Shown: in pieces, positions 1-64,000 of the stretch
Layout: every line of letters starts with the position of its first letter
Numbering within the stretch: position 1 is the stretch's first letter
NCBI RefSeq assembly: GCF_018863395.1
Contig: NZ_JAHKRR010000012.1
Coordinates: 1-64,000 of the forward strand
Origin: Sinomicrobium weinanense
Lineage (GTDB): Bacteria; Bacteroidota; Bacteroidia; Flavobacteriales; Flavobacteriaceae
Length of the DNA: 64,000 bases
Reading direction: 5' to 3'
Notes under the pieces: model-generated
What the model saw: the letters and a program-made list of their open reading frames with translations, nothing else
What the model was told of the DNA's origin: nothing
Database searches by the model: none
Position numbers and translations under genes: made by a program

Positions 1-81
1 AAAATGATCTACGATGAATGGGGGCAATACAAGTTTTATAAAGTCCAGGTAATTATCCAAAGCAATATCTTTTTTTGCAAA
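1..81 (-). mobile_element. 5' end of an ISAon1-like transposase gene, cut by the window edge
   Basis: Read on the minus strand, this stretch encodes DNYLDFIKLVLPPFIVDHF and runs off the window. That pattern resembles the start of the ISAon1-family 'transposase N-terminal region' protein of Bacteroidota, recognised from memory. No ATG is visible: an in-frame TAA lies just upstream and a TTG at 58-60 is the nearest candidate start. A 7-A run precedes it. The sequence TTTGGGTGACACA near 157-170 could belong to the element's end, which would place an insertion sequence right beside the operon's last gene. Only a fragment is visible, so the call is tentative. Confidence 0.35.
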
Positions 82-185
82 GATCGACTTTTACTTCAAT
101 TCTTCCCCAACTTTTGAGATTGATCCTTCAAAAGTCTGGTTGACCCATTCTGCCTATTTTGGGTGACACACTATGTTCGTTCTTT

Positions 186-2021
186 TTATTTTAGATCAGG
201 ATAAAGACGTTCTACTTTTTTTAAAAGGGCATCAAATTCAATCTTTAACCCAAGTTCATTCCCAATCCAATCTTTCGTACTTCTTGCCACTTCCGGATCT
301 ATAAGCTGTACCTGGGACATTACTTGCTGAGCTAAGAAATTAAGTCGGTAAGCCCGTTCAATAGCTATCATTCTGATGATAGCTCCTTCTAATGTTGCAC
401 CGCATGTAATTGTCCCGTGGTTTTGTAGAATAATACTATGATTATTTCCCAATGCTTTGGAAATTCTCTGGGCGTCCTCTGCATCAGTGACCGCTCCATT
501 ATACTGGCTATAAAGGGCATGATCTTCAAAGAACATACAGCAGTTCTGATCAAGAGGAAGGATCTTTTTATTCAATGCACTAAATAATGTACCCCATGGA
601 GAATGGGTGTGTGCAATACAGTTTATTTCGGGATGCGCTTCGTGAATAGCGGCATGAATACAAAAACCAGCGACATTCACAGGATGATCTCCTTCTACAA
701 CATTTCCTTTTTTATCGACCATGATCAAATTATCCGGTTTTACATCTTCCGCTAAAAGCCCGAAAGGATTTACCCAGAAAAGACCGGGATTACCGGGAAC
801 CCTTAACGAAATATGCCCACTGATCCCGCCTTCATCCAACTGTTCGGATACCATCATTCTATAAGAAGCGGCCAAACGATATTTCAATTGATCATTAGGG
901 ACGGAGCCATTAGCTTTTTTTACAAAAAACTCAGCCGTATTTTGCCTGGTCTCTTTAATAACCTGGTTAGCATTTGCACCATTGGAAGCCTCTTCCAGGT
1001 GCATCGGGTCTGCCATAGCAACTAAGATCTCCCGATCTCCTTCAAACGGATTTCTACCATGCGAATACATTATGTTATCCAACATCAGTACATCCCCCTC
1101 TTCCCAGGAAAATACAAGTTCATTGTTCCGGTATACTTCCCTGATATGCTCCAAATACGATTCCGGTATGGGCGACCCATCACCAAAATAAGTATTGCGG
1201 GGTACGTTATCTATTCCATACGTATCGATCAAATATTCCTTAATTTCATTTTGCAGATTGGATACATGGAACAAATGCGCCTGATTGAACCAAACCGATT
1301 CTTCTGTATCGGGATGTTCCAGTGTTACTTGTGCCTGTTGTTTTGTACACAGGCTTCCATCTTCTTTCCATTTAAAATCAATCCCTTTTGCCTTTAATTG
1401 TTTTTCAAGCACTGAAGGGTCTTCTGTTTGAAATACATGCTGCCACGGAAGATCTAATTTATCACTATAATTTCTCACGTATAATACCCCCTTTTTACTG
1501 AACTCCTCTTTAATGGCTTGATCTATCTGCTGAAATATCAAACGGCTATCAGCTATAGGGGTTTCCCCTCCTTTCTCTGCTTCCTTTTTACAATAAAACC
1601 AGATCCTTTTTGGCCAGTTTGTCGTATATGAATGTTCGTTATGCTGAGGGATGGATTGTTCTTTCGGATACTCAGTCGAAGTGTATACCTTATCGGAAAC
1701 CTTACTTCTGGGAGTAGAAGGTTCGTTATAATCTAACAACGGTAACGAGAATTGCTTTGTTACCTGTATAAAGGCTTCTTTGCTGTCCAAGTTAAACCCT
1801 CTGAACAATAATGCGTGATGTGTCTCAAATGCCTGCTGTACACTTTGTAAATTATCCCTGATCCAAGATACCAGGGGTAGCGCTTTATTCCCCTTAAACA
1901 TGGGTACAGAACCGTTTGAGCAAGATAAATGTGTTAAGGTGACCGGTTTTACCTCATCCAGATTGACAGAAATGGCTGAAGTATTCATTAACCCTTTTAA
2001 TGTTTTCATTGATTCCATCAC
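186..2021 (-). CDS. TauD/SyrP-type Fe(II)/2-oxoglutarate dioxygenase fused to a class II aldolase/adducin domain
   Basis: This is a two-domain protein of 611 residues. Residues about 30-345 form a TauD-family non-heme iron dioxygenase: the facial triad appears as H127-x-E129 and H321, with R330 placed to hold 2-oxoglutarate. Relatives in NRPS clusters, such as SyrP, hydroxylate carrier-bound aspartate. Residues about 370-605 form a class II aldolase/adducin fold with zinc-type histidines H471, H473 and H535. The position of the catalytic Glu of fuculose-1-phosphate aldolase aligns by eye with G452, so aldol chemistry may be altered or lost. It is the last gene of the biosynthetic operon, 77 bases after the phosphopantetheinyl transferase. 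An Asp-type A domain in the assembly line makes beta-hydroxylation of Asp a reasonable inference. The fusion itself is clear; the substrate is not. Confidence 0.85.
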   Translation of the reverse strand: MMESMKTLKGLMNTSAISVNLDEVKPVTLTHLSCSNGSVPMFKGNKALPLVSWIRDNLQSVQQAFETHHALLFRGFNLDSKEAFIQVTKQFSLPLLDYNEPSTPRSKVSDKVYTSTEYPKEQSIPQHNEHSYTTNWPKRIWFYCKKEAEKGGETPIADSRLIFQQIDQAIKEEFSKKGVLYVRNYSDKLDLPWQHVFQTEDPSVLEKQLKAKGIDFKWKEDGSLCTKQQAQVTLEHPDTEESVWFNQAHLFHVSNLQNEIKEYLIDTYGIDNVPRNTYFGDGSPIPESYLEHIREVYRNNELVFSWEEGDVLMLDNIMYSHGRNPFEGDREILVAMADPMHLEEASNGANANQVIKETRQNTAEFFVKKANGSVPNDQLKYRLAASYRMMVSEQLDEGGISGHISLRVPGNPGLFWVNPFGLLAEDVKPDNLIMVDKKGNVVEGDHPVNVAGFCIHAAIHEAHPEINCIAHTHSPWGTLFSALNKKILPLDQNCCMFFEDHALYSQYNGAVTDAEDAQRISKALGNNHSIILQNHGTITCGATLEGAIIRMIAIERAYRLNFLAQQVMSQVQLIDPEVARSTKDWIGNELGLKIEFDALLKKVERLYPDLK

Positions 2022-2098
2022 AAAATGTTTTTATTTAACGTGAATACTATTTTAGCGGTTCGTAAAAGTTGACTATTTGCGTTTATTAATTACACGAA

Positions 2099-2740
2099 CT
2101 AATACTCCTTCCGGATCACGGGTATCTGTCCCTCCCATTTTTTATTACACGCCATATGGGAGACATAATTATCGGCAAACGTCAATTGCTTCAAATACCA
2201 CTTCCCGTGATCTGTTACTATTCCCCTGTCACCTGCTACACTGATGGAGGTCATTGGCAAACTCAATCCTTTTCCTATGGCTTTTGCAATGGCTTCCTTT
2301 TTTGTCCAGTAATTGTAAAACGTATCATAGTCCTCCCGGTCGTCAGTGTAGATCTTTTCATATTCCTCGGTAGTCCAACAGCTTTCGAAATGGGTTTTGT
2401 CCACGGGTTTCATCTCTTCGATGTCAATCCCGATATTAGCATCCCGTGTCAATACACAAACCACGAAATTCCCGGAATGGGATATATTAAAATCTATATT
2501 TTCGTCGAAGAAGGGTTTGCCGAACACATTGTATTTTAGTTCTGTAAGACACAATTTTCCATACCCCGTGTCCTTCAATGCGTCAAGGAGCAATAGTTTT
2601 CCCAATAAAGAACAGTGAGCGTCCCGCCAGTTCCTGTACCGAAGTATCTTTTCTTTCAAAGTGGTGGGCATTAAGTCCAGGTATTGATCAAAACATCTAT
2701 TGTTCATTGGCTTCTGAATTTCAGAAAAATACACTCTCAT
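2099..2740 (-). CDS. 4'-phosphopantetheinyl transferase (Sfp/Gsp type)
   Basis: It transfers phosphopantetheine from CoA to the conserved serine of ACP and PCP domains, turning the PKS/NRPS proteins into their holo forms in the cytoplasm. The 213 residues fit the Sfp class. Visible signatures are HS at 88-89, the magnesium-binding GIDIE motif at 104-108 (D106, E108), and W145-x-x-KEA-x-x-K-x-x-GKGL around 145-159. It lies inside the operon, downstream of the S41 peptidase gene (34 bases) and before the dioxygenase gene. Nine or so carrier domains in the neighbouring megasynthases are its likely substrates. Confidence 0.93.
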   Translation of the reverse strand: MRVYFSEIQKPMNNRCFDQYLDLMPTTLKEKILRYRNWRDAHCSLLGKLLLLDALKDTGYGKLCLTELKYNVFGKPFFDENIDFNISHSGNFVVCVLTRDANIGIDIEEMKPVDKTHFESCWTTEEYEKIYTDDREDYDTFYNYWTKKEAIAKAIGKGLSLPMTSISVAGDRGIVTDHGKWYLKQLTFADNYVSHMACNKKWEGQIPVIRKEY

Positions 2741-2774
2741 ATACTATACTTTTGTTACTTCGGGGCAACCGTAT

Positions 2775-3779
2775 TTAATCGACCAATTCTTCGAGTTCCT
2801 TCTTTGCCCTTTCTATAATGCCGTCCTGCCCTTCAGCATTGTTTTCCATATTCATTTCCTGGTAGATATCGGGCGGGACCCCATTTTCTATATTGAAACC
2901 TTCCTTACCGTAAAAAGCATTTACTGGAACCCTGAAAAACCAGCCGTTGGGCAATTCGTTTTCATTAGGCATGCCTCCTCCACCTCCCGTGACAGTGCCG
3001 ACAAGGGTTACCCCATCGAGCTGGCGCATTACCTCGGAAAAATAACTTCCGGCACTGTAAATCCCCCTGTTGGTTAAAAGCATTACCGGTTTGTTCCAGC
3101 GATATCCTGTAGGATGTACATAAATGCGCAATGGCTCTGAAAAATTGTCTTTATCTGTTTTAAACCGGACATACCCCACTTCCTTTTCAGTTGCAGTAAA
3201 CCTCCCTGCCAGTTGTATGACATTGGCACTTTTACCACCGTTATTATCGCGAATATCCAGTATAAGTCCTTTTACTCCACGGTGGTCGAAGGCCTTCAGA
3301 ATATCGTCTATCGGGCTAGCGCTTCTATTAAAGGAACGATAGTAAACATAGCCTATATCGTCATCGAGAATGCCATAAACAAAAACCTCCTTTTGCCAAT
3401 CGACATCAACTGTCTGATCTAAATAATATTCCTCAACTATCGAAAAATCGAAATTTTCATGCTCTGGTATGGGATAATAATAATTTTCAAAAGGGGACCG
3501 GAGGACTATATGGCCATCTTTTAAGGTGTTAAGCAAATCGCGCATTACATTAAAAAGTTCCCTTTCGGTGGTGTTATCCGATAACTTCGAACGGTATTTT
3601 ATACGTTCTTCTTCCCAGTTCACCTGTTTATAATCCAGATAGGGATAATGCGTGTCTATATAATTCCACAGGTAATCAAAATTTTGATAGGGGTCTGTAG
3701 TTTGTTCATCGTCGATAAGGACGCTCTCACAGGAAGCGAACAATACCAATACAACAGATAAACAGAAAAAACGATACAT
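2775..3779 (-). CDS. S41 family peptidase, lipoprotein
   Basis: The N-terminus is a short hydrophobic signal ending in the lipobox LFASC (Cys17), so the protein should be lipid-anchored outside the cytoplasm. The C-terminal half carries the tail-specific-protease (S41) core: GLILDIRDNNGG near 171-182, and the nucleophile region NRGIYSAGSYF with S242 as the probable catalytic serine. The following GTVTGGGGG stretch does not show the lysine of the CtpA-type Ser-Lys dyad, so it is more like non-canonical S41 members. It starts three bases after the stop of the preceding beta-barrel-like gene, so the two are probably translated together. In this operon it might trim the product or act in release or immunity; none of these is shown by the sequence. 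Confidence 0.85.
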   Translation of the reverse strand: MYRFFCLSVVLVLFASCESVLIDDEQTTDPYQNFDYLWNYIDTHYPYLDYKQVNWEEERIKYRSKLSDNTTERELFNVMRDLLNTLKDGHIVLRSPFENYYYPIPEHENFDFSIVEEYYLDQTVDVDWQKEVFVYGILDDDIGYVYYRSFNRSASPIDDILKAFDHRGVKGLILDIRDNNGGKSANVIQLAGRFTATEKEVGYVRFKTDKDNFSEPLRIYVHPTGYRWNKPVMLLTNRGIYSAGSYFSEVMRQLDGVTLVGTVTGGGGGMPNENELPNGWFFRVPVNAFYGKEGFNIENGVPPDIYQEMNMENNAEGQDGIIERAKKELEELVD

Positions 3780-3782
3780 GGC

Positions 3783-4586
3783 TTACAGGTTTAAAAGTAT
3801 TGAGCACAAAAGTGAATGTTTGGCCACAGTTGCCTTTCCGGAATGTTCGGTAGCATAAAAATGCCAGCCATAACCAAGTCTCAGCGCATGGGGGTTCTTC
3901 TTAAAAAAATACGTCAGGAACATTCTCGATTTGACCACCTGGAACTTATTAAAGGTAACTATACGCCCACTCCTTAATGCTGCCCCGGACAGCCCGGTAT
4001 CTTCCAGGTTATATGTGCCGTCCTCCAAATACTTTTCGGGATAAGGGATGTTCCGTTCCGGGCGGATGAGATAACTGACAAACGGTAATGACAACCGATA
4101 GGACAACAATAACCGGCGATCGTTGGCCCATACCGGATAATCGAGTTGGCCACTAACGGCAAGTGAGCTTCCGAATTCGTAACTCAATTCGTTGTTCTCA
4201 TAATGGAGATGCGTACGTGCATTGCCAAAAACATCGAAGGTCCCTCCAACAAACAACTCTGCTTTACCGGACGGCAGGTGCAGGGGAAAAAGCATGGTAT
4301 ATGCCAGGTCGAAACTGAAAACTTCTATTTTTCCCGGAGAACTTGTCCGGTTGTTCAGCGTGGAATAGCCGATATCCAATTGAAGCTGTTTTATGCGCCT
4401 ATCCCTTTTTTCGTAAGCAAAGTGCCCTGAAACCCCTATCCCCCGATTGACCAGGGGGGACAAATTACGGTCCTTCGTCTTTACCAGGGAGGGGCCAAGA
4501 CCGAATTCCATATATTGTTGTGCAGATATCAGGGGAGTTATAAAGGGCATAAAAAACAACAAAACGTTTAAATATATTTTTTGCAT
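3783..4586 (-). CDS. secreted, outer-membrane beta-barrel-like protein of unknown function
   Basis: This 267-residue protein starts with a signal peptide (hydrophobic stretch ending in ISAQQ, probable cleavage after Ala). The rest has many alternating hydrophobic/aromatic strands and ends in a hydrophobic strand (LCSILLNL), which suggests an outer-membrane barrel. No family was recognised. It sits between the adaptor protein gene and the S41 peptidase gene in the lipopeptide operon, 33 bases after the adaptor stop. A place in export of the product across the outer membrane is possible, but it does not resemble a TolC-type channel, and the length is short for one. Confidence 0.6.
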   Translation of the reverse strand: MQKIYLNVLLFFMPFITPLISAQQYMEFGLGPSLVKTKDRNLSPLVNRGIGVSGHFAYEKRDRRIKQLQLDIGYSTLNNRTSSPGKIEVFSFDLAYTMLFPLHLPSGKAELFVGGTFDVFGNARTHLHYENNELSYEFGSSLAVSGQLDYPVWANDRRLLLSYRLSLPFVSYLIRPERNIPYPEKYLEDGTYNLEDTGLSGAALRSGRIVTFNKFQVVKSRMFLTYFFKKNPHALRLGYGWHFYATEHSGKATVAKHSLLCSILLNL

Positions 4587-4619
4587 GATCTCTGTTTGCC
4601 TATTGATCCGGAGTGACCT

Positions 4620-5705
4620 TTATTTTTCTGTTTTATCTATGGCTCTTATTTTTTCTTCCTGCCCGATTCCGGATACTTCAATATTTATCCCGTCCGAAAC
4701 TCCCAGTTCCACGTATTTCCTTTCCCCTCCCTGTTTTCCGTTCTCCAGAATGAGGTAGGGTTTATCGTTCTTGTCGAAATTAAGAATGCGTTCCTTAACG
4801 GCCAGTACACTATCTGCACGCTTGAGGATAATATGGGCATTGGCGCTGTATCCCGCCCGGATAAACCGTTCCGGGGATTGTGAGACCCTGGCCCTGATCT
4901 CGAACGACACTACCCCGTCTTCTTTTTCTCCTTCGGGGGACACAAATTCCAATGTGGCGTTAAACGCAACATCTTCCAGGGCTCCTACGTACAATAACAG
5001 CTCCATGTCTTCCTCCAGTTTACCTGCTTCCAGTTCGCCTACCTGTCCTTCGAAAAGCATGTCGTTCATATCCGCAATAGACATTATGGTACTTCCTTCA
5101 TTATAGGTATTCGTTTCAATAACAAAACCTCCGACCTTTACGGGTATGGAGAGAACAACCCCCGGAATGGTAGCCCGGACCTCGGTTGCGGAATACGATT
5201 TGCCCAGAGACCCTTTTTTTACCAGCTGTAACCTTTTCTTCGCCGCTTCGAGTTTTTTCCGGGCCCGGTCATGATCAAACCTGGCGGTCTTAAGGTCGTC
5301 TTCTGCAACCACTCCTTTTTCAAAAAGCTGTTTCTGTAATTTAAACGTTCGCTCTGCACTGGCAAAATCAATCCTGGCCTGTTCGAGATCTCCGTCCGCC
5401 TCACTCAATTGCGAGAGATTGGGAACAATCGTAATCCTCGCCAACAGGTCGCCTTTCTTCACCTTATCTCCCGGTTTTACCAATATTTCCTCAACTATCC
5501 CGGAAATATCGGGTTTAACCTCAACCTTATTCCTAGGGACTATGGTTCCGGACACCACTACTTTGTCTACAATATCGGTAACAAAAGGGGATACGACGGT
5601 ATAATTTTCCTTTTCGGAGGTCGATTTCGAATAGAGGAACATGCCGGTAAGCGCGATCATGATCATCACAATGGTCACCGTCAAAAATTTGAATACATTA
5701 CTCAT
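4620..5705 (-). CDS. HlyD/MacA-like periplasmic adaptor subunit
   Basis: A membrane-fusion protein of 361 residues that links an inner-membrane transporter to the outer membrane. It has one N-terminal membrane anchor (about 5-26), the first half of a biotinyl-lipoyl-like domain (GIVEEILVKPGDKVKKGDLLA, about 69-89), an alpha-helical hairpin rich in charged heptads (about 95-165), the second lipoyl half (ATIPGVVLSIPVKVGGFV), then beta-barrel and membrane-proximal parts. It precedes the MacB-like permease's downstream neighbours in the same operon and follows that permease by 59 bases. Together with the peptide exporter this recalls the PvdE plus PvdRT-OpmQ arrangement for pyoverdine export. Expected substrate: the lipopeptide made by this operon. 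Confidence 0.88.
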   Translation of the reverse strand: MSNVFKFLTVTIVMIMIALTGMFLYSKSTSEKENYTVVSPFVTDIVDKVVVSGTIVPRNKVEVKPDISGIVEEILVKPGDKVKKGDLLARITIVPNLSQLSEADGDLEQARIDFASAERTFKLQKQLFEKGVVAEDDLKTARFDHDRARKKLEAAKKRLQLVKKGSLGKSYSATEVRATIPGVVLSIPVKVGGFVIETNTYNEGSTIMSIADMNDMLFEGQVGELEAGKLEEDMELLLYVGALEDVAFNATLEFVSPEGEKEDGVVSFEIRARVSQSPERFIRAGYSANAHIILKRADSVLAVKERILNFDKNDKPYLILENGKQGGERKYVELGVSDGINIEVSGIGQEEKIRAIDKTEK

Positions 5706-5764
5706 AAGCGAGAATTGTTAAAGGTTCTGATAATTAAAAACTCCTTTACTGTTATCCTTTTTTT

Positions 5765-7012
5765 TCATTCCACCCTCAATGCTTCTATCGGGCGCACCCT
5801 GGCCGCATTTATCGCCGGAATAAGCCCTGCCAGTACCCCGGCAATGACCAGTACCCCTATGGCAATAAAGGCAACTCTCATATTGATCTCCGGATGGGCA
5901 AAAAATTCACTCTGAACATTGTAAGTGATAAGCAAATAACTAAGCCCTTCCACAAGGGCCACGCCTACAACCAGGCCAAAATAGCCCGAAACACCTGTAA
6001 TGACGACAGATTCCAAAATGATAAGGCTTACCACGGACCTGGGAGTCGCTCCCAAAGCCTTTCTAACCCCTATTTCGCGGGTACGTTCCTTGACAATGAT
6101 CATCATAATATTTCCCACTCCCACTATTCCGGCTATGATAGTGCCTATGCCCACCAGCCATATAAAGAAATTTATCCCGGCAAAAAGGCTGGTGAATTTC
6201 CGCAGTTCCGAACCTGTATTGAGGGCACCTATCGCTTTTTCATCGTCAGGATGTATCTGATGCCTGCCTGATAAGAACTGCCTTATTTCTTTCTCTATCT
6301 CCACGGCCGAGACCCCGCTAACCGGGCTGAGTGCAAAGTCGGAAATGTGGTCTTTAAGCCCAAATCCCTTCTGTAGCGTTGTTACCGGGACATAAATACT
6401 TTCGGCATAACTCCTCCGGTTAGAACCGCCTCCCTCGGTATCAAAGACGCCTACCACCTGAAAAAAAATATCGTCGATCTCTATGTATTTTCCTATGGGG
6501 TCGTCATCGCCAAAATTCAGTTTTTTCACCCTGCTGCCTATTACGGCCACTTTACGGCTTTCTTCATAATCGACCACGTTAAAGAAACGGCCCCCGGTCA
6601 TTATAATGGGATTAATATGCCAAAGGTCGGGATGGGTCCCTTTCAGGGTAAATTCGTTATTCTGTTCCCGGTAATTGACATTTACGGGGCCGTAAAACAG
6701 ATTGGGGGCCAGGTATTTGATCTCCTGCACCTCACTTTTGAGCAACCTGTAATCCTCATTGTTAAACTGAATACTCCTTCCTTTGGGAAAGCCCTGGTAA
6801 GGAAGGCTTGTACTTTCGGACCAGACGTAAAGCGTATTCCTGGCCATGCCACTGAACATTTGAAGCACCCCGTTCTCAAGACCTGAACCTGCTCCCAGGA
6901 GCAAAACCAGCATCAATATGCCCCAAAAAACCCCAAAAGCTGTAAGGAAAGTCCGTAGTTTGTGTTTTTTAATGGTATGATAGATCTCCTCCCACTTATC
7001 CAGGTCAAACAT
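5765..7012 (-). CDS. MacB/FtsX-type ABC transporter permease (no ATPase domain)
   Basis: A 415-residue permease with one N-terminal membrane helix (about 20-44), a long periplasmic MacB-type domain, and three C-terminal helices with the FtsX signature (KERTREIGVRKALGA followed by hydrophobic segments). In MacB and PvdT the nucleotide-binding domain is fused at the N-terminus; here it is absent and no separate partner ATPase gene is visible in the window. Bacteroidota often encode such ATPases separately, so one elsewhere may serve it. It lies 36 bases after the thioesterase gene and 59 bases before the adaptor gene, pointing to an export role for the operon product. Confidence 0.88.
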   Translation of the reverse strand: MFDLDKWEEIYHTIKKHKLRTFLTAFGVFWGILMLVLLLGAGSGLENGVLQMFSGMARNTLYVWSESTSLPYQGFPKGRSIQFNNEDYRLLKSEVQEIKYLAPNLFYGPVNVNYREQNNEFTLKGTHPDLWHINPIIMTGGRFFNVVDYEESRKVAVIGSRVKKLNFGDDDPIGKYIEIDDIFFQVVGVFDTEGGGSNRRSYAESIYVPVTTLQKGFGLKDHISDFALSPVSGVSAVEIEKEIRQFLSGRHQIHPDDEKAIGALNTGSELRKFTSLFAGINFFIWLVGIGTIIAGIVGVGNIMMIIVKERTREIGVRKALGATPRSVVSLIILESVVITGVSGYFGLVVGVALVEGLSYLLITYNVQSEFFAHPEINMRVAFIAIGVLVIAGVLAGLIPAINAARVRPIEALRVE

Positions 7013-7048
7013 AAAATCCGTATTGTTTTTTTAATCTTCTTTTAGCAC

Positions 7049-7777
7049 TTATTTCCATGCCCCGTTCATTACCGGTAGACCGCTGATCTTCCGGACCATC
7101 CATTCCGCTATGTGTTGGGGGTGGTCGAAAATAAAAAAATGGTTCCCCGGAAATTGCCTGAGGTCCAGAGGGGCGGTGGTTTCCTGCTCCCAGGCCCTGG
7201 CATCTTTGGTCGTAATGCTTTCCTGTAGGCCTATAATAACACTAACCGGGATATCTATAGGGCCCTTCGGGGTATAGTTAAAGGTTTCAAGGGCCTTAAA
7301 GTCGGCCCGGAGTACCGGCTCGAAAAAATCCATCAGATCGGCATTGTCGCAAATCTCGCCGGGAAGTCCGCCAAGTTCTTTTACTTTTTCCAGGAAACGG
7401 TCCCGGGGTAACCCGTGAAGCGGTTCCCGGTTTTTTGGAGCGGCGGGGCCACTCCTGCCGGTAATGAACAAATGCGCAGGAGCAGACAAACCGTGCTCTA
7501 CGATCTTTCTGGTAACGAGATAACCTACAAGGGCGCCCATACTATGCCCGTAAATTGCATATGGCCCTTTGTGCAATTCCGGGAGTATGGTGTTAAAGGC
7601 ATCTTCTGCAATGGCTTCGAGGCTGGTATTTAAGTTTTCCTTTATCCTTGCCCCCCGCCCGGGATAGTCTATTGGGAACAACGCTACATGGGAAGGGAAA
7701 ACGGTTTGCAATACCCTATAGGAATATTTACTTCCTCCTGCATAAGGAAAACAGATAATTTTAAATGTATTCATCAT
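7049..7777 (-). CDS. type II thioesterase (GrsT/SrfAD-like)
   Basis: A stand-alone alpha/beta hydrolase of 242 residues. Type II thioesterases clear wrongly primed or stalled acyl groups from carrier domains. The nucleophile elbow GHSMGA places the catalytic Ser at residue 79; FPYAGGS near the N-terminus is typical of the family and the late GNHFFIFDHP motif supplies the catalytic His. It is encoded 29 bases downstream of the ABC exporter gene in the lipopeptide operon. Because no megasynthase here ends in a thioesterase domain, this enzyme could also take part in product release, though the family normally edits rather than cyclises. Confidence 0.92.
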   Translation of the reverse strand: MMNTFKIICFPYAGGSKYSYRVLQTVFPSHVALFPIDYPGRGARIKENLNTSLEAIAEDAFNTILPELHKGPYAIYGHSMGALVGYLVTRKIVEHGLSAPAHLFITGRSGPAAPKNREPLHGLPRDRFLEKVKELGGLPGEICDNADLMDFFEPVLRADFKALETFNYTPKGPIDIPVSVIIGLQESITTKDARAWEQETTAPLDLRQFPGNHFFIFDHPQHIAEWMVRKISGLPVMNGAWK

Positions 7778-7806
7778 ATCATCTTTTTATTTTACAAGAA
7801 CCTGGC

Positions 7807-9483
7807 TTACCTGGGCATTGCAGATATCTGGCTTTTGGTTGCAAGGTTGATCTTTGTATCGTGGGATATTTTCCCGTAATCGAACTTCAATAGCCTGTCG
7901 CAATGGTGAAAATAGTGATCATCGTGCGTCACGGCTATCACTGTTTTACCCATTGCCTTGAGCCTGGCCAGTATTACTTCATAAAAATAGGCTCGGAATA
8001 CAGGGTCCTGTTCTGCGGCCCATTCGTCGAGAACAATGAGCTCCCTGTTCTCCATCAGGGCATAGATCATGGCCAGCCGCTTGCCTTGCCCTTTGGACAG
8101 GGCCGTGGAGATATTGCCTTGTTCTTTATTGATTTGCAAGATCTCCTGAAGTTTCATCATCTGTACATATTCCATCAATTCTCCATTTTCTTCCTGGATA
8201 TCGAAAGCGTTATAATTTTCTTCGAAGAGGTAATTATTCGTGAATATTGCCGAGAACTGATTGCTGTATTCTGCAAATGTGTCCTCGGAGATCCTGTGTT
8301 CATTAAAGTAAATAGCCCCGTCACTTATGGTATAGAGGCCGGTAAGCAGGTTTACAAAAGTACTTTTGCCGCTGCCGTTACCTCCCGTGATAAAGATGGT
8401 CTCCCCCCCTGTGATCTCAAGGTCTATGGGGCCCAGTTTAAAGGTTTTGTTCTGGTTCTCATCAAAATATTCAAAGACGATCTGTTCAAAGCGAAGGCTT
8501 TTAAAATGTTTATCCAGTACATGCGAACTGCTATCCAGCAACCGGATATTTTCACCGGCCCTGATGTCTTTTTCCAGTTTTTCTATCCGGTCTACCGCGA
8601 TATGAATGTTATTGATATGGGTAACAATCCCTACCAGGGCCGAAAGCGGCCCCATAAGGTAAAGGACAACCACGATAAAAGGAACCACTTCTGCGGCCCC
8701 TATTTCTGTTATCCTGGGCAGTACAAAGATCACCAGCCCCAGGGCGATGTACCAGCTATAACGGCCAATGAGTTCGTTGTCGAGATATTGCATTGCAGCC
8801 CTCTTGCCCAGGCTTTTGGCGGTAATCCTGTTCACCTTCAGGAATTTTCCGAAAAGGGTATTATTCCTGGTAATACTCATTTTTATCTCCTTAAACCCGT
8901 TCAGGAGGTCTTGCAGGTACTTGTAATAACTATCCTGAAGGTCGCGCACCTTATTGATATCTTTCCTGATCCGGTTATTGCGAAGTACATAAAAGGCCAA
9001 TACTCCTATCATAATCCCGATCATGGCAAGGCCGCCAAGGGGAGAAACCCAGCACATATAGGCCAGCGCACACAAAATAACGACCACAGAATTGATGATA
9101 ATAACGAGTACTTCGGGCGCTATACTTAATACACGAACATCATTTATGGCCGTATACACTCGCTGCGAACCCAGTTTCTGAAAATCAAAATAAGCGGTAA
9201 CACGCAGTTTTTCCAGTAGATTGAGCTCATAATCGTAAAGTATGTCCTGGGTGAGCTTTACGATATAGGACTGGAATATCTTGGTAGATACTATGGAAAT
9301 AAGTAACAGGCCCGAAAAGATCGCCCAGTCGTATTCCGGGAATAAGGGTATGGGTTCCCCTGAAATGGTTTTGTTGACAAACAGCAACAAAAAACTGTAG
9401 GTTACACTGTTGATGATCCCGAGGAGCAACAGGGCCGTGTAGAAAAACCTGGAACGGGTATGGAATACTTTTAACAAATACAT
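7807..9483 (-). CDS. cyclic-peptide ABC exporter (SyrD/PvdE family)
   Basis: A fused permease-ATPase of 558 residues. Residues 1-300 hold about six membrane helices. The ATPase part has Walker A GGNGSGKST (367-375, K373), a degenerate signature LSKGQGKR and Walker B LIVLDEW. This length and the LSKGQ-K-R form fit the SyrD/PvdE group that moves nonribosomal peptides or their precursors across the inner membrane. Its ATG overlaps the stop of the terminal NRPS gene (TAATG), so it is translationally coupled to the assembly line. The expected cargo is the lipopeptide or an acylated precursor delivered to the periplasm, where the adaptor/permease pair and S41 peptidase would act. Confidence 0.9.
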   Translation of the reverse strand: MYLLKVFHTRSRFFYTALLLLGIINSVTYSFLLLFVNKTISGEPIPLFPEYDWAIFSGLLLISIVSTKIFQSYIVKLTQDILYDYELNLLEKLRVTAYFDFQKLGSQRVYTAINDVRVLSIAPEVLVIIINSVVVILCALAYMCWVSPLGGLAMIGIMIGVLAFYVLRNNRIRKDINKVRDLQDSYYKYLQDLLNGFKEIKMSITRNNTLFGKFLKVNRITAKSLGKRAAMQYLDNELIGRYSWYIALGLVIFVLPRITEIGAAEVVPFIVVVLYLMGPLSALVGIVTHINNIHIAVDRIEKLEKDIRAGENIRLLDSSSHVLDKHFKSLRFEQIVFEYFDENQNKTFKLGPIDLEITGGETIFITGGNGSGKSTFVNLLTGLYTISDGAIYFNEHRISEDTFAEYSNQFSAIFTNNYLFEENYNAFDIQEENGELMEYVQMMKLQEILQINKEQGNISTALSKGQGKRLAMIYALMENRELIVLDEWAAEQDPVFRAYFYEVILARLKAMGKTVIAVTHDDHYFHHCDRLLKFDYGKISHDTKINLATKSQISAMPR

Positions 9484-12400
9484 TATCCTATACTATTGGG
9501 ATTATTAATTAATTCTTCTCTTTTATCGACAATTGTTTCAGACACCATGGCTTCAAGACCATACTTAAAAGCCTCTGCCAGGCGCTGTACGGTTTCCTTT
9601 CGATATTGCTTATCGCTGTATTCTATACGCAGGGTAAGTTCTTTATTTTCCACGAAAGCCGTCACATAGAAATCGTAATTATGCCTGAATTCGAACGGGT
9701 TTTGAGTCGGCCCGACCGGTTCCTGTGCAAAATCAAGGGAAAAGCGGTCTACATCCTCGTCAAATTGTCCAAAGTAATTAAAGCACAGCCGGGGCTTCAG
9801 GTTTTCGGTATGCAAAAGACCGTCCTTATTCAGGTATTTCAGCAGGCCGTATCCTATGCCCCTGGACGGTACTTCCCGGAGCTGTTCCCTGGTCTCCCTA
9901 ACCTGTTCCCTGAGATCATCTGCGCTCCATGAAAGTACTACCGGGTAAGTGGTGGTAAAGTATCCCACCGTGCGGGTGAGATTGATATTTTCAACGATCT
10001 CCTCACGTCCATGCCCTTCCAGTTCCAGTAAAACGGGAGTTATTGAAAATGTATCTCTCACCGCGAGGGCAAGGGCAGTGATCAAAAGGTCGTTGACTTC
10101 TGCTTTCCATTGTTTGCCCGTTTCGTAGAACAGGTGACGCGTTTTTTGCCGTTCTACCTTAACAATGCATTTTTCCCCGTCTTTGACCAATAAACCCTCT
10201 GCCTCGTAATCTCTCGGGATGGCGGGAATATCCAGCCGGGATATACGCTGCCAGTACGGCAATTCACTGTTTATAAACCCGGGGCTGTTGGCATGATCTA
10301 CCAGGGTTTCGGCCCAGTGTTTAAAGGCGGTGGTTTTGGGAGGCAGTTGAAACGTACTTCCGGAAGTATATTGCCGGCAGAGGGTTTCTATGTCTTCAAA
10401 GAGAATACGCCAGGAAACCACGTCCATGACCAGGTGATGGATCACTACAAGCAAGCGGTCCCCATCGGGCACACGGAACAGGCCGAGTTTCATCAGGGGC
10501 CCGGTAGTGAGATCGAGGCTTTGTTGTATTTTATACGCCTCTTGCTGAAGGGCTTCGTAAGGGGCATCGAGTGCCCTTAAGTCGTGTTTTTCACAATAAA
10601 AAGGAAAATCCACAGTGTGGTTATACTGCTCTATCCCTTCGCCGTTGTACCGGAAGGTCATCCTCAGGGCATCGTGATGTTCCTGTAGTTTTTCAAAAAC
10701 CTCCCTTACCATATTTTCGTCAAAGCCAGAGGCCGACCTGAACATCAGGGCAAAGTTAAAGTGGTCCCTGAACTTCTTTTCTTCCGAAAAAAATTCCCGC
10801 TGTATCGGGGTCAGGGGAACTATTCCCGTAACCGCCTCCCGGCTGTTATGTTCTTTAGTTTTCCGGATACGCCCGGCAAGCTCTCTGACGGTGTTGTGGC
10901 GTAGAATATCCTTTACCTGAACCTGCCAGCCCATCCTGTGAAGTTGCGAAGAGACCTGTATGGCTTTGACAGAGTCCCCCCCTATCGTAAAAAAATCATC
11001 GTTAACACTTATCCTGTCATGTCCCAGGACCTCTGCCCATACCCCGGCAATTACAACTTCCATTTCATTTTCTGGGGCTTCGTAAATTTCCCCGGGACCG
11101 GACCTTGATCTTTCCAGGGCTCTGGTATCTATCTTTCCATTAGGGGTCAACGGAAAGTTTTTTAGCTGTACAAAGAGAGCAGGGACCTTATATTCCGGAA
11201 GCTGTTCCAGCAAAAAGGCCCGGAGAAGTTCCCTGTCCAGTACTTTCGCTGCCTTATAGTAAGCTGCGAGCGAACTGCTTCCTTCCTTATCTTTTATGGC
11301 TGCGACAAAGACCTCATCCATTTCGGGGTATTCCCGCAGCATATTTTCAATTTCCCCTGTTTCTACCCGGTTCCCCCTTATCTTCACCTGGTCATCGTTG
11401 CGGCCCAGGTACTGAAGTTCCCCGTTGGGGAGCCACTGCCCCGTATCCCCGGTAAGGTAGAGCCTGTCTCCATCCATAAAGGGGTTATCTATAAATTTTT
11501 GGGCGGTCAGTTCCTTTTGCTTCCGGTATCCCTGCGCCACCCCTGCCCCGCCTACGGCTATTTCGCCGGTCATTCCCAAAGGCAACAGGCGATGTTCGGC
11601 ATCCAACAGGTAAACCGAAGTATTGGCAATGGGCCTTCCTATGGTGATATCCTGCGGATGTTTTATATGTTTTACCGTACAGCCCACGGTAGTTTCGGTA
11701 GGGCCGTACTCATTATAGATATGCAGTTGATCATTCAGCCGTTGTAAGAGTTCTACCTGGGAAGGGTTTAACGCCTCCCCGCCGGTGATGACCGTTTTTA
11801 CGTTGGTGTATTCCAGTCCTGTATATTTCATCAAACTGATATGCGAAGGGGTCAGCTTTACTGTATTAACCGGGGTTTCGGGGTTAAAGATATCGCGAAG
11901 AATATCGGTTATCTCCGTTTCTTCATCGTATATATAAAGGCAGTCCCCCCTTGAAAGTGTGGTGAAAATACAGGTAATGGTCAGGTCGAAGGAAACAGGA
12001 GTGAACAACGGGAAATCATATCGATCCTGCCCGTTAAAGTAATAAGTGTTGGCCCAGGCGACATAATGGTGAAAATTATCCAACCCAACTTCCACCCCCT
12101 TTGGTTTCCCGGTAGACCCCGAAGTGTAGATCACATAGGCGAAGTCTGAAGGAGCGCCTTCTGTAGCCATATTGGTGGTTTCTTCTTCCGATAAGGATAT
12201 CTTTTCCAGGTCCGCAATGGGAGTTGAAGAAACATCTGTCCACTCTTCCCCGGCGATCATCAGATCTGCACCGGCATCTTCCAGGACTTGCTTCACATAT
12301 GCCCTGGGGCTGTTTGCAGCGATAGGCAGGAAAGCTGCCCCGGTCTTGAGGATACCGAGCAATGCTACAATCAAATACGGGGACCTGGGCATCAGAACGG

Positions 12401-13352
12401 CTATACATTGCCCGGGGCCTACATTGTGTTCTCTTTTCAGGTACCCTGCAAGCTGGTTGGCCTTTTCGTTCAGTTCTCCGTAATGCATTACCGTATCTTT
12501 AAAGACCAGGGCCCCGGACCCGGGAGAAAGGGTCGACAGTTTTTCAAAAAGATCCACAAAAGCATGGGGCTTTCCCGAAGCCCAACGAGGCATTACAGGG
12601 CTTAAACCGTCGAGTAACAGTTGTTTTTCCTCATCCCCAAGAATATCTATCGCACCTACAGGTGTTTCCACCTCCCCAAAGGAGGAAAAAAGTTTCTTGC
12701 AATGTCCCGGTATCCTGTTCACAAAATCCGGGTCGAAATAAGATCGGTTATAACAAAGTGTTATGTCTATGGCCTCTCCCTGCCGGGTGACGGTAAAAGC
12801 CATGTCGGGCAGGCCTTTTTTGGGCATTTCCGTGTGCAATCCATCGAAGGACAGGGCAACATTGGTACGGTAAGGCACAACACCGCTAACCGGGAGCAGG
12901 TCTAGGGGAAAATTCTGGTACCGGTATGCCCCGGAGAGTACTTCTTTGAACCGGTTGAGATGGTCCTTTACCGATAATGAAGGACATATCTGTATACACA
13001 AGGGGACTTCATTGCAAAATACTTCTCCGTTGAAAGCGGCTTTGAACAAGGGGGTCCATACCGTAACACAGTCCCGGCCGGTGTACCTGCCAAGCAAAAT
13101 ACTCCACCCCAACCCAAGGATGGTAAGGAGGCCAACATCATTGCCTTTGGACAATTTTATGAGTTTCCGGGCTGTGGGGTCTCCCAGCGTGAATATAAGT
13201 TCGCCCCGTTCCTCCCCTGAAAACAGCCTCGGGGTATGATACTGGCAGAAAACGAAGCCTTCCTCGAATTGCGGCAAAAATTGCTGCCAGAATTCAAAAT
13301 ACGGAAGGTAATGGCTTCCTGTAAAACGTATTTTATCTATTGTTCTCCCCAT
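9483..13352 (-). CDS. terminal NRPS: partial C - A(Asn-like) - PCP - E, no thioesterase
   Basis: 1289 residues. Residues about 1-245 look like only the C-terminal lobe of a condensation domain, with no HHxxxDG motif. An adenylation domain follows (about 263-745, YTSGSTGKPKG core). My manual alignment to GrsA gives the ten-letter code DLTKIGEVGK, close to known Asn codes. The PCP has GGDS, the form usual before epimerisation domains. The C-terminal E domain shows HHLVMDVVSW, EGHGRE, VGYFTTTYP, GIGYGLLKY and NYFGQFD. The chain would therefore end in D-Asn. No TE or reductase domain follows; the gene stops at the exporter gene. It begins two bases after the stop of the preceding NRPS gene, which ends in a full C domain that must serve this A domain in trans. 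Confidence 0.9.
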   Translation of the reverse strand: MGRTIDKIRFTGSHYLPYFEFWQQFLPQFEEGFVFCQYHTPRLFSGEERGELIFTLGDPTARKLIKLSKGNDVGLLTILGLGWSILLGRYTGRDCVTVWTPLFKAAFNGEVFCNEVPLCIQICPSLSVKDHLNRFKEVLSGAYRYQNFPLDLLPVSGVVPYRTNVALSFDGLHTEMPKKGLPDMAFTVTRQGEAIDITLCYNRSYFDPDFVNRIPGHCKKLFSSFGEVETPVGAIDILGDEEKQLLLDGLSPVMPRWASGKPHAFVDLFEKLSTLSPGSGALVFKDTVMHYGELNEKANQLAGYLKREHNVGPGQCIAVLMPRSPYLIVALLGILKTGAAFLPIAANSPRAYVKQVLEDAGADLMIAGEEWTDVSSTPIADLEKISLSEEETTNMATEGAPSDFAYVIYTSGSTGKPKGVEVGLDNFHHYVAWANTYYFNGQDRYDFPLFTPVSFDLTITCIFTTLSRGDCLYIYDEETEITDILRDIFNPETPVNTVKLTPSHISLMKYTGLEYTNVKTVITGGEALNPSQVELLQRLNDQLHIYNEYGPTETTVGCTVKHIKHPQDITIGRPIANTSVYLLDAEHRLLPLGMTGEIAVGGAGVAQGYRKQKELTAQKFIDNPFMDGDRLYLTGDTGQWLPNGELQYLGRNDDQVKIRGNRVETGEIENMLREYPEMDEVFVAAIKDKEGSSSLAAYYKAAKVLDRELLRAFLLEQLPEYKVPALFVQLKNFPLTPNGKIDTRALERSRSGPGEIYEAPENEMEVVIAGVWAEVLGHDRISVNDDFFTIGGDSVKAIQVSSQLHRMGWQVQVKDILRHNTVRELAGRIRKTKEHNSREAVTGIVPLTPIQREFFSEEKKFRDHFNFALMFRSASGFDENMVREVFEKLQEHHDALRMTFRYNGEGIEQYNHTVDFPFYCEKHDLRALDAPYEALQQEAYKIQQSLDLTTGPLMKLGLFRVPDGDRLLVVIHHLVMDVVSWRILFEDIETLCRQYTSGSTFQLPPKTTAFKHWAETLVDHANSPGFINSELPYWQRISRLDIPAIPRDYEAEGLLVKDGEKCIVKVERQKTRHLFYETGKQWKAEVNDLLITALALAVRDTFSITPVLLELEGHGREEIVENINLTRTVGYFTTTYPVVLSWSADDLREQVRETREQLREVPSRGIGYGLLKYLNKDGLLHTENLKPRLCFNYFGQFDEDVDRFSLDFAQEPVGPTQNPFEFRHNYDFYVTAFVENKELTLRIEYSDKQYRKETVQRLAEAFKYGLEAMVSETIVDKREELINNPNSIG

Positions 13353-13354
13353 TC

Positions 13355-16300
13355 TTAAAATTCAAAATCAAAAGATCCTTCTATGCTTTTTTCTGTATCG
13401 GCCCCGATAAATACATCCTGTTCCCCAAGACCGATATCTGCTATTTTGGTGTCACTGCAATGGCATACAGCTTTCAGGAGGGTTTCCATTCGCTCTGCCA
13501 TAGCTGCTATCGTCCCTTCCCTGAAAAGATCGGTGTTGTATTCCAGGAGCAGCCTTATATTTCCATTGTCTTCAAAAAACCGGTAAGACAGGTCGTATTT
13601 GCTGACCTTATTATCCGTTTTGTAGCCTGTAATGCTCAATGGCCCCTCTTCCTGGCGTAAGTTGCGTGTATCTGTGTTCTGGTATTCTACCATTACATCA
13701 AATAAAGGGTTCCTGCTCTTGTCCCTGGGCACCTGGAGGTCATCCACCAACTTGTCAAAAGGATATTCCTGGTGTTCAAAAGCCTCCATCAATATGCTTT
13801 TGGCCCGGGCAATAAGTGCCTTAAACGAGGTTTCGCCAGTAAACTGCATCCGTAACGGAAGCGTATTGACATAGAAGCCCAGTTGATCCTCGAGTTGATG
13901 ATGCCCCCTCCCGGATACCAGTATCCCGACAATAATATCATCCTGCCCGGTACAGCGGTGCAAAAGGGCATTGACCGCGGCTGTAAACAGCATGTGGAGG
14001 CTCGCTTCATTTTCTCCTGCAAGTTGCTTCAAACCACTGGTGACCTCGTCGGAAAAGCGCCATTCGTGAACATTTCCGTTAAAGGTCCTGGTCAACGGCC
14101 TGTTGAAATCAACGGGAAGTTCAAGCCTGAGGAGTTCTCCGCCGAACTTGCCGGTCCAGTAATCCCGGTGTTGTTTCGAATATTCTCCGGCCAACCTGCT
14201 GTTATGCCAATGGGCATAGTCTTTATACTGTATGTCGAGAGCGGGGAGTTCCGGTTGCCGGTTATTTTGAAATGCCTCATAACATTGCATAAGTTCGTTG
14301 ACCATGATCCCCAGGGACCAGGCATCGGAAACAATATGGTGTATGGTAAGCAGCAAAAGGTGATTTTCCCTTTCCAGGTGAATGAGTTTTACCCGCAACA
14401 GGGGGCCGTTTTCCAGGTCAAAGGGACAAACCACTTCTGCATTGGCATAGTTGGCTGCCTGGACATCCCTGTCTGCTTCTTCCGACAGGTCTATGTGATC
14501 TGCCTTAAAAGTGGTTTCATCGCTTTCCATCACTTTCTGATATGGCCTGCCCTCGTGTATAACAAAGACGGTACGAAGTATCTCATGCCGATCGACAAGC
14601 AGGCGGAAGGCTTCAACCAGGGCGTCGACATGGAGTGCTCCTCTGAGCTCAAGGGCCAAAGGGATATTATAGGTAGTTTGTTTTTCTTCGGACTGGTGTG
14701 CGAGCCACAGCCGTTTTTGAGCGTGAGAGAGTTCGTAATATTCGCTTTGAGGTGCCCGATCTATAGCATTGGATCGCCGGACGGAAGCATCTATAACAGC
14801 CGCAAGGGTACTGATAGTAGGATGTATGAACATGGTACGGAGATCCAGCTGTACCCCAAATTTGCGGTGTATCCAGGACAGCACCCTCATCGCCGTAAGG
14901 GAGTGGCCTCCAATACTGAAAAAATCGTCGTCAGTACCTGGATTGTCCACTTGCAGGATGGCTTTCCAGATGGCGCCCAGTTTTTTTTCGGTCGCTGTTA
15001 CGGGCGCCTTATAATCGTCCTCCCTCATCCCGGAAAGCTCGGGTTCGGGCAATGCCTTGTAATCGATCTTGCCATTGGCATTCAGGGGTAAGTTATCCAT
15101 CTGGACGAAATAAGACGGGATCATATAATCCGGCAGAAAGCCTCCCATGTATTTCCGGAGATCGGTGGCCCCTATGTCCGATTTTGCAGTATAATAGGCA
15201 GTTAGGAAGATATTATTCCTTTCTCCTTTGGCGACGACTACGGCTTCTTTCACCTCACTATGCCCGGCCAGTGTGGTATTGACCTCTCCGATCTCCACCC
15301 GGAACCCCCTGATCTTTACCTGGTGGTCTTTTCTGCCCAGGAATTCCATTTGCCAATCCGGCGACATACATCCCAAGTCGCCTGTCCTGTACATCATTCC
15401 CCCTAGCTCTTTCCGGAAAGGGTCCTTTACAAAGGCATTGGCGGTCTTTTCGGGATCATTGGCATATCCGCGCGCCACACCGATACCTCCTATGAACAAT
15501 TCTCCGCGGACGCCCTGGGGCACAGGGTTGAGGTATTCATCGAGTATATAGAAAAAGTTATTGGCTAAAGGACGGCCATATGGGATACTCGACCAGTGCC
15601 GGTGCTTACCTTCTACCGGGTAAAAGTTAGACCACACGGTCCCTTCAGTGGCCCCGCCCAGGCTGATCACCCGGGTTTCGGGGAAAAACTTCCTGATCCG
15701 GTCGGGAAGGTCTACGGGTATCCAGTCACCACTCATAAATACGACCTTCAGATCGTGTTGCAGGTAATTTTCACCAGCATCCTCTAAGCCGGTGATGAGG
15801 TGGTTCATTGTGGTAGGAACAGAATCCCAGAAGGTGATGCGGTGCTCCTGCATCATCTTTTTAAGCAAGTGTACGTCCCGGACTTCTTCCTGTGTAGCCA
15901 TGATCACTGCCCCACCGGCGGCCAGGGTTCCGAAGATGTCATATACAGACAGGTCAAAACACATGGAGGTGATAAAAAGCTGCCTGTCGTCGTATCCTAT
16001 ATCATAGGTATTGTTTACCCAGGTTATCAGGTTAACGGCAGAACGGTGTTCGATCATCACGCCCTTGGGCCGCCCCGTGGACCCGGAGGTGTAAATGGTA
16101 TAGGCCAGGTCGGTGACTGACTTGGGCAGGTCAAGATCAGTGGCTTCATAGGTATCGAAACACCCAGGCTCCATTAAAATATGAAGGATGTCATCCGAAA
16201 GCTCCTCCATGACCTCATAGTACCGGTCGGACAACAGTACTTTTACTTTGGAATTATCACAAATATACAGTTGACGGTCTGCCGGGTATGAAGGGTCTAT

Positions 16301-19300
16301 AGGGACATAGGCCCCTCCTGCCTTTAATATTCCGAACATCCCTACGATCATGCTTACATTCCTGTCGGTCATAATAGCGATATTATCACCATTTGAAACC
16401 CCGCGATCCAGGAGGAAACGGGCAAGGCGGTTTGCCCGGGCATTGAGCTGTCCATAGGTCAGGGTATCTTCTCCCTGTACCACGGCGATATGATCCGGGA
16501 TTACAGCGGCCCGTTCTTCAAACAAGCGATGCATGGTCTTATCTTCCGGGAAAGGGGTCAATGTATTGTTCCAGTCATAAACGAGCTGTTCCTTTTCGGC
16601 CTTGTCCAGGTAATCTACCGAGGCAATGGCAGCAGTTTCGTCTGCTACCATGTTCTTCATCATTTTTTCCAGGTGGCCGGCCATCCTTGCCATACGGGCT
16701 TCCTCAAAAATATCGGTATTGTATTCCAGGTTGAGGTACAGGCCTTCTTCCAGCCTGTAAAAATTGAGCTGCATATCGTATTTACTCACTGTAACCCCGG
16801 GTTCTGACCTCTGCACTTCCAGCCCTTCCGGAAGCCGGACCGTTTCGTGTTCCAGCCCGGTATTATGGAGTATGACCGCTACGTCAAAAAGCGGGGACCT
16901 GCTTAGTTCCCTGGCAACCCCTACATCCTCTACCAGGCGGTCAAAAGGATAGACCTGGTGTTCATATGCTCCAAGAGTGGTTTCCTTTACCTTTTCGAGC
17001 AGGTCCTTAAATCTGTCAGCACCTTCAAAGGTCGTTCTCAACGCCAGCAGGTTCACGTAGAACCCTATCTGGTTTTCCAGGTCTTTATGGATACGCCCTG
17101 CCGAAGGTGTTCCCAGTATAATATCATTTTGCCCGGTATACCGGTAGAAAAGGGCATAAATTGCGGTAAGTATGGCCATATGCAGGCTGGCCCCGTTCAG
17201 GCTCGCCCACGCTTCCACTTCACGCGTACGGGCATTATTGAACGTATGTTCAAAACTGGCCCCGTTATAGGTCTTAACAGCAGGCCTGGGATTATCTGCG
17301 GGCAGTTCGAGTACGGGAAGTTTACCCTGTAATTTTGTCAACCAGTACCGGCGGTGTTTCTCCAGTGCTTCCCCCTGAAGTTCCATCCGTTGCCAGGCGG
17401 CATAATCCTTATATTGTATCCTTAACGGTTCTACCTTGTAAGTTTCTCCGGAACAAAAGGCCTTGTAAGCAGCCAGAATATCCCGGATCAGTACTTCTAC
17501 AGACCAGCCGTCGGAAATAATATGATGCATGTTAAAAACCAGCGTATAGGCATCTTCCGAAAGTTGTAAAAGCCTTGCCCGAAGCAGCGGCCCGGATTGC
17601 AGATCGAAATCGGCCAGGGCTTCTTTATCTGCTATTTCACGAGCCGCCCCCCGGGGGTCATCTTCCTTCCTCAGGTCGGTATATTCCAGATCAAAACCGG
17701 CTTCTTCTGCGGTATGGACATATTGTTTAAGGTGCCCGTCCCCGGCGCTGAATGTGGTGCGCAATATCTCATGCCGTTCAATAGCGCTGTTAAACGAACG
17801 GCGCAAGGCTTCTTTGTTCAGCCTTCCCCTGAAATGAAATATCCCGGGCATATTGTAGGCCGAGATGTCGCCTTCAAATTGTGTAAGTACCCATAGCCTC
17901 CTTTGTCCGTCGGAAACTTCGTATTCGGACTGTTTCCCGATCGGGGGGATGTCTTTTCCATTTTCCTTCTCCCCGGTGCCGATCAGCAGGGCCAATTCCC
18001 CGAGAACAGGGTGTTGAAAAACATCCCGGATAGAAAGGGTCATTCCAAAGATCTTATAGATCCTGGCTACCAGCTGGGTAGCTTTGAGCGAGGTTCCCCC
18101 CATTTCAAAAAAGGAGGCTTTTCTCCCTATCTTATCACGTTGAAGCACTTCCTGCCAGATCTTGTCCAGTTCTTTTTCGACAGGAGACACCGGCGCTTCG
18201 TATATGGTATTGCGAAACAATATCTCTTCCGGTTGGGGAAGGGCCTTTTTGTTTATCTTTCCGTTAGTATTCAGGGGGAGGTGTTCCAGGTGTACAAAAT
18301 AAGCAGGGATCATATAATCGTTCAGCTTGGCCCTTAGTGCCGCTTTTATGCCGCGGCTTTCCCGTGGTTTTCCCATGTAGTAGCAGACCAGGTCACTAAG
18401 ATCATCGGAATGCCTGCGCGCCGTGACATAGGCTTCGTCAATTCCGTCCAGTTCCAGTACCGCTTTTTTTACCTCTCCAGGTTCTATACGTATGCCATTT
18501 ATCTTTACCTGCTCGTCTATTCTTCCCAGTATTTCTACATTCCTGTCTTTGAGATACCTTCCGAGGTCGCCTGTCTTATAGATGATATCCTTAAAATCCT
18601 TTGCCAGCGGATTTTGTACAAAAACCTGGTCTGTAAGCTCCGGGTTGTTATAATATCCCCTGGTCATGTAGGGAGTACGGATATATACCTCGCCTGTTTC
18701 ACCTATCCGGCAGATCTCGTTGTTCTTGTTAAGGATGGCTATAAAAGTGTTGGCAATAGGCTGCCCCGCATGAATACTTCCCGAAGGGGACGAAGGCACT
18801 TCCTTTATACGGTGAAAGGTTTTTATCATGGTAGTTTCGGAAGGGCCGTACAGGTTAACGATCTCCACATGATCGCCGCAGGCTTTTTGCCAGTTGCTAA
18901 TGTCTTTGGCAAAAAGGGGCTCTCCTGAAAGTAAAAAATACCGGAGATTATCGAAGCGTTTGGACGCAGGTTGACGGGAGAGTTCTTTGGTAAGCATCCG
19001 GAACAGCGAAGGCACCGCATGCACAAGGGTGATCCCCGACTTTTCCAGCCAGTCGGCAAGCAGGGCGCTATTCTCCCTGACTTCCTGCGGCGGAATACAA
19101 AGGGTGGCCCCGGCGCAGAGAGGTACAAAGATATCCCTCAGGGAAGCATCGAAGGTAAAATGCGTCAGCTGGCTGACCCTGTGACCTTCACCTATGGAAA
19201 ATTCTTCCATTTCCCATTGGATGAAATGCCGGAGGCTTTTATGAACCCCGAGAATTGATTTGGGCCTGCCTGTAGAGCCGGAAGTATAAAAGATGTAACA

Positions 19301-19789
19301 ACTGTCATCGGGCTGGAGGTCCACTTCACTGAACGGAGCTTCGGGCAGTCCGGTTTCAATGAACTCTCCTGCGCTATACCTTAACAGTACCGGGCCATTC
19401 CCGCCGAGTACGACAAGATGACGGGCTTCGGGATTGTGTACTCTTATGAGTTCCCGGACTTCCGAAAGTTTTTCTTCTGAAGTAATTACGGTCTTACACG
19501 GGGTCTGTTCAAATAACTGTTCCATTCTCCCTTCCGAGAAGTTGGTATCTATAGGTACATAGATCCCTCCGGACCTTAACACCGCTAACAGCGAGGTAAC
19601 AAGATCAATACCCGAGGGTAACATAACGCCTGTAAGCCCGCCTTTTTCCACCCCGGCAGCCTGAAGCACCCCGGCAAGCCGGTACGACCTTTCTTTAAGT
19701 TCTTCATAGCTTATAGTGCGATCGCCAAAGACTATAGCTGTTCGCGAAAGCTGTTTGCCAGCGATAATGTCGAAATCCTTATAGATCAT
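13355..19789 (-). CDS. NRPS: A - PCP - C - A - PCP - C
   Basis: 2144 residues. It opens directly with an adenylation domain (about 10-500), so its condensation partner is the C domain ending the preceding NRPS. PCP1 carries GGTS; then C (MHHIISDGWS), a second A domain (about 1080-1590), PCP2 (GGHS) and a terminal C domain whose motif reads HHIVSDAWS, Ala replacing the usual Gly. Hand-aligned specificity codes are DARHLSLMIK for the first A domain (no match I know) and DLYDFSLVWK for the second. The second has the SLGGATE form seen in Cys-activating domains, but the C domain before it is ordinary, not a cyclising Cy. The gene starts two bases after the racemase stop. Confidence 0.92.
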   Translation of the reverse strand: MIYKDFDIIAGKQLSRTAIVFGDRTISYEELKERSYRLAGVLQAAGVEKGGLTGVMLPSGIDLVTSLLAVLRSGGIYVPIDTNFSEGRMEQLFEQTPCKTVITSEEKLSEVRELIRVHNPEARHLVVLGGNGPVLLRYSAGEFIETGLPEAPFSEVDLQPDDSCYIFYTSGSTGRPKSILGVHKSLRHFIQWEMEEFSIGEGHRVSQLTHFTFDASLRDIFVPLCAGATLCIPPQEVRENSALLADWLEKSGITLVHAVPSLFRMLTKELSRQPASKRFDNLRYFLLSGEPLFAKDISNWQKACGDHVEIVNLYGPSETTMIKTFHRIKEVPSSPSGSIHAGQPIANTFIAILNKNNEICRIGETGEVYIRTPYMTRGYYNNPELTDQVFVQNPLAKDFKDIIYKTGDLGRYLKDRNVEILGRIDEQVKINGIRIEPGEVKKAVLELDGIDEAYVTARRHSDDLSDLVCYYMGKPRESRGIKAALRAKLNDYMIPAYFVHLEHLPLNTNGKINKKALPQPEEILFRNTIYEAPVSPVEKELDKIWQEVLQRDKIGRKASFFEMGGTSLKATQLVARIYKIFGMTLSIRDVFQHPVLGELALLIGTGEKENGKDIPPIGKQSEYEVSDGQRRLWVLTQFEGDISAYNMPGIFHFRGRLNKEALRRSFNSAIERHEILRTTFSAGDGHLKQYVHTAEEAGFDLEYTDLRKEDDPRGAAREIADKEALADFDLQSGPLLRARLLQLSEDAYTLVFNMHHIISDGWSVEVLIRDILAAYKAFCSGETYKVEPLRIQYKDYAAWQRMELQGEALEKHRRYWLTKLQGKLPVLELPADNPRPAVKTYNGASFEHTFNNARTREVEAWASLNGASLHMAILTAIYALFYRYTGQNDIILGTPSAGRIHKDLENQIGFYVNLLALRTTFEGADRFKDLLEKVKETTLGAYEHQVYPFDRLVEDVGVARELSRSPLFDVAVILHNTGLEHETVRLPEGLEVQRSEPGVTVSKYDMQLNFYRLEEGLYLNLEYNTDIFEEARMARMAGHLEKMMKNMVADETAAIASVDYLDKAEKEQLVYDWNNTLTPFPEDKTMHRLFEERAAVIPDHIAVVQGEDTLTYGQLNARANRLARFLLDRGVSNGDNIAIMTDRNVSMIVGMFGILKAGGAYVPIDPSYPADRQLYICDNSKVKVLLSDRYYEVMEELSDDILHILMEPGCFDTYEATDLDLPKSVTDLAYTIYTSGSTGRPKGVMIEHRSAVNLITWVNNTYDIGYDDRQLFITSMCFDLSVYDIFGTLAAGGAVIMATQEEVRDVHLLKKMMQEHRITFWDSVPTTMNHLITGLEDAGENYLQHDLKVVFMSGDWIPVDLPDRIRKFFPETRVISLGGATEGTVWSNFYPVEGKHRHWSSIPYGRPLANNFFYILDEYLNPVPQGVRGELFIGGIGVARGYANDPEKTANAFVKDPFRKELGGMMYRTGDLGCMSPDWQMEFLGRKDHQVKIRGFRVEIGEVNTTLAGHSEVKEAVVVAKGERNNIFLTAYYTAKSDIGATDLRKYMGGFLPDYMIPSYFVQMDNLPLNANGKIDYKALPEPELSGMREDDYKAPVTATEKKLGAIWKAILQVDNPGTDDDFFSIGGHSLTAMRVLSWIHRKFGVQLDLRTMFIHPTISTLAAVIDASVRRSNAIDRAPQSEYYELSHAQKRLWLAHQSEEKQTTYNIPLALELRGALHVDALVEAFRLLVDRHEILRTVFVIHEGRPYQKVMESDETTFKADHIDLSEEADRDVQAANYANAEVVCPFDLENGPLLRVKLIHLERENHLLLLTIHHIVSDAWSLGIMVNELMQCYEAFQNNRQPELPALDIQYKDYAHWHNSRLAGEYSKQHRDYWTGKFGGELLRLELPVDFNRPLTRTFNGNVHEWRFSDEVTSGLKQLAGENEASLHMLFTAAVNALLHRCTGQDDIIVGILVSGRGHHQLEDQLGFYVNTLPLRMQFTGETSFKALIARAKSILMEAFEHQEYPFDKLVDDLQVPRDKSRNPLFDVMVEYQNTDTRNLRQEEGPLSITGYKTDNKVSKYDLSYRFFEDNGNIRLLLEYNTDLFREGTIAAMAERMETLLKAVCHCSDTKIADIGLGEQDVFIGADTEKSIEGSFDFEF

Positions 19790-19791
19790 AG

Positions 19792-20595
19792 TTAAGCAGG
19801 TTTGTTGAGGCTTACCTCGTCCATGTGTATTATTTTATCTGAAGCCCCTAATCCGGCTTCAGCCAGTACTGTTTTATCATCCCTTCCGTAATAACACCTT
19901 TCCACCACTTCCCTGGCTACCAGGTCCATCGTGTCTACATACGGAACTTCCACGTTTCGTTGATCCAGGGCGATCGAAACTTCGGAGCATCCTCCTACGA
20001 GCAACTGAACACCCTTGTCAATGAGTATCCGGGCCGCTGTGTACATCAGGTCCACAGCCCGGACATTCACAACGGACGACTTGAGCCCGTGTTCCATATA
20101 GACCGAAGCCATGAATATATTTTCCTGTTCTTCGGGGCTGAGTTTTACAACTTCGCAATCGAGGCTCCCCAGTTCCCGACAAAAGATCCCGGACCTGATG
20201 GTACCAGTGGTGGCCAGAAGCCCTATTTTCTTAAATCCGTTTTCCAGCACGTATTTTTTCAATATCTGAACGGGGTGTAGTACTTCGGCTTTGGAATACG
20301 GGATAAAATTTTGATAATAGTAGTATGATGTATTGCAGGTCAATACTATAAAATCGACATTGTTGTTGTTCATCACCTTTACGGACCGAAGTATTTCCTC
20401 CAGGGGACAGGCCTCTCCATGTACAATGGCACGGGTACGGTCCGGGACATTGGGGTTGCTATGCATAAAGATCTCTACGAATTCCTGGTCGGTACGCGCA
20501 GGACACAGGTCAATGACCTTTTGCAAAAAATTGGCCCCGGCCCTGGAGCCCATTCCCCCGATGATGCCTAATTTTTTTCTGGTGTTGTTATTCAT
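19792..20595 (-). CDS. aspartate/glutamate racemase
   Basis: A cofactor-independent racemase that interconverts L- and D-Asp or Glu with two cysteines. Starting at the ATG at 20595 (chosen because a longer frame from 20655 would overlap the previous NRPS gene by 50 bases), the protein has 267 residues. It opens with the family's KLGIIGGMGSRAG, and has Cys87 in LTCNTS and Cys203 in GGCSEVS. It sits between two NRPS genes with gaps of 10 and 2 bases, like the glutamate racemase McyF in microcystin clusters. The first A domain of the upstream NRPS has a clear Asp code and that protein has no epimerisation domain, so supply of D-Asp is a good inference. Confidence 0.88.
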   Translation of the reverse strand: MNNNTRKKLGIIGGMGSRAGANFLQKVIDLCPARTDQEFVEIFMHSNPNVPDRTRAIVHGEACPLEEILRSVKVMNNNNVDFIVLTCNTSYYYYQNFIPYSKAEVLHPVQILKKYVLENGFKKIGLLATTGTIRSGIFCRELGSLDCEVVKLSPEEQENIFMASVYMEHGLKSSVVNVRAVDLMYTAARILIDKGVQLLVGGCSEVSIALDQRNVEVPYVDTMDLVAREVVERCYYGRDDKTVLAEAGLGASDKIIHMDEVSLNKPA

Positions 20596-20605
20596 TATCG
20601 ATCGT

Positions 20606-23600
20606 TTAGATATTAAACATGGTATCGGTAAAAGCCTTTTCGTCCTCATTCTCATTCAATGACAACTCCGACAATACCACAAGGGGGGCATCCACTACTT
20701 TAGCGGCCAGTAGTATCACGTTGTTATTCAGTTCTGCAATGGTCGTGTCATCAAAAAGGTCGGTATTATAATTGGTGATAAGACTTAGTTTCCCGGCAGT
20801 ATTAACAAAATTGAAGGTAACTTCATTCTTGCAGAAAACATGGGCTGTTTTAAACTCTCTTATCCTGAGCCCGGCTATTTCCACATCTTTCCCGTTGGCG
20901 ATCTCTTCGTTGTAGAGCTGCATCCAGATATCCGTAACAGGCGCACGGTTCCGGTCGTATTCGGGCTTTATATCTTCCACAAGCCGATCGTAAGGATAGA
21001 GCTGGTGTTCCTGGCCCTCCCGGGCAGTTTGCGCTACCCGTTGCAACAATTCCCGGAACGTCATGGAGTGAGCTACTGCCGTGCGCAAGATCATGTTGTT
21101 TATGTAAAACCCGATCTGCCCTTCCAGTTCTTCATGGTCCCTCCCCGACACCGGCGATCCGACGATGATGTCTTCCCGGCCGCTATATTTGTGTAATGTG
21201 AGTTTTACCAGGGCCAATAATGTGGTGTACAGGCTTACACTCTCACGCTTGGACAGCTCCCGGAGCTTCTCTGAAAGTTCTTCGTTCAATTCATTGCTGC
21301 ATAAAGCCCCGTTATATGTCTTTGTTTCACCCCGCGGGCGATCGGTAAGCAGCCCCTGCGGCTGAAGTTCCCCGGACAGCTTATCCTGCCAGTACGATTG
21401 CAGTCCTTTGAGCTCTCCTCCCCTCAGCCTGGTGTTGTACCACACGCTGTAATCCTTGTATTGTATGGGGAGCGGTGCCAAAGGGTTTTCTTCTCCGGAT
21501 ATAGCAGCCTCGTAAAGTGCCATAACCTCTTTTACCAGTATCCCGGATGACCAGCCGTCGGAGATGATATGATGCATGACCAGGACGAATAAATGCCTGT
21601 CCTTTTCCAGGTATATGAGTACACCTCTCAACAAACTGTCCTGTCGGAGGTCGAAAGCGGAACCTGTGATATTATCGATCTGCGTTTTGAGTTCTTCTTC
21701 GGAACAGTCTTCTCCGTTGATCTTTTCGAGTTCAAAGAGAGTATTTTCCACAGCATGTATTTTTTGCCTGGGTTCGCCGTCCCTGACCACAAAATTGGTA
21801 CGCAGGCTTTCATGTCTTTCCACAAGCTGTACGAATGCATCCCTGAAAGCGGTTATATCCAGCTCTCCTTCTATTTCCAGGACATCACTAATGTTGTAAG
21901 CAGCACCGCCTTCTCCCAGTTCATCGGTGATCCACAGTCTGCGCTGGGTGTAAGACAACGGATAGTCCTGCTGAATGGCCACAGGCTCAATAGGCTGGTA
22001 AATACCTTTGCCCGACCTGTCGACCACCCTGGCCAGTTCGCGAATGGTGGGAAAGAGAAAAACATTGCGCAACTCCAGGCTTTTACCCAGCTTTTTATAG
22101 ATACGGCTGGTGACCTGTGTAGCTTTTAAGGAATGTCCTCCCAGTTCAAAGAAATGGTCCATGGTCCCGATCGGGGAAACATTGAGCACTTCTCCCCATA
22201 TATCCGCAAGGGCTTTTTCTGTGGGGGTTTCAGGGGCAACGTACCTTTCAGAAACGGCAGCTGCATCCCGGTCTGGTGCAGGCAGTCCTTTTATATCTAT
22301 CTTTCCGTTTGGTGTAAGCGGAAGTTTTTCCAGTTCTATGAACCAGGATGGCACCATATAAGCGGGAAGCCCGGATTGCAGGGCCCTTTTTATTTCAGTT
22401 TTCTCTACATCTTTCCCGGTAAAGTAGGCCACGAGAGATCTTGTCCCATCCGGCCCCGTATAAGGAGTGACCATTGCCGATGTTACTCCTTTTATTTGCA
22501 ACAGGGCATTTTCTATTTCTCCCGGTTCTATACGATAGCCCCTGATCTTCACCTGGTTGTCATTCCTTCCCAGGAAAGCCACATGGCCATCGGGCAGCCA
22601 CCGGGCCTGGTCTCCCGTCCTGTAAACCACTCCATCGCAAAACGGAAGTCGTACAAATCGCTGTGCGGTGAGCTCCGGCCTGTTGTGATAACCCGAGGCT
22701 ACTCCCGCCCCTCCTATATACAGTTCCCCGTTCACCCCGACGGGAACGGGCTGTTGATGCCTGTCAAGAATCAGGAATTGTGTGTTGTTCATGGGCTTGC
22801 CGATAGGAACATTGCCCGAAAGGGGTATGGATTCCAGCGGCGCTTCATAAAAAGAAGAGTCGATGGTGGTTTCTGTGGTTCCGTAACTGTTGATAATGCG
22901 CATATCCCCGCCAAAACGGGCGACCAGGTTTCGAAAGTCCCTGGCCGGACAGGTATCGGACCCCATGATGAGCAATTCTACAAAGGAAAGGTCCAGTTCA
23001 TTTTCGTATACATGATCCATCAGGGGAAGGATCACGGCAGGTGTGGATTCCAGAATATTGACCTGGTGCCTGGCCATCAGTTCGTATAGTTTTCCCGGAT
23101 CGAGCCTGGTTTCGGACGGACAGACAATGAGATTCCCCCCGTTGAGCAGGGCCCGGCAAAAGTCGCCCATGAATACGTCAAAGGATATTCCGGCCATTTG
23201 TAACAAACGGGGGGTATAGGCCCCGAGGTGATAACTGTCTTTCCAGGCCATTGCGATATTCACCACATTGCGGTGGTACACTTTTACTCCTTTGGGCATC
23301 CCGGTAGAACCGGAAGTATAGATCATGTAAACGAGTGCTTCGGGATCAATCGTTAAACCGGGATTGGTCTTGTCCAGGGTTTGGATACTATCCCACTCCC
23401 CCTGCATATCGGCTACTTTTATATCACCGGCAGCGGTTTGCGGCCTGTCCGTAAGCAGCAGGGTTACACTGCTATCTTCAATGAGATACTGTATCCTGTC
23501 CTGGGGATATTCGGCATCTATGGGTACATAAGCGGCCCCTGTTTTCATAATCCCCACGACAGCCGTTATCATTTTTTCACTGCGGCCTGCCAAAAGCCCT

Positions 23601-26600
23601 ATCCTGTCCCCGGGCTTTACCTGGTACTCTTCCAGCAGGTACCGGGCCAGGCAGTTGGCCTGTTCGTTGAGTTCCGTATAGGTAAGCACATGCGGTCCGA
23701 AAGTTACCGCTTCGGCACGGGGGGTGTTTTCTACCTGGCTTTCGAACAGGTCTACCAGGGTTTTGCCTTTGCCGCTGTCTGCAATGGTTTCATTAAAACG
23801 GGTAATGACACAGGCCTCTTCTTCGGGCTGCATGATCCTTAAGCCGTAAAGTGGTTGTTCGTCGTGTTTCAGGGCCTGTGAGATCAACTCCGTAAAATGG
23901 CCTGCCATTCTCAGTACCCGGTCCCGGGCATATATATCTGTATTGTATTCTATGTTCAGTTCCAGCCCCTTTACGGTGTCCCGGAAATCAAAGGACATAT
24001 CGAACTTGCTTATGGTGAGTTCCCCGCCGTACTCGCTCACACGAAGTGTATCGAACTTTTCCAGGCCTTCCTGCATACCATCGGGATTGGAAAGGGAGAC
24101 CATAACATCAAAAAGGGCGGAACGGCTCAGGTCCCGCTCCAGGTTCAGATCGTCTACCAGCCTGTCAAACGGGTATTGCTGGTGGCTATGTGCTCCTAAC
24201 AGTGCTTTCTTGACCTTCTCCAGGAGGTCCGTGAATCCCTGTTCGGCATTAAACCACGTCCTGATGGCCAGGGTATTCACATAAAAACCTATTTGATCTT
24301 CAAGGTCGGGGTGCTCCCGCCCTGCGACCGGGGTTCCTATAATGATATCTTCCTGTGTGGTATATCGGTAGAGCAATACTTTTACTGCCGATAACAGGGT
24401 CATAAAAAGGGTGACCCCGTTCTTGCGGCTAAAATCATGTATTTTTTCGGATAGTTCTTCTCCCAGCAGGCAGCTGTGATTGGCACCGTGATAGGTCTGC
24501 ACGGAAGGCCGGGGATAATCTGCCGGAAGGTCCAGTACCGGTAATTCGCCATCAAGGGTATCCAGCCAGTATTTCCGGATCTTTCCGATATCATCTCCCA
24601 CTAGCATGCTATTCTGCCATGCCGCAAAGTCTTTGTACTGGACTTTCAGGGGGGTTGCAGAAACAGACCTGCCCTGTGAAATATCCTGGTAAATGCCGAG
24701 CACTTCCCGGGTCAGTACATTAAGCGACCAACCATCGGAAATAATGTGGTGCATATTAAAGACAAAGACGTACCGGTGGTCTTCTACCTGTAGTAAATAA
24801 CTCCTCAGCATAGGGCCCCGTTCCAGGTCGAACGGGGTTTGTGCCTCTTCTTCGGCAATTTTACCGGCCTGTTCTTCGGGTTTTACATGTCGGCGCAGAT
24901 CGCGTTTCCTTACCCGGATATCCAGTTCGCCTACAGGGTGGATTTTCTGTACGGCGCGGGCATTGACCGTATGAAAAGTGGTACGTAAACTTTCGTGCCT
25001 TGAAACAAGTGTTTCAAAAGCCCGGGAAAAGGCTTCCTCGTTGAGCTGCCCTTCCAGAATAAATGCTGCCGGCATATTATAGGCGATCTGGTCCCCTTCC
25101 AGTTGATCGAGTATCCACAACCGGTGCTGTGCGTGCGACAGTTCGTAATATTCCTGTTCTCCCAGTCGGGGTATGGGCTGATACTGCTGTTCTTCCTGCT
25201 GAGACAGGTAATCAGACAGTTTTTCGATGGTGGAATGGACAAAGATCTCCTGGAGGTCGATCTTATGATTGAGTTTTCCATATAAACGGGTAGTGAGCTG
25301 TATCGCTTTAAGGCTATGCCCTCCTATTGTAAAAAAATCATCCGTAATACTGATCTCCTGCTTGTTCAGGATCTCCTGCCAGAGCGATAGCAGTGCCCTG
25401 TCCAGTTCGTTTCTCGGTGGGACCATATCGGTTGCGCCGGTCCCTTTTACAGGGTCCGGAAGCGCTTTTTTATCTATTTTGCCATTTGGTGTCAACGGAA
25501 ATTGCAGGAGTTCTACAAAATAAGAAGGCAGCATATATTCCGGAAGCTGGTCGGCAAGCTGTTTTCTCAATTCCCCGAGAGATACTTTTTGCACGGGGTT
25601 GTAATAGGCGGCGAGTTCCAGCCCCTGGTCCGGCGAACCATAGACGGTCACTTCTGCCTTGTCTATAACCTTAAGGCTCTCCAGTTTTTCCTGTATTTCT
25701 TTCAGTTCTACACGATACCCGCGTATTTTTACCTGGTCGTCTTTTCTTCCTTCAAAGAGAACGGTCCCTTCTGGCGTCCACCGGGCAATATCGCCGGTTT
25801 TATAGAGCCTTTCCCCGGTTTTAAAGGGGTTTTCGATAAATTTTTGAGCGGTCAGTTCCTGCCTGTTGAGATACCCTGTTGCCAATCCCTTTCCGGAGAT
25901 GGCCAGTTCTCCGGGCTCTCCCGGGGCTACGGGCCGGTTGTCCTCATCAAGAATATATATCCTGGTATTGGCTATGGGGCTACCTATAACAGGTAAAGCG
26001 GCATAGGCATCCAGCATTTCACTGTCAATGCGGTGTACCACAGCGCCGATGGTGGCCTCGGTCGGGCCATAATGATTTACCAGCCCGAGTGAAGGTCTTA
26101 GTGCCGCAATTTTCCTCAGGTCGCTCACACGGACGGGCTCTCCGCCCACCAATACCATCCGAAGGGCACTTTCTGCGAGGGTAGAAAATGCGGGGGCATT
26201 TACAATGGTATTTACCAGGGAAGGGGTAGCCTTGATAAACGTTATTCCCTGCTTTATAAGATAGTCCGTAAGTACTTCCGGGTTACGCAGGGTCTCATCG
26301 TTTATCAGGTGGAGCGTGCCCCCCGAAAGCAATGTTCCCCAGATGGAGGTGTAGCCAAGGTCGAAAGCATATGATCCCAATAGTACAGCCTGGTCTTCTG
26401 CACCGATCTTAAACGCTTCCCTGAACCAGGATATATAATTCAGCAGGGAAGCGTCCGTAACGAGGGTGCCCTTGGGATTTCCCGTGGTTCCCGAGGTGTA
26501 GATCACATAGAGTATATCTTCGGGCTTTCTCGGTTGGAGAATATTGCCGGGTTGCGGGGCAGCAGGCATTGGTTCGTCCAGTAATACAAGGTTTTCGGTA

Positions 26601-28228
26601 CGAAACCGGTCCTTGAAGCCCGACGTGGTGATCACTGCCCTGGCCTGGCAGTCCTTTGCGATAAACTGTATCCGCTCTGCGGGGTTGTCGGGGTCCATAG
26701 GCACAAATCCGGCCCCGCTTTTTATGACGGCCAGAAGAGATACGATCAGATCGATATTTTTATCGGACATTATGCCTACAAGATCTCCTGGACCTACCCT
26801 GTATTCCTGTTTAAGCCAGGCAGCCAGGCGGTCGGACCTTTCATCTATTGCTGCATAGGTAGCTTCCTGCCCGGAACAATAAACGGCCCGGCGGTCCCCA
26901 TAGGTTTGAGCTATACTCTCAAAAACGTTGTCCACTCCCGACCCTTCGCAGGAAAAAAATGCGTCGGTATCATTAAAATCATTCAATACTATGGATTCAT
27001 ACCTGGTACTCAACAAGCCTAAACTGCCCAGGGGAGCTTCTGCGTTGTCCAGCATCTGACGTACTACTTCCCTGTAGGCATCGATAAGGAAATCGGTATC
27101 TTTTTTGGAAAAACTATGACCGTTATACCACAAGGTCCCCCGGATCGCACCTTCCTGTTCGTTCAGGACCAGTTTGAGCTTAAAAGGTTCATAACAGGAA
27201 ATACAACTGTTAACCCGGAAGGTCAGGCCTTCCGTTTCAAAACGGGTTTTAGATGACCCGTATTCAAAACCGTATGGCAAAAACGCTTCACCGGTAAAAC
27301 CTTCTTTATGGCGATCGCTGTTCTCTATCTCCGTTTTAAGGTGAAGCAAGGCGTCTTTAAAACTCCAGTTGTCTTCCCATTCGGCTGACACCGGAAGGGT
27401 TTTGGCACATAGGCCGCTCAATCCTTTTAACTCGTCAAAATCACGGCCGGAAAAAACGTAGCCCAACGCAAAATTATCTCCGAACAGTTTTCTAAGGATG
27501 AGATACCAGGCTGCCGACAATAAAATTTCCGGTGCTTCGCCGGGCAATGCTTTGGATAATTCTGCCACGGAATGGAACAGTTCAAAGGTATTTCCCTTAA
27601 ACTGTGCTTTTTTGGTCATATCAGGATCCCTGTCAAACGACAGGTGAGGCTGCACTGCTATTGATCTGCCTTTCCAGTATTTAACACTTTCTTCGGTCTC
27701 TTCATCGGTCAGAAGCTGGTTTTGCCATTCGGCATATTGAATGTACTGGAGGGATTCCTCATCCGGGTTCTGAAGAACGCCGGAGCAAGCCCGCATCACC
27801 TTTTCCACTATCCCGAAAAGGCTCTCCCTATCCGAGGCCACGGCAGGCAATGTTACGACCATAAACTGCCTGTTCTCCTCCAGGGGCATTAAGGCGACCC
27901 TGATCTTTGGAGATTGTAAACCGGAAGCCAGTTCCCATTCCTTTTCCAGGCTATACGGCAACTCTTCTTCCAACACCGGCCGGGTATAGCTAATAAGATC
28001 AATATCCGTTTTTTCGGAGATCACCTGAACAGCCAGATCATTTTCAAACCGATGGTAGTCCGTTCGGAATATGTATTCGTGTTCAAACACTTCTGCTATG
28101 GCCTTTTCCAGGTTATCCGTATCCGGGCGGGGTTCAATGATTACGGATACCTGCGCCAGCAATTCATTGCTATGTTGTGAAAACCGTATATATCTTTGTT
28201 GCTGGGGTGATAACTTATATCCTTTCAT
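20606..28228 (-). CDS. NRPS: degenerate C - A(Asp) - PCP - C - A(Orn) - PCP - C
   Basis: 2540 residues. Residues 1-440 have a condensation fold, but at the active-site position read LPAVASDRES (127-136) in place of HHxxxDG, so this domain should not catalyse peptide bonds. A domain 1 (about 460-950) gives the hand-aligned code DLTKLGHIGK, one change from the surfactin Asp code. After PCP (GGHS) and a normal C domain (MHHIISDGWS), A domain 2 (about 1520-2010) gives DVGEIGSIDK, the classic Orn code of bacitracin and tyrocidine. A second PCP and a terminal C domain (MHHIISDGWS) follow; that last C works for the A domain that opens the next NRPS. The gene begins 38 bases after the preceding stop, the widest gap among the megasynthase genes. 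Confidence 0.92.
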   Translation of the reverse strand: MKGYKLSPQQQRYIRFSQHSNELLAQVSVIIEPRPDTDNLEKAIAEVFEHEYIFRTDYHRFENDLAVQVISEKTDIDLISYTRPVLEEELPYSLEKEWELASGLQSPKIRVALMPLEENRQFMVVTLPAVASDRESLFGIVEKVMRACSGVLQNPDEESLQYIQYAEWQNQLLTDEETEESVKYWKGRSIAVQPHLSFDRDPDMTKKAQFKGNTFELFHSVAELSKALPGEAPEILLSAAWYLILRKLFGDNFALGYVFSGRDFDELKGLSGLCAKTLPVSAEWEDNWSFKDALLHLKTEIENSDRHKEGFTGEAFLPYGFEYGSSKTRFETEGLTFRVNSCISCYEPFKLKLVLNEQEGAIRGTLWYNGHSFSKKDTDFLIDAYREVVRQMLDNAEAPLGSLGLLSTRYESIVLNDFNDTDAFFSCEGSGVDNVFESIAQTYGDRRAVYCSGQEATYAAIDERSDRLAAWLKQEYRVGPGDLVGIMSDKNIDLIVSLLAVIKSGAGFVPMDPDNPAERIQFIAKDCQARAVITTSGFKDRFRTENLVLLDEPMPAAPQPGNILQPRKPEDILYVIYTSGTTGNPKGTLVTDASLLNYISWFREAFKIGAEDQAVLLGSYAFDLGYTSIWGTLLSGGTLHLINDETLRNPEVLTDYLIKQGITFIKATPSLVNTIVNAPAFSTLAESALRMVLVGGEPVRVSDLRKIAALRPSLGLVNHYGPTEATIGAVVHRIDSEMLDAYAALPVIGSPIANTRIYILDEDNRPVAPGEPGELAISGKGLATGYLNRQELTAQKFIENPFKTGERLYKTGDIARWTPEGTVLFEGRKDDQVKIRGYRVELKEIQEKLESLKVIDKAEVTVYGSPDQGLELAAYYNPVQKVSLGELRKQLADQLPEYMLPSYFVELLQFPLTPNGKIDKKALPDPVKGTGATDMVPPRNELDRALLSLWQEILNKQEISITDDFFTIGGHSLKAIQLTTRLYGKLNHKIDLQEIFVHSTIEKLSDYLSQQEEQQYQPIPRLGEQEYYELSHAQHRLWILDQLEGDQIAYNMPAAFILEGQLNEEAFSRAFETLVSRHESLRTTFHTVNARAVQKIHPVGELDIRVRKRDLRRHVKPEEQAGKIAEEEAQTPFDLERGPMLRSYLLQVEDHRYVFVFNMHHIISDGWSLNVLTREVLGIYQDISQGRSVSATPLKVQYKDFAAWQNSMLVGDDIGKIRKYWLDTLDGELPVLDLPADYPRPSVQTYHGANHSCLLGEELSEKIHDFSRKNGVTLFMTLLSAVKVLLYRYTTQEDIIIGTPVAGREHPDLEDQIGFYVNTLAIRTWFNAEQGFTDLLEKVKKALLGAHSHQQYPFDRLVDDLNLERDLSRSALFDVMVSLSNPDGMQEGLEKFDTLRVSEYGGELTISKFDMSFDFRDTVKGLELNIEYNTDIYARDRVLRMAGHFTELISQALKHDEQPLYGLRIMQPEEEACVITRFNETIADSGKGKTLVDLFESQVENTPRAEAVTFGPHVLTYTELNEQANCLARYLLEEYQVKPGDRIGLLAGRSEKMITAVVGIMKTGAAYVPIDAEYPQDRIQYLIEDSSVTLLLTDRPQTAAGDIKVADMQGEWDSIQTLDKTNPGLTIDPEALVYMIYTSGSTGMPKGVKVYHRNVVNIAMAWKDSYHLGAYTPRLLQMAGISFDVFMGDFCRALLNGGNLIVCPSETRLDPGKLYELMARHQVNILESTPAVILPLMDHVYENELDLSFVELLIMGSDTCPARDFRNLVARFGGDMRIINSYGTTETTIDSSFYEAPLESIPLSGNVPIGKPMNNTQFLILDRHQQPVPVGVNGELYIGGAGVASGYHNRPELTAQRFVRLPFCDGVVYRTGDQARWLPDGHVAFLGRNDNQVKIRGYRIEPGEIENALLQIKGVTSAMVTPYTGPDGTRSLVAYFTGKDVEKTEIKRALQSGLPAYMVPSWFIELEKLPLTPNGKIDIKGLPAPDRDAAAVSERYVAPETPTEKALADIWGEVLNVSPIGTMDHFFELGGHSLKATQVTSRIYKKLGKSLELRNVFLFPTIRELARVVDRSGKGIYQPIEPVAIQQDYPLSYTQRRLWITDELGEGGAAYNISDVLEIEGELDITAFRDAFVQLVERHESLRTNFVVRDGEPRQKIHAVENTLFELEKINGEDCSEEELKTQIDNITGSAFDLRQDSLLRGVLIYLEKDRHLFVLVMHHIISDGWSSGILVKEVMALYEAAISGEENPLAPLPIQYKDYSVWYNTRLRGGELKGLQSYWQDKLSGELQPQGLLTDRPRGETKTYNGALCSNELNEELSEKLRELSKRESVSLYTTLLALVKLTLHKYSGREDIIVGSPVSGRDHEELEGQIGFYINNMILRTAVAHSMTFRELLQRVAQTAREGQEHQLYPYDRLVEDIKPEYDRNRAPVTDIWMQLYNEEIANGKDVEIAGLRIREFKTAHVFCKNEVTFNFVNTAGKLSLITNYNTDLFDDTTIAELNNNVILLAAKVVDAPLVVLSELSLNENEDEKAFTDTMFNI

Positions 28229-28266
28229 GTGTTCTTTTTTATTTTGATTGTAGGCATTTCAAAGTC

Positions 28267-31200
28267 TTAATTCATTAAAGAAGGCTTTATGTTCCTGAGG
28301 GCATGCAATGATTTTCCCTGTTTTTCTTTTTTTCTCTTATCGGACCTTTCTGCCAATTCCAGCTCCAGTTGCGTGATCTTTATCTCCGGATTATGGGCAA
28401 TGATCCCCGACAAGGTTTTAAAGTCGGAAATGAATTTCTCCACAGTGGAGCGTTTAAACAGATCAGTACGGTATTCCATATTGCATACAAGTTTGTTTCC
28501 GTCCCGTGTTATGGCTAGGACAGTTTCGTATTTGGCCCCTGCCCGATGTAACTGAAGTTCTGAAACTTCCACTTTATTTTCGAGGATCTGCCGTTTGCTG
28601 TAACTGTCCCCAGAAAGATCGTTATATACAAACCTGGACTGAAAAACAGGGGTGGTACCCGGAATGCGCCTGGGTTGAAGGTCCCGTAGCAGCAGGTTGA
28701 AAGGCAATTGGCCATGAACGAGATCTTCCTGAATATTGCTGCTGTTTTCTGCAAGTTGCCGGTTAAAATCCAATGTCTTATTTAATGTGGCCCTCAGGGC
28801 TATATTGTTCACAAAAAAGCCGATTATATCCTGGATATCTTCCCTGTACCGACCTGCCATGGAAGTACCTAAAACAATGTCGTTCTGCCTGGTGATAAAA
28901 CTGAGTAGCAGTCCATATATCGTAAAAAGTACTGCAAAGAGGGTAGTTTCCTGCTCCCTGGCTATGGCTTCGAGCAAAGCAGTTTCTGTCTCATCGATAT
29001 GAAAATCGATATTGTCGCCCTCAAAAGAGGTTTTTTGTGGTCTTTCGAAATCAATCGGGAGGTCGAGCAAAGCGGGAGCATCGTTCAACCTATGCCTCCA
29101 GTATTCCAGCAATCGCTCAAGGCCGTCCTCTTCAAGACGTTTGTTCTGCCAGGCTGCGAAGTCTTTGTATTGTACTGGCAGGGGAGCTATTTTATTAACA
29201 GTACCTTCCGTTAACCCGTGATAAAAGGCCAGAACATCCTGTAAAAGAACCTCCATAGACGAGCCATCGGATATGATGTGATGCATATTCAGTAACAATA
29301 TCCGCTCGCCGGGGGCCACTTTTATCAACACCACCTGAAAAAGAGGATCTTCTGAAAGATCAAAAGTGTGTTCCGCTTTTTTATGAACATACTCCAGGGC
29401 CTCTTTTTCCGGGTTTTCCCTGGTACTGTAATCCAGTATTTCCACCCGGAAAGGGAAATCTTCGAGGCTATGGATAAACTGTACCGGCACTTCGTTGACC
29501 GCTTTAAAATTGGTTCTCAGGCTTTCATGCCTTTTAACGACCTGTTTAAATGCTTCTTCCAGTATATCCTGGTCAATATCCCCTTTCAGCCTATGTGCCG
29601 TAGAGATGTTGTATGCCGCATTCCTCCCTTCGAACTGCTCCACGGTCCAAAGGCTTTTTTGCGCAAACGAAAGCTCATAATGTTCCTGTTGCCCCAATAA
29701 CGGTATGGCTTCGTAGTTCATGGGATTGCTACTTGTGACTATTTTTGCCAGATCGCCGAGTACAGGATTGCGGAAGATTTCCCGGAGGTCAATATCGGTA
29801 GAGAATTCCTTGTGAATACTATTGAGCAGTTTTGCTGCCTTGAGGCTATGCCCTCCCCGATCGAAAAAGTTGTCAGTAAGGCTTACCTGCTCCACTCCCA
29901 ATACTTCCTTGTAAAGACGGGCCAGTTTTTCTTCTTCCGGGGTCATTGTCGCTACATCCATATTTTCCTTCCCTGTAGAAGAAGAAGGAGCAGGCAGGGC
30001 CTTCAGGTCGGCCTTTCCGTTGGGGGTCAGTTTTATGGTGTCGAGCTGCATAAAGCAGGCAGGGATCATATATGCAGGCAGCAGTTTTGCCATATAGGTT
30101 TTAACGGCTTCCGTGTCTAACCGGGCCCGGGCAGTAAAATAGGCCACTAATTGTACTTCCCCTCCTGCGGTATTGAAAGTGCTTATAATGGCTTTCTCTA
30201 TTGCGGGATGCTGTTGCAAAGCGTATTCTATCTCCCCGGGTTCTATACGGTAGCCACGTATTTTTAACTGCGTATCCTTTCGCCCCATAAAACTTATAGT
30301 ACCATCTTCGTTCCAGCATCCCAGGTCGCCGGTACGATAAAGTTTCTCCCCGGGTTCAAAAGGGTGGTCGTCAAACTTTTCGGCGGTGAGTTTTTCCCGG
30401 TTAAGATAGCCTCTCGAAAGGCCGTCGCCTCCCAGGCAGAGCTCTCCTTTTACCCCTATGGGCACAAGTTGGCCGGATGCTCCCAATATAACTACTGTGC
30501 TATTGGCTACCGGCCTGCCTATGGGAATATCGTATTCATAAAGATCATCAACCTGGTGGCATACCGAAAAAGTGGTGTTTTCCGTAGGCCCGTAACCATT
30601 AATGACCTTTAACCCCGGAAAGGCTGTCTTTACCTTGTTGATATGCACAGGCGAAAGCCTGTCTCCCCCAACCAGGAGGGTCTTTAAGGGGGCGAAAACA
30701 GAGAGGTCCGTATCGGCTAGGTGGTTGAACCAGGATGCTGTAAACCAGATGGTAGTGATACTGTGACCTGCCAGGGCCTGCTTGAGGTGCCGGATATCGA
30801 GAAGTTCTCTTTGCGGAAGCAGGTACAGCGTTCCCCCGTTGAGCAGCATTCCCCACATTTCAAACGTAGTGGCATCGAAAGTGGGGGCGCCGGTAAGCAA
30901 CAAACTGTCATCCCCGCCCAGCTGAATGTAATTGGTGTTCTTTACCAGGCGTACTACATTGCGGTGCATGACCATAACTCCCTTGGGTTCTCCTGTGGAA
31001 CCTGAAGTGTACATAATATAAGCCAGGTTTTCGGGGGAAAGGGCTACAACCGGGGACTTGCCGGGATACTTCTTCAATTCGTCCTGCAATTCAGAAAGGT
31101 TTATAACAGGGCAGTTTCCGAAGCCGGGGTATTCCGCCAGAGTCCTGCCGTCCGTAAGCACCACTTTTGCCGCCGTATCGGAAAGCATATGCCTTATTCT

Positions 31201-34200
31201 TTTTTCCGGGGCTTCGCTGTCCAGGGGAACATAACACCCGCCAGCCTTGAGTATTCCCAGGATAGTTATTGCCGTCCAGATATTGTTATCCGTGCAACAC
31301 CCTATCCTTTCTTCGGGTTGAAGGGCAAAGTTCTCTATGAGATAATGTGCCACCCTATTGGCCATGGCGTTCAGTTCGCCATAGGTAAGCGTTTGCTCTC
31401 CCGCACATACAGCGACAGCACCTGGTGTTTTCTCCACCTGCTCTTCAAAAAGTGCTGTAATGGTATGCTGGCGGGGATAGTCTTTTTGTTCGTTGAAGGT
31501 GTGGAGCAGTTGCTCTTTTTCTTCCGCATTTAAGATCTCCAGCTGCCCGAGAGGTTTCTTTTCATCCTTTACGATTTGCGTTACCAGTTGCAGGTAATGC
31601 CCCAGCATGCGTTGCATCCTCATTTCTGTAAAAAGATCGGTGCTGTATTCAAGGTTCAATACCAGGCTGTCCCCTGCCTCCCTGAATTCAAAAGAAAAAT
31701 CGAATTTACTGGTAGTGTTTTCCAACTGCATTTCAGTAAGCCAAAGATCTCCCTGCTGTTTTTCGGGATCGTTTGCGGGGTCGACCCACGAGATCACCAC
31801 GTCAAAAAGAGGTGCCCGGCCGGGGGTATAGTCGATATTCAGGTCTTCCACAATGCGGTCGAACGGGTATTCCTGGTGCGTGTAGACTTCCAGTATGGCT
31901 TCCCGGGCCTGCATTAACAGCTCTTCAAATCCTTTGTCCGGGTCAAATTCCGTACGCAGGGGCAGTGTGTTGACATAAAAACCTATCTGTTCCGAAAGGT
32001 CGGGGTGTTCCCTGCCTGCAACCGGTGTCCCGACGATGAGGTCTTTTTGCCCGGTATAGTGATACAGCAATGCTTTTACGGTGGCGGCCAGCATCATAAA
32101 AAAGGTAGTTTCTTTTTCCCTGGCATAATTTTTAAGCATCGCCGTGAGTTCCCTGTCCAGTTTCAGGGACAGGGTCTTACCCCGGTACGAAGAACGGGAC
32201 GGGCGTATATGATCTGTCCTGAGGTCGAGCACCGGCAATTCCCCTTTCCCCAGCTTGTTGTTCCAGTATGCTTTTGTTTCCTGCATTTTATCACCTTCCA
32301 GGCGCTGTTTCTGCCAGGCCGCAAAATCCTTATACTGAACCGCTAAAGGTTGCTTTGTGCCTCCCTGGTAATAATGCATCACCTCATCCATCAGTACCCG
32401 GACAGACCAGCCATCTGAAATGATATGATGCATGTTGAAGAACAGCACCGTATCGCCTGCCGTGGTCCTTATAAACTTAACCCGGAAAAGCGGTGCCCTT
32501 TGCAGGTCGAACCCTTTTTCAATATCCCTGGAAATGATCTCTTTAGCCCTGGCCTGTGCATCTTCTTCCTTACTGAGATCGGTATATTCCATGGCCAATG
32601 CCACCTGGTCCGGTGATAGTACTTTTTGTACGGGATCGCCTTTCACTGCAAAAAATACTGTCCTGAGGCTTTCGTGCCTGTGTAATAGTTTTTGCAGGGC
32701 GGCCTCTAATAATTTACCCTTTACCGGCCCCCTGATATGAAAGGCTCCCGGCATGGTGTAGGTTGTTTGTTCTTCGGTGAACTGATCCTGTCTCCACAGT
32801 CTTTTTTGCGACGGGGACAGCTCGTAGTATTCACGCTCTTCTATTCCGGGTATCATTGATAACCGGTCTTGTGTAGCGGATTCTACCAGGATAGCCTGCG
32901 AAGCTATGGTCGTTGCTGTAAAGAGTGATCTTATTTCCAGTTTCACCCCCATTTCCTTCTGTATCCGGAAAATGAGTTCACTGGCTTTAAGGGAATGCCC
33001 TCCCAGATTGAAAAAATTGTCAGTAGTACTAATCTCTTCCCTGCCCAGTACCTGCTGCCACAGTACCAAAAGCTGTTTTTCGACTTCTGTTTTCGGGGAG
33101 ACGATCCCGGTTGCCTTTGTTTTAACATTCCAGCCATGTAATGCCTTTCTGTCTATCTTGCCATTCAGGGTGCGGGGCATTTTATCCAGGTGCACAAAAT
33201 TGTCCGGCATCATATAGGCGGGAAGCCGGCTTAGCAAAAATTCCTGGAGGTCCTGTACTTTTACAGGAGCATATGTTGTATAGAAGGCCATAAGTGCCTC
33301 GGCAATCTTTTCGTTTTCCCTGCCTTTTGCGATCACGGCAATATCGCGGATGGCTTTGTGTTTTTCCAGAGTTCTTTCTATCTCTCCGGGTTCAATGCGA
33401 TGGCCCCGTATTTTTACCTGGTGGTCCTTTCTTCCCTTAAATTCGAGCAATCCGTCGGGTGTCCACCTGCCCAGGTCGCCGGTGCGATACATCCTCATTC
33501 CGGGTTCAAAGGGGTTTTCTATAAATTTTTCCCTGTTGAGTTCCTGCCTGTGCAGGTAGCCCCCGGCCACTCCTTCTCCTGAAAGGCATATTTCACCTAC
33601 GGCCCCGAGGGGGAGTAATTGTAAATCTTCGCTCAGGATATAGGCCTTGGTGTTGGCAATGGGACGGCCTATGAGAACAGGGTTTTCCTCTCCTGTAAGA
33701 CGGTAAACCGTACTATAGGTGGTGTCCTCGGTTGGTCCGTACAGGTTTCGCAATTCCATACGGTTGCCATCGAGTTCCTGTAGCAGTTTTCGGGGAATTT
33801 CTTCCCCGGCCATATTTATTGCGGTGACATGGCCCAGGTCTGCCTCTTCCCGGACAAGCCTCTGTACAACAGAAGGTACGGTATTGATCAATACCTTTTC
33901 ATCGTTTTGGAGATATTCCCTGATATAAAGTCCAGACGGTAATATTCTTACTGATCTTCCTGCGTACAGGGGAAAGAACAGCTCAAAAACAGAAAGATCA
34001 AAACAGATGGAGGACACGGCATACACGATATTAAAATCGGTATCTGCAAACTCCTCCCCGGCCCAGTGCAAAAATGCTGCTACATTTTTATGGGAAATCA
34101 CAACCCCTTTGGGTTCACCGGTAGAGCCCGAGGTATAGATAAGATATGCCGTATCATCGGGTCCGTGCAGTGGCTCCGGGTTTTCGGAAGGGTATTTATT

Positions 34201-37200
34201 AAAGGAAATACTCTTCCCGGAATCATAAATAAGGTGCGGGATGTTATTTTCTCCGAGTTCGTCCGCGGGGTCTTTATCGGTAATAACAAGATCCAGTCCG
34301 CTGTCCCTGATAATATATGCTTTCCGTTCCCGGGGGTATGTGGGGTCTATGGGGACATAGGCCGCACCGGATTTGAGAATTGCCATCATGGCGGTAAGCA
34401 TATCGGGCGAACGGTCCATCATTACCCCTATAAATTTACCGGGCCCTGCATTGTACTTCTCCCTGCAATATGCTGCAAGCCGGTTGGCCCTTTTGTTCAG
34501 GCTGTCGTAACTTAATTCCCCTTCCTCATAAACCACTGCGGTACTCCCGGGACTACGGGCTGTCTGTATTTCAAACAAGTGGGGAAGTGCAGGGCCTTCG
34601 GGGTATATTTTCCTGGTATCATTAAAGACCTTCAGTTGTTTTTGCCTTTCGTCTTCCGGGATGATATTCACTTCTCCTATTACGGTTTCCGGGCTGGCGG
34701 CCATGATATCCATGATCCTTTCGTAATACCGCACAAAACGAAGTATGGTGTTATTGTTGAACAGGCCTGTATTGTAGTCGCATTCCAGGAAATATCCTCC
34801 ATCGCCATGAAGGGTAATATCAAAAATAAGTTCATAGGCCGTATGTGCTATGGCCTTCGGAAGTATGTGAGACTGCAATCCTTTTAGTTCGGGAGAAACC
34901 AAGTTGGCAGGATTCAGGTTGAAAAGTGTAGAGACCACGGGCGGCCTGCTAAAATCATTGCCCGATTGCATTTTACTGATAAGCTGGGCCAGGGTAAAAT
35001 CTGCATTCTCAAAACCGTTTATCAACTGTTTTCGCACTGTTTTCAGTAGCTGGAGTAATGTTTGTTCCGCTTCTACATTGATCCTTATGGGCAGTACATT
35101 TGCACAATAACCGATGGCAGTGGCATCTTCGTCAAATTCCCGCCCCATTACAGGGATCCCAATGACCAGGTCTTTCTGCCCGGTAAGTTTATGCAACAAT
35201 ACGGTGTAAGCGGTGAAAAAGGTCATAAAGGGCGTACCCCCCCTTTCTTTTCCCATATGAAGAAACCGCTCACTCTGTGTTCTGCCAAGGGATATAAGCC
35301 TGCTCTTTCCCCGGTATTCCTTAATGGCGGGGCGGGGCCTGTCTGTGGGCCATTCCAGTGCAGGGGGTGTGGAACTGAATACATTCATCCAGTATTGTTC
35401 CTGGGCCTTTATACGCTCTGAGCTCAGTTTGGCATTTCTTCGCTGCATACATTCCCTGAACTGGAAAGGCGGAGGGCCATCCCAGCTTGTTCCCTCAGCC
35501 AGGCTGTTATATATTTTGCCCAACTCGCCCGAGAGCACTCCTAACGACCAGCCATCACATATAATATGATGTGCTACCAATGACAGCATATAATTTTCAT
35601 TACCGGTCTTTAACAAACCTGCCCGAAAGAGAGGACCGTGTTCTATATTAAATGGCTTCCGGACCATATTTTTTTGCCATTTTATGACGGTCTGTTCTTT
35701 TTCCTCCCCTTGAAGGTTACTATGATCTTCTTCCGAGAAATCCAACTGCAGACTTTCGTGGACCACCTGGCAGTCTCCCCCGGCACTAAAGGTGGTACGC
35801 AGGGCCTCATGACGATCTACGATAAGCTGTAAAGCCATTCGCAGGGCCTTAACATTAAGCTTTCCTTCCAGGCCTATGGTCACGGGCATATGATAGGCCA
35901 TAGCCCCTTCTTTGTCCATTTGGCCCAGTACCCACAACTGGCGCTGACTTTCGGACAGCGGAAAACTTCCGGGAGGGATTTCTGCCTGAACTAAAGTATT
36001 GCCACGGGATCCGGTCCCGTTCTTTCCGGTATATTCCCTGTATAAATGAGGTATTTTCCCGTTAGCACCGGGATTATTCCCCTCAGGTGGGTCTCCTCCT
36101 CCGGATTCGGGGAAAAATCCGCCCGCGATCATGTCTTCTATCGTTTCCCGCACCTTTTCTATCACCGTTTCGACATCCTCTTCGGTATGAGCAGCGGATA
36201 AAAAGTTGATCCTTCGCTCCCAGGTATATACTCCTTTGGAGATGAGCGTATAGAAAAAGATATCCATTTCTATGGGTTGCAGCAGCGAATTGTATTTGCC
36301 ATAGGGCTCAAAACGGAACAGGGAACCGAAATGTGCGATCCTGATCGTAATATTTTTGCTTTCAAAAAATGTGTTTACCGCGGTGGCCAGCCTATCGGTC
36401 ATACGATTTACCCTTTCACAAAGGGCGTGTCCTTCGGCTTTTATTCTCAACAATACTGCCTTGGCTGCAACCATGGCCAACGGATGTTTACAAAAGGTCC
36501 CTCCGAAAAGGGTCATCTGGGTTGCCGGATAGGAGCTATCGCCATACTGCCACCATCCACCGTCGATCTTATTGAGATACTTGCTGCTTCCGGCAATGAT
36601 CCCGATGGGCATCCCTCCCCCGACGATCTTGCCGTAAGTGGTTATATCTGCCCTGATCCCAAGCATGCCCTGTACCCCGCCGGGATGGCTCCTGAAACCG
36701 GTAATGATCTCATCCAGGATCATGGCTACCCCGGTACGCTCGGTAATTTCGCGTAATTTCAGTAAAAAGGCTTCCGGAAAATGCCCCGGCCTCCTGCTCT
36801 GTACCGGCTCTACCATAACGGCTGCAAGTTCATCGGCATGTTCTTCTATATACCTGAGCGACTCTTCACTACCATAGTTTAGCGGTACGATGTCTTCTAC
36901 CATACCAGCCGTAGTTCCGGGAGCTACAGGGATAGCGTATATAGCGTTCCCTTCCTGTACGGATTCCGCCAGGTAACCATCAAAGGTGCCGTGGTAAAAG
37001 CCTTTGAAAATGACAATCTTTGTTTTCCCCGAGGCTGCCCTGGCTATTCGCATAGCGTTCATCACGGCTTCTGTGCCTGTGTTGGAAAAGGCTACTCTCT
37101 CTGCGCCTGTTATTTCGCGGATAAGCCCTGCTACTTCTCCTGCCAGGTCTGATTGTACTGCAAGTTCAAACCCTTCTTCCAGCTGTGTTCTGACAGCTTT

Positions 37201-40200
37201 TTTTACAAAATCGGGGCTATTGCCGAAGAAGTTTACGCCAAAACCCAGGGCCAGGTCTATGTACTCGTTGCCATCTATATCCCAAAAGCGGGAACCGGAA
37301 GAACGTTCGGCGACAATCTGGTAAATAAGTTCCTTAATAGCCAGCCTGAACCCCAGGGAACCTATCCAGTCGGAAAGGACACCCCTGTGCTGCTGCGCAT
37401 ATGCCTTGGAGCCAGCGGTCTTTATATTATAATTCCGAATAAGTTCTGCCAGGTATTGCTGCTGCTTTCCGGTCAGCTCCCTGTCTTCCTTTAGCCTTAT
37501 GGCATTGAACCTGCTTGTATCCCCTGCTGCCGAATGTTTTGCTTTGTTATTGCCCTTTTGGGGAGCAAAGTGCTTATTTTGCTGATGTTGTACCGGGGCA
37601 AGGTCTTCTTCTACAGTATCCTTTCCGTAATTTTTGATCACTTCCATCTGGGCCATCATGGTCTGCTGCATCACATCCATCTGCTTCATCAGCAAGGCTT
37701 GTATATCCCCATTCCCGTTAAAATGTACGGAAGTTTCGCCGGTCTGAGGCTCCATACGGGATGAAGGCTCGGGTTGTGGTTGTGGCTCCGGCCCTGGTTC
37801 CGGGGCCGGTTGTTGGTCTGCAATGTAGCGGGACAATGCGTCCAATGTGGAAAGTTCTTCAAACAGTTCGCTGATCTTAAGCGTAACACTGTATTTCTTT
37901 TCGATCTTCTTCAGAGCTTCTACCAGTACAATCGAGTCTGCTCCCATTTCAATGAAGGACATCTGGTCGTCGAGACCGGAAGGGTCTTCATGAAGGATCT
38001 CCCCCAGTATCTCTCTCAGGGAATGGAGTACCCCGGCTTTTAAAACACTGTTTTTCCCGGGTGTCATTGAAGTAATGTCAGTGCTCTTACGAACCGGCTG
38101 TTCATTCTTTTCCGGCCTACTTTTTATTTCTCTTTTAAACCAATAACTCTTCTTCTGGAAAGGATAAGCAGGAAGGAGTACCCGTTGATGGTCCCGTAAA
38201 CTATAGAAACCATCCCAGTCTATGGTAAACCCTTCATTGTAAACATTGACCAACTGTTCTAAAATATACTTCTGTCCGGAAGCCTTGGGGTGTATGCTGG
38301 TTGCCCACAATTTATTTTCAGTACCGGTATAATTTCTCATCATGGCCATAAGGCTCGGAGTAGGCCCTGCTTCGATATACAAGCCTGCCTGTTCTTTTTC
38401 CAGGGCCTGTACACTTGGGTAGAAATAAACAGGAGACAGTATGTGTTTACACCAGTAATCTGCGGTGGCTATCTCATCGCCAGCTATTTCCCCTGTAAGA
38501 TTGGAGATGACCTTTAACCGGGGGGGCGAATAACTGATCTTTTCCGCTTCTTTCCTGAATTCTTCCAGCATGGGCTTCATCAAAGCGGAGTGAAATGCGT
38601 GGGATACCTCCAGTTCTTTTGTCCTTGTTCCCTGTGCTTCAAAGTGAGCCGCGACCTGCTTTACACTTTCCATTTCTCCCGAGATCACGGTAAGTTCCGG
38701 GCCGTTAATTGCAGCTACGGCCACTTTTCCCGTATAACTTTTCAACACTTCGAGCACCTGGTCCCCGGCCTGGAAGATCGCAGCCATTCCTCCGCCTCCG
38801 GGGAGTTGTTGCATAAGGCGTCCCCTTGTGGCTATCAGCCGCAGTGCATCGTCGAGTTCAAAAACCCCGGCCAGACATGCTGCCACGTATTCACCTACGC
38901 TATGTCCCAATAACACCGTGGGCTTTATTCCCCAGGACCTCCATAGCTCGGCCAGGGCATATTCTACGGCAAACAGGGCAGGTTGGGTATAAGCGGTTTG
39001 ATGAACAAGACCGGCATATTGTTCATCGAATAAAATGTCCTTTAAAGGAATATCCATATGTTCTTTTAGCACATCATGACAATGATCCAGTACTTTTCTG
39101 AACACGGGCCGGGTATCGTAGAGTTCCTTGCCCATGCCAAAATACTGGGAGCCCTGACCGGTAAACAACATGGCCGTTTTATGGTTCTGTTCTGTAGTAC
39201 CGGGATAAGGGATAGCCTGGTCTCCCGTAAGTTTATCCAGGGCATTCGCAGCTTCTTCTTTTGAGACTACGACAAAAGCAGCCCTGTACTGAAAATGGTC
39301 TCTCTTACTGTTGGCCGTATAGCAAATATCACCGAGTTTATCGGGGGAGTGCTGTAGGAACCGGGAAAATTCCAGCGCTTTTTCCCTAAGGGCAATTTCA
39401 CTTTTAGCGGAAATGGCCAGGATATGAGGGCCATATTCTTCCCCTGTTACTTTCTTTATCTTCGGGGCTTCTTCTACAATAATATGGGCATTGGTGCCGC
39501 TGAAACCAAAGGAGCTTACCCCTGCCCTTCGTATACGGCCGTTGGATCTCCAGGGCCTGATATCACGGGGGACTTCCAGGGAGATCTCATTCCATGAGAT
39601 GCCGGGATTCGGTGTTTTAAAGTGGATTGGAGGCACCAATTCTTCTTTTTGCAGGGACATGACCGCCTTTATTAAACCCGCCACTCCCGCGCATGCCTCC
39701 AGGTGGCCTATATTGGTCTTTAGTGCTCCCAGGACCAGGGGGGTGTTTCCGGGGCGGTCTTTTCCATATGTTCTTGCCAGGGCATTGGCCTCAATGGGAT
39801 CGCCGAGGGCTGTCCCTGTGCCGTGAGTTTCCACATAGTCCACATCCCCTGATCTCAGGTTGGCAGAAGCCAGCGCTTTTTCGATCAGTTTTTCCTGTGC
39901 CCTGCCGTTGGGTACGGTAAGTCCGCCACTGGCCCCATCCTGGTTTATGGCCGATCCTTTAATGGTTGCGAAAATAATATCGTTATCGGCCAGGGCGTCA
40001 GAAAGTTTTTTGAGCACTACTACAGCACACCCTTCACCCCTTACTATGCCGTCGGCTTCCGCGTCGAAAGCGCTGCACCTGCCGTTGGCCGACAACATTC
40101 CCATACGCGACATCCCTATGGACGATACCGGGGAAAGGAGGAGATTTACACCTCCGGCCACTGCCATGCCGCAATCTCCCTGGCGTATGGCCTGACAGGC

Positions 40201-40842
40201 CTGGTGAACAGCTACAAGCGAAGAGGAGCAGGCCGTATCTACTGCTATGCTCGGCCCTTGCAGCCCGAGTATATACGAAATACGTCCCGCAGCAACATTT
40301 AAGGCATTACCGGTATTGAAATAGGCATCTATATTTTCCGGGCTATCCTTGTCAAAAATATGCTGGGCATAATCATTGGTGGTGATCCCCACAAACACCC
40401 CGGTATCGCTTCCCCGGAGTTTCTCCATGTTATAACCCGATCTTTCAAAAGCCTCCCAGCTCACTTCCAGCAACAGGCGCTGCTGCGGGTCCATCAGGCC
40501 CGATTCCCTGCCGGAGATCCCGAAGAACCTGGCATCGAAAGCATCTACATTCTCAAGAAAACAACCGTATTTTGAATAGATACGTCCTTCTTTCCCCTTA
40601 TCAAGGTCGAAATATTTTTTCCAATCCCACCGTGTTTCGGGTACTTCGGTTACCAGATCACTGCCGTTCCGAAGGAGTTCCCAGAACTTTTCCGGATCAT
40701 TGGCATTTCCCGGAAAGCGACAGGCCATTCCGACTATGGCTATGGGAGCCTGCCTTTCCTGCTCCATTTCTTTTATTTGAGATTGCAACTTGTTTACCGC
40801 TAACACGGCATTTTTCAGTAGGGCTTGTGAAGATTTTTGCAT
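28267..40842 (-). CDS. hybrid PKS/NRPS: KS - AT - ACP - aminotransferase - C - A(Ala-like) - PCP - C - A(Val-like) - PCP - C
   Basis: 4191 residues. The KS (about 33-455) has Cys205, His340 and His380. The AT (about 555-870) has GHSVGE with Ser648 and the malonyl-type HAFH at 748-751. ACP Ser970 is in EMGADS. A Pro/Glu/Gln-rich linker (about 1010-1028) leads to a GSA-type PLP aminotransferase (about 1115-1575, Lys1405 in TTYGKIVGGG), as in mycosubtilin MycA and microcystin McyE; it should turn the beta-keto thioester into a beta-amine. Then C (AHHIICDGWS), A1 (hand code DLFNNALTYK, Ala-like), PCP, C (MHHIISDGWS), A2 (DAFWLGGTFK, Val-like), PCP and a terminal C (MHHIISDGSS). It starts three bases after the preceding stop. 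Confidence 0.93.
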   Translation of the reverse strand: MQKSSQALLKNAVLAVNKLQSQIKEMEQERQAPIAIVGMACRFPGNANDPEKFWELLRNGSDLVTEVPETRWDWKKYFDLDKGKEGRIYSKYGCFLENVDAFDARFFGISGRESGLMDPQQRLLLEVSWEAFERSGYNMEKLRGSDTGVFVGITTNDYAQHIFDKDSPENIDAYFNTGNALNVAAGRISYILGLQGPSIAVDTACSSSLVAVHQACQAIRQGDCGMAVAGGVNLLLSPVSSIGMSRMGMLSANGRCSAFDAEADGIVRGEGCAVVVLKKLSDALADNDIIFATIKGSAINQDGASGGLTVPNGRAQEKLIEKALASANLRSGDVDYVETHGTGTALGDPIEANALARTYGKDRPGNTPLVLGALKTNIGHLEACAGVAGLIKAVMSLQKEELVPPIHFKTPNPGISWNEISLEVPRDIRPWRSNGRIRRAGVSSFGFSGTNAHIIVEEAPKIKKVTGEEYGPHILAISAKSEIALREKALEFSRFLQHSPDKLGDICYTANSKRDHFQYRAAFVVVSKEEAANALDKLTGDQAIPYPGTTEQNHKTAMLFTGQGSQYFGMGKELYDTRPVFRKVLDHCHDVLKEHMDIPLKDILFDEQYAGLVHQTAYTQPALFAVEYALAELWRSWGIKPTVLLGHSVGEYVAACLAGVFELDDALRLIATRGRLMQQLPGGGGMAAIFQAGDQVLEVLKSYTGKVAVAAINGPELTVISGEMESVKQVAAHFEAQGTRTKELEVSHAFHSALMKPMLEEFRKEAEKISYSPPRLKVISNLTGEIAGDEIATADYWCKHILSPVYFYPSVQALEKEQAGLYIEAGPTPSLMAMMRNYTGTENKLWATSIHPKASGQKYILEQLVNVYNEGFTIDWDGFYSLRDHQRVLLPAYPFQKKSYWFKREIKSRPEKNEQPVRKSTDITSMTPGKNSVLKAGVLHSLREILGEILHEDPSGLDDQMSFIEMGADSIVLVEALKKIEKKYSVTLKISELFEELSTLDALSRYIADQQPAPEPGPEPQPQPEPSSRMEPQTGETSVHFNGNGDIQALLMKQMDVMQQTMMAQMEVIKNYGKDTVEEDLAPVQHQQNKHFAPQKGNNKAKHSAAGDTSRFNAIRLKEDRELTGKQQQYLAELIRNYNIKTAGSKAYAQQHRGVLSDWIGSLGFRLAIKELIYQIVAERSSGSRFWDIDGNEYIDLALGFGVNFFGNSPDFVKKAVRTQLEEGFELAVQSDLAGEVAGLIREITGAERVAFSNTGTEAVMNAMRIARAASGKTKIVIFKGFYHGTFDGYLAESVQEGNAIYAIPVAPGTTAGMVEDIVPLNYGSEESLRYIEEHADELAAVMVEPVQSRRPGHFPEAFLLKLREITERTGVAMILDEIITGFRSHPGGVQGMLGIRADITTYGKIVGGGMPIGIIAGSSKYLNKIDGGWWQYGDSSYPATQMTLFGGTFCKHPLAMVAAKAVLLRIKAEGHALCERVNRMTDRLATAVNTFFESKNITIRIAHFGSLFRFEPYGKYNSLLQPIEMDIFFYTLISKGVYTWERRINFLSAAHTEEDVETVIEKVRETIEDMIAGGFFPESGGGDPPEGNNPGANGKIPHLYREYTGKNGTGSRGNTLVQAEIPPGSFPLSESQRQLWVLGQMDKEGAMAYHMPVTIGLEGKLNVKALRMALQLIVDRHEALRTTFSAGGDCQVVHESLQLDFSEEDHSNLQGEEKEQTVIKWQKNMVRKPFNIEHGPLFRAGLLKTGNENYMLSLVAHHIICDGWSLGVLSGELGKIYNSLAEGTSWDGPPPFQFRECMQRRNAKLSSERIKAQEQYWMNVFSSTPPALEWPTDRPRPAIKEYRGKSRLISLGRTQSERFLHMGKERGGTPFMTFFTAYTVLLHKLTGQKDLVIGIPVMGREFDEDATAIGYCANVLPIRINVEAEQTLLQLLKTVRKQLINGFENADFTLAQLISKMQSGNDFSRPPVVSTLFNLNPANLVSPELKGLQSHILPKAIAHTAYELIFDITLHGDGGYFLECDYNTGLFNNNTILRFVRYYERIMDIMAASPETVIGEVNIIPEDERQKQLKVFNDTRKIYPEGPALPHLFEIQTARSPGSTAVVYEEGELSYDSLNKRANRLAAYCREKYNAGPGKFIGVMMDRSPDMLTAMMAILKSGAAYVPIDPTYPRERKAYIIRDSGLDLVITDKDPADELGENNIPHLIYDSGKSISFNKYPSENPEPLHGPDDTAYLIYTSGSTGEPKGVVISHKNVAAFLHWAGEEFADTDFNIVYAVSSICFDLSVFELFFPLYAGRSVRILPSGLYIREYLQNDEKVLINTVPSVVQRLVREEADLGHVTAINMAGEEIPRKLLQELDGNRMELRNLYGPTEDTTYSTVYRLTGEENPVLIGRPIANTKAYILSEDLQLLPLGAVGEICLSGEGVAGGYLHRQELNREKFIENPFEPGMRMYRTGDLGRWTPDGLLEFKGRKDHQVKIRGHRIEPGEIERTLEKHKAIRDIAVIAKGRENEKIAEALMAFYTTYAPVKVQDLQEFLLSRLPAYMMPDNFVHLDKMPRTLNGKIDRKALHGWNVKTKATGIVSPKTEVEKQLLVLWQQVLGREEISTTDNFFNLGGHSLKASELIFRIQKEMGVKLEIRSLFTATTIASQAILVESATQDRLSMIPGIEEREYYELSPSQKRLWRQDQFTEEQTTYTMPGAFHIRGPVKGKLLEAALQKLLHRHESLRTVFFAVKGDPVQKVLSPDQVALAMEYTDLSKEEDAQARAKEIISRDIEKGFDLQRAPLFRVKFIRTTAGDTVLFFNMHHIISDGWSVRVLMDEVMHYYQGGTKQPLAVQYKDFAAWQKQRLEGDKMQETKAYWNNKLGKGELPVLDLRTDHIRPSRSSYRGKTLSLKLDRELTAMLKNYAREKETTFFMMLAATVKALLYHYTGQKDLIVGTPVAGREHPDLSEQIGFYVNTLPLRTEFDPDKGFEELLMQAREAILEVYTHQEYPFDRIVEDLNIDYTPGRAPLFDVVISWVDPANDPEKQQGDLWLTEMQLENTTSKFDFSFEFREAGDSLVLNLEYSTDLFTEMRMQRMLGHYLQLVTQIVKDEKKPLGQLEILNAEEKEQLLHTFNEQKDYPRQHTITALFEEQVEKTPGAVAVCAGEQTLTYGELNAMANRVAHYLIENFALQPEERIGCCTDNNIWTAITILGILKAGGCYVPLDSEAPEKRIRHMLSDTAAKVVLTDGRTLAEYPGFGNCPVINLSELQDELKKYPGKSPVVALSPENLAYIMYTSGSTGEPKGVMVMHRNVVRLVKNTNYIQLGGDDSLLLTGAPTFDATTFEMWGMLLNGGTLYLLPQRELLDIRHLKQALAGHSITTIWFTASWFNHLADTDLSVFAPLKTLLVGGDRLSPVHINKVKTAFPGLKVINGYGPTENTTFSVCHQVDDLYEYDIPIGRPVANSTVVILGASGQLVPIGVKGELCLGGDGLSRGYLNREKLTAEKFDDHPFEPGEKLYRTGDLGCWNEDGTISFMGRKDTQLKIRGYRIEPGEIEYALQQHPAIEKAIISTFNTAGGEVQLVAYFTARARLDTEAVKTYMAKLLPAYMIPACFMQLDTIKLTPNGKADLKALPAPSSSTGKENMDVATMTPEEEKLARLYKEVLGVEQVSLTDNFFDRGGHSLKAAKLLNSIHKEFSTDIDLREIFRNPVLGDLAKIVTSSNPMNYEAIPLLGQQEHYELSFAQKSLWTVEQFEGRNAAYNISTAHRLKGDIDQDILEEAFKQVVKRHESLRTNFKAVNEVPVQFIHSLEDFPFRVEILDYSTRENPEKEALEYVHKKAEHTFDLSEDPLFQVVLIKVAPGERILLLNMHHIISDGSSMEVLLQDVLAFYHGLTEGTVNKIAPLPVQYKDFAAWQNKRLEEDGLERLLEYWRHRLNDAPALLDLPIDFERPQKTSFEGDNIDFHIDETETALLEAIAREQETTLFAVLFTIYGLLLSFITRQNDIVLGTSMAGRYREDIQDIIGFFVNNIALRATLNKTLDFNRQLAENSSNIQEDLVHGQLPFNLLLRDLQPRRIPGTTPVFQSRFVYNDLSGDSYSKRQILENKVEVSELQLHRAGAKYETVLAITRDGNKLVCNMEYRTDLFKRSTVEKFISDFKTLSGIIAHNPEIKITQLELELAERSDKRKKEKQGKSLHALRNIKPSLMN

Positions 40843-40845
40843 GGG

Positions 40846-43800
40846 CTATAAAATGTTTTTCAACTGATCTTTTAAAACATCTTCCAGTTCACTTTCCGTC
40901 ATCTGGTCGAGATTTCCCGGAAGACCTTCAGCTAAAGAATATTCGGGGAGTATGTTATTTTCTTCAGGGGTTGTTAAGGGGGTAGTAAAATAGGATACCA
41001 TAAGCTCCTCCTTAAAGTATCGCATTATATCGTTGACCGTAGGATAATCGAATACTACGGTCTGGTGCAGTTTTACCCGGAGGCCCGATTCCAGTTTTTC
41101 TTTGATGACCAAAGCAGAGATGGAGTCTATTCCCAGGTCAAAAAAACCTTTATCATCCGGAACCGGGTTTTTATAGCCCAATACCGAGGTTATCTGTGAA
41201 CGAATGTGTTTTTTCAAAACTTCTTCCCGTTCGTCCACTGGCAGGCTGGCCAACTGCTTTAAGAAAGGGGATGTCCCTGTCGAGGCTTCCCCACTATTTT
41301 CCGTAAGATCTTCGGATACGGGCCGGTTCACATAATGTTCGTATAGTTCCCTGAACCTGTTCCAATCCACTGAGGATATCAACACTTGCGTTGCCTCGGT
41401 ATTCATCAGGCAGAGAATGTTGTATATCAGGTTTGAAGGCTCGAGTTCGGTAATCCCGATACTGTTAAACATCAGCTTGTTCTTTTCTGCCATTCCTCCC
41501 CCGGCCACCGGACCAAGATCAATGGTCAGCGCAGGAAGCCCAAGGCTCCTTCTGTAATGTGCAAGCTGGTCCATAAACTGGTTACCAGCGGCATAATGTG
41601 CCTGAGCTTTTCCTCCAAAGACCGCCGTTGCCGAGGAGAAGCAGGCAAAGTGTTCCAGGGGAAGGTCCCTGGTAAAGTGATGCAGGTACCAACTCCCCGA
41701 GACCTTCGGTGCTGCTGTGGCCATAAATTGCTCCCGGTTCATGGTATCTACCGGGTGATATTCTGTAATGCCTGCAAGGTGGAAAACCCCTTTTAGCAAG
41801 TCTTGTTGTGCAATACTTTGAATGGTATTTTGTATGTCGGCCTTATTGGAAGCATCCATCTTTACGACCTTAACCTCCGCTCCAAGGGATTGGAGTTCCC
41901 CGAGCTCATCGATGATAACCTTTCTGCTGTCTCCATCCGGAAGCCCGGTTGCGGACGGCATCCCTTTCCTGGAAGTAAGGACCACTTTTTTGGCCCCCTG
42001 GCCGATCAGTGCGCGGGTGAGCCTAAGGCCGAGGTAACCCAGTCCCCCGGTGACCAGGTAAACACCGTTGGCATCACAGGTGATCGGTGCGGCATGTGTA
42101 TATACGCCTTTCCTGAGCCTGTATACATATCGCTGCCTGTCCCTGTAAACAACCAGGTCTTCACTCGAGGGATCGCATATTTCCGAAAGGATGAGCTTTG
42201 TCGCCAGGCTTGCGGACTGGTCGCCCAGGTCTATCAATCCGCCCCAGTTCTCTTTCATTTCCAGGGCTATCGTCTTACCTATCCCCCACAAAGGCGATTG
42301 TAACAAGCCTTCGAGTTCCACCTTGCCTACCGGCTGAACATTTTTGGTTATGACATGCAATGATGCCTCTTCTGCATTCCTGTTTATGGCCCGGGCCACT
42401 TCTATCAGCCGGAAATGATCTTCGGGAAAAGGCTCTTCCATCCCGGTTGTCTCCTGGAAGTAGAGGCAATGAACACTATATGAAGTACTGTTATTTACAG
42501 GTATTTCATTAAGATACCGGGCTATATCTTCAGTGGCTTTCCTGCCGGGAGGAATAACCGATACGTTCTGTCCGGCGGCCTGTAACTGTTGTAACACAGC
42601 ATGGCCATGTCCCTCTTCTTCCGTAAATAGTACCCAGTATGTATTGTCGGGGAAAGAAACTTCCGGAAGGACCTCGCTTTTCTTCCAATAGGACTCGTAA
42701 GTGTGCTTTTTCAGCAGGTCCTCAGTTTCATCTGCCTTTTCTGCTCCGGGTAACCAATCCAGGGAACTCTCCCTGCTTTTTACCCAGTATGATGATCTTT
42801 CAAACGGGTATTGTGGCAGTTTATCTGCAAATCCGGGGAAATGCTTTGTATACAACATATCCCATTTTATATGGAACCCTTCAGAGAAAAACTTCGCCAG
42901 GCATTCGAGGAACTGGGGGACAAATCCTTGAGTAACATCAAATCCGGGGTATTGTTGCCCATCCAATGATCCATCTTCCGGGGCTATTCCTATCCCGAGG
43001 ATGCGATGGTCTCCGGTTATTTTCGATTTTCCATTATCATGGGGCTCAGCCGTCAATCCTGCCCTGAGGTACAGACCGATGGCCGTGACCTCTTCCAGGG
43101 TAACTTCATCCAGAAGCGGTATAAGTCCATTGCGATACGCATTGTCTTGTTCCACTGTTTTCCATGCTTCCTGTTTGCCTTCGTCCAGTTTCCCGGCCAG
43201 GCCTACTGCTGTTTGCAGGGTGATGGCCCCTGAAAAACACGCTGCTGCCAGCCTGCCTTTTCCCGTTCCCATTACCGATGCTGAATTTATATTGGCGGTG
43301 AGATAGCACCTGGCCATACCTATGCCAAAAAGCAGGGAAATAACCGTGGGGTATTTTTCGGGTGACCGGGGGTTCTCTCCACTTTCGAAAAACTGTTCAA
43401 AACAATCCCTGATATCTTCAAGCCCGGCAAAGTTGCTCAGGGCTTCCTTTAATAAAGAAACTGTTGCCGTTCCTCCGTTAAAAAGGAAAAAAAGAGTATC
43501 GTTGGGAGTATCTTTTAGTGTTATGACCGGGGCGGTATTCAACGCAGTTAAAAGTTCATCCCTGTTCTTTACTACAACGATCTTCGCATGCCCGAACTTT
43601 GTCCTTCTGCATGTGGTCATATACGAAATGGAGGCCAGATCGGGGGTTTCTCCGGCAACCCATTGACAGCACAGGTTGGTGAGTTTTTCCAGTGTCGGTC
43701 CCGTTTTTGCCGTTATGACTATGGGATAATGGGAAAGTTTTTCTTCTTTATCTGTCCCCTCAACTACCGGCAAGGCTTCTTCCAATACCAGGTGAGCGTT

Positions 43801-46800
43801 GGTTCCTCCGAAACCAAAAGAGCTTACCCCGGCCAATCTTCTACCCTCGGTTTCCCAGGGTGTTAGTTCTTCGGGGAAACATATTCCGGAGTTCTCCTTT
43901 AACCGGATATGCGGATTGCGTTCACGGTAGTGCAATAGTTTCGGGACCTTCCTGTTCTTCAGGGTCAACACGGTTTTTATCAGCCCTGCAACCCCGGCTG
44001 CCGCTTCGAGATGCCCGATATTGGCCTTTGCAGAGCCTACCAGGCATTTTTTACAGTCATTCCCCTTATCGATAACTTCTGCCAGGGCGTGAAGTTCTAT
44101 AGGGTCCCCGAGAGGTGTTCCGGTACCGTGGGCCTCCATGTAGCCCAATTGTCCGGGGCTTACCTTTGCCCGGAGCAAGGCTTTTTCAATGACGGCCTGC
44201 TGGGCCCTGCCGTTCGGTGCAGTAAGACCGTTACTTTTTCCGTCCTGGTTAATGGCCGATCCTTTTATAATGGCATGCACCCGGTCGTTATCCCTTATGG
44301 CATCCTTTAGTCTTTTCAGGACTACCATACCGCACCCTTCGCCACGTACATAGCCGTTTGCCGAGGTGTCGAATGTCCTGCAATTCCCGTCTTCGGAAAG
44401 CATGCCTGCCCTGGTAAATACAACATTAAGGGCAGGATTAATGATAAGGTTCACTCCCCCGGCCAGGGCGGTATCGCTCTCCCCCAGTTTCAGGGACTGG
44501 CAGGCCTGGTGTACAGCTACAAGTGAGGACGAACAGGCCGTATCTACCGCTATGCTTGGCCCGGTGAGATCGAACAGGTAGGATATACGATTGGCAATGA
44601 TACTGGACGAATTTCCGGTACCACTGTACGCATTAAGCGCCGACAGATTATTGAGTTGCAAACTGGAATAATCACTGCTGCTCGCCCCTATAAAAACGCC
44701 TGTATCGGAACCGGAAAGCCTGTCTTCCGGTATCCCGGCATCCTCGAGGGCATGCCAGGCAACTTCCAGTACCAACCGTTGTTGAGGGTCCATGTGCTCT
44801 GCTTCTACCGGGGCAATACGGAAGAACGGGGCATCAAAGTGGTCGATATCGTTCAGGTAACCTCCCCTGGTTATCGTTTTTTCTGCTTTCGATAAAATGT
44901 ATTCCCTGTTCCACCGGCTGTTCTCCACTTCCCTGATACCGCTTCTTCCTTCTTCCAGGAGTGTCCAGTATTCATCCGGGGAGTCAGCCCCGGGGAAACG
45001 GCAGGCCATTCCCACAATGGCTATGGGTTCGTCTATACCCCCCTCCCCTTCTTCTTGGTTAAAATCCAGGGGATCCTGTTCTACTTCTTTATTACACAAA
45101 CCCTTAGCAAGGCTTTGCATATCGGGAAAGTTCCACGCTATGGTAGGATTGGTTTTCAGGCCAAGGTCTGTTTCTATGGCCCGGGAAAACTCTACAGCAA
45201 TAAGAGAGGTCATCCCCAGTTCTTCAAAGCTTTTTGTCGCCGTGATCTCTTCTACGGGTAATTGCAGCCTTTTGGACAACCAGTGTCGTATCCAGGTATA
45301 AGTTTCTAGGTATGTGTATGTATTATTATCATTTGCAATAACTGTTTCCTGTAATTCCTCTTCCAGCAATATCCTGAGCTCCTGTAATACCCCCTCGTAT
45401 GTCCCACTGATAAATTCTTCCGCCATGGCTACCCTTTTGATCTTCCCACTGGTAGTTTTCGGGATTTTCCGGACGGGGATCATATGGGCTACTTCTATAC
45501 CAACTGCTGTTGTAATGTGTTTTTTTAGTTTTTTCAGAAGAGGCAAAAAATCAGGGGCTTTTCGTTTGAACAGTACAAAGAGTACGATGTCCTCAATGCC
45601 GGCACTCTCGTTTGGGATACCACAGGCAACTACTTTCCCTCCCTCGATCTCATCCAATTCTTCAGCAACCCGTTCCAGGTCGTGAGGGTAAATGTTCTGC
45701 CCTGCGACGTAAATGATCTCTTTCATCCTCCCGGTAATGAAAGTATCATCCTTGTAGATGAAACCCAGGTCCCCGGTATTCAGCCAGCCATCGCTGTCTA
45801 TGGTCCTGGCTGTCGCTTCCGGATTGTTATAATAGCCTTTGGTGACATTTTCTCCCCTGATATGTACAAATCCCACTGTACCTTCTTCCACGGGTTTTCC
45901 ATTTTCATCCGATATCCGCAGTTCGCAAAAGGAAATGGGTTTGCCGCAGTTTACCATTTCCAGGGCCCGTTCCGAAATGAGTTCAACCCGTTGTCCCGGC
46001 CCCAGTGATCTCCTGTCGACCTTTATTGAGGACATGGGGCGGCCGGCACGGGGAAAGGTTACCGCCAGGGAGGCCTCAGCCAGGCCATACACGGTAAACA
46101 TAGCGCTTTGCTTTAATCCGAAAGGTTTAAAAGCGTCCAGGAACTGACGGCATACCTCTGCCGAAATGGGCTCTGCACCGTTAAATATCCTACAGACCGA
46201 AGACAGGTCTACCCCCTGCAACTTGTCTTCATTGAAAAATTTAAGGCAGTGTTGATAGCCAAAATTCGGGGAAGAAGTAACATGAATACGGCGTTTTGAC
46301 AAATTATGTATCCACAATAAGGGATGCCTTATAAAGAGCTCGGTAGGCATAATATACTGATCGGCCCCCAGAACTACCGGGGTGAGATGGAAGCCTATTA
46401 ACCCCATATCGTGAGTAAGAGGCATCCAACTGAATATTCTATGTCCATTTTCCAGGGATGCCCCGGTTATGATCCCTTCTATATTTTTGAGCAGGTTGGT
46501 ATGTGTCAGGGCAACACCTTTCGGATCACCGGTAGAACCGGAAGAGAACTGAATGAATGCAATATCATCGGGAGAACTTTGATGTACAGCTCCCCCAATT
46601 TCATGGCCCTTTGCATCATAGACAAAAAGCACACGATCATTAACGCTGCTATCAACATCGATATGTTTGCCGAGTTTTTCGAAATTGGAAGTAGTGGTCA
46701 ATAAAACAGGCGTATTTAATACCTGCCATACCCGAAGAAGTTTGGAGATCCCTTCCTTATGATGTGAAACAGAAAGCGGTACCGGTATAAAGCCCCCGGC

Positions 46801-47034
46801 AATACAAGCCCAGAATGAGATCAGAAAATCTTTATTATCATCAATCTGAAAAACAACCTCGTCTCCCGGTTGCAGCCCCCTGGATTGCAAATATCCCAGG
46901 CATAAAAGCATTTTTGCATAAAGGGCTTTATAGGAAACCTTCTCCTCTGCGTCCGTACCCGATATAAAAGTAATTCCCCTGTTCTCATTTTTCCGGGCAA
47001 TATTCAACTGCCCTAGAAGCGTTTCGCTGTTCAT
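40846..47034 (-). CDS. loading protein: FAAL - ACP - KS - decayed AT - KR - ACP
   Basis: 2062 residues, first gene of the operon. Residues 1-560 are a fatty-acyl-AMP ligase (FSSGSTGDPKG at 163-173, GLAEASLAVT near 317, TGDLGF at 420). ACP1 uses Ser610 (ELGMTS). The KS (about 669-1086) has Cys834, His969 and His1008. The next block (about 1100-1420) matches an acyltransferase in position and in its post-AT linker, but GQGSQ is lost (NGGTA) and GHSxG is GTGKG (1256-1260), so the nucleophile Ser is Gly1258. The KR has TGGLGYLG (1662-1669), Ser1800/1801 and Tyr1814. ACP2 Ser1971 is in DLGIDS. Expected job: activate a fatty acid, add one malonate unit (charged in trans), and reduce the ketone to a hydroxyl. 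Confidence 0.93.
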   Translation of the reverse strand: MNSETLLGQLNIARKNENRGITFISGTDAEEKVSYKALYAKMLLCLGYLQSRGLQPGDEVVFQIDDNKDFLISFWACIAGGFIPVPLSVSHHKEGISKLLRVWQVLNTPVLLTTTSNFEKLGKHIDVDSSVNDRVLFVYDAKGHEIGGAVHQSSPDDIAFIQFSSGSTGDPKGVALTHTNLLKNIEGIITGASLENGHRIFSWMPLTHDMGLIGFHLTPVVLGADQYIMPTELFIRHPLLWIHNLSKRRIHVTSSPNFGYQHCLKFFNEDKLQGVDLSSVCRIFNGAEPISAEVCRQFLDAFKPFGLKQSAMFTVYGLAEASLAVTFPRAGRPMSSIKVDRRSLGPGQRVELISERALEMVNCGKPISFCELRISDENGKPVEEGTVGFVHIRGENVTKGYYNNPEATARTIDSDGWLNTGDLGFIYKDDTFITGRMKEIIYVAGQNIYPHDLERVAEELDEIEGGKVVACGIPNESAGIEDIVLFVLFKRKAPDFLPLLKKLKKHITTAVGIEVAHMIPVRKIPKTTSGKIKRVAMAEEFISGTYEGVLQELRILLEEELQETVIANDNNTYTYLETYTWIRHWLSKRLQLPVEEITATKSFEELGMTSLIAVEFSRAIETDLGLKTNPTIAWNFPDMQSLAKGLCNKEVEQDPLDFNQEEGEGGIDEPIAIVGMACRFPGADSPDEYWTLLEEGRSGIREVENSRWNREYILSKAEKTITRGGYLNDIDHFDAPFFRIAPVEAEHMDPQQRLVLEVAWHALEDAGIPEDRLSGSDTGVFIGASSSDYSSLQLNNLSALNAYSGTGNSSSIIANRISYLFDLTGPSIAVDTACSSSLVAVHQACQSLKLGESDTALAGGVNLIINPALNVVFTRAGMLSEDGNCRTFDTSANGYVRGEGCGMVVLKRLKDAIRDNDRVHAIIKGSAINQDGKSNGLTAPNGRAQQAVIEKALLRAKVSPGQLGYMEAHGTGTPLGDPIELHALAEVIDKGNDCKKCLVGSAKANIGHLEAAAGVAGLIKTVLTLKNRKVPKLLHYRERNPHIRLKENSGICFPEELTPWETEGRRLAGVSSFGFGGTNAHLVLEEALPVVEGTDKEEKLSHYPIVITAKTGPTLEKLTNLCCQWVAGETPDLASISYMTTCRRTKFGHAKIVVVKNRDELLTALNTAPVITLKDTPNDTLFFLFNGGTATVSLLKEALSNFAGLEDIRDCFEQFFESGENPRSPEKYPTVISLLFGIGMARCYLTANINSASVMGTGKGRLAAACFSGAITLQTAVGLAGKLDEGKQEAWKTVEQDNAYRNGLIPLLDEVTLEEVTAIGLYLRAGLTAEPHDNGKSKITGDHRILGIGIAPEDGSLDGQQYPGFDVTQGFVPQFLECLAKFFSEGFHIKWDMLYTKHFPGFADKLPQYPFERSSYWVKSRESSLDWLPGAEKADETEDLLKKHTYESYWKKSEVLPEVSFPDNTYWVLFTEEEGHGHAVLQQLQAAGQNVSVIPPGRKATEDIARYLNEIPVNNSTSYSVHCLYFQETTGMEEPFPEDHFRLIEVARAINRNAEEASLHVITKNVQPVGKVELEGLLQSPLWGIGKTIALEMKENWGGLIDLGDQSASLATKLILSEICDPSSEDLVVYRDRQRYVYRLRKGVYTHAAPITCDANGVYLVTGGLGYLGLRLTRALIGQGAKKVVLTSRKGMPSATGLPDGDSRKVIIDELGELQSLGAEVKVVKMDASNKADIQNTIQSIAQQDLLKGVFHLAGITEYHPVDTMNREQFMATAAPKVSGSWYLHHFTRDLPLEHFACFSSATAVFGGKAQAHYAAGNQFMDQLAHYRRSLGLPALTIDLGPVAGGGMAEKNKLMFNSIGITELEPSNLIYNILCLMNTEATQVLISSVDWNRFRELYEHYVNRPVSEDLTENSGEASTGTSPFLKQLASLPVDEREEVLKKHIRSQITSVLGYKNPVPDDKGFFDLGIDSISALVIKEKLESGLRVKLHQTVVFDYPTVNDIMRYFKEELMVSYFTTPLTTPEENNILPEYSLAEGLPGNLDQMTESELEDVLKDQLKNIL

Positions 47035-47376
47035 AGGTTGATAAGATTTGGGTTATAAAATGAACTTATAATATAGAGGGGGGATAGATTAAAAAAACAG
47101 GTCGAATTTAGTTAAAGATCTCTTAATTCCATATCGTCAACTTATTTAAGAATTTATTACTATTTTGTTAAAACAATGTGTATCTGTTATTCAGACATTC
47201 TCAATTCAATTAATGTCCTGCACAAGAACAGCTGTTTCAAAATACTAAAAATCAAACAACTACAACAATATTTTTTTTTAAAAAAACTGGAAACATCATC
47301 CCTGAAATCTACAGGTATAAATTGGTCATCGATGAGATTAAATGATTGCTAATATATATTTCTGTTTTATAAAAAC

Positions 47377-47384
47377 CAAAAATA
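47377..47384 (-). promoter_or_regulatory. possible -7 element (TATTTTTG) for the lipopeptide operon
   Basis: On the minus strand this reads TATTTTTG, a match to the Bacteroidota -7 consensus TAnnTTTG. No clear TTTG lies at the usual distance upstream, so this is only a candidate. It would give a 5' leader of about 340 bases before the FAAL/PKS start. Confidence 0.22.
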
Positions 47385-47697
47385 ATCTTAAAAAAATATA
47401 ATCTTAATCTGATAAGATATAAAATTTTCTACTTTAAATAAACGTATAATCGTATAAAATATTATAAATAATAACCGTTAAAAACACGTGTATTAACTTA
47501 CATTCATATGTTTGCCTATAGCATTCTAATTACATTTCAGTTTTGAATATTTTAATTCCAAAATCGTACATAAAAGTTCGGGGGCTTCCAAAAATGGGTT
47601 CGAGATCTGTATCATTGGAGCCGCCAAACAGGACAGATATACACTTTATTATTACAAATAAAACCATCGTTTAGGATACTCTGTTTTATGTGTACTA

Positions 47698-47750
47698 ATT
47701 TCTTTAAATCCTGTATAAAATGGTTCGAAAATTATGCTGTGAAACACACT
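47698..47750 (+). repeat. dispersed repeat, copy A
   Basis: Copy A of a roughly 45-base sequence also found at 48684-48736 and 50738-50790, all in the same orientation. The shared core is TTTCTTTAAATCCTGTATAA followed by a run including GGTTCGAAAAT. In copy A it passes directly into a strong hairpin with a T tract. Read on the plus strand, the three copies share one frame (F-F-K-x-C-I-K-x-x-E-N), with both silent and non-silent changes, as if they were the 3' ends of related genes. Confidence 0.6.
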
Positions 47751-47755
47751 TTGAC

Positions 47756-47793
47756 GGGACAAAGAGGAAATATTCTTCTTTGCTCCCTTTTTT
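47756..47793 (+). terminator. intrinsic terminator after repeat copy A
   Basis: A near-perfect stem (GGGACAAAGAGGAA, loop ATA, TTCTTCTTTGCTCCC with one bulged C) occupies 47756-47787 and is followed by six T at 47788-47793 on the plus strand. That is a classic rho-independent terminator for plus-strand transcription, although no intact plus-strand gene now precedes it. It may also insulate the end of the methyltransferase transcript, which arrives from the other side. Confidence 0.65.
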
Positions 47794-47897
47794 ATTTCTG
47801 TACGGCTGTTAAATGCAATTGCGGATCACGGATCAATCCGGGATCATGGATTTTATTTTGGCATTAAAGGATAGATGTTGTCCATGGGAAGCCCTTT

Positions 47898-48533
47898 TTA
47901 GTTGATGTCCGGTTTCTCTCCAAGCATACAATGAGCACCAAATTTTACCCGGTCATTACGTTCGGTTCGGCAATTGATAAAGCCCGCATCGCGAAATGCT
48001 GTTTCAAGATCTGCAAGCTTATGGAGGTAAAAGCCTTCCGTTCCTACTGGTTTAAATCGCATAAAATTCTCCCGGATGGGAAATGTAACGGCCGCACGTC
48101 CATTGGGTTTGAGGACACGGTACATTTCTTTAAATACTGCTCCCGGATCTTCAATGACATACGCCGTAGCAACCGTACATGCCTTGTCAAATACGCCATC
48201 TGTAGAAGGAAGGGTGTTACCTGGGGCAAGGTGTAGTATCACTTTGCCTTCCGAGATTGCTTTGGCATTTTTCCCAGATGCCATTTCGAGAGCAGTCTCT
48301 GATATTTCGACACCTGTCACGGTGCCTCCGGATGCTCGCTGTAACAACAATTTAATATTTGCACCGTTTCCGAAACCTATTTCGAGGATATCATCGTTCG
48401 GCTGTACATCCAGGAGGTCTGCTGTCCACCTGGCATGCGTAATAGTCATTCTCGTCATCCATGCAAACAAAATCTTGCCGAATAGCCCCCTGGGATGCTG
48501 TAGCTGCTTACCAATTGCCTTTAGTAGCTTCAT
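47898..48533 (-). CDS. class I SAM-dependent methyltransferase (UbiE-like)
   Basis: 211 residues with a Rossmann-type methyltransferase fold: motif I ILEIGFGNGANI (49-60), a following acidic residue in TGVEIS, and later motifs (LAPGNTLPSTDGVFDKA, MYRVLKPNGRAAV). The family methylates small molecules; the substrate cannot be read from the sequence. It lies upstream of the lipopeptide operon on the same strand but is separated from it by 863 bases, so membership in the pathway is unproven. A 47-residue ORF ends 25 bases before its start. Confidence 0.85.
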   Translation of the reverse strand: MKLLKAIGKQLQHPRGLFGKILFAWMTRMTITHARWTADLLDVQPNDDILEIGFGNGANIKLLLQRASGGTVTGVEISETALEMASGKNAKAISEGKVILHLAPGNTLPSTDGVFDKACTVATAYVIEDPGAVFKEMYRVLKPNGRAAVTFPIRENFMRFKPVGTEGFYLHKLADLETAFRDAGFINCRTERNDRVKFGAHCMLGEKPDIN

Positions 48534-48558
48534 TGTTTTATGAGATTATTGTTATACA

Positions 48559-48702
48559 TTACAAAGATTGTTGGTATTCTTCGATCCCTTTGTTCTCCAG
48601 GCTAACGCACAACGTTTCGTGTGTATGTGCAGTAGCATCCACAACTTCATTAAAGATACAAATTATCCGATTTTCCTCAATCAACTTCTTCAAATCCTGC
48701 AT
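48559..48702 (-). CDS. small ORF (47 residues) ahead of the methyltransferase gene
   Basis: An ATG at 48702 opens a 47-residue frame (MQDLKKLIEENRIICIFNEV... ending IEEYQQSL) with ordinary codon use for this genome. The frame extends upstream only to an in-frame TAA before a GTG near 48735, through repeat copy B. It stops 25 bases before the methyltransferase start, so the two could share a transcript. No family was recognised. It may be a genuine small protein, a leader, or the remains of a larger gene broken at the repeat. Confidence 0.35.
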   Translation of the reverse strand: MQDLKKLIEENRIICIFNEVVDATAHTHETLCVSLENKGIEEYQQSL

Positions 48703-48736
48703 AAAACGGTTCGAAAATTGTTCAGTTAAGCGCACT
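48684..48736 (+). repeat. dispersed repeat, copy B
   Basis: Second copy of the repeat at 47698 and 50738, matching over CTTCAAATCCTGCATAAAAC and the following GGTTCGAAAATTG. Unlike copies A and C it is not followed directly by the GGGACAAAG-type hairpin, but by a different hairpin at 48757-48794. It overlaps the start of the 47-residue minus-strand ORF. Confidence 0.55.
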
Positions 48737-48756
48737 TTTTAGAACTACAAATGGCC

Positions 48757-48801
48757 ATAAGCCCTTGTAAATCATAAAATTTATAAGGGCTTATCATTTT
48801 T
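48757..48801. terminator. strong hairpin, probable (bidirectional) terminator
   Basis: A 16-bp inverted repeat, ATAAGCCCTTGTAAAT at 48757-48772 and ATTTATAAGGGCTTAT at 48779-48794, with one G-T pair and a 6-base loop. CATTTTTA follows on the plus strand. It lies between the divergent methyltransferase and MFS genes, where no plus-strand gene ends, so it may be a relic terminator belonging with repeat copy B. Confidence 0.5.
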
Positions 48802-48900
48802 AAGGCATTTTTTATTTGATCTGATTCTCCCTATCAAGAAATGCATTATCTCCCCATACGATTATACCAGATTTTCCGGTCAATGTCGGGTTTATTTTAT

Positions 48901-48929
48901 TTTGATAAATAGTTCCTATTTTATGTTTG
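48901..48929 (+). promoter_or_regulatory. probable promoter of the MFS exporter gene
   Basis: TTTG at 48901-48904, a 17-base spacer, and TATGTTTG at 48922-48929 fit the Bacteroidota housekeeping promoter (TTTG ... TAnnTTTG). Transcription would start near 48936, leaving a leader of about 170 bases before the MFS start codon. Confidence 0.5.
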
Positions 48930-49109
48930 CTTCGGCTATAAAGCGGTAATATGTCACATTCCCCCCTCTAAATAGTCGTTTTCACACTCCTTATATGCAA
49001 AACAGATCACTGAACTTTGTCATATTCATCAAGATAGATAAAAATGAACAGTAATCAATCCTATTCCTGTCTCATTCAAATTAAACACCTAACAAAAAAC
49101 TAATGTGCT

Positions 49110-50615
49110 ATGAAAAAGGAGATTGCCGTAAAAAAAGCAGGAACAAAGGAGTGGATCGGGCTTGCCATTATCGCCCTGCCGTGTATGCTTTATTCCATGG
49201 ATCTCACTATCCTTAACCTGGCAGTGCCCAAGTTGAGCGAGGATCTTCAACCCACCAGTGCACAGTTATTATGGATTGTAGATATTTATGGCTTCGTCAT
49301 CGCGGGACTGATGATCCCGCTGGGAGCATTGGGCGATAGGATCGGCAGAAAAAAATTGCTGTTAATCGGTGCTGCCGTCTTCGGACTGGCTTCTGTATTG
49401 GCCGCCTTTTCAAACAGTGCCAATTCCCTGATTGCTTCAAGAGCCATTCTGGGGGTGGCCGGCGCTACGCTGGCACCTTCTACCCTATCCCTCATCAGAA
49501 GCATGTTTGAAGACCCAAAACAGCGAACCCTGGCTATCGGAGTATGGATTACCAGCTTTTCCATCGGTGGCGCCATAGGTCCGGTGATCGGTGGTATCAT
49601 ACTGGAATTTTACTGGTGGGGAGCTGTCTTTCTGGTTGCTATTCCAATAATGATCCTATTATTGATTCTGGGCCCGTTCCTGCTTCCTGAGTTCAAAGAT
49701 CCCAATCCGGGGAAAATGGATCTCATCAGTGCCCTAATGTCATTGACTGCTATTTTGTCTGCAGTATTTGGCATCAAGATGGCTGTAACGGAAGGGCTTC
49801 ACTTTCAGCCGGTTTTTTTTATACTGCTCGGCATACTGATTGGCTGGCTGTTTATACGACGGCAACAGAGATTGGATAATCCCTTTATCGATTTAAAGCT
49901 ATTTGAAAACCGAAAATTTTCTACTTCTTTAAGCCTGAACCTCCTGGCCGCATTTATGCTTTTCGGGATGTTTTTATTTATTGCACAATATTTTCAGCTG
50001 GTCATGGACTTTTCTGCATTCGAAGCAGGTTTATGGGGCATTTCTTCAGGGATCGGGTTTATCATCGGTGCACTCACCACCCAATATCTGACCACTAAAT
50101 TCAAGCCTGTGTTTATCATGACTGCGGGATTCGTCCTTGCTGCTCTGGGTTTTGGGTTACTGCTTTTTCTCGGAGGCAGCTTTGATCTGTTTTTTATAGT
50201 AAGCGGTTTTACCATCTTTTCTCTCGGGATTGCATTGGTCTTTACATTGGTGACAGATGCCATTGTGGGAAGTGCCCCGCCTGAGCAAGCCGGCCTGGCC
50301 TCATCAATGTCCGAAACAAGCTCAGAATTGGGTGGAGCACTGGGCATTGCAATTTTAGGAAGTATTGGCACACTGGCTTACAAAAACAAAATGTTCAGAT
50401 CTGATCTTCAAAACGAATTAAATATTGTCGATTCCCTGGGAGGTGTTATCGCTCGTGCAAATCAGCTATCGGCAGATCGGGCATCTGACCTTATTGTTTT
50501 AGCAAAAGAGGCTTTTACTAATGGAATGCATTGGACAGCAGGGATATCTGTGATTCTATCGTTAACACTTGCCTTTTTATGCCTGAACAGTTTAAGAAAA
50601 GTGAAGCCAATCTAA
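49110..50615 (+). CDS. MFS drug exporter, DHA2 family (SmvA/QacA-like)
   Basis: 501 residues with about 14 hydrophobic segments, as in the 14-helix DHA2 group of proton-driven multidrug exporters. The N-terminal part has LDLTILNLAVP-like sequence (MDLTILNLAVPKL, about 30-42), PTSAQLLWIVDIYGF, and motif A as GALGDRIGRKK (about 71-81); the RAILGVAGATLAPSTLSLI stretch is motif C-like. Such pumps export cationic biocides and other amphiphiles. It is the only plus-strand gene in this part, has its own promoter, and points away from the lipopeptide operon, so a self-resistance role is possible but not shown. Confidence 0.88.
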   Translation: MKKEIAVKKAGTKEWIGLAIIALPCMLYSMDLTILNLAVPKLSEDLQPTSAQLLWIVDIYGFVIAGLMIPLGALGDRIGRKKLLLIGAAVFGLASVLAAFSNSANSLIASRAILGVAGATLAPSTLSLIRSMFEDPKQRTLAIGVWITSFSIGGAIGPVIGGIILEFYWWGAVFLVAIPIMILLLILGPFLLPEFKDPNPGKMDLISALMSLTAILSAVFGIKMAVTEGLHFQPVFFILLGILIGWLFIRRQQRLDNPFIDLKLFENRKFSTSLSLNLLAAFMLFGMFLFIAQYFQLVMDFSAFEAGLWGISSGIGFIIGALTTQYLTTKFKPVFIMTAGFVLAALGFGLLLFLGGSFDLFFIVSGFTIFSLGIALVFTLVTDAIVGSAPPEQAGLASSMSETSSELGGALGIAILGSIGTLAYKNKMFRSDLQNELNIVDSLGGVIARANQLSADRASDLIVLAKEAFTNGMHWTAGISVILSLTLAFLCLNSLRKVKPI

Positions 50616-50737
50616 AAACAATATAGTTTCATTACGATAATCCATATGATTTTTATAAAAATCTATCGTGAACATAATATTGTATTAGTTGCCATATGGT
50701 GAGAAGTTTTAAAGTCCCCCAACTTTCCTGAACGCCA

Positions 50738-50790
50738 ATTTCTTCAAACCCTGTATAAAACGGTACGAAAATCGTTTTGTGAAGTGCACT
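50738..50790 (+). repeat. dispersed repeat, copy C
   Basis: Third copy of the repeat at 47698 and 48684, about 120 bases after the MFS stop: TTTCTTCAAACCCTGTATAA then ACGGTACGAAAATCG and TTTTGTGAAG. It leads straight into a hairpin homologous to that of copy A. Confidence 0.6.
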
Positions 50791-50793
50791 TGA

Positions 50794-50837
50794 CGGAGCA
50801 AAGGGAAAACATTCTTTTTTTGTTCCGCTTTTTGTTT
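50794..50837 (+). terminator. intrinsic terminator downstream of the MFS gene
   Basis: Stem CGGAGCAAAGGGAA / TTCTTTTTTTGTTCCG (50794-50827, several G-T pairs) followed by CTTTTTGTTT. It is homologous in sequence to the copy A hairpin and should end plus-strand transcription from the MFS gene, about 180 bases beyond its stop. Confidence 0.6.
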
Positions 50838-50888
50838 GGGGCTATTTCAGATTATGCCCAAAAGTTCATAAGACTGTCTATAACCGGG

Positions 50889-51824
50889 TCACAATAATTT
50901 AAACTTAAGCCCACATCCTATACCGAATGATCTGTTGATCACCGAATTTAACCGGGTTACTGCTTCCGATCCACTTTGGTAAAAGGTCTTATCTCTTCCT
51001 TTTCCCGTTTCCAGATAGGAAATATCCGTATTAAATGTGATATATGTTTTCTTACCGATGGGATATTCTACAAACAACCGGGCATTGACACCTTTACCTG
51101 TGGCATGGTGTTTAAAACTCACGGGATGTGCCAACTCTTCCCTTAGGTTCCAGTTTGCCCCGGCAGTATATTTTACCAGATCGCCTTCTACTTCAAGAAG
51201 GATCCGGAATTTTTGTATGTCAAAGATAAATGTACTCCCTGCGGAACCTCCATACCAATGGGGCGTATAAGTACTTTTAAGTTCTTTTCCCTCTATTAAA
51301 GGTACTTTATTATCCAGCATATACAGGTGCTGGTATTTACTGGTATAGCCCAGGAAAGGAATGATTCGTATTCCGGAATTAACCAAAAGGCAGTATTGCA
51401 ACCTGGCATCGAATGACAACACATACCCTTTGTCTGCACGCAGTTTTTCGCGATAAAAATTGCCTTGCCTGTTGTCTTCGCTGTAATCTGCATCTGTTAC
51501 CCTTCCTGATGCAATGGCCATATAGGACATATCCATTTGTACGGAAAAACGTTTGGATATCCTTTTACCAAACAATACGCCTGCTTCCGGACCTTGTATT
51601 CTTTTCCATATCAGCTCCGATAAAATGTTTGGGTTCTGCCCCCGGATATCGCCGGCCACAGACCAGCGCAGATCTTCCTGCCTGTACTTTACATAGGGCT
51701 GTATGGAAAGTCCGTTTCTACGGATTTCCTGCCCGTGTAAGCCATCGAAAAAGAGAAACAGAAAACAAAAGACCAGGAAAAATCTAAATGTAGTAAACAT
51801 ATACCGGTAACTGTCTTTTAACAA
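50889..51824 (-). CDS. secreted beta-barrel-like protein of unknown function
   Basis: 311 residues. A signal peptide is present (FRFFLVFCFLFLFFDGLHGQ); the in-frame ATG at 51800 gives a more usual signal length than the one at 51824. The mature part is rich in alternating Tyr/Phe/Arg strands (RFSVQMDMSYMAIA, IRIIPFLGYTSKYQHLYML) and ends in a hydrophobic strand (GCGLKFKLL), which fits an outer-membrane barrel in style. No family was recognised. It lies downstream of the metallopeptidase gene on the same strand but beyond that gene's probable terminator. Confidence 0.6.
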   Translation of the reverse strand: MLKDSYRYMFTTFRFFLVFCFLFLFFDGLHGQEIRRNGLSIQPYVKYRQEDLRWSVAGDIRGQNPNILSELIWKRIQGPEAGVLFGKRISKRFSVQMDMSYMAIASGRVTDADYSEDNRQGNFYREKLRADKGYVLSFDARLQYCLLVNSGIRIIPFLGYTSKYQHLYMLDNKVPLIEGKELKSTYTPHWYGGSAGSTFIFDIQKFRILLEVEGDLVKYTAGANWNLREELAHPVSFKHHATGKGVNARLFVEYPIGKKTYITFNTDISYLETGKGRDKTFYQSGSEAVTRLNSVINRSFGIGCGLKFKLL

Positions 51825-51871
51825 TTTAACGTACTTTCATATATATTAGCCGGCGGGTGGATTAAAAACAA

Positions 51872-51912
51872 ATCAATGTGTATAGTTCAGGGATAACACT
51901 ATACACATTGAT
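51872..51912 (-). terminator. hairpin terminator after the metallopeptidase gene
   Basis: Perfect 15-bp inverted repeat (ATCAATGTGTATAGT at 51872-51886, its complement at 51898-51912) with an 11-base loop. On the minus strand it is followed by TTGTTTTTAA, so it should end transcription 33 bases past the metallopeptidase stop. Confidence 0.6.
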
Positions 51913-51944
51913 ATGACCAATTTCCTAAAAGGCCTTACTGCTTT

Positions 51945-52742
51945 TTAGTAAGGATATAGTTCGGCAATAAAGGTTTTATCAGTATCAGATAATTGAGTAT
52001 TCCAACCGACTTCGAAGTCACCTATGGTCAACGCATTGTCTACGGAATAATGCATAATGGACAGGGGGTCGTATTCGCTGAACTGTGTTTCTGAAGTGGA
52101 GTATGTGGCAAAGAGGTTATGGTCTACCTGGTCCTCTGACCAGTAATTGGGTGCTCCTCCATAATATTCATATACTTTTGGTTTATCCCATGGAATATCT
52201 ACTTCGGGATGCTGATGTTCGTGTATCAGCCCGAGCGCATGACCAAACTCGTGAATGGTGGTCCGGCTGAACTCCCCGTCGGAAGTATTATCGTCAAACC
52301 ATCCGAAATTCATGGTTTCCCCGCCTTTGATAAGCAGTGCATCCGTACCTATGTAGGAGTAAGACCCTCCGGATTTAAAAGTTACCCTGATGTCTGCCTT
52401 GCCCCTGGTAACAAATTTAAATGTGATATTGGCATGTTCTGACCATTCGTTGGCGTATTGCATCACCTTGTCCCTGACGTACTGAGAGGCGTTCCGGTCT
52501 AATTTCACCGTAAGCGTAATGCCATTTGGCCAAACCTTATCGCTAATGGCAGCGGCCCTGGGGGTGACACCTTCCGGGTAGACGTCCTTACACATCCTGA
52601 TGCCCGCGAGCTCTTCGGCGCTGAGCTCTGTTGTTTTTTCCAAATTGTTCAGATCATCTGCCTCACTTATCTCATCATTCTGGCAAGAAATAAAAATCAG
52701 GGGTAGCGTTAGCATCCATAAAAACAATCGTTTCATTTTCAT
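51945..52742 (-). CDS. M12A (astacin-like) zinc metallopeptidase, lipoprotein
   Basis: 265 residues. The signal peptide ends in the lipobox IFISC (Cys20), so the protein is anchored to a membrane on the outside. The zinc site is HEFGHALGLIH at 164-174, with H164, E165, H168 and H174 arranged as in metzincins, followed by a Met-turn (SIMHYS). GGSYSYIG and the glycine-rich stretch before the zinc site fit astacins. The region before about residue 65 may be a pro-segment. Its substrate is unknown. A TATATTTG -7 element lies 73-80 bases upstream and a hairpin terminator follows, so it is probably transcribed alone. Confidence 0.88.
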   Translation of the reverse strand: MKMKRLFLWMLTLPLIFISCQNDEISEADDLNNLEKTTELSAEELAGIRMCKDVYPEGVTPRAAAISDKVWPNGITLTVKLDRNASQYVRDKVMQYANEWSEHANITFKFVTRGKADIRVTFKSGGSYSYIGTDALLIKGGETMNFGWFDDNTSDGEFSRTTIHEFGHALGLIHEHQHPEVDIPWDKPKVYEYYGGAPNYWSEDQVDHNLFATYSTSETQFSEYDPLSIMHYSVDNALTIGDFEVGWNTQLSDTDKTFIAELYPY

Positions 52743-52814
52743 AATACTTAAAGTTTTAGGTTAAAAAAATAAAATTAAATGAGGTAGATTTTACAATTCA
52801 GGATAGGTCTTGAG

Positions 52815-52822
52815 CAAATATA
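52815..52822 (-). promoter_or_regulatory. probable -7 element (TATATTTG) of the metallopeptidase gene
   Basis: The minus strand reads TATATTTG, matching TAnnTTTG, about 75 bases before the start codon. No clear -33 TTTG is seen. A 14-bp perfect palindrome, GTTAAAATTTTAAC at 52861-52874, lies about 40 bases upstream and could bind a regulator. Confidence 0.35.
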
Positions 52823-52931
52823 TATAAATTATTAAATTCATAAAAAAAAGTTAATGAAAAGTTAAAATTTTAACATAATAAAATACATCGGAGTGCCGGA
52901 CAAAGGGATTTCCGCATGTTTTATAAAACAT

Positions 52932-53321
52932 TTATTTATTATCCAACTCCCTAAGCCACAATGAAATATCTTTATCAGAAGGAATGTCGAATTTTTTCCG
53001 GAGCCTGTATTTCCGGGTCTGGACCGCCTTGGGGGTGACATAGGTATATGCAGCAATCTCCTTGGTAGAGAAATTGAGGAACAGCATGGCACAAAAGTGT
53101 AATTCACTGGCCTGCAAGTTGGGGTCCATATCCAATAATCTCGAATAAAAATCCGGATATACTTCCATGAACCGGGAGATAAACTCAGGGTTATTTTCCT
53201 TCGCCAATGCTACCACTTCTTTAAAAGCTTCGTTCACTTTTTGTTCCAGTTCACGGGTTTCTTCTTCTTTTTGTTTTAGTACACTTTCCTTTTCTTCTAT
53301 GAGGCGTTCTTTTTCCCTCAT
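52932..53321 (-). CDS. short LuxR/GerE-like HTH protein with coiled coil, possibly a truncated regulator
   Basis: 129 residues. The first 40 residues are a charged coiled coil (KEKERLIEEKESVLKQKEEE region). The C-terminal part resembles the HTH that ends many Bacteroidota TPR-type regulators (LNFSTKEIAAYTYVTPKAVQ, then TRKYRLRKKF). In those proteins the HTH follows TPR repeats and a membrane helix; here an in-frame TAA lies four codons before the ATG and no TPR part remains. It may be a natural short protein or the surviving 3' end of a larger gene. It is divergent from the heme-binding gene, 148 bases away. Confidence 0.65.
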   Translation of the reverse strand: MREKERLIEEKESVLKQKEEETRELEQKVNEAFKEVVALAKENNPEFISRFMEVYPDFYSRLLDMDPNLQASELHFCAMLFLNFSTKEIAAYTYVTPKAVQTRKYRLRKKFDIPSDKDISLWLRELDNK

Positions 53322-53469
53322 TTTTTCAAGGTATTATTAGCAGTACTACCTCATATACAATGAGAATGAAGGGGGCAAGTGGTTAAGTGCCGACAGCGAA
53401 GTAAAGAACCCTTATTTTGGTCAAAAAATGCTCTCCTGTGGTAAGGTACAGAAAGAAATAAACAAGTAG

Positions 53470-53919
53470 ATGAGAATTATCAAAATTTCGATCATAATAC
53501 TATTGGTTACGTTTGTAGGTATACAGTTTATACCCAAAACGCGTAACCAAAGTAAAATAGTTCTTAAATCTGATTTTTTGTCGGTCAACAAGGTCCCCAA
53601 AACATTGGAACGCAAGATCAGGGTGTCCTGCTACGACTGTCACAGTAACAATACAGAATATCCATGGTACAATAAAATTCAGCTGATCAGCTGGTACCTG
53701 GAAAAACACGTAGAAGAAGGAAAATACGAACTGAATTTTAATGAATGGGGAAACTATTCTTCCAGAAAGAAAAGAAGTAAATTAAGGTCTATCAAAAGCC
53801 AAATTGAAAATGACAAGATGCCTCTTTCGTCTTATACCTTATTGCACCGGGAGGCCATTCTTAATGAAGAAGAAAAACAAATGTTTTTAGCATGGCTGGA
53901 CACTCTTGACATTCCTTGA
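53470..53919 (+). CDS. heme-binding-domain protein (Haem_bd family)
   Basis: 149 residues. An N-terminal hydrophobic segment (about 4-20) acts as signal or membrane anchor. The CYDCH motif (Cys54, Cys57, His58) would attach heme c covalently in the periplasm. It is followed by a short helical region with the family's WYNK, SWYLEKHVEEG and NEWGNYSSRKK features and a C-terminal KMPLSSYTLLHREA stretch. Such proteins are thought to be small cytochrome-like electron carriers. It is one of only two plus-strand genes in the window. Confidence 0.85.
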   Translation: MRIIKISIIILLVTFVGIQFIPKTRNQSKIVLKSDFLSVNKVPKTLERKIRVSCYDCHSNNTEYPWYNKIQLISWYLEKHVEEGKYELNFNEWGNYSSRKKRSKLRSIKSQIENDKMPLSSYTLLHREAILNEEEKQMFLAWLDTLDIP

Positions 53920-53953
53920 TTTTGGTAGTAAAGGATGTACTGAATTAGCCTCC

Positions 53954-54065
53954 CTGGCGCTCTTTTGAACAACGAGTACCTATTTAAATAGCCGCGTTCT
54001 CGTTTCTTTCAATAACACAGCTCTTTCTTATTAAAAATACAATGTGGGAAACGCACATCTATGGA
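53954..54065. repeat. direct repeat, distal copy (end of second paralogue)
   Basis: About 112 bases, nearly identical to 54728-54838, with one single-base indel and a few substitutions. It covers the last codons of the 54009-54791 gene and its downstream flank. Its partner covers the end of the 54782-55471 gene and the same flank. Confidence 0.85.
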
Positions 54066-54791
54066 GTCTTTTAATGTGTATGTTTTTGTGCTGTCTATTT
54101 CTCCTTTTTTATTGTAATAAGTCCATTTTCCATATTTGAAATTCTTTTTTACCTGGCCTTCTTCTTTTAAACTACCTGTGTAAAAAAAATCTTTCCAGTA
54201 ACCTGAACCTTTTTTAAATTTAGTCGAATAAAGAATGGTCCTATCTTCTTCTTTTACAATTCTCATATTTCCATGTATGGCATTATTGCAATATTCTACC
54301 GTTTTTTGCAGTAAAGTGTCTACTTCTTTACCGTTCCATTGTGTTATAGTTCGCTCGTAGGTTTCAATTGGGATTCCTTTAAAAACAACTACATTTTCAT
54401 CTAATCTAATCTTTTTCCGTTTATCGATGTCCCTGAAAAAATAGAAAGTGGCCCCATAAGGTTTTTCCGGATGGTGGATTATCGTATCCCTGCTCTCTTT
54501 TTCAATATAATATTCTGAATCATGTGCTTTTCTAACTATTAACCCTTTAGGATTAACTTTATAGCGTTTAAAAAAAAGGCTTACCTCCACTTCTCCCCCA
54601 ATACTGCTGGTCATGTTTTTAACAACACTAAATGGTAGAGGAGGTGGGTTTTCTGCATCATATATGACTTTTTTACAGGTGCAACTGTTGGTAAGAATAC
54701 ATATTAGAATACTAATGATACTACTCACTGGCGCTCTTTTGAACAACGAGTACCTATTTAATAGCCGCGTTCTCGTTTCTTTCAATAACAC
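54009..54791 (-). CDS. hypothetical lipoprotein-like paralogue, possible T6SS immunity protein
   Basis: 260 residues. The ATG at 54791 lies inside the duplicated flank of the upstream gene, so its first 20 or so residues are that flank read in frame. A GTG just before SSIISILICILTNSC is another possible start and would give a compact lipoprotein signal. The C-terminal 70 residues (FKYGKWTYYNKKGEIDSTKT then DVRFPHCIFNKKE) closely match the neighbour at 54782-55471; the GKWTYYN-G repeat recalls MORN-like modules. It overlaps that gene by 10 bases. Position after a GH19-type effector and a lipoprotein gene suggests immunity, by inference only. Confidence 0.65.
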   Translation of the reverse strand: MLLKETRTRLLNRYSLFKRAPVSSIISILICILTNSCTCKKVIYDAENPPPLPFSVVKNMTSSIGGEVEVSLFFKRYKVNPKGLIVRKAHDSEYYIEKESRDTIIHHPEKPYGATFYFFRDIDKRKKIRLDENVVVFKGIPIETYERTITQWNGKEVDTLLQKTVEYCNNAIHGNMRIVKEEDRTILYSTKFKKGSGYWKDFFYTGSLKEEGQVKKNFKYGKWTYYNKKGEIDSTKTYTLKDSIDVRFPHCIFNKKELCY

Positions 54792-54838
54792 GGCTCTTTC
54801 TTATTAAAGATACAATGCGGGAAACGCACATCTATGGA
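54728..54838. repeat. direct repeat, proximal copy (junction of tandem duplication)
   Basis: Partner of 53954-54065, 774 bases away. It starts at CTGGCGCTCTTTTGAACAAC in both copies, marking the likely duplication junction. Here the flank is used as the start of the downstream paralogue's coding sequence. Confidence 0.85.
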
Positions 54839-55471
54839 ATCCTTTAAGGTGTAATTTTTGATACTGTCTAATGTTCCGTTTTCGTTATAGTACTTCCACT
54901 CTCCATATTTGAAGTTTTTTTTTACCCGGCCTTCTTCTTTTACTTTAAGATTGTTTTTTTTATATGTATTTAAATCTTCAAAATAAAAATCTTTCCAGTA
55001 GCCAGCCCCTCTATTAAACTGCGTAGTATAGTTTGCAATAGTAAATGTGTCCAGGTTTCCATTTGTATCGTACTTAAAAAAACGCCAATCTTTTTGCCGA
55101 CCTTTAAAATTATAATAGTGATTTACAGGCAACCCCATCACAATAGATACATCTTCTCCACATAATGCGCTTCTTTTCAGTTGTAAATGTATCCCACTTA
55201 CATTCACTTTATTGACCTTGTCATACAGTCGCCCATTTTTTATGCAGTACTTTTTTAATACTTGATTCAAAGACATCATATCACTGTATTCCTCGGAATT
55301 TAAACCGTCGAATTTCCAAAAAACAAGTGAATCCTGAAAGCTAATGCCTTCAATTCTTTCAGTTTGCCGTTCTGAAGCAACTGTTATTTGCCCAGAACAA
55401 CATAAAACTACTAGCCAAATGGGGAACAAACACAATACAAATTTTTTATAATTTTTCATCGCTATCCCCAT
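54782..55471 (-). CDS. hypothetical exported protein, paralogue of the next gene
   Basis: 229 residues with an N-terminal hydrophobic signal (FVLCLFPIWLVVLCC, with a Cys suitable for lipidation). The C-terminal third (GYWKDFYFEDL, FKYGEWKYYNENGTLDSIKN, DVRFPHCIFNKKEPCY) closely resembles the 54009-54791 product, while the N-terminal halves differ. Shared tails with divergent front parts fit immunity-protein arrays, but no toxin is assigned to it directly. It lies 22 bases after the lipoprotein gene at 55494-56267. Confidence 0.65.
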   Translation of the reverse strand: MGIAMKNYKKFVLCLFPIWLVVLCCSGQITVASERQTERIEGISFQDSLVFWKFDGLNSEEYSDMMSLNQVLKKYCIKNGRLYDKVNKVNVSGIHLQLKRSALCGEDVSIVMGLPVNHYYNFKGRQKDWRFFKYDTNGNLDTFTIANYTTQFNRGAGYWKDFYFEDLNTYKKNNLKVKEEGRVKKNFKYGEWKYYNENGTLDSIKNYTLKDSIDVRFPHCIFNKKEPCY

Positions 55472-55493
55472 GGAATAAATAAGTTCCCTTGTT

Positions 55494-56267
55494 CTACTCC
55501 AACCCGAGCTGCTTTTTAAAATCTTCTTTGAGATAGGGTTTTAATTCTTTTATTTTAAAATACAATAAATTATCCATGTTTAGAAATGAATATACCCCTC
55601 CAAAAGGCTGAAAGTTGATCGTTATACCTGATACCCGGCCGCCTACATCATCTCGAATAATTCTAATTTCATCCAAATCTTCAATGGTTATTTTATTCTT
55701 ATTTTCTAAATATTCAGAGACCATCTCATATCCATCACTATCTGAAGGATACTCTTTGTATTTTTCCTCGATTTTTGTATTACATACCTCAAGAAATGTA
55801 ATTGGTTCTTTTAGAAAATCTTTAGCATTAATTTTTGCGACTTTATTAAGATCGTAACATGCATACTTATAATATTCACGAGGTGAAAACAAAGGGTGGA
55901 ATTTATATTCAATATTTATAAGTCCATTTTTCTCGTATAAAATCTGATATTTCTCTACAATATAATTGCAGTTGGATATTTCCGAATCGTTACAACTTTC
56001 CAAAAGAGCTTTTTTACCTTCTATACTCTTATTTATTTCCGAATTATTGATGAAATTTTCTGAAAGTTCAAAAATTAGATCGTTTGCTCTTTTCTCTTTT
56101 TCCCCGTTCTTTAGCTTTATATATAAATTCTCAACAGTAACAAAACCAATATCTTTTAATTCAACAGAATCTTTTTGTACTTGAAAAGAAATATCATTTA
56201 TAATTTTTTGTGCTTTGCATGAGATAAAAAAAAGCAATCCAAAAAGCCCTATTAAAACAGATTTCAT
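55494..56267 (-). CDS. hypothetical lipoprotein, probable immunity to the GH19-like effector
   Basis: 257 residues; the signal peptide ends in the lipobox FISC, so it would be anchored in the periplasm. No domain was recognised. It begins six bases after the stop of the GH19-like effector gene and shares its AT-rich composition. Immunity to wall-degrading T6SS effectors acts in the periplasm, so both location and order fit. That role is inferred from context. Confidence 0.6.
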   Translation of the reverse strand: MKSVLIGLFGLLFFISCKAQKIINDISFQVQKDSVELKDIGFVTVENLYIKLKNGEKEKRANDLIFELSENFINNSEINKSIEGKKALLESCNDSEISNCNYIVEKYQILYEKNGLINIEYKFHPLFSPREYYKYACYDLNKVAKINAKDFLKEPITFLEVCNTKIEEKYKEYPSDSDGYEMVSEYLENKNKITIEDLDEIRIIRDDVGGRVSGITINFQPFGGVYSFLNMDNLLYFKIKELKPYLKEDFKKQLGLE

Positions 56268-56273
56268 ATGGAA

Positions 56274-57509
56274 TTATTTTTTTAAGCCTAAAGGCTTGAG
56301 TTCTATAATTTCTTCTTCATTTATTTTTTTCAATAACTCAGTTGTTTCTTTATATTTTCCTCTCCATTTTTCGAGTAATCTTTTAACACTTCTTTTTTGT
56401 TCTTCATTTCCATTCTCATAAATAAGTTGAAAGTGCCTCTTGAGATTAAAAACATCTGATTTTCTTGCTTTTTTATAATATTTTACTCTCATTGGAAGTC
56501 CTCCGGTATCATAATAATTTACAGCCTTTGATACTCCTTCCACATCATCTTCTTCTGCCAAATCTTTCGGATATTTTCCTTTATAGACCGACCCTTTATT
56601 CCAAAAATACAGTGCAGACTGAGTAGCATACATCGAATTCTCAGAAAGTTTTAAATAATTACCTTCGGTCAAGTCATTTTTGTCATTCTCAGCTGTAAAA
56701 TCAATTTCTCCAGTATTATCCTCCGGAAAAGGATTAGAATCTCTAAAATCTTTAAACTTGCTATAATGGTTTCTCCCTGTTAGCTGTTTTAACCCTCTTC
56801 CTTTAAACTTCCATCCATCTCGGGTAAGTTCATCACCATTACCTAATTCTCTCTTGTCCCCAGAATATGGAGCATAGGCTCTTGAGAGCAGGGGAACACC
56901 AAATACACCATGATTTTTCAAAATAATTTTAAATTTAATTTCTTCTTCTCCATTTACCTCTTTAAGTAATTCTTCTCCCCCATCATATTTAGCGTAGAAT
57001 TTTTTATCTATCACCTGCACTTCTTCATCTAACAACAACTGCTTAAGTTGTGCATTAGTTTTTGGTATTATATTCCCCTCTTTGTCTTCAATCTTGATTA
57101 TATCGGTTAAATAATCTTCCAACGAATTGGCAATGGTCTGGTCAAAAGTAATGGTATCATTACTAAAAACACCCGGGATTACAGAAGTGTATCTATAGGA
57201 TTCGTACTCAGCAAAAGTTTTAAACCTGGCACATTCCAAAATTATTTGAGCAACAAAATGCGCCTTCCTAAGACAGGTATCCAGTCCAAAATCTTCCCTA
57301 TACTTGTTTAAGTAAGGCAGTACAGCATTTATATTTTCTTCCTGTTTTGAAGAAATAGTCCCACCAATAGTTTTTTTTATCTGCTCCAAAGTAATCTCTT
57401 CTTTACAATGCGGACACTCATAAGGTTCTACCTCAACTTCTAATTTCTCATCAAAATCAAAAGTCCTTCCAGCTACTTCTACACTTTTTATAACTAATGT
57501 CCTTCCCAT
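56274..57509 (-). CDS. T6SS-associated GH19-like (chitinase/lysozyme-type) wall hydrolase effector
   Basis: 411 residues. The start is a beta-rich segment leading to a CPHC motif (32-35) and EEITLEQIKKTIG, a form I associate with Bacteroidota GH19 effectors. The catalytic domain spans about 55-395: AHFVAQIILECARF places the probable acid Glu at residue 92, and WKFKGRGLKQLTGRNHY is the typical GH19 substrate-groove segment. Members of this fold cut chitin or peptidoglycan; next to VgrG and a PAAR-like gene, peptidoglycan of rival cells is the likely target. No signal peptide is present, as expected for T6SS cargo. It lies three bases after the DUF4280 gene. Base composition is markedly AT-rich. 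Confidence 0.8.
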   Translation of the reverse strand: MGRTLVIKSVEVAGRTFDFDEKLEVEVEPYECPHCKEEITLEQIKKTIGGTISSKQEENINAVLPYLNKYREDFGLDTCLRKAHFVAQIILECARFKTFAEYESYRYTSVIPGVFSNDTITFDQTIANSLEDYLTDIIKIEDKEGNIIPKTNAQLKQLLLDEEVQVIDKKFYAKYDGGEELLKEVNGEEEIKFKIILKNHGVFGVPLLSRAYAPYSGDKRELGNGDELTRDGWKFKGRGLKQLTGRNHYSKFKDFRDSNPFPEDNTGEIDFTAENDKNDLTEGNYLKLSENSMYATQSALYFWNKGSVYKGKYPKDLAEEDDVEGVSKAVNYYDTGGLPMRVKYYKKARKSDVFNLKRHFQLIYENGNEEQKRSVKRLLEKWRGKYKETTELLKKINEEEIIELKPLGLKK

Positions 57510-57512
57510 AGC

Positions 57513-58196
57513 TTATTTCTCTTCAGTATCTTTCCATTCCTTTTTTAAGGTCACCATCTCCATTTCGGCAACCCCATTCTCCATAACAGTGCCTTTGTAT
57601 ATCAATTCTTTCTGCCCTTTTTCAATATCCCACTGCTTATCATCTGCTACCTTGAGTTTAACAGAAGTTCCTGGATCTACATTTGATGTTAGCACATATA
57701 GTTTCAGGTTTTCCTTATATTTTGAACCTTTAATGCGTTCTTTCCCTTCCTCATCCATCCAATAACTCTCCACTACTTTCGGAGCCTGATCGGCACCCAG
57801 CATGGCCCCGGGCAGCATACGTGCCAGTTCGGTAAATTCTTCGGCTACGCTGCCGGCGCTGTCTACCTGTAAGGGGTCGGTGATCGTAATTTTTCCTCCG
57901 GTACTGCACATGCATTCCGAGTCCTGGAACAGGAATTTCTTGCTTCCGCCCAGGGTGGTCTTTTCACTGGTCTTTGTCCATTTCTGCAAGGCAGGCACGC
58001 AGGGCAGATAGTCGCCACTGGTGGGCTTGAGCTTGCATTTGCCGAAGGTCTTGGGCACCTGCCTGTCCATGTCTGTGGCTTTTAGCTTGCCCTGTACTTT
58101 TATTTTTGTGTTTTCGGTAACCTTCAGTTCGGCCGGGTTAAAACCCTGGTCGCATTCTACAATGGCTCCGTCACACACATAAATTTTGTTACTCAT
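57513..58196 (-). CDS. DUF4280 PAAR-like spike-tip protein
   Basis: 227 residues. Residues 1-135 match the DUF4280 (PAAR-like) pattern: VCDGAIVECDQG near the start, a run of Cys residues (CKLKP, PCVPAL, ECMCSTGG) and GKITITDP. Such proteins cap the VgrG trimer and carry effectors. Residues about 140-227 form a separate beta-rich extension starting near YWMDEEGKE. The DNA coding for this extension is visibly more AT-rich than the part for the PAAR-like core and resembles the effector gene that follows. The start overlaps the end of the 58189-59085 gene by eight bases, so the two are coupled. Confidence 0.85.
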   Translation of the reverse strand: MSNKIYVCDGAIVECDQGFNPAELKVTENTKIKVQGKLKATDMDRQVPKTFGKCKLKPTSGDYLPCVPALQKWTKTSEKTTLGGSKKFLFQDSECMCSTGGKITITDPLQVDSAGSVAEEFTELARMLPGAMLGADQAPKVVESYWMDEEGKERIKGSKYKENLKLYVLTSNVDPGTSVKLKVADDKQWDIEKGQKELIYKGTVMENGVAEMEMVTLKKEWKDTEEK

Positions 58197-59085
58197 GGTG
58201 CAGCATTTTTAAATGGATATCGGTTTCCTTACGGTACAGGTCTCCTATTGCTATATCGATCTTCAAAGCTCCGCCGTCTATCCGGCCGGATTTTGGCTTT
58301 AAATTGTAATAGCCGTTGTATTTAAAAGACAACTTGTGCTCACTTCCTGTCTCTGGAGTCAGGTTTCCCGTAAAAACGTTCAGCTTTTGTAGCGGAAATT
58401 TTGGATGCTCACTGTCCGGCTTTCCGGAAAATTCCAATCTCCCTGTATCTAAAATACGATAAAAATCTTTTAGCTTCTTATGTACGGTGAGCGGCAGGGA
58501 GACAGAACCTACTGCATTGTTCAGCCATCCGGGTTCTTTTACTGCTTTGTAGGGAGACAGCCCGGTGTTAAAAATACCGGCAAAAAGAAAGGCATAAAAT
58601 GTATCCTTTTTGTAGAGGTCCTGTATGTTTTCTTCCCGTAATTGCCATTCAAAGTCCGGTAGCCACTCTTTTTTAATATCGGGATATGTCCCCACCAGAC
58701 GGGGTTTCATTTCCTCCCATTTTTCCCTTACCTGTGATGTGTTTACCACACGCAGTATCTCAAAGGAAGAGCTGACCTCAAAGACCAGCTCATCGTTGAT
58801 CGTCGCCACTTTCAGGGCGATCTGCCGGGCTTTTGATAACTTTTTTAAGGGGAACCCTTTTTCATCGACCATCACACGTTGCAGGTGGGTTAACCTGAAT
58901 TGTATGGCTTTTGTACTGACCGCCCCTTCACATCGCAGGGAAAAGGGCATTTTTATTTTGGAAAAAAAAGCTGTTTCTCCTTTTTTTATCCGGGTATACA
59001 CCTCTGCTTTATAATGATATATGCTTTGCTCTTTATTTAAGTGCAATACGTAAGTAATATCTTTATCTGCAGTTGTACTCATCAT
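58189..59085 (-). CDS. conserved-looking protein of unknown function in the T6SS cargo operon
   Basis: 298 residues, no signal peptide and no membrane segment; not recognised. It looks globular and mixed alpha/beta, with a beta-rich C-terminal part. It overlaps the start of the DUF4280 gene by eight bases and lies nine bases after the DUF2931 gene, so it is translated together with spike components. A loading adaptor or chaperone for the tip or effector is possible from position alone. Confidence 0.6.
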   Translation of the reverse strand: MMSTTADKDITYVLHLNKEQSIYHYKAEVYTRIKKGETAFFSKIKMPFSLRCEGAVSTKAIQFRLTHLQRVMVDEKGFPLKKLSKARQIALKVATINDELVFEVSSSFEILRVVNTSQVREKWEEMKPRLVGTYPDIKKEWLPDFEWQLREENIQDLYKKDTFYAFLFAGIFNTGLSPYKAVKEPGWLNNAVGSVSLPLTVHKKLKDFYRILDTGRLEFSGKPDSEHPKFPLQKLNVFTGNLTPETGSEHKLSFKYNGYYNLKPKSGRIDGGALKIDIAIGDLYRKETDIHLKMLHHE

Positions 59086-59094
59086 TTTTACGGA

Positions 59095-60111
59095 TTACCA
59101 ATCATCTGAAACCGGATACACCCTAATCTCCGCTTTTGTAATGGGAATTTCCTCCTGTTGCCCTTTTAACAACAATTGTAATGCTGTATTATCTTCCTTT
59201 ACCCGGATAATCAGTGTAGCCCTGTCTTCTTTGTTCTCTTTAAAGACCTTTTTGTATATCTTAAAGATCTCTTCTTCTTCAAAAATCACTTTGGCCCCGT
59301 ATTTTTGTCCGCTTTGATCCTGCCATTCCAGCCGGAACCGTTTGGGCAGGGCCCTTTTTTCGTCTTTTGTTATCTCAGGGTTACCACCTTCTGTATGAAG
59401 GCCTTCGCCGTTGTAATATCTTATCAATATTGTTGTAAGCGTTTCTTTATCCTGAAATTCCATCTGCGGATGCCAGGTGTATCTCTCCCGGTAGGTATCC
59501 CAAAGATCAAAAGGGAGTGGCTGGTTTTTTATTTCTTCGCTGATTTTTGTTGAATACACATGTTCTACATACTCTTCTACCGACATCTCGGCGTGGGGAA
59601 TAAATGTTTCTTTGGAGACTTCCCGGGTCTTTTCTGCCTGAAAACGGGCCACCTCAACCGTTTTTCCACCGCCCAGTAACCATACGGCCACCATTCCGCC
59701 AGGGGCTACACCGACAGAAATACGGGTATAAGTGCTCTGTTTTTTTAGACGGTCTGTAAACCCTTTTTTAAAAAGCGCTTCCATTTTTTCCTTCGGAAGG
59801 GTAAAGTGCCCGGTGTAAAATTGCTTTTCTGTATATGACGCCCATACAATATCCATAGATTCCGGAACGGCTTTCAGGTCATCACCCGTTACATGCATGG
59901 AACCGGGTTTTCCCCAACCGTTTTTTAACAATCTGCCATCGGGTATATACAATGAAGTGCCTTCGCTAAAATTAAAATATCCGCTAACAACTTCGGCCGG
60001 ATAGTTTTTTGGGGCACAGACCGAAGGTAACCAATCGTATTTCTCCATTTGATTTTGACTCGTACAGGACATAAAGCCTGCCATTATAAATATGATGATT
60101 ATTTGTCTCAT
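59095..60111 (-). CDS. DUF2931-like lipoprotein, probable immunity to the Tle1-like lipase
   Basis: 338 residues. The signal peptide ends in GFMSC, a lipobox. The early part has the features I associate with DUF2931: WLPSVCAPKNYPAEVVSGYF, a WASYTEKQFYTGHFTLP stretch and GGMVAVWLLG. Its start codon overlaps the stop of the DUF2235 gene by one base, the usual layout for an effector and its immunity protein. Anchoring in the periplasm would place it where phospholipase effectors act. Both family name and role are from memory and context. Confidence 0.68.
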   Translation of the reverse strand: MRQIIIIFIMAGFMSCTSQNQMEKYDWLPSVCAPKNYPAEVVSGYFNFSEGTSLYIPDGRLLKNGWGKPGSMHVTGDDLKAVPESMDIVWASYTEKQFYTGHFTLPKEKMEALFKKGFTDRLKKQSTYTRISVGVAPGGMVAVWLLGGGKTVEVARFQAEKTREVSKETFIPHAEMSVEEYVEHVYSTKISEEIKNQPLPFDLWDTYRERYTWHPQMEFQDKETLTTILIRYYNGEGLHTEGGNPEITKDEKRALPKRFRLEWQDQSGQKYGAKVIFEEEEIFKIYKKVFKENKEDRATLIIRVKEDNTALQLLLKGQQEEIPITKAEIRVYPVSDDW

Positions 60112-61562
60112 TAGCCGTTCTGAATTACTCTTTGCCGTATTCCGTTCTCTCTGTTCGGCCCCATTCCAATACCGTCGTAATGTGCTGAAAAATGGAGGTA
60201 TCTGTTTCTAAGTTCTTTTAAAACCTCGTGGTCTTCGGGGTTATCATAAGCCATTTCAGGGGCATTGCCTTTTACATAGCTATCCAGGCGTGCCTTTACA
60301 TGTGTAAGTTCATTAATTATGGAGTATTGTCTGCTCAATAAGTCCAGCTCAAAATTCACTCTTTTTTCAAGGGCATATTCCACCATGATCTGTAATGGGA
60401 TAAAACTATACTTGTTGCTCAGGCCTCTTCTCCATCCCCTTAATACACCCGTAAAAGAATTAACTGTTATTTCAGCAGGCCTGTACCATCCTTCATCTAT
60501 TAAACGCTGCCGTTCTTCCCTTAACTTCGAAAGGGAGATAAGGGAATAATCCACCCAGATATCTTCATCGGCATTATCGACATAACAGCCACCTATATCG
60601 GAATGCACACCCGGTAAAGTCTTTTCCAGTCCTCTTCCCCCGGTGCTGTTTATATTGGTAAGCCTGAAATTATTGCGGTGTTCGTCCGCTGCAGCCAATT
60701 GTAATGTGTATCTCGACCTTCTTACGGCATCCAGTCCCAGGTCTTGTGTATCGTTATAATGGGCCACTCCATAAGATGCTACCGTATCGTACAGCCCGGT
60801 AAAACGGACCTGAAGCATTTTTACTTTTATCCCGTTCCTTTGAAGATGTTCTCCCAATCTTCCCCGATCCACTTCATAATATATATTAGTGGGCATTCCT
60901 CCCGGTCCTGCCGGGGGGATCACTTCTTTTAAATCGCCCTCCCTGTGATGGATCTCATAAATAAAATGCCTTGCCGCTGCGGCACCCCTGCTAAAACCAA
61001 AAACATCAATGGTAAGTATGTTTATTTTTTCTATCCCTTCTTCGCCGACGGTTTCCGCAACTTTTTCACACCCTTTATATACTTTTGCCTTTACCCCGGT
61101 AGATCCTGTTCCCAATCCCCCTCCGATCTTGCTATCTCCTTCATAATCCTCTGTTCCGATACCTTCTATGTAAATGGAGAATTGCTTCAGGTTTTCATTA
61201 TCGATCTTTTCGTAAAACGGTTCCATACGGGAAACATTGGAATGATCGTTTTCATAACTGCCTGTCCCTTCCCTGTATTTTGCGGCAACATCCGCCCTGT
61301 GAGGTTCGTTCCGTTCCGCTTTTTCGTGTTCCAGGCGGGAATTTACATTTTTCCTGTTATTCATGGTCCCGTCGAAAAAGACACCGATCGTAACATTGAC
61401 AACATCTTCCGGCAGGTATTCTTCATATTCCGCATTGCCCACATATACGTTGGAGGTTTGTACATCCACCCCACTCAGTACCTGTGCCGGTTCCTGGTTC
61501 TGTGCACCTGTATTTTGTGCCGTTAGTGTTATTCCGGAATTTGAATTTTCCATAAGCTGCAA
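60111..61562 (-). CDS. DUF2235 / Tle1-like T6SS lipase effector
   Basis: 483 residues of an alpha/beta hydrolase. An early VFFDGTMNNR segment, the nucleophile elbow FGFSRGAAAAR (Ser191) and a later PGVHSDIGGCY are the characteristic marks of the DUF2235 / Tle1 catalytic domain. Tle1 enzymes are phospholipases injected into rival cells. The gene follows vgrG, with the start overlapping the region just before the VgrG stop by no bases, and is coupled to a lipoprotein gene. The first 50 residues are Gln/Asn-rich and may help loading. No signal peptide, as expected for T6SS cargo. Confidence 0.88.
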   Translation of the reverse strand: MQLMENSNSGITLTAQNTGAQNQEPAQVLSGVDVQTSNVYVGNAEYEEYLPEDVVNVTIGVFFDGTMNNRKNVNSRLEHEKAERNEPHRADVAAKYREGTGSYENDHSNVSRMEPFYEKIDNENLKQFSIYIEGIGTEDYEGDSKIGGGLGTGSTGVKAKVYKGCEKVAETVGEEGIEKINILTIDVFGFSRGAAAARHFIYEIHHREGDLKEVIPPAGPGGMPTNIYYEVDRGRLGEHLQRNGIKVKMLQVRFTGLYDTVASYGVAHYNDTQDLGLDAVRRSRYTLQLAAADEHRNNFRLTNINSTGGRGLEKTLPGVHSDIGGCYVDNADEDIWVDYSLISLSKLREERQRLIDEGWYRPAEITVNSFTGVLRGWRRGLSNKYSFIPLQIMVEYALEKRVNFELDLLSRQYSIINELTHVKARLDSYVKGNAPEMAYDNPEDHEVLKELRNRYLHFSAHYDGIGMGPNRENGIRQRVIQNG

Positions 61563-63338
61563 TTATTCTCCGTAATCTACGCCTTCGGCACTGGCTATGG
61601 TGATAAGCCCTCCTGCATTGGTCTTTATTTCCCCACTGGTATCGGTGGTCATTTCCTGTGCCTGTTGTTTATAGGTGGCACTGATCACCTTGATCTCTTC
61701 GTTGACCTGTATATCATTGTTATTTGCACTGAACATATGGTCATTGCCCACGATCTCGGATTTATTGTTCCCTACCTGAATAGCCAGGTCTTCCTCGACA
61801 TTGATCTTCATATTTTTCGCGTTCAGTGTCATTGTTTCGTTGGCCGTGATATCGATATTATTACCGACAGTATCGATAAAAATAGTGTTTTTATTCTTGT
61901 CGGTAATGGTTATGTTTTCTGCTCCCTTGGCATCATTGAGTTTAATGATATGCCCGCTGCGCGTGTGGATCACCTTGAGGTCATTCTCTGCCGTAGCATA
62001 GCCACTTACCTGGTTGCCATTGTACATGGTACCGGTGACATATGGTTTTTCAGCATTCCCCCCTTCGAAGGCCACCAGTACTTCTTCTCCTGTTTCCGGG
62101 ATAAAATAAAATCCCTTGCTGCTTCCTCCGTAGGGTTGCACCATCCGTATCCAGGTACTTTCGTAATCCCAGTGAAATTTTACCTTTACCCGTCCCAGGC
62201 CTTTGGGATCATTATTATCCGTAACAACAGCGGGTTGGGTTTCTGCTGTTCTTATGGTATGGAATGGATCGGTATAATGAGGTACAGCCATATCCGCGGG
62301 GATCGCATCAAAATGACAGCGATACTCTCCTACGGCCTGAGAGTTGTGGGTGGCCTTGATGATTACAAATTCACTTTGGATACCATTTTTTATAATGGTA
62401 ACCGTTCCCCCTATCTGTAAAGGGGCATCACTTACCCCGGAATAGATCACCGTATTGGCTTCACTGGCCTTCTGAAGGAGTTTTTGCATTTCCTGTAATT
62501 CCCTGTTGTTGCCTACATGGGCCACATATTGATAATTCCGGTTTTGACGGTTATGTACATTTTGAGAAGACTTGTTCAAAGCATTCCGGGCAAACAGGCT
62601 TCGGCTGTTTTGTTCGGGGGTCTGCTTTTGTTCGGTGAGTGTTTCTGCATTTTCATAATCATATCCCTTTAAACTCACCTTATGGGACAGGATACTGCTG
62701 CCCGGAACAAAATGATGCAGGTTTACCTTATCTACCAGTTCTGTGCTATAGGATTGCAACTTTCCGAACTGCAGCTGTTCCCCGTCGTAATAGAACCATT
62801 CGCCATAGCGCCTGGCCATACGTCGTATAAAGGTAAAATCTGTTTCGTTATATTGCACAATATAAGCCAGGTTGTCCGGGTATTTGGGAGAAATACCCTC
62901 TGACCGAATCAGTTCCTGGGGAATATCACGGGTGGCATCATGGATGATATCCGGCAATGACTTATCGATAAAGGTCTGGCTTTGGGGTATGTCATCCAGC
63001 ATAACGGTTAGACTTTTCCCCTGGATGATATACCCGGTGGCATCGGAAGGATGCATTTGGGTAATGACCCCGATAAATCTGATCTCTCCGCCTTTCTCGT
63101 CTTTTAGTTTGACAAGGACCCGGCTCGCGTGGTATTTTTGAATAACCTCGGCCTGCTGCCGGAAATCTTCGACCGGGGCCTCACTAAACCTCCAGAAAAA
63201 GCTGAAATCATGGTGAGAAGCCATGCCCTGGGAAAGGGAAAGATTTTTATACTCTACACGGCGGTCAAAACCTTCTATTTGTACGGTTACCTTTTCGAGA
63301 AGGCTCTTGGTCAGTTGGTTAATTTCTGCATTCATCAT
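61563..63338 (-). CDS. vgrG: type VI secretion spike protein VgrG
   Basis: 591 residues. The N-terminal two-thirds correspond to the gp27-like part (LIRSEGISPKYPDNLAYIVQ region with YNETDFTFIRRMARRYGEWF). An OB-fold gp5-like domain follows (VVTDNNDPKGLGRVKVKFHW, then YFIPETGEEVLVAFEGG and PYVTGTMYNG). The tail is a beta-helix of repeated hydrophobic strands (NITITDKNKNTIFIDTVGNN). It forms the trimeric tip of the T6SS tube. No extra effector domain is fused. It heads the cargo genes that follow, the lipase gene beginning one base after its stop. Confidence 0.95.
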   Translation of the reverse strand: MMNAEINQLTKSLLEKVTVQIEGFDRRVEYKNLSLSQGMASHHDFSFFWRFSEAPVEDFRQQAEVIQKYHASRVLVKLKDEKGGEIRFIGVITQMHPSDATGYIIQGKSLTVMLDDIPQSQTFIDKSLPDIIHDATRDIPQELIRSEGISPKYPDNLAYIVQYNETDFTFIRRMARRYGEWFYYDGEQLQFGKLQSYSTELVDKVNLHHFVPGSSILSHKVSLKGYDYENAETLTEQKQTPEQNSRSLFARNALNKSSQNVHNRQNRNYQYVAHVGNNRELQEMQKLLQKASEANTVIYSGVSDAPLQIGGTVTIIKNGIQSEFVIIKATHNSQAVGEYRCHFDAIPADMAVPHYTDPFHTIRTAETQPAVVTDNNDPKGLGRVKVKFHWDYESTWIRMVQPYGGSSKGFYFIPETGEEVLVAFEGGNAEKPYVTGTMYNGNQVSGYATAENDLKVIHTRSGHIIKLNDAKGAENITITDKNKNTIFIDTVGNNIDITANETMTLNAKNMKINVEEDLAIQVGNNKSEIVGNDHMFSANNNDIQVNEEIKVISATYKQQAQEMTTDTSGEIKTNAGGLITIASAEGVDYGE

Positions 63339-63355
63339 TGCCGTAGATTTTTATG

Positions 63356-63754
63356 TTATTGATCTGTATCTTCTTCGTTATGCTCTTTTTTAAGTTCTTT
63401 CCGCAAGTTTGTCAGCTTGTCTTCTATTTCTTCCCGTGTTAATCTGCTTTTTGTTTCTTTAAAAGCCTTTAAAAAAGCGGTGATATTTATTTTATTCTTG
63501 CCCCAGTCCAAAATCTGGCTTCCGGGGCATTCGCTCTTAATAGTTGCCTTTTCATTGTTGATATCCATAGTCACTTCTTCAGTCCACGACCGCCAGGAAA
63601 ATCTGGTCCGGGCAATAAACCCCGTTTCATCAATGACCATCATCTTCCAACCAAGGTCGAATGCCGTATCGATGGCAATGATCAAAAAATGTGATTTGTC
63701 CATGCCGTTGAAGGGAATGTCCTGAACGCATTTTGGGGGGAATCCGAATGCCAT
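63356..63754 (-). CDS. conserved hypothetical protein
   Basis: 132 residues, no signal peptide. The central part (FDLGWKMMVIDETGFIARTR, WRSWTEEVTM, then IKSECPGSQILDWGKN) resembles a small domain I have seen in Bacteroidota proteins, sometimes next to rhomboid-like membrane parts; its function is unknown to me. The C-terminus is a charged helix. It lies 17 bases upstream of vgrG and is probably in the same operon. It is not an Hcp by sequence. Confidence 0.65.
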   Translation of the reverse strand: MAFGFPPKCVQDIPFNGMDKSHFLIIAIDTAFDLGWKMMVIDETGFIARTRFSWRSWTEEVTMDINNEKATIKSECPGSQILDWGKNKINITAFLKAFKETKSRLTREEIEDKLTNLRKELKKEHNEEDTDQ

Positions 63755-63842
63755 ATTTTCTATTGTCTTTTTATATTATTGTTTTGCTACCCCGGAATTT
63801 TTGAAAGCAGCTTTATAGCCCATCTTAGTGAACTACACCTTT

Positions 63843-64000
63843 TCAGATATAATTAGGATTATTAAAAGTTAAAAACCACACTCCCAGAGCAAAGAGTCCA
63901 ATACTCCCTACTATGTACAGGAATAAATACCCAACGCCCCTATTGTTCTTTCCATTTTTTTTATCAAATTCTTCAACGATCCGTTTCCATTTTTTTTTAT
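63843..64000 (-). CDS. C-terminal part of a small membrane protein, cut by the window edge
   Basis: The last 52 residues of a minus-strand gene entering from beyond the window: a lysine-rich stretch (KKKWKRIVEEFDKKNG), then a single membrane helix (GYLFLYIVGSIGLFALGVWF) and a short tail NNPNYI before TGA. No family can be named. It lies 88 bases before the next gene in the same direction and may be the first visible member of the T6SS cargo operon. Confidence 0.5.
   Translation of the reverse strand, partial: KKKWKRIVEEFDKKNGKNNRGVGYLFLYIVGSIGLFALGVWFLTFNNPNYI

Follow-up and report, generated by a model that had tools for sequence, protein, structure and literature searches.

This locus raises the question of whether a run of very large genes in Sinomicrobium weinanense encodes a lipopeptide assembly line and, if so, which peptide it would make. 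The window, by which we mean the whole stretch of 64,000 nucleotides analysed here, had been read from sequence alone as holding a seven-residue line with a predicted order of building blocks. Its five megasynthase ORFs were uninterrupted, lay in one minus-strand gene run, and matched Pfam and NCBIfam models for the claimed domains far beyond chance. The domain order was FAAL-ACP-KS-(dead AT)-KR-ACP / KS-AT-ACP-aminotransferase-C-A-T-C-A-T-C / degenerate C-A-T-C-A-T-C / racemase / A-T-C-A-T-C / partial C-A-T-E. With the FAAL, a KS and the aminotransferase (AMT) all before the first C domain, the line is of the general FAAL-initiated, beta-amino-acyl lipopeptide PKS/NRPS kind. Judged by its domains, it is a genuine PKS/NRPS assembly line, whose product should be a fatty-acid-tailed peptide of seven residues.

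The extent given previously, 9483-47034, covered the megasynthase ORFs but not the whole cluster, which spans about 186-47034 (Table 1). Accessory genes of the run encode an exporter, a type II thioesterase, a TauD-aldolase fusion, an S41 peptidase and a 4'-phosphopantetheinyl transferase. We placed the boundary near 186 because the racemase, fusion, exporter and stand-alone thioesterase were kept in all three copies of the cluster described below, and the S41 peptidase and the gene without a family in two. No tRNAs were found in the window.

Table 1. Features of the cluster, with positions in the window.
Feature	Positions	Strand	Basis
ORF A (2062 aa): FAAL-ACP-KS-(vestigial AT)-KR-ACP	40846..47034	-	Pfam/NCBIfam, motifs
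Vestigial AT of ORF A, about aa 1107-1420, GTGKG in place of GHSxG	42775..43716	-	hhalign, three-cluster alignment
ORF B (4191 aa): KS-AT-ACP-AMT-C-A(Ala)-T-C-A(Val)-T-C	28267..40842	-	Pfam/NCBIfam, codes
Class III aminotransferase domain, catalytic Lys motif YGKIVGGG; search query	36109..37470	-	domain model, motif
ORF C (2540 aa): degenerate C-A(Asp)-T-C-A(Orn)-T-C	20606..28228	-	domain models, codes
Degenerate N-terminal C domain of ORF C, without HHxxxDG	26939..28225	-	motif and C-domain search
Aspartate/glutamate-type racemase, LTCNT and GCSE motifs	19792..20655	-	PF01177, TIGR00035, motifs
ORF D (2144 aa): A(DARHLSLMIK)-T-C-A(DLYDFSLVWK)-T-C	13355..19789	-	domain models, codes
D-A1 adenylation domain, Arg239/His278, predicted side-chain-carboxyl activation of Asp	18239..19789	-	code, A-domain trees
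ORF E (1289 aa): partial C-A(Asn)-T-E, without TE, end of line	9483..13352	-	domain models, codes
Terminal epimerization-type domain of ORF E	9513..10826	-	HHLVMD and EGHGR motifs, groups with E domains
Cyclic peptide export ABC transporter	7807..9483	-	TIGR01194 298.4 bits, cut-off 286.2
Stand-alone type II thioesterase, GHSMG	7049..7777	-	PF00975; RifR 146.7 bits, surfactin TEII 116.3 bits
HlyD-like and MacB-like genes	4620..7012	-	Pfam
Protein without family, also in G632 cluster	3783..4586	-	Pfam/NCBIfam scan
S41 peptidase, probable lipoprotein, also in G632 cluster	2775..3779	-	PF03572; lipobox read by eye
4'-phosphopantetheinyl transferase	2099..2740	-	PF01648
TauD oxygenase fused to class II aldolase-like (NovR/TqaM-like) domain	186..2021	-	domain and homology searches

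To recompute the substrate codes, we aligned the A domains to the GrsA segment verified against PDB 1AMU. In line order, the codes were DLFNNALTYK, DAFWLGGTFK, DLTKLGHIGK, DVGEIGSIDK, DARHLSLMIK, DLYDFSLVWK and DLTKIGEVGK, which read Ala-Val-Asp-Orn-?-?-Asn and so reproduced the residue order and the five residues named in the sequence-only reading. The last code was identical to those of two domains in the annotated BamA and BamB of bacillomycin D; the available part of one paper treats it in its Asp/Asn section and has beta-cyano-alanine accepted too (PMC12283262). Together with the terminal E-type domain, this code bears out the earlier call of D-Asn as the last residue. Trees of C and E domains took in the longer domains, in one case the 107 of 116 that had 390 aa or more. 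None of the line's C domains included there grouped with the after-E clade of C domains, consistent with the L configuration for residues 1-4. The NRPS would add L-Ala, L-Val, L-Asp and L-Orn in order. Residue 5 would be of aspartate type, activated through the side-chain carboxyl and probably D, with the racemase as its source; the TauD domain may hydroxylate it at the beta position. A small residue of the Ala/Gly/Cys/Ser class would follow, and the last, Asn, would be epimerized to D.

We infer that gene order gives chain order, as we do the residue identities, the D configuration and iso linkage, release and export; domain logic alone also allows the order B-D-C-E. Proteins B, C and D end in a C domain, and C, D and E open on an A domain preceded by a degenerate C, no C or a partial C, so ORF E should come last. 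The partial C domain of ORF E was read from sequence and was matched by a C-domain model in the G632 copy. Placing ORF E first, as an acyl-D-Asn prodrug start, was rejected since it opens with only a partial C domain.

The line was not unique to the window's genome. It also occurred, with the same core gene order, in Chryseobacterium rhizoplanae and in G632, a genome of the window's class (W, R and G denote the window, C. rhizoplanae and G632 clusters). A-domain identity was 57.1% for W-R, 55.1% for W-G and 58.8% for R-G, and the pocket residues counted from the codes were identical at 61/63, 61/63 and 63/63 positions, respectively. The C and E domains long enough for trees paired one-for-one between clusters. 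As two other bacteria carry the line with nearly identical predicted building blocks, it looks like a real natural-product family, its product unassigned, rather than a one-off. Clusters about 50% identical that keep 61-63 of 63 binding-pocket residues show selection holding the predicted peptide sequence fixed. Fixed codes make the structure prediction worth testing, for which DSM 29371, a named strain of C. rhizoplanae, is at hand. At the family level, searching with the AMT gave matches in 16 of 396 other genomes, where AMT identity was 41-48% and the ORFs measured 651-2474 aa, and none in the two same-genus genomes listed. All 50 matches in plasmid records were below 60% identity.

The lipid start had been likened to iturin and mycosubtilin logic, and this held: the FAAL was 44% and the AMT 49% identical to BamA. 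The best FAAL model scored 371.6 bits on ORF A, below its curated cut-off of 600. The AT region of ORF A had no Pfam AT match at E 1e-5; compared by hhalign with the real ATs of ORF B, the vestigial stretches of the window and G632 gave a probability of 99.7 and E of 4e-27. In the alignment of the three clusters, the AT of this first PKS module was vestigial in the window and deleted in C. rhizoplanae, so that the clusters show different degrees of AT-domain loss within one PKS. Pfam revealed no stand-alone malonyl transacylase in the window ORFs that it covered. In the proposed scheme, the FAAL would load a fatty acid that then undergoes two malonyl extensions. The first would take place on the AT-less module, which presumably depends for its charging on the one intact AT, that of ORF B, or on a transacylase of the cell, and its product would be reduced by the KR; the product of the second would be beta-transaminated. 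The predicted lipid handed to the NRPS is therewith a 3-amino-5-hydroxyacyl chain.

A vestigial AT, a degenerate N-terminal C domain and a missing TE could also be signs of decay in a line that is silent or partly dead. We regard this as very improbable because decay would not have left 61-63 of 63 pocket residues intact. The dead or missing AT and the degenerate first C domain of ORF C recur in two other clusters that are about 50% identical, the KS, AT, AMT and E motifs are retained across clusters along with the codes, and bacillomycin BamB and BamC likewise begin with partial C domains. It is instead probable that the pathway is a complete, conserved hybrid PKS/NRPS for a lipo-heptapeptide, as in the proposed scheme.

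Two residues had been called unknown, of which the first can now be placed as an Asp-type diacid and the second narrowed to a small residue. All 13 cyanobacterial places matching D-A1 at E 1e-95 or better carried R239/H278, and two of them carried DARHVGIFVK in a gene order that we recognised as microcystin synthetase. D-A1 still nested in the R239/H278 clade when pocket columns were masked. The earlier likeness to microcystin logic is upheld by this clade, in that it contains members that we recognised as McyB-type (methylaspartate) domains; two G561 domains within it read DAKQ rather than DARH. In a PDB search, several other A domains ranked above the McyB fragment 8hlk (253 bits), so that search lent no support. 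The distal carboxyl is assigned by analogy with microcystin and ACV biochemistry and with DPRHLALLAK, a published code for alpha-aminoadipate. We found no paper on the codes DARHLSLMIK or DLYDFSLVWK.

The racemase, whose true start may be an inner Met past the overlap with ORF C, scored 137.5 bits against TIGR00035 (cut-off 93.1), and its PDB relatives included Asp racemase 1jfl (142.5 bits) and McyF 5wxx (42.4 bits). Its gene was directly upstream of the ORF D gene in all three clusters, and a racemase gene directly preceded an R239/H278 gene in G815, G934 and G948. Near cyanobacterial R239/H278 domains, a racemase was present in 5 of 12 regions, two of these with identical search scores, as against neither of two further regions of the window's phylum. 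Since D-A1 falls within R239/H278 domains that include microcystin-type ones, and a racemase adjoins it in all three clusters, we predict that residue 5 is D-Asp (or beta-hydroxy-Asp) joined via its side-chain carboxyl. This extends the pairing of R239/H278 and racemase from cyanobacteria to the window's phylum.

Alternatively, residue 5 might be joined by an ordinary alpha linkage (e.g., Asn, Glu), or might be a different acid, for instance cysteate, with the racemase serving another position or feeding D-Asp to C-A1, which itself carries an Asp code. The racemase had its best NCBIfam score with cysteate racemase CuyB (158.6, below the cut-off of 190), and none was near 7 of the 12 cyanobacterial R239/H278 domains in the stretches read. 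One passage of PMC12283262 gives DPRHLALLAK as an alpha-aminoadipate code and files DPRHVSLLAK under Asn. We nonetheless consider this alternative unlikely given the nesting of D-A1 with McyB-type domains even with the pocket removed, the placement of the racemase gene directly before R239/H278 genes, and a C domain after C-A1 that is not of the after-E type. C-domain type was rejected as a test of D versus L at residue 5, because the McyC-type C domain, whose donor we take to be D-MeAsp, also lies outside the after-E clade.

For residue 6, the nearest among the printed codes compared was DLYNLSLIWK for Cys (PMC12283262, section 10). We rejected Cys on this basis, as D278 differs and the pocket-masked tree placed D-A2 (DLYDFSLVWK) beside Ala domains. 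The only claim made for this position is that a small residue is likely.

A line ending in an E domain poses the question of how the product is released. Domain models found only one E domain, the terminal one, and no TE domain in any NRPS ORF of the line. The terminal E motif was HHxxxDV in all three copies, compared with HHxxxDG in the nine other E domains found. Release by a TE domain was rejected, the sole TE found being the RifR/SrfAD-like stand-alone protein. Because the line lacks a TE domain, we propose that either a trans-acting enzyme or intramolecular attack frees the product. The ABC transporter, kept in all three clusters, would export it; where the other two clusters were read, their ORFs of at least 150 aa included no homologues of the HlyD-like and MacB-like genes.

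The TauD-aldolase fusion was also conserved in all three clusters. Starting from Asp, it might form beta-hydroxy-Asp and then aminomalonate, or, starting from Val, 2-aminoisobutyrate, and the shortened amino acid might be the substrate of D-A1 or D-A2. The aminomalonate route is suggested by beta-hydroxy-Asp being, counted from C4, a 2-hydroxy-3-amino acid of the type decarboxylated by TqaM. Among the matches listed by literature searches on TauD-aldolase proteins and aminomalonate there was no one-protein route, and to our knowledge such a route to these residues would be new. If true, a single fused protein would supply one-carbon-shortened residues to the line. Only tentatively, then, do we suggest a lipo-heptapeptide family, in three genomes so far, that combines an iturin-like beta-amino lipid start, microcystin-like iso-D-aspartyl chemistry, a TE-less end and a fusion of TauD and NovR/TqaM type that shortens an amino acid by one carbon.

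The product could already have been described under another name, its cluster simply going unrecognised, which we think quite improbable. No product with this residue order appeared in the titles and abstract openings of the best-ranked literature matches, mostly from outside subscription journals, and aquicidine L has Dap, Dab and Orn. Chitinopeptins of Chitinophaga, likewise NRPS lipopeptides of Bacteroidetes, differ in length and composition: in the part of the source available, they have 14-15 residues, embedded E domains and no trans racemase (PMC9248904), against seven modules and one E domain here. Puwainaphycin-type cyanobacterial lines, in the available part of their description, also use a FAAL, PKS and AMT to give a beta-amino fatty acid (PMC4219810). 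The window's first C domain grouped with C domains that follow an AMT, cyanobacterial ones included.

Closer likenesses are found in the iturin type and microcystin synthetase. Bacillomycin D (bamDABC, Bacillus velezensis) shares the beta-amino acyl start, the identical Asn code, and proteins ending in C with the next starting with a partial C, and its peptide also has seven residues. In contrast to the single malonyl extension expected of iturin lines, Bam having one KS match, no KR match and the separate malonyl transacylase BamD, the window's line carries two KS domains, a single KR and a cis-acting AT (the ORF B AT being 29% identical to BamD). Bam also has three E domains, a TE-like GYSSG tail in BamC and other residue codes, whereas in the window a single E domain closes the line, a TE is absent, and there are also an Orn code and a racemase. 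Microcystin synthetase shares an Ala domain with the same code, an R239/H278 domain like McyB A2, a putative Asp racemase related to McyF, and an AMT-bearing PKS. Its start has Adda modules and no FAAL, and it has Glu, Arg and Leu modules; the window's line differs in its residues and their order, with a FAAL start, Ala-Val-Asp-Orn-X-X-Asn, one terminal E and no TE. As far as its sequence tells, the line is one that works like the iturin and microcystin lines but belongs to neither.

The minus-strand ORFs from position 47034 down to 186 form a single gene run, with short gaps or overlaps in the ORF listing. As listed, the racemase ORF overlaps the end of ORF C (window 20595-20655), and the Chryseobacterium rhizoplanae copy suggests that its true start is an inner Met.

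Assembly line and neighboring features in the window
Feature	Position	Strand	Layout or remark
ORF A	40846..47034	minus	FAAL-ACP-KS-KR-ACP; AT unrecognised by Pfam
ORF B	28267..40842	minus	KS-AT-ACP-AMT-C-A-T-C-A-T-C
ORF C	20606..28228	minus	degenerate C-A-T-C-A-T-C; racemase gene next
Racemase	19792..20655	minus	
ORF D	13355..19789	minus	A-T-C-A-T-C
ORF E	9483..13352	minus	partial C-A-T-E
ABC exporter			beyond ORF E; score above TIGR01194 cut-off
Type II thioesterase (TE)			beyond exporter
MacB/HlyD genes			beyond exporter
No-family protein	3783..4586	minus	beyond exporter
S41 peptidase	2775..3779	minus	beyond exporter
PPTase			beyond exporter
TauD-aldolase fusion	186..2021	minus	beyond exporter
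Methyltransferase and MFS transporter genes	47898-50615		directly upstream of operon
Type VI secretion-like genes	54009-63338		VgrG-like (Phage_GPD + OB domain), DUF4280 and DUF2931 proteins; Tle1-like phospholipase, candidate effector

The FAAL is 44% identical to BamA of the bacillomycin D synthetase (Bam; iturin-type, Bacillus velezensis) and reaches 371.6 bits, short of the cut-off of 600, against a fatty acyl-AMP ligase model. Motifs are intact in both KS domains (DTACSSS), the ORF B AT (GHSVG and HAFH), the KR (HYAAGN), and the aminotransferase (AMT; lysine motif). Profile comparison identified an AT remnant between the KS and KR of ORF A (probability 99.7, E 4e-27 versus real ATs), in which GHSxG has become GTGKG in the window and GIGLG in the related cluster of genome G632; C. 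rhizoplanae has lost the AT core and kept both ends. Since the AT of module 1 is vestigial, this module must be charged in trans. From standard PKS logic, we infer a 3-amino-5-hydroxyacyl lipid.

Aligning the seven A domains to GrsA, with the GrsA segment verified against 1AMU, gave the codes DLFNNALTYK, DAFWLGGTFK, DLTKLGHIGK, DVGEIGSIDK, DARHLSLMIK, DLYDFSLVWK, and DLTKIGEVGK, in order. We take the first four to be the standard codes for Ala, Val, Asp, and Orn. The seventh is the exact code of BamA A2 and BamB A2, annotated as bacillomycin D synthetase, and both positions correspond to Asn in the bacillomycin residue order. In the part of PMC12283262 available, this code is grouped with Asp/Asn domains, and beta-cyano-alanine is accepted too. 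The computed codes thus reproduce the residue sequence proposed by the sequence-only reading (Ala-Val-Asp-Orn-?-?-Asn).

A pattern-based scan for the AMT domain across 84,980 species genomes, which detects close relatives only and may leave out near-window records, returned 65 loci: C. rhizoplanae DSM 29371 was 74% identical, and the remaining 64 at most 57%. Sixteen of 396 other genomes from the window's family carry AMT relatives (41-48%; L003-L018), which in 12 cases lie within ORFs of 2,195-2,249 aa and probably belong to a different, commoner line. The C. rhizoplanae contig carries the core line in the order TE-A-B-C-racemase-D-E-exporter-TauD/aldolase, with core proteins 46-62% identical to the window's (ORF A compared over 1156 aa only). 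Homologues of the S41, no-family, PPTase, MacB, and HlyD proteins were not found in the 60 kb read (E 1e-5; ORFs of at least 150 aa). The first A domain of ORF D (D-A1), searched at E 1e-90 against 395 genomes from the window's phylum, matched three besides the window's own: G632, G561, and G736. G632 belongs to a different family within the same class and carries the line together with the S41 and no-family genes, at 29-61% identity to the window; the line was absent from the stretches read in G561 and G736. In G561, of the window's family, a 5,332-aa NRPS (L105/L106, C23:1-40000) whose A domains 1 and 5 both read DAKQVALVLK has relatives of the window's TE, exporter, and PPTase among its neighbors.

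C. rhizoplanae and G632 agree in all seven codes, and each agrees with the window in six, the seventh differing at two positions. Across the three cluster pairs, A-domain identity summed over seven domains was 57.1, 55.1, and 58.8%, while pocket identity was 61/63, 61/63, and 63/63. C and E domains paired one-for-one across the three clusters in the trees, one of which excluded 9 of 116 domains (< 390 aa), including the degenerate C at the start of the window's ORF C. Pocket identity this high at such A-domain identity, together with the C/E pairing, indicates that the peptide sequence has been held fixed.

A C domain closes each of ORFs B, C, and D, and an E domain closes ORF E. The first A domain follows a degenerate C in ORF C and a partial C in ORF E, and has no C before it in ORF D; ORF E should therefore be last. 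ORF A would hand over to ORF B through the latter's KS. An order of B-D-C-E is possible for the proteins; the genes lie in the order B-C-D-E in all three clusters. BamB and BamC likewise start with partial C domains, so the split between the window's proteins is not unusual. Among domains in the trees, the clade of C domains following E domains takes in three BamB/BamC domains and none from the window's line; residues 1-4 should be L. The Asn at residue 7 should be epimerized to D; one reservation is that the E motif is HHxxxDV in all three copies versus HHxxxDG in nine other E domains examined.

Residue 5 is probably a side-chain-linked D-Asp or its beta-hydroxy form, as predicted from D-A1 and its neighboring genes. 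Among 291 genomes from the same order as Nostoc sp. MG11, D-A1 matched 13 places in 12 genomes at E 1e-95 or better, all 13 with Arg239 and His278 in the pocket (R239/H278, GrsA numbering). Two (G988 and G1039) have DARHVGIFVK inside Ser-Ala-Leu or Arg-X-Arg series, which we take to be microcystin synthetase. The pair was absent from the codes obtained for loci L019-L051. When the nine pocket columns were removed, the D-A1 domains from the three clusters all stayed within the cyanobacterial R239/H278 clade in a tree built from 98 of 103 A domains, with support of 1.00 for the whole clade and 0.96 for the part with McyB-type domains. Against this assignment, two G561 domains of the D-A1 clade read DAKQ, and the PDB McyB fragment is not the top match of D-A1. 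ACV synthetase activates alpha-aminoadipate at its side-chain carboxyl. The available part of PMC12283262 gives DPRHLALLAK as the alpha-aminoadipate code and files DPRHVSLLAK under Asn.

The racemase gene immediately precedes ORF D in all three clusters. Racemase genes also occur near R239/H278 domains in 5 of 12 cyanobacterial regions (20-60 kb surroundings fetched): directly before the A-domain gene in G815, G934, and G948 (the G815 and G948 regions having identical scores), as the next gene in G774, and ~17 kb off in G988. None was found in two other regions of the window's phylum or at 32 control aminotransferase loci (L020-L051), which were shorter (≤ 21 kb). In the PDB, the racemase scored 142.5 bits with Asp racemase 1jfl and 42.4 with McyF; in NCBIfam it exceeds the amino acid racemase cut-off and scores higher, but below cut-off, with cysteate racemase CuyB. 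In G780, the gene preceding the R239/H278 module is homologous to TauD (46% across 334 aa). At the G815 (L128/L129), G934 (L126/L127), and G948 (L130) loci, the racemase is followed by a gene of ~850-900 aa with a DARHLALMTK A domain, and the 20-40 kb read yielded no second A domain.

For the second A domain of ORF D (D-A2), the code DLYDFSLVWK had no match in the literature searched. In the pocket-masked tree D-A2 falls beside Ala domains (0.80), inside an Ala/Gly group (0.93), and residue 6 is predicted to be small.

In the PDB, the aldolase part of the TauD fusion is nearest to 4xxf (148.8 bits), then to NovR (136.3) and, after other aldolases, to TqaM (99.1). According to the available text of PMC11880133 and PMC12192607, TqaM converts 3-amino-2-hydroxy-3-methylbutanoate to 2-aminoisobutyrate by decarboxylation. 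A search of 395 phylum genomes with the fusion at E 1e-60 gave six matching genomes in addition to the window's own, G632 in both halves and the other five in the TauD half alone. These matches suggest an enzyme that would hydroxylate, then shorten, an amino acid. The stand-alone TE is RifR/SrfAD-like and present in all three clusters at varying positions; the product could be released via this TE, via the 3-amino group, or via water.

Acquisition of the cluster from elsewhere is a faintly indicated possibility. G+C is 49% in the synthetase genes versus 40% in the right flank, their third-position G+C overlaps the range of flank genes, and the relatives' clusters differ little from their own flanks (37.7 v 36.0% and 50.3 v 48.9%).

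No lipopeptide with the predicted residue order was found in the titles and abstract starts of the best-ranked literature matches. Chitinopeptins (PMC9248904) and aquicidine L (PMC12677607), as described in the available parts of these sources, differ from the predicted product. According to the accessible portion of a survey covering 2,680 genomes of Flavobacteriaceae, the genus Flavobacterium alone has 41 gene cluster families of the PKS/NRPS hybrid type that are specific to it, and the share of genes in common with MIBiG entries is mostly < 60% (PMC10734526). Although the line lacks defining features of both the iturin and microcystin families, to which the sequence-only reading had likened it, it works alike.
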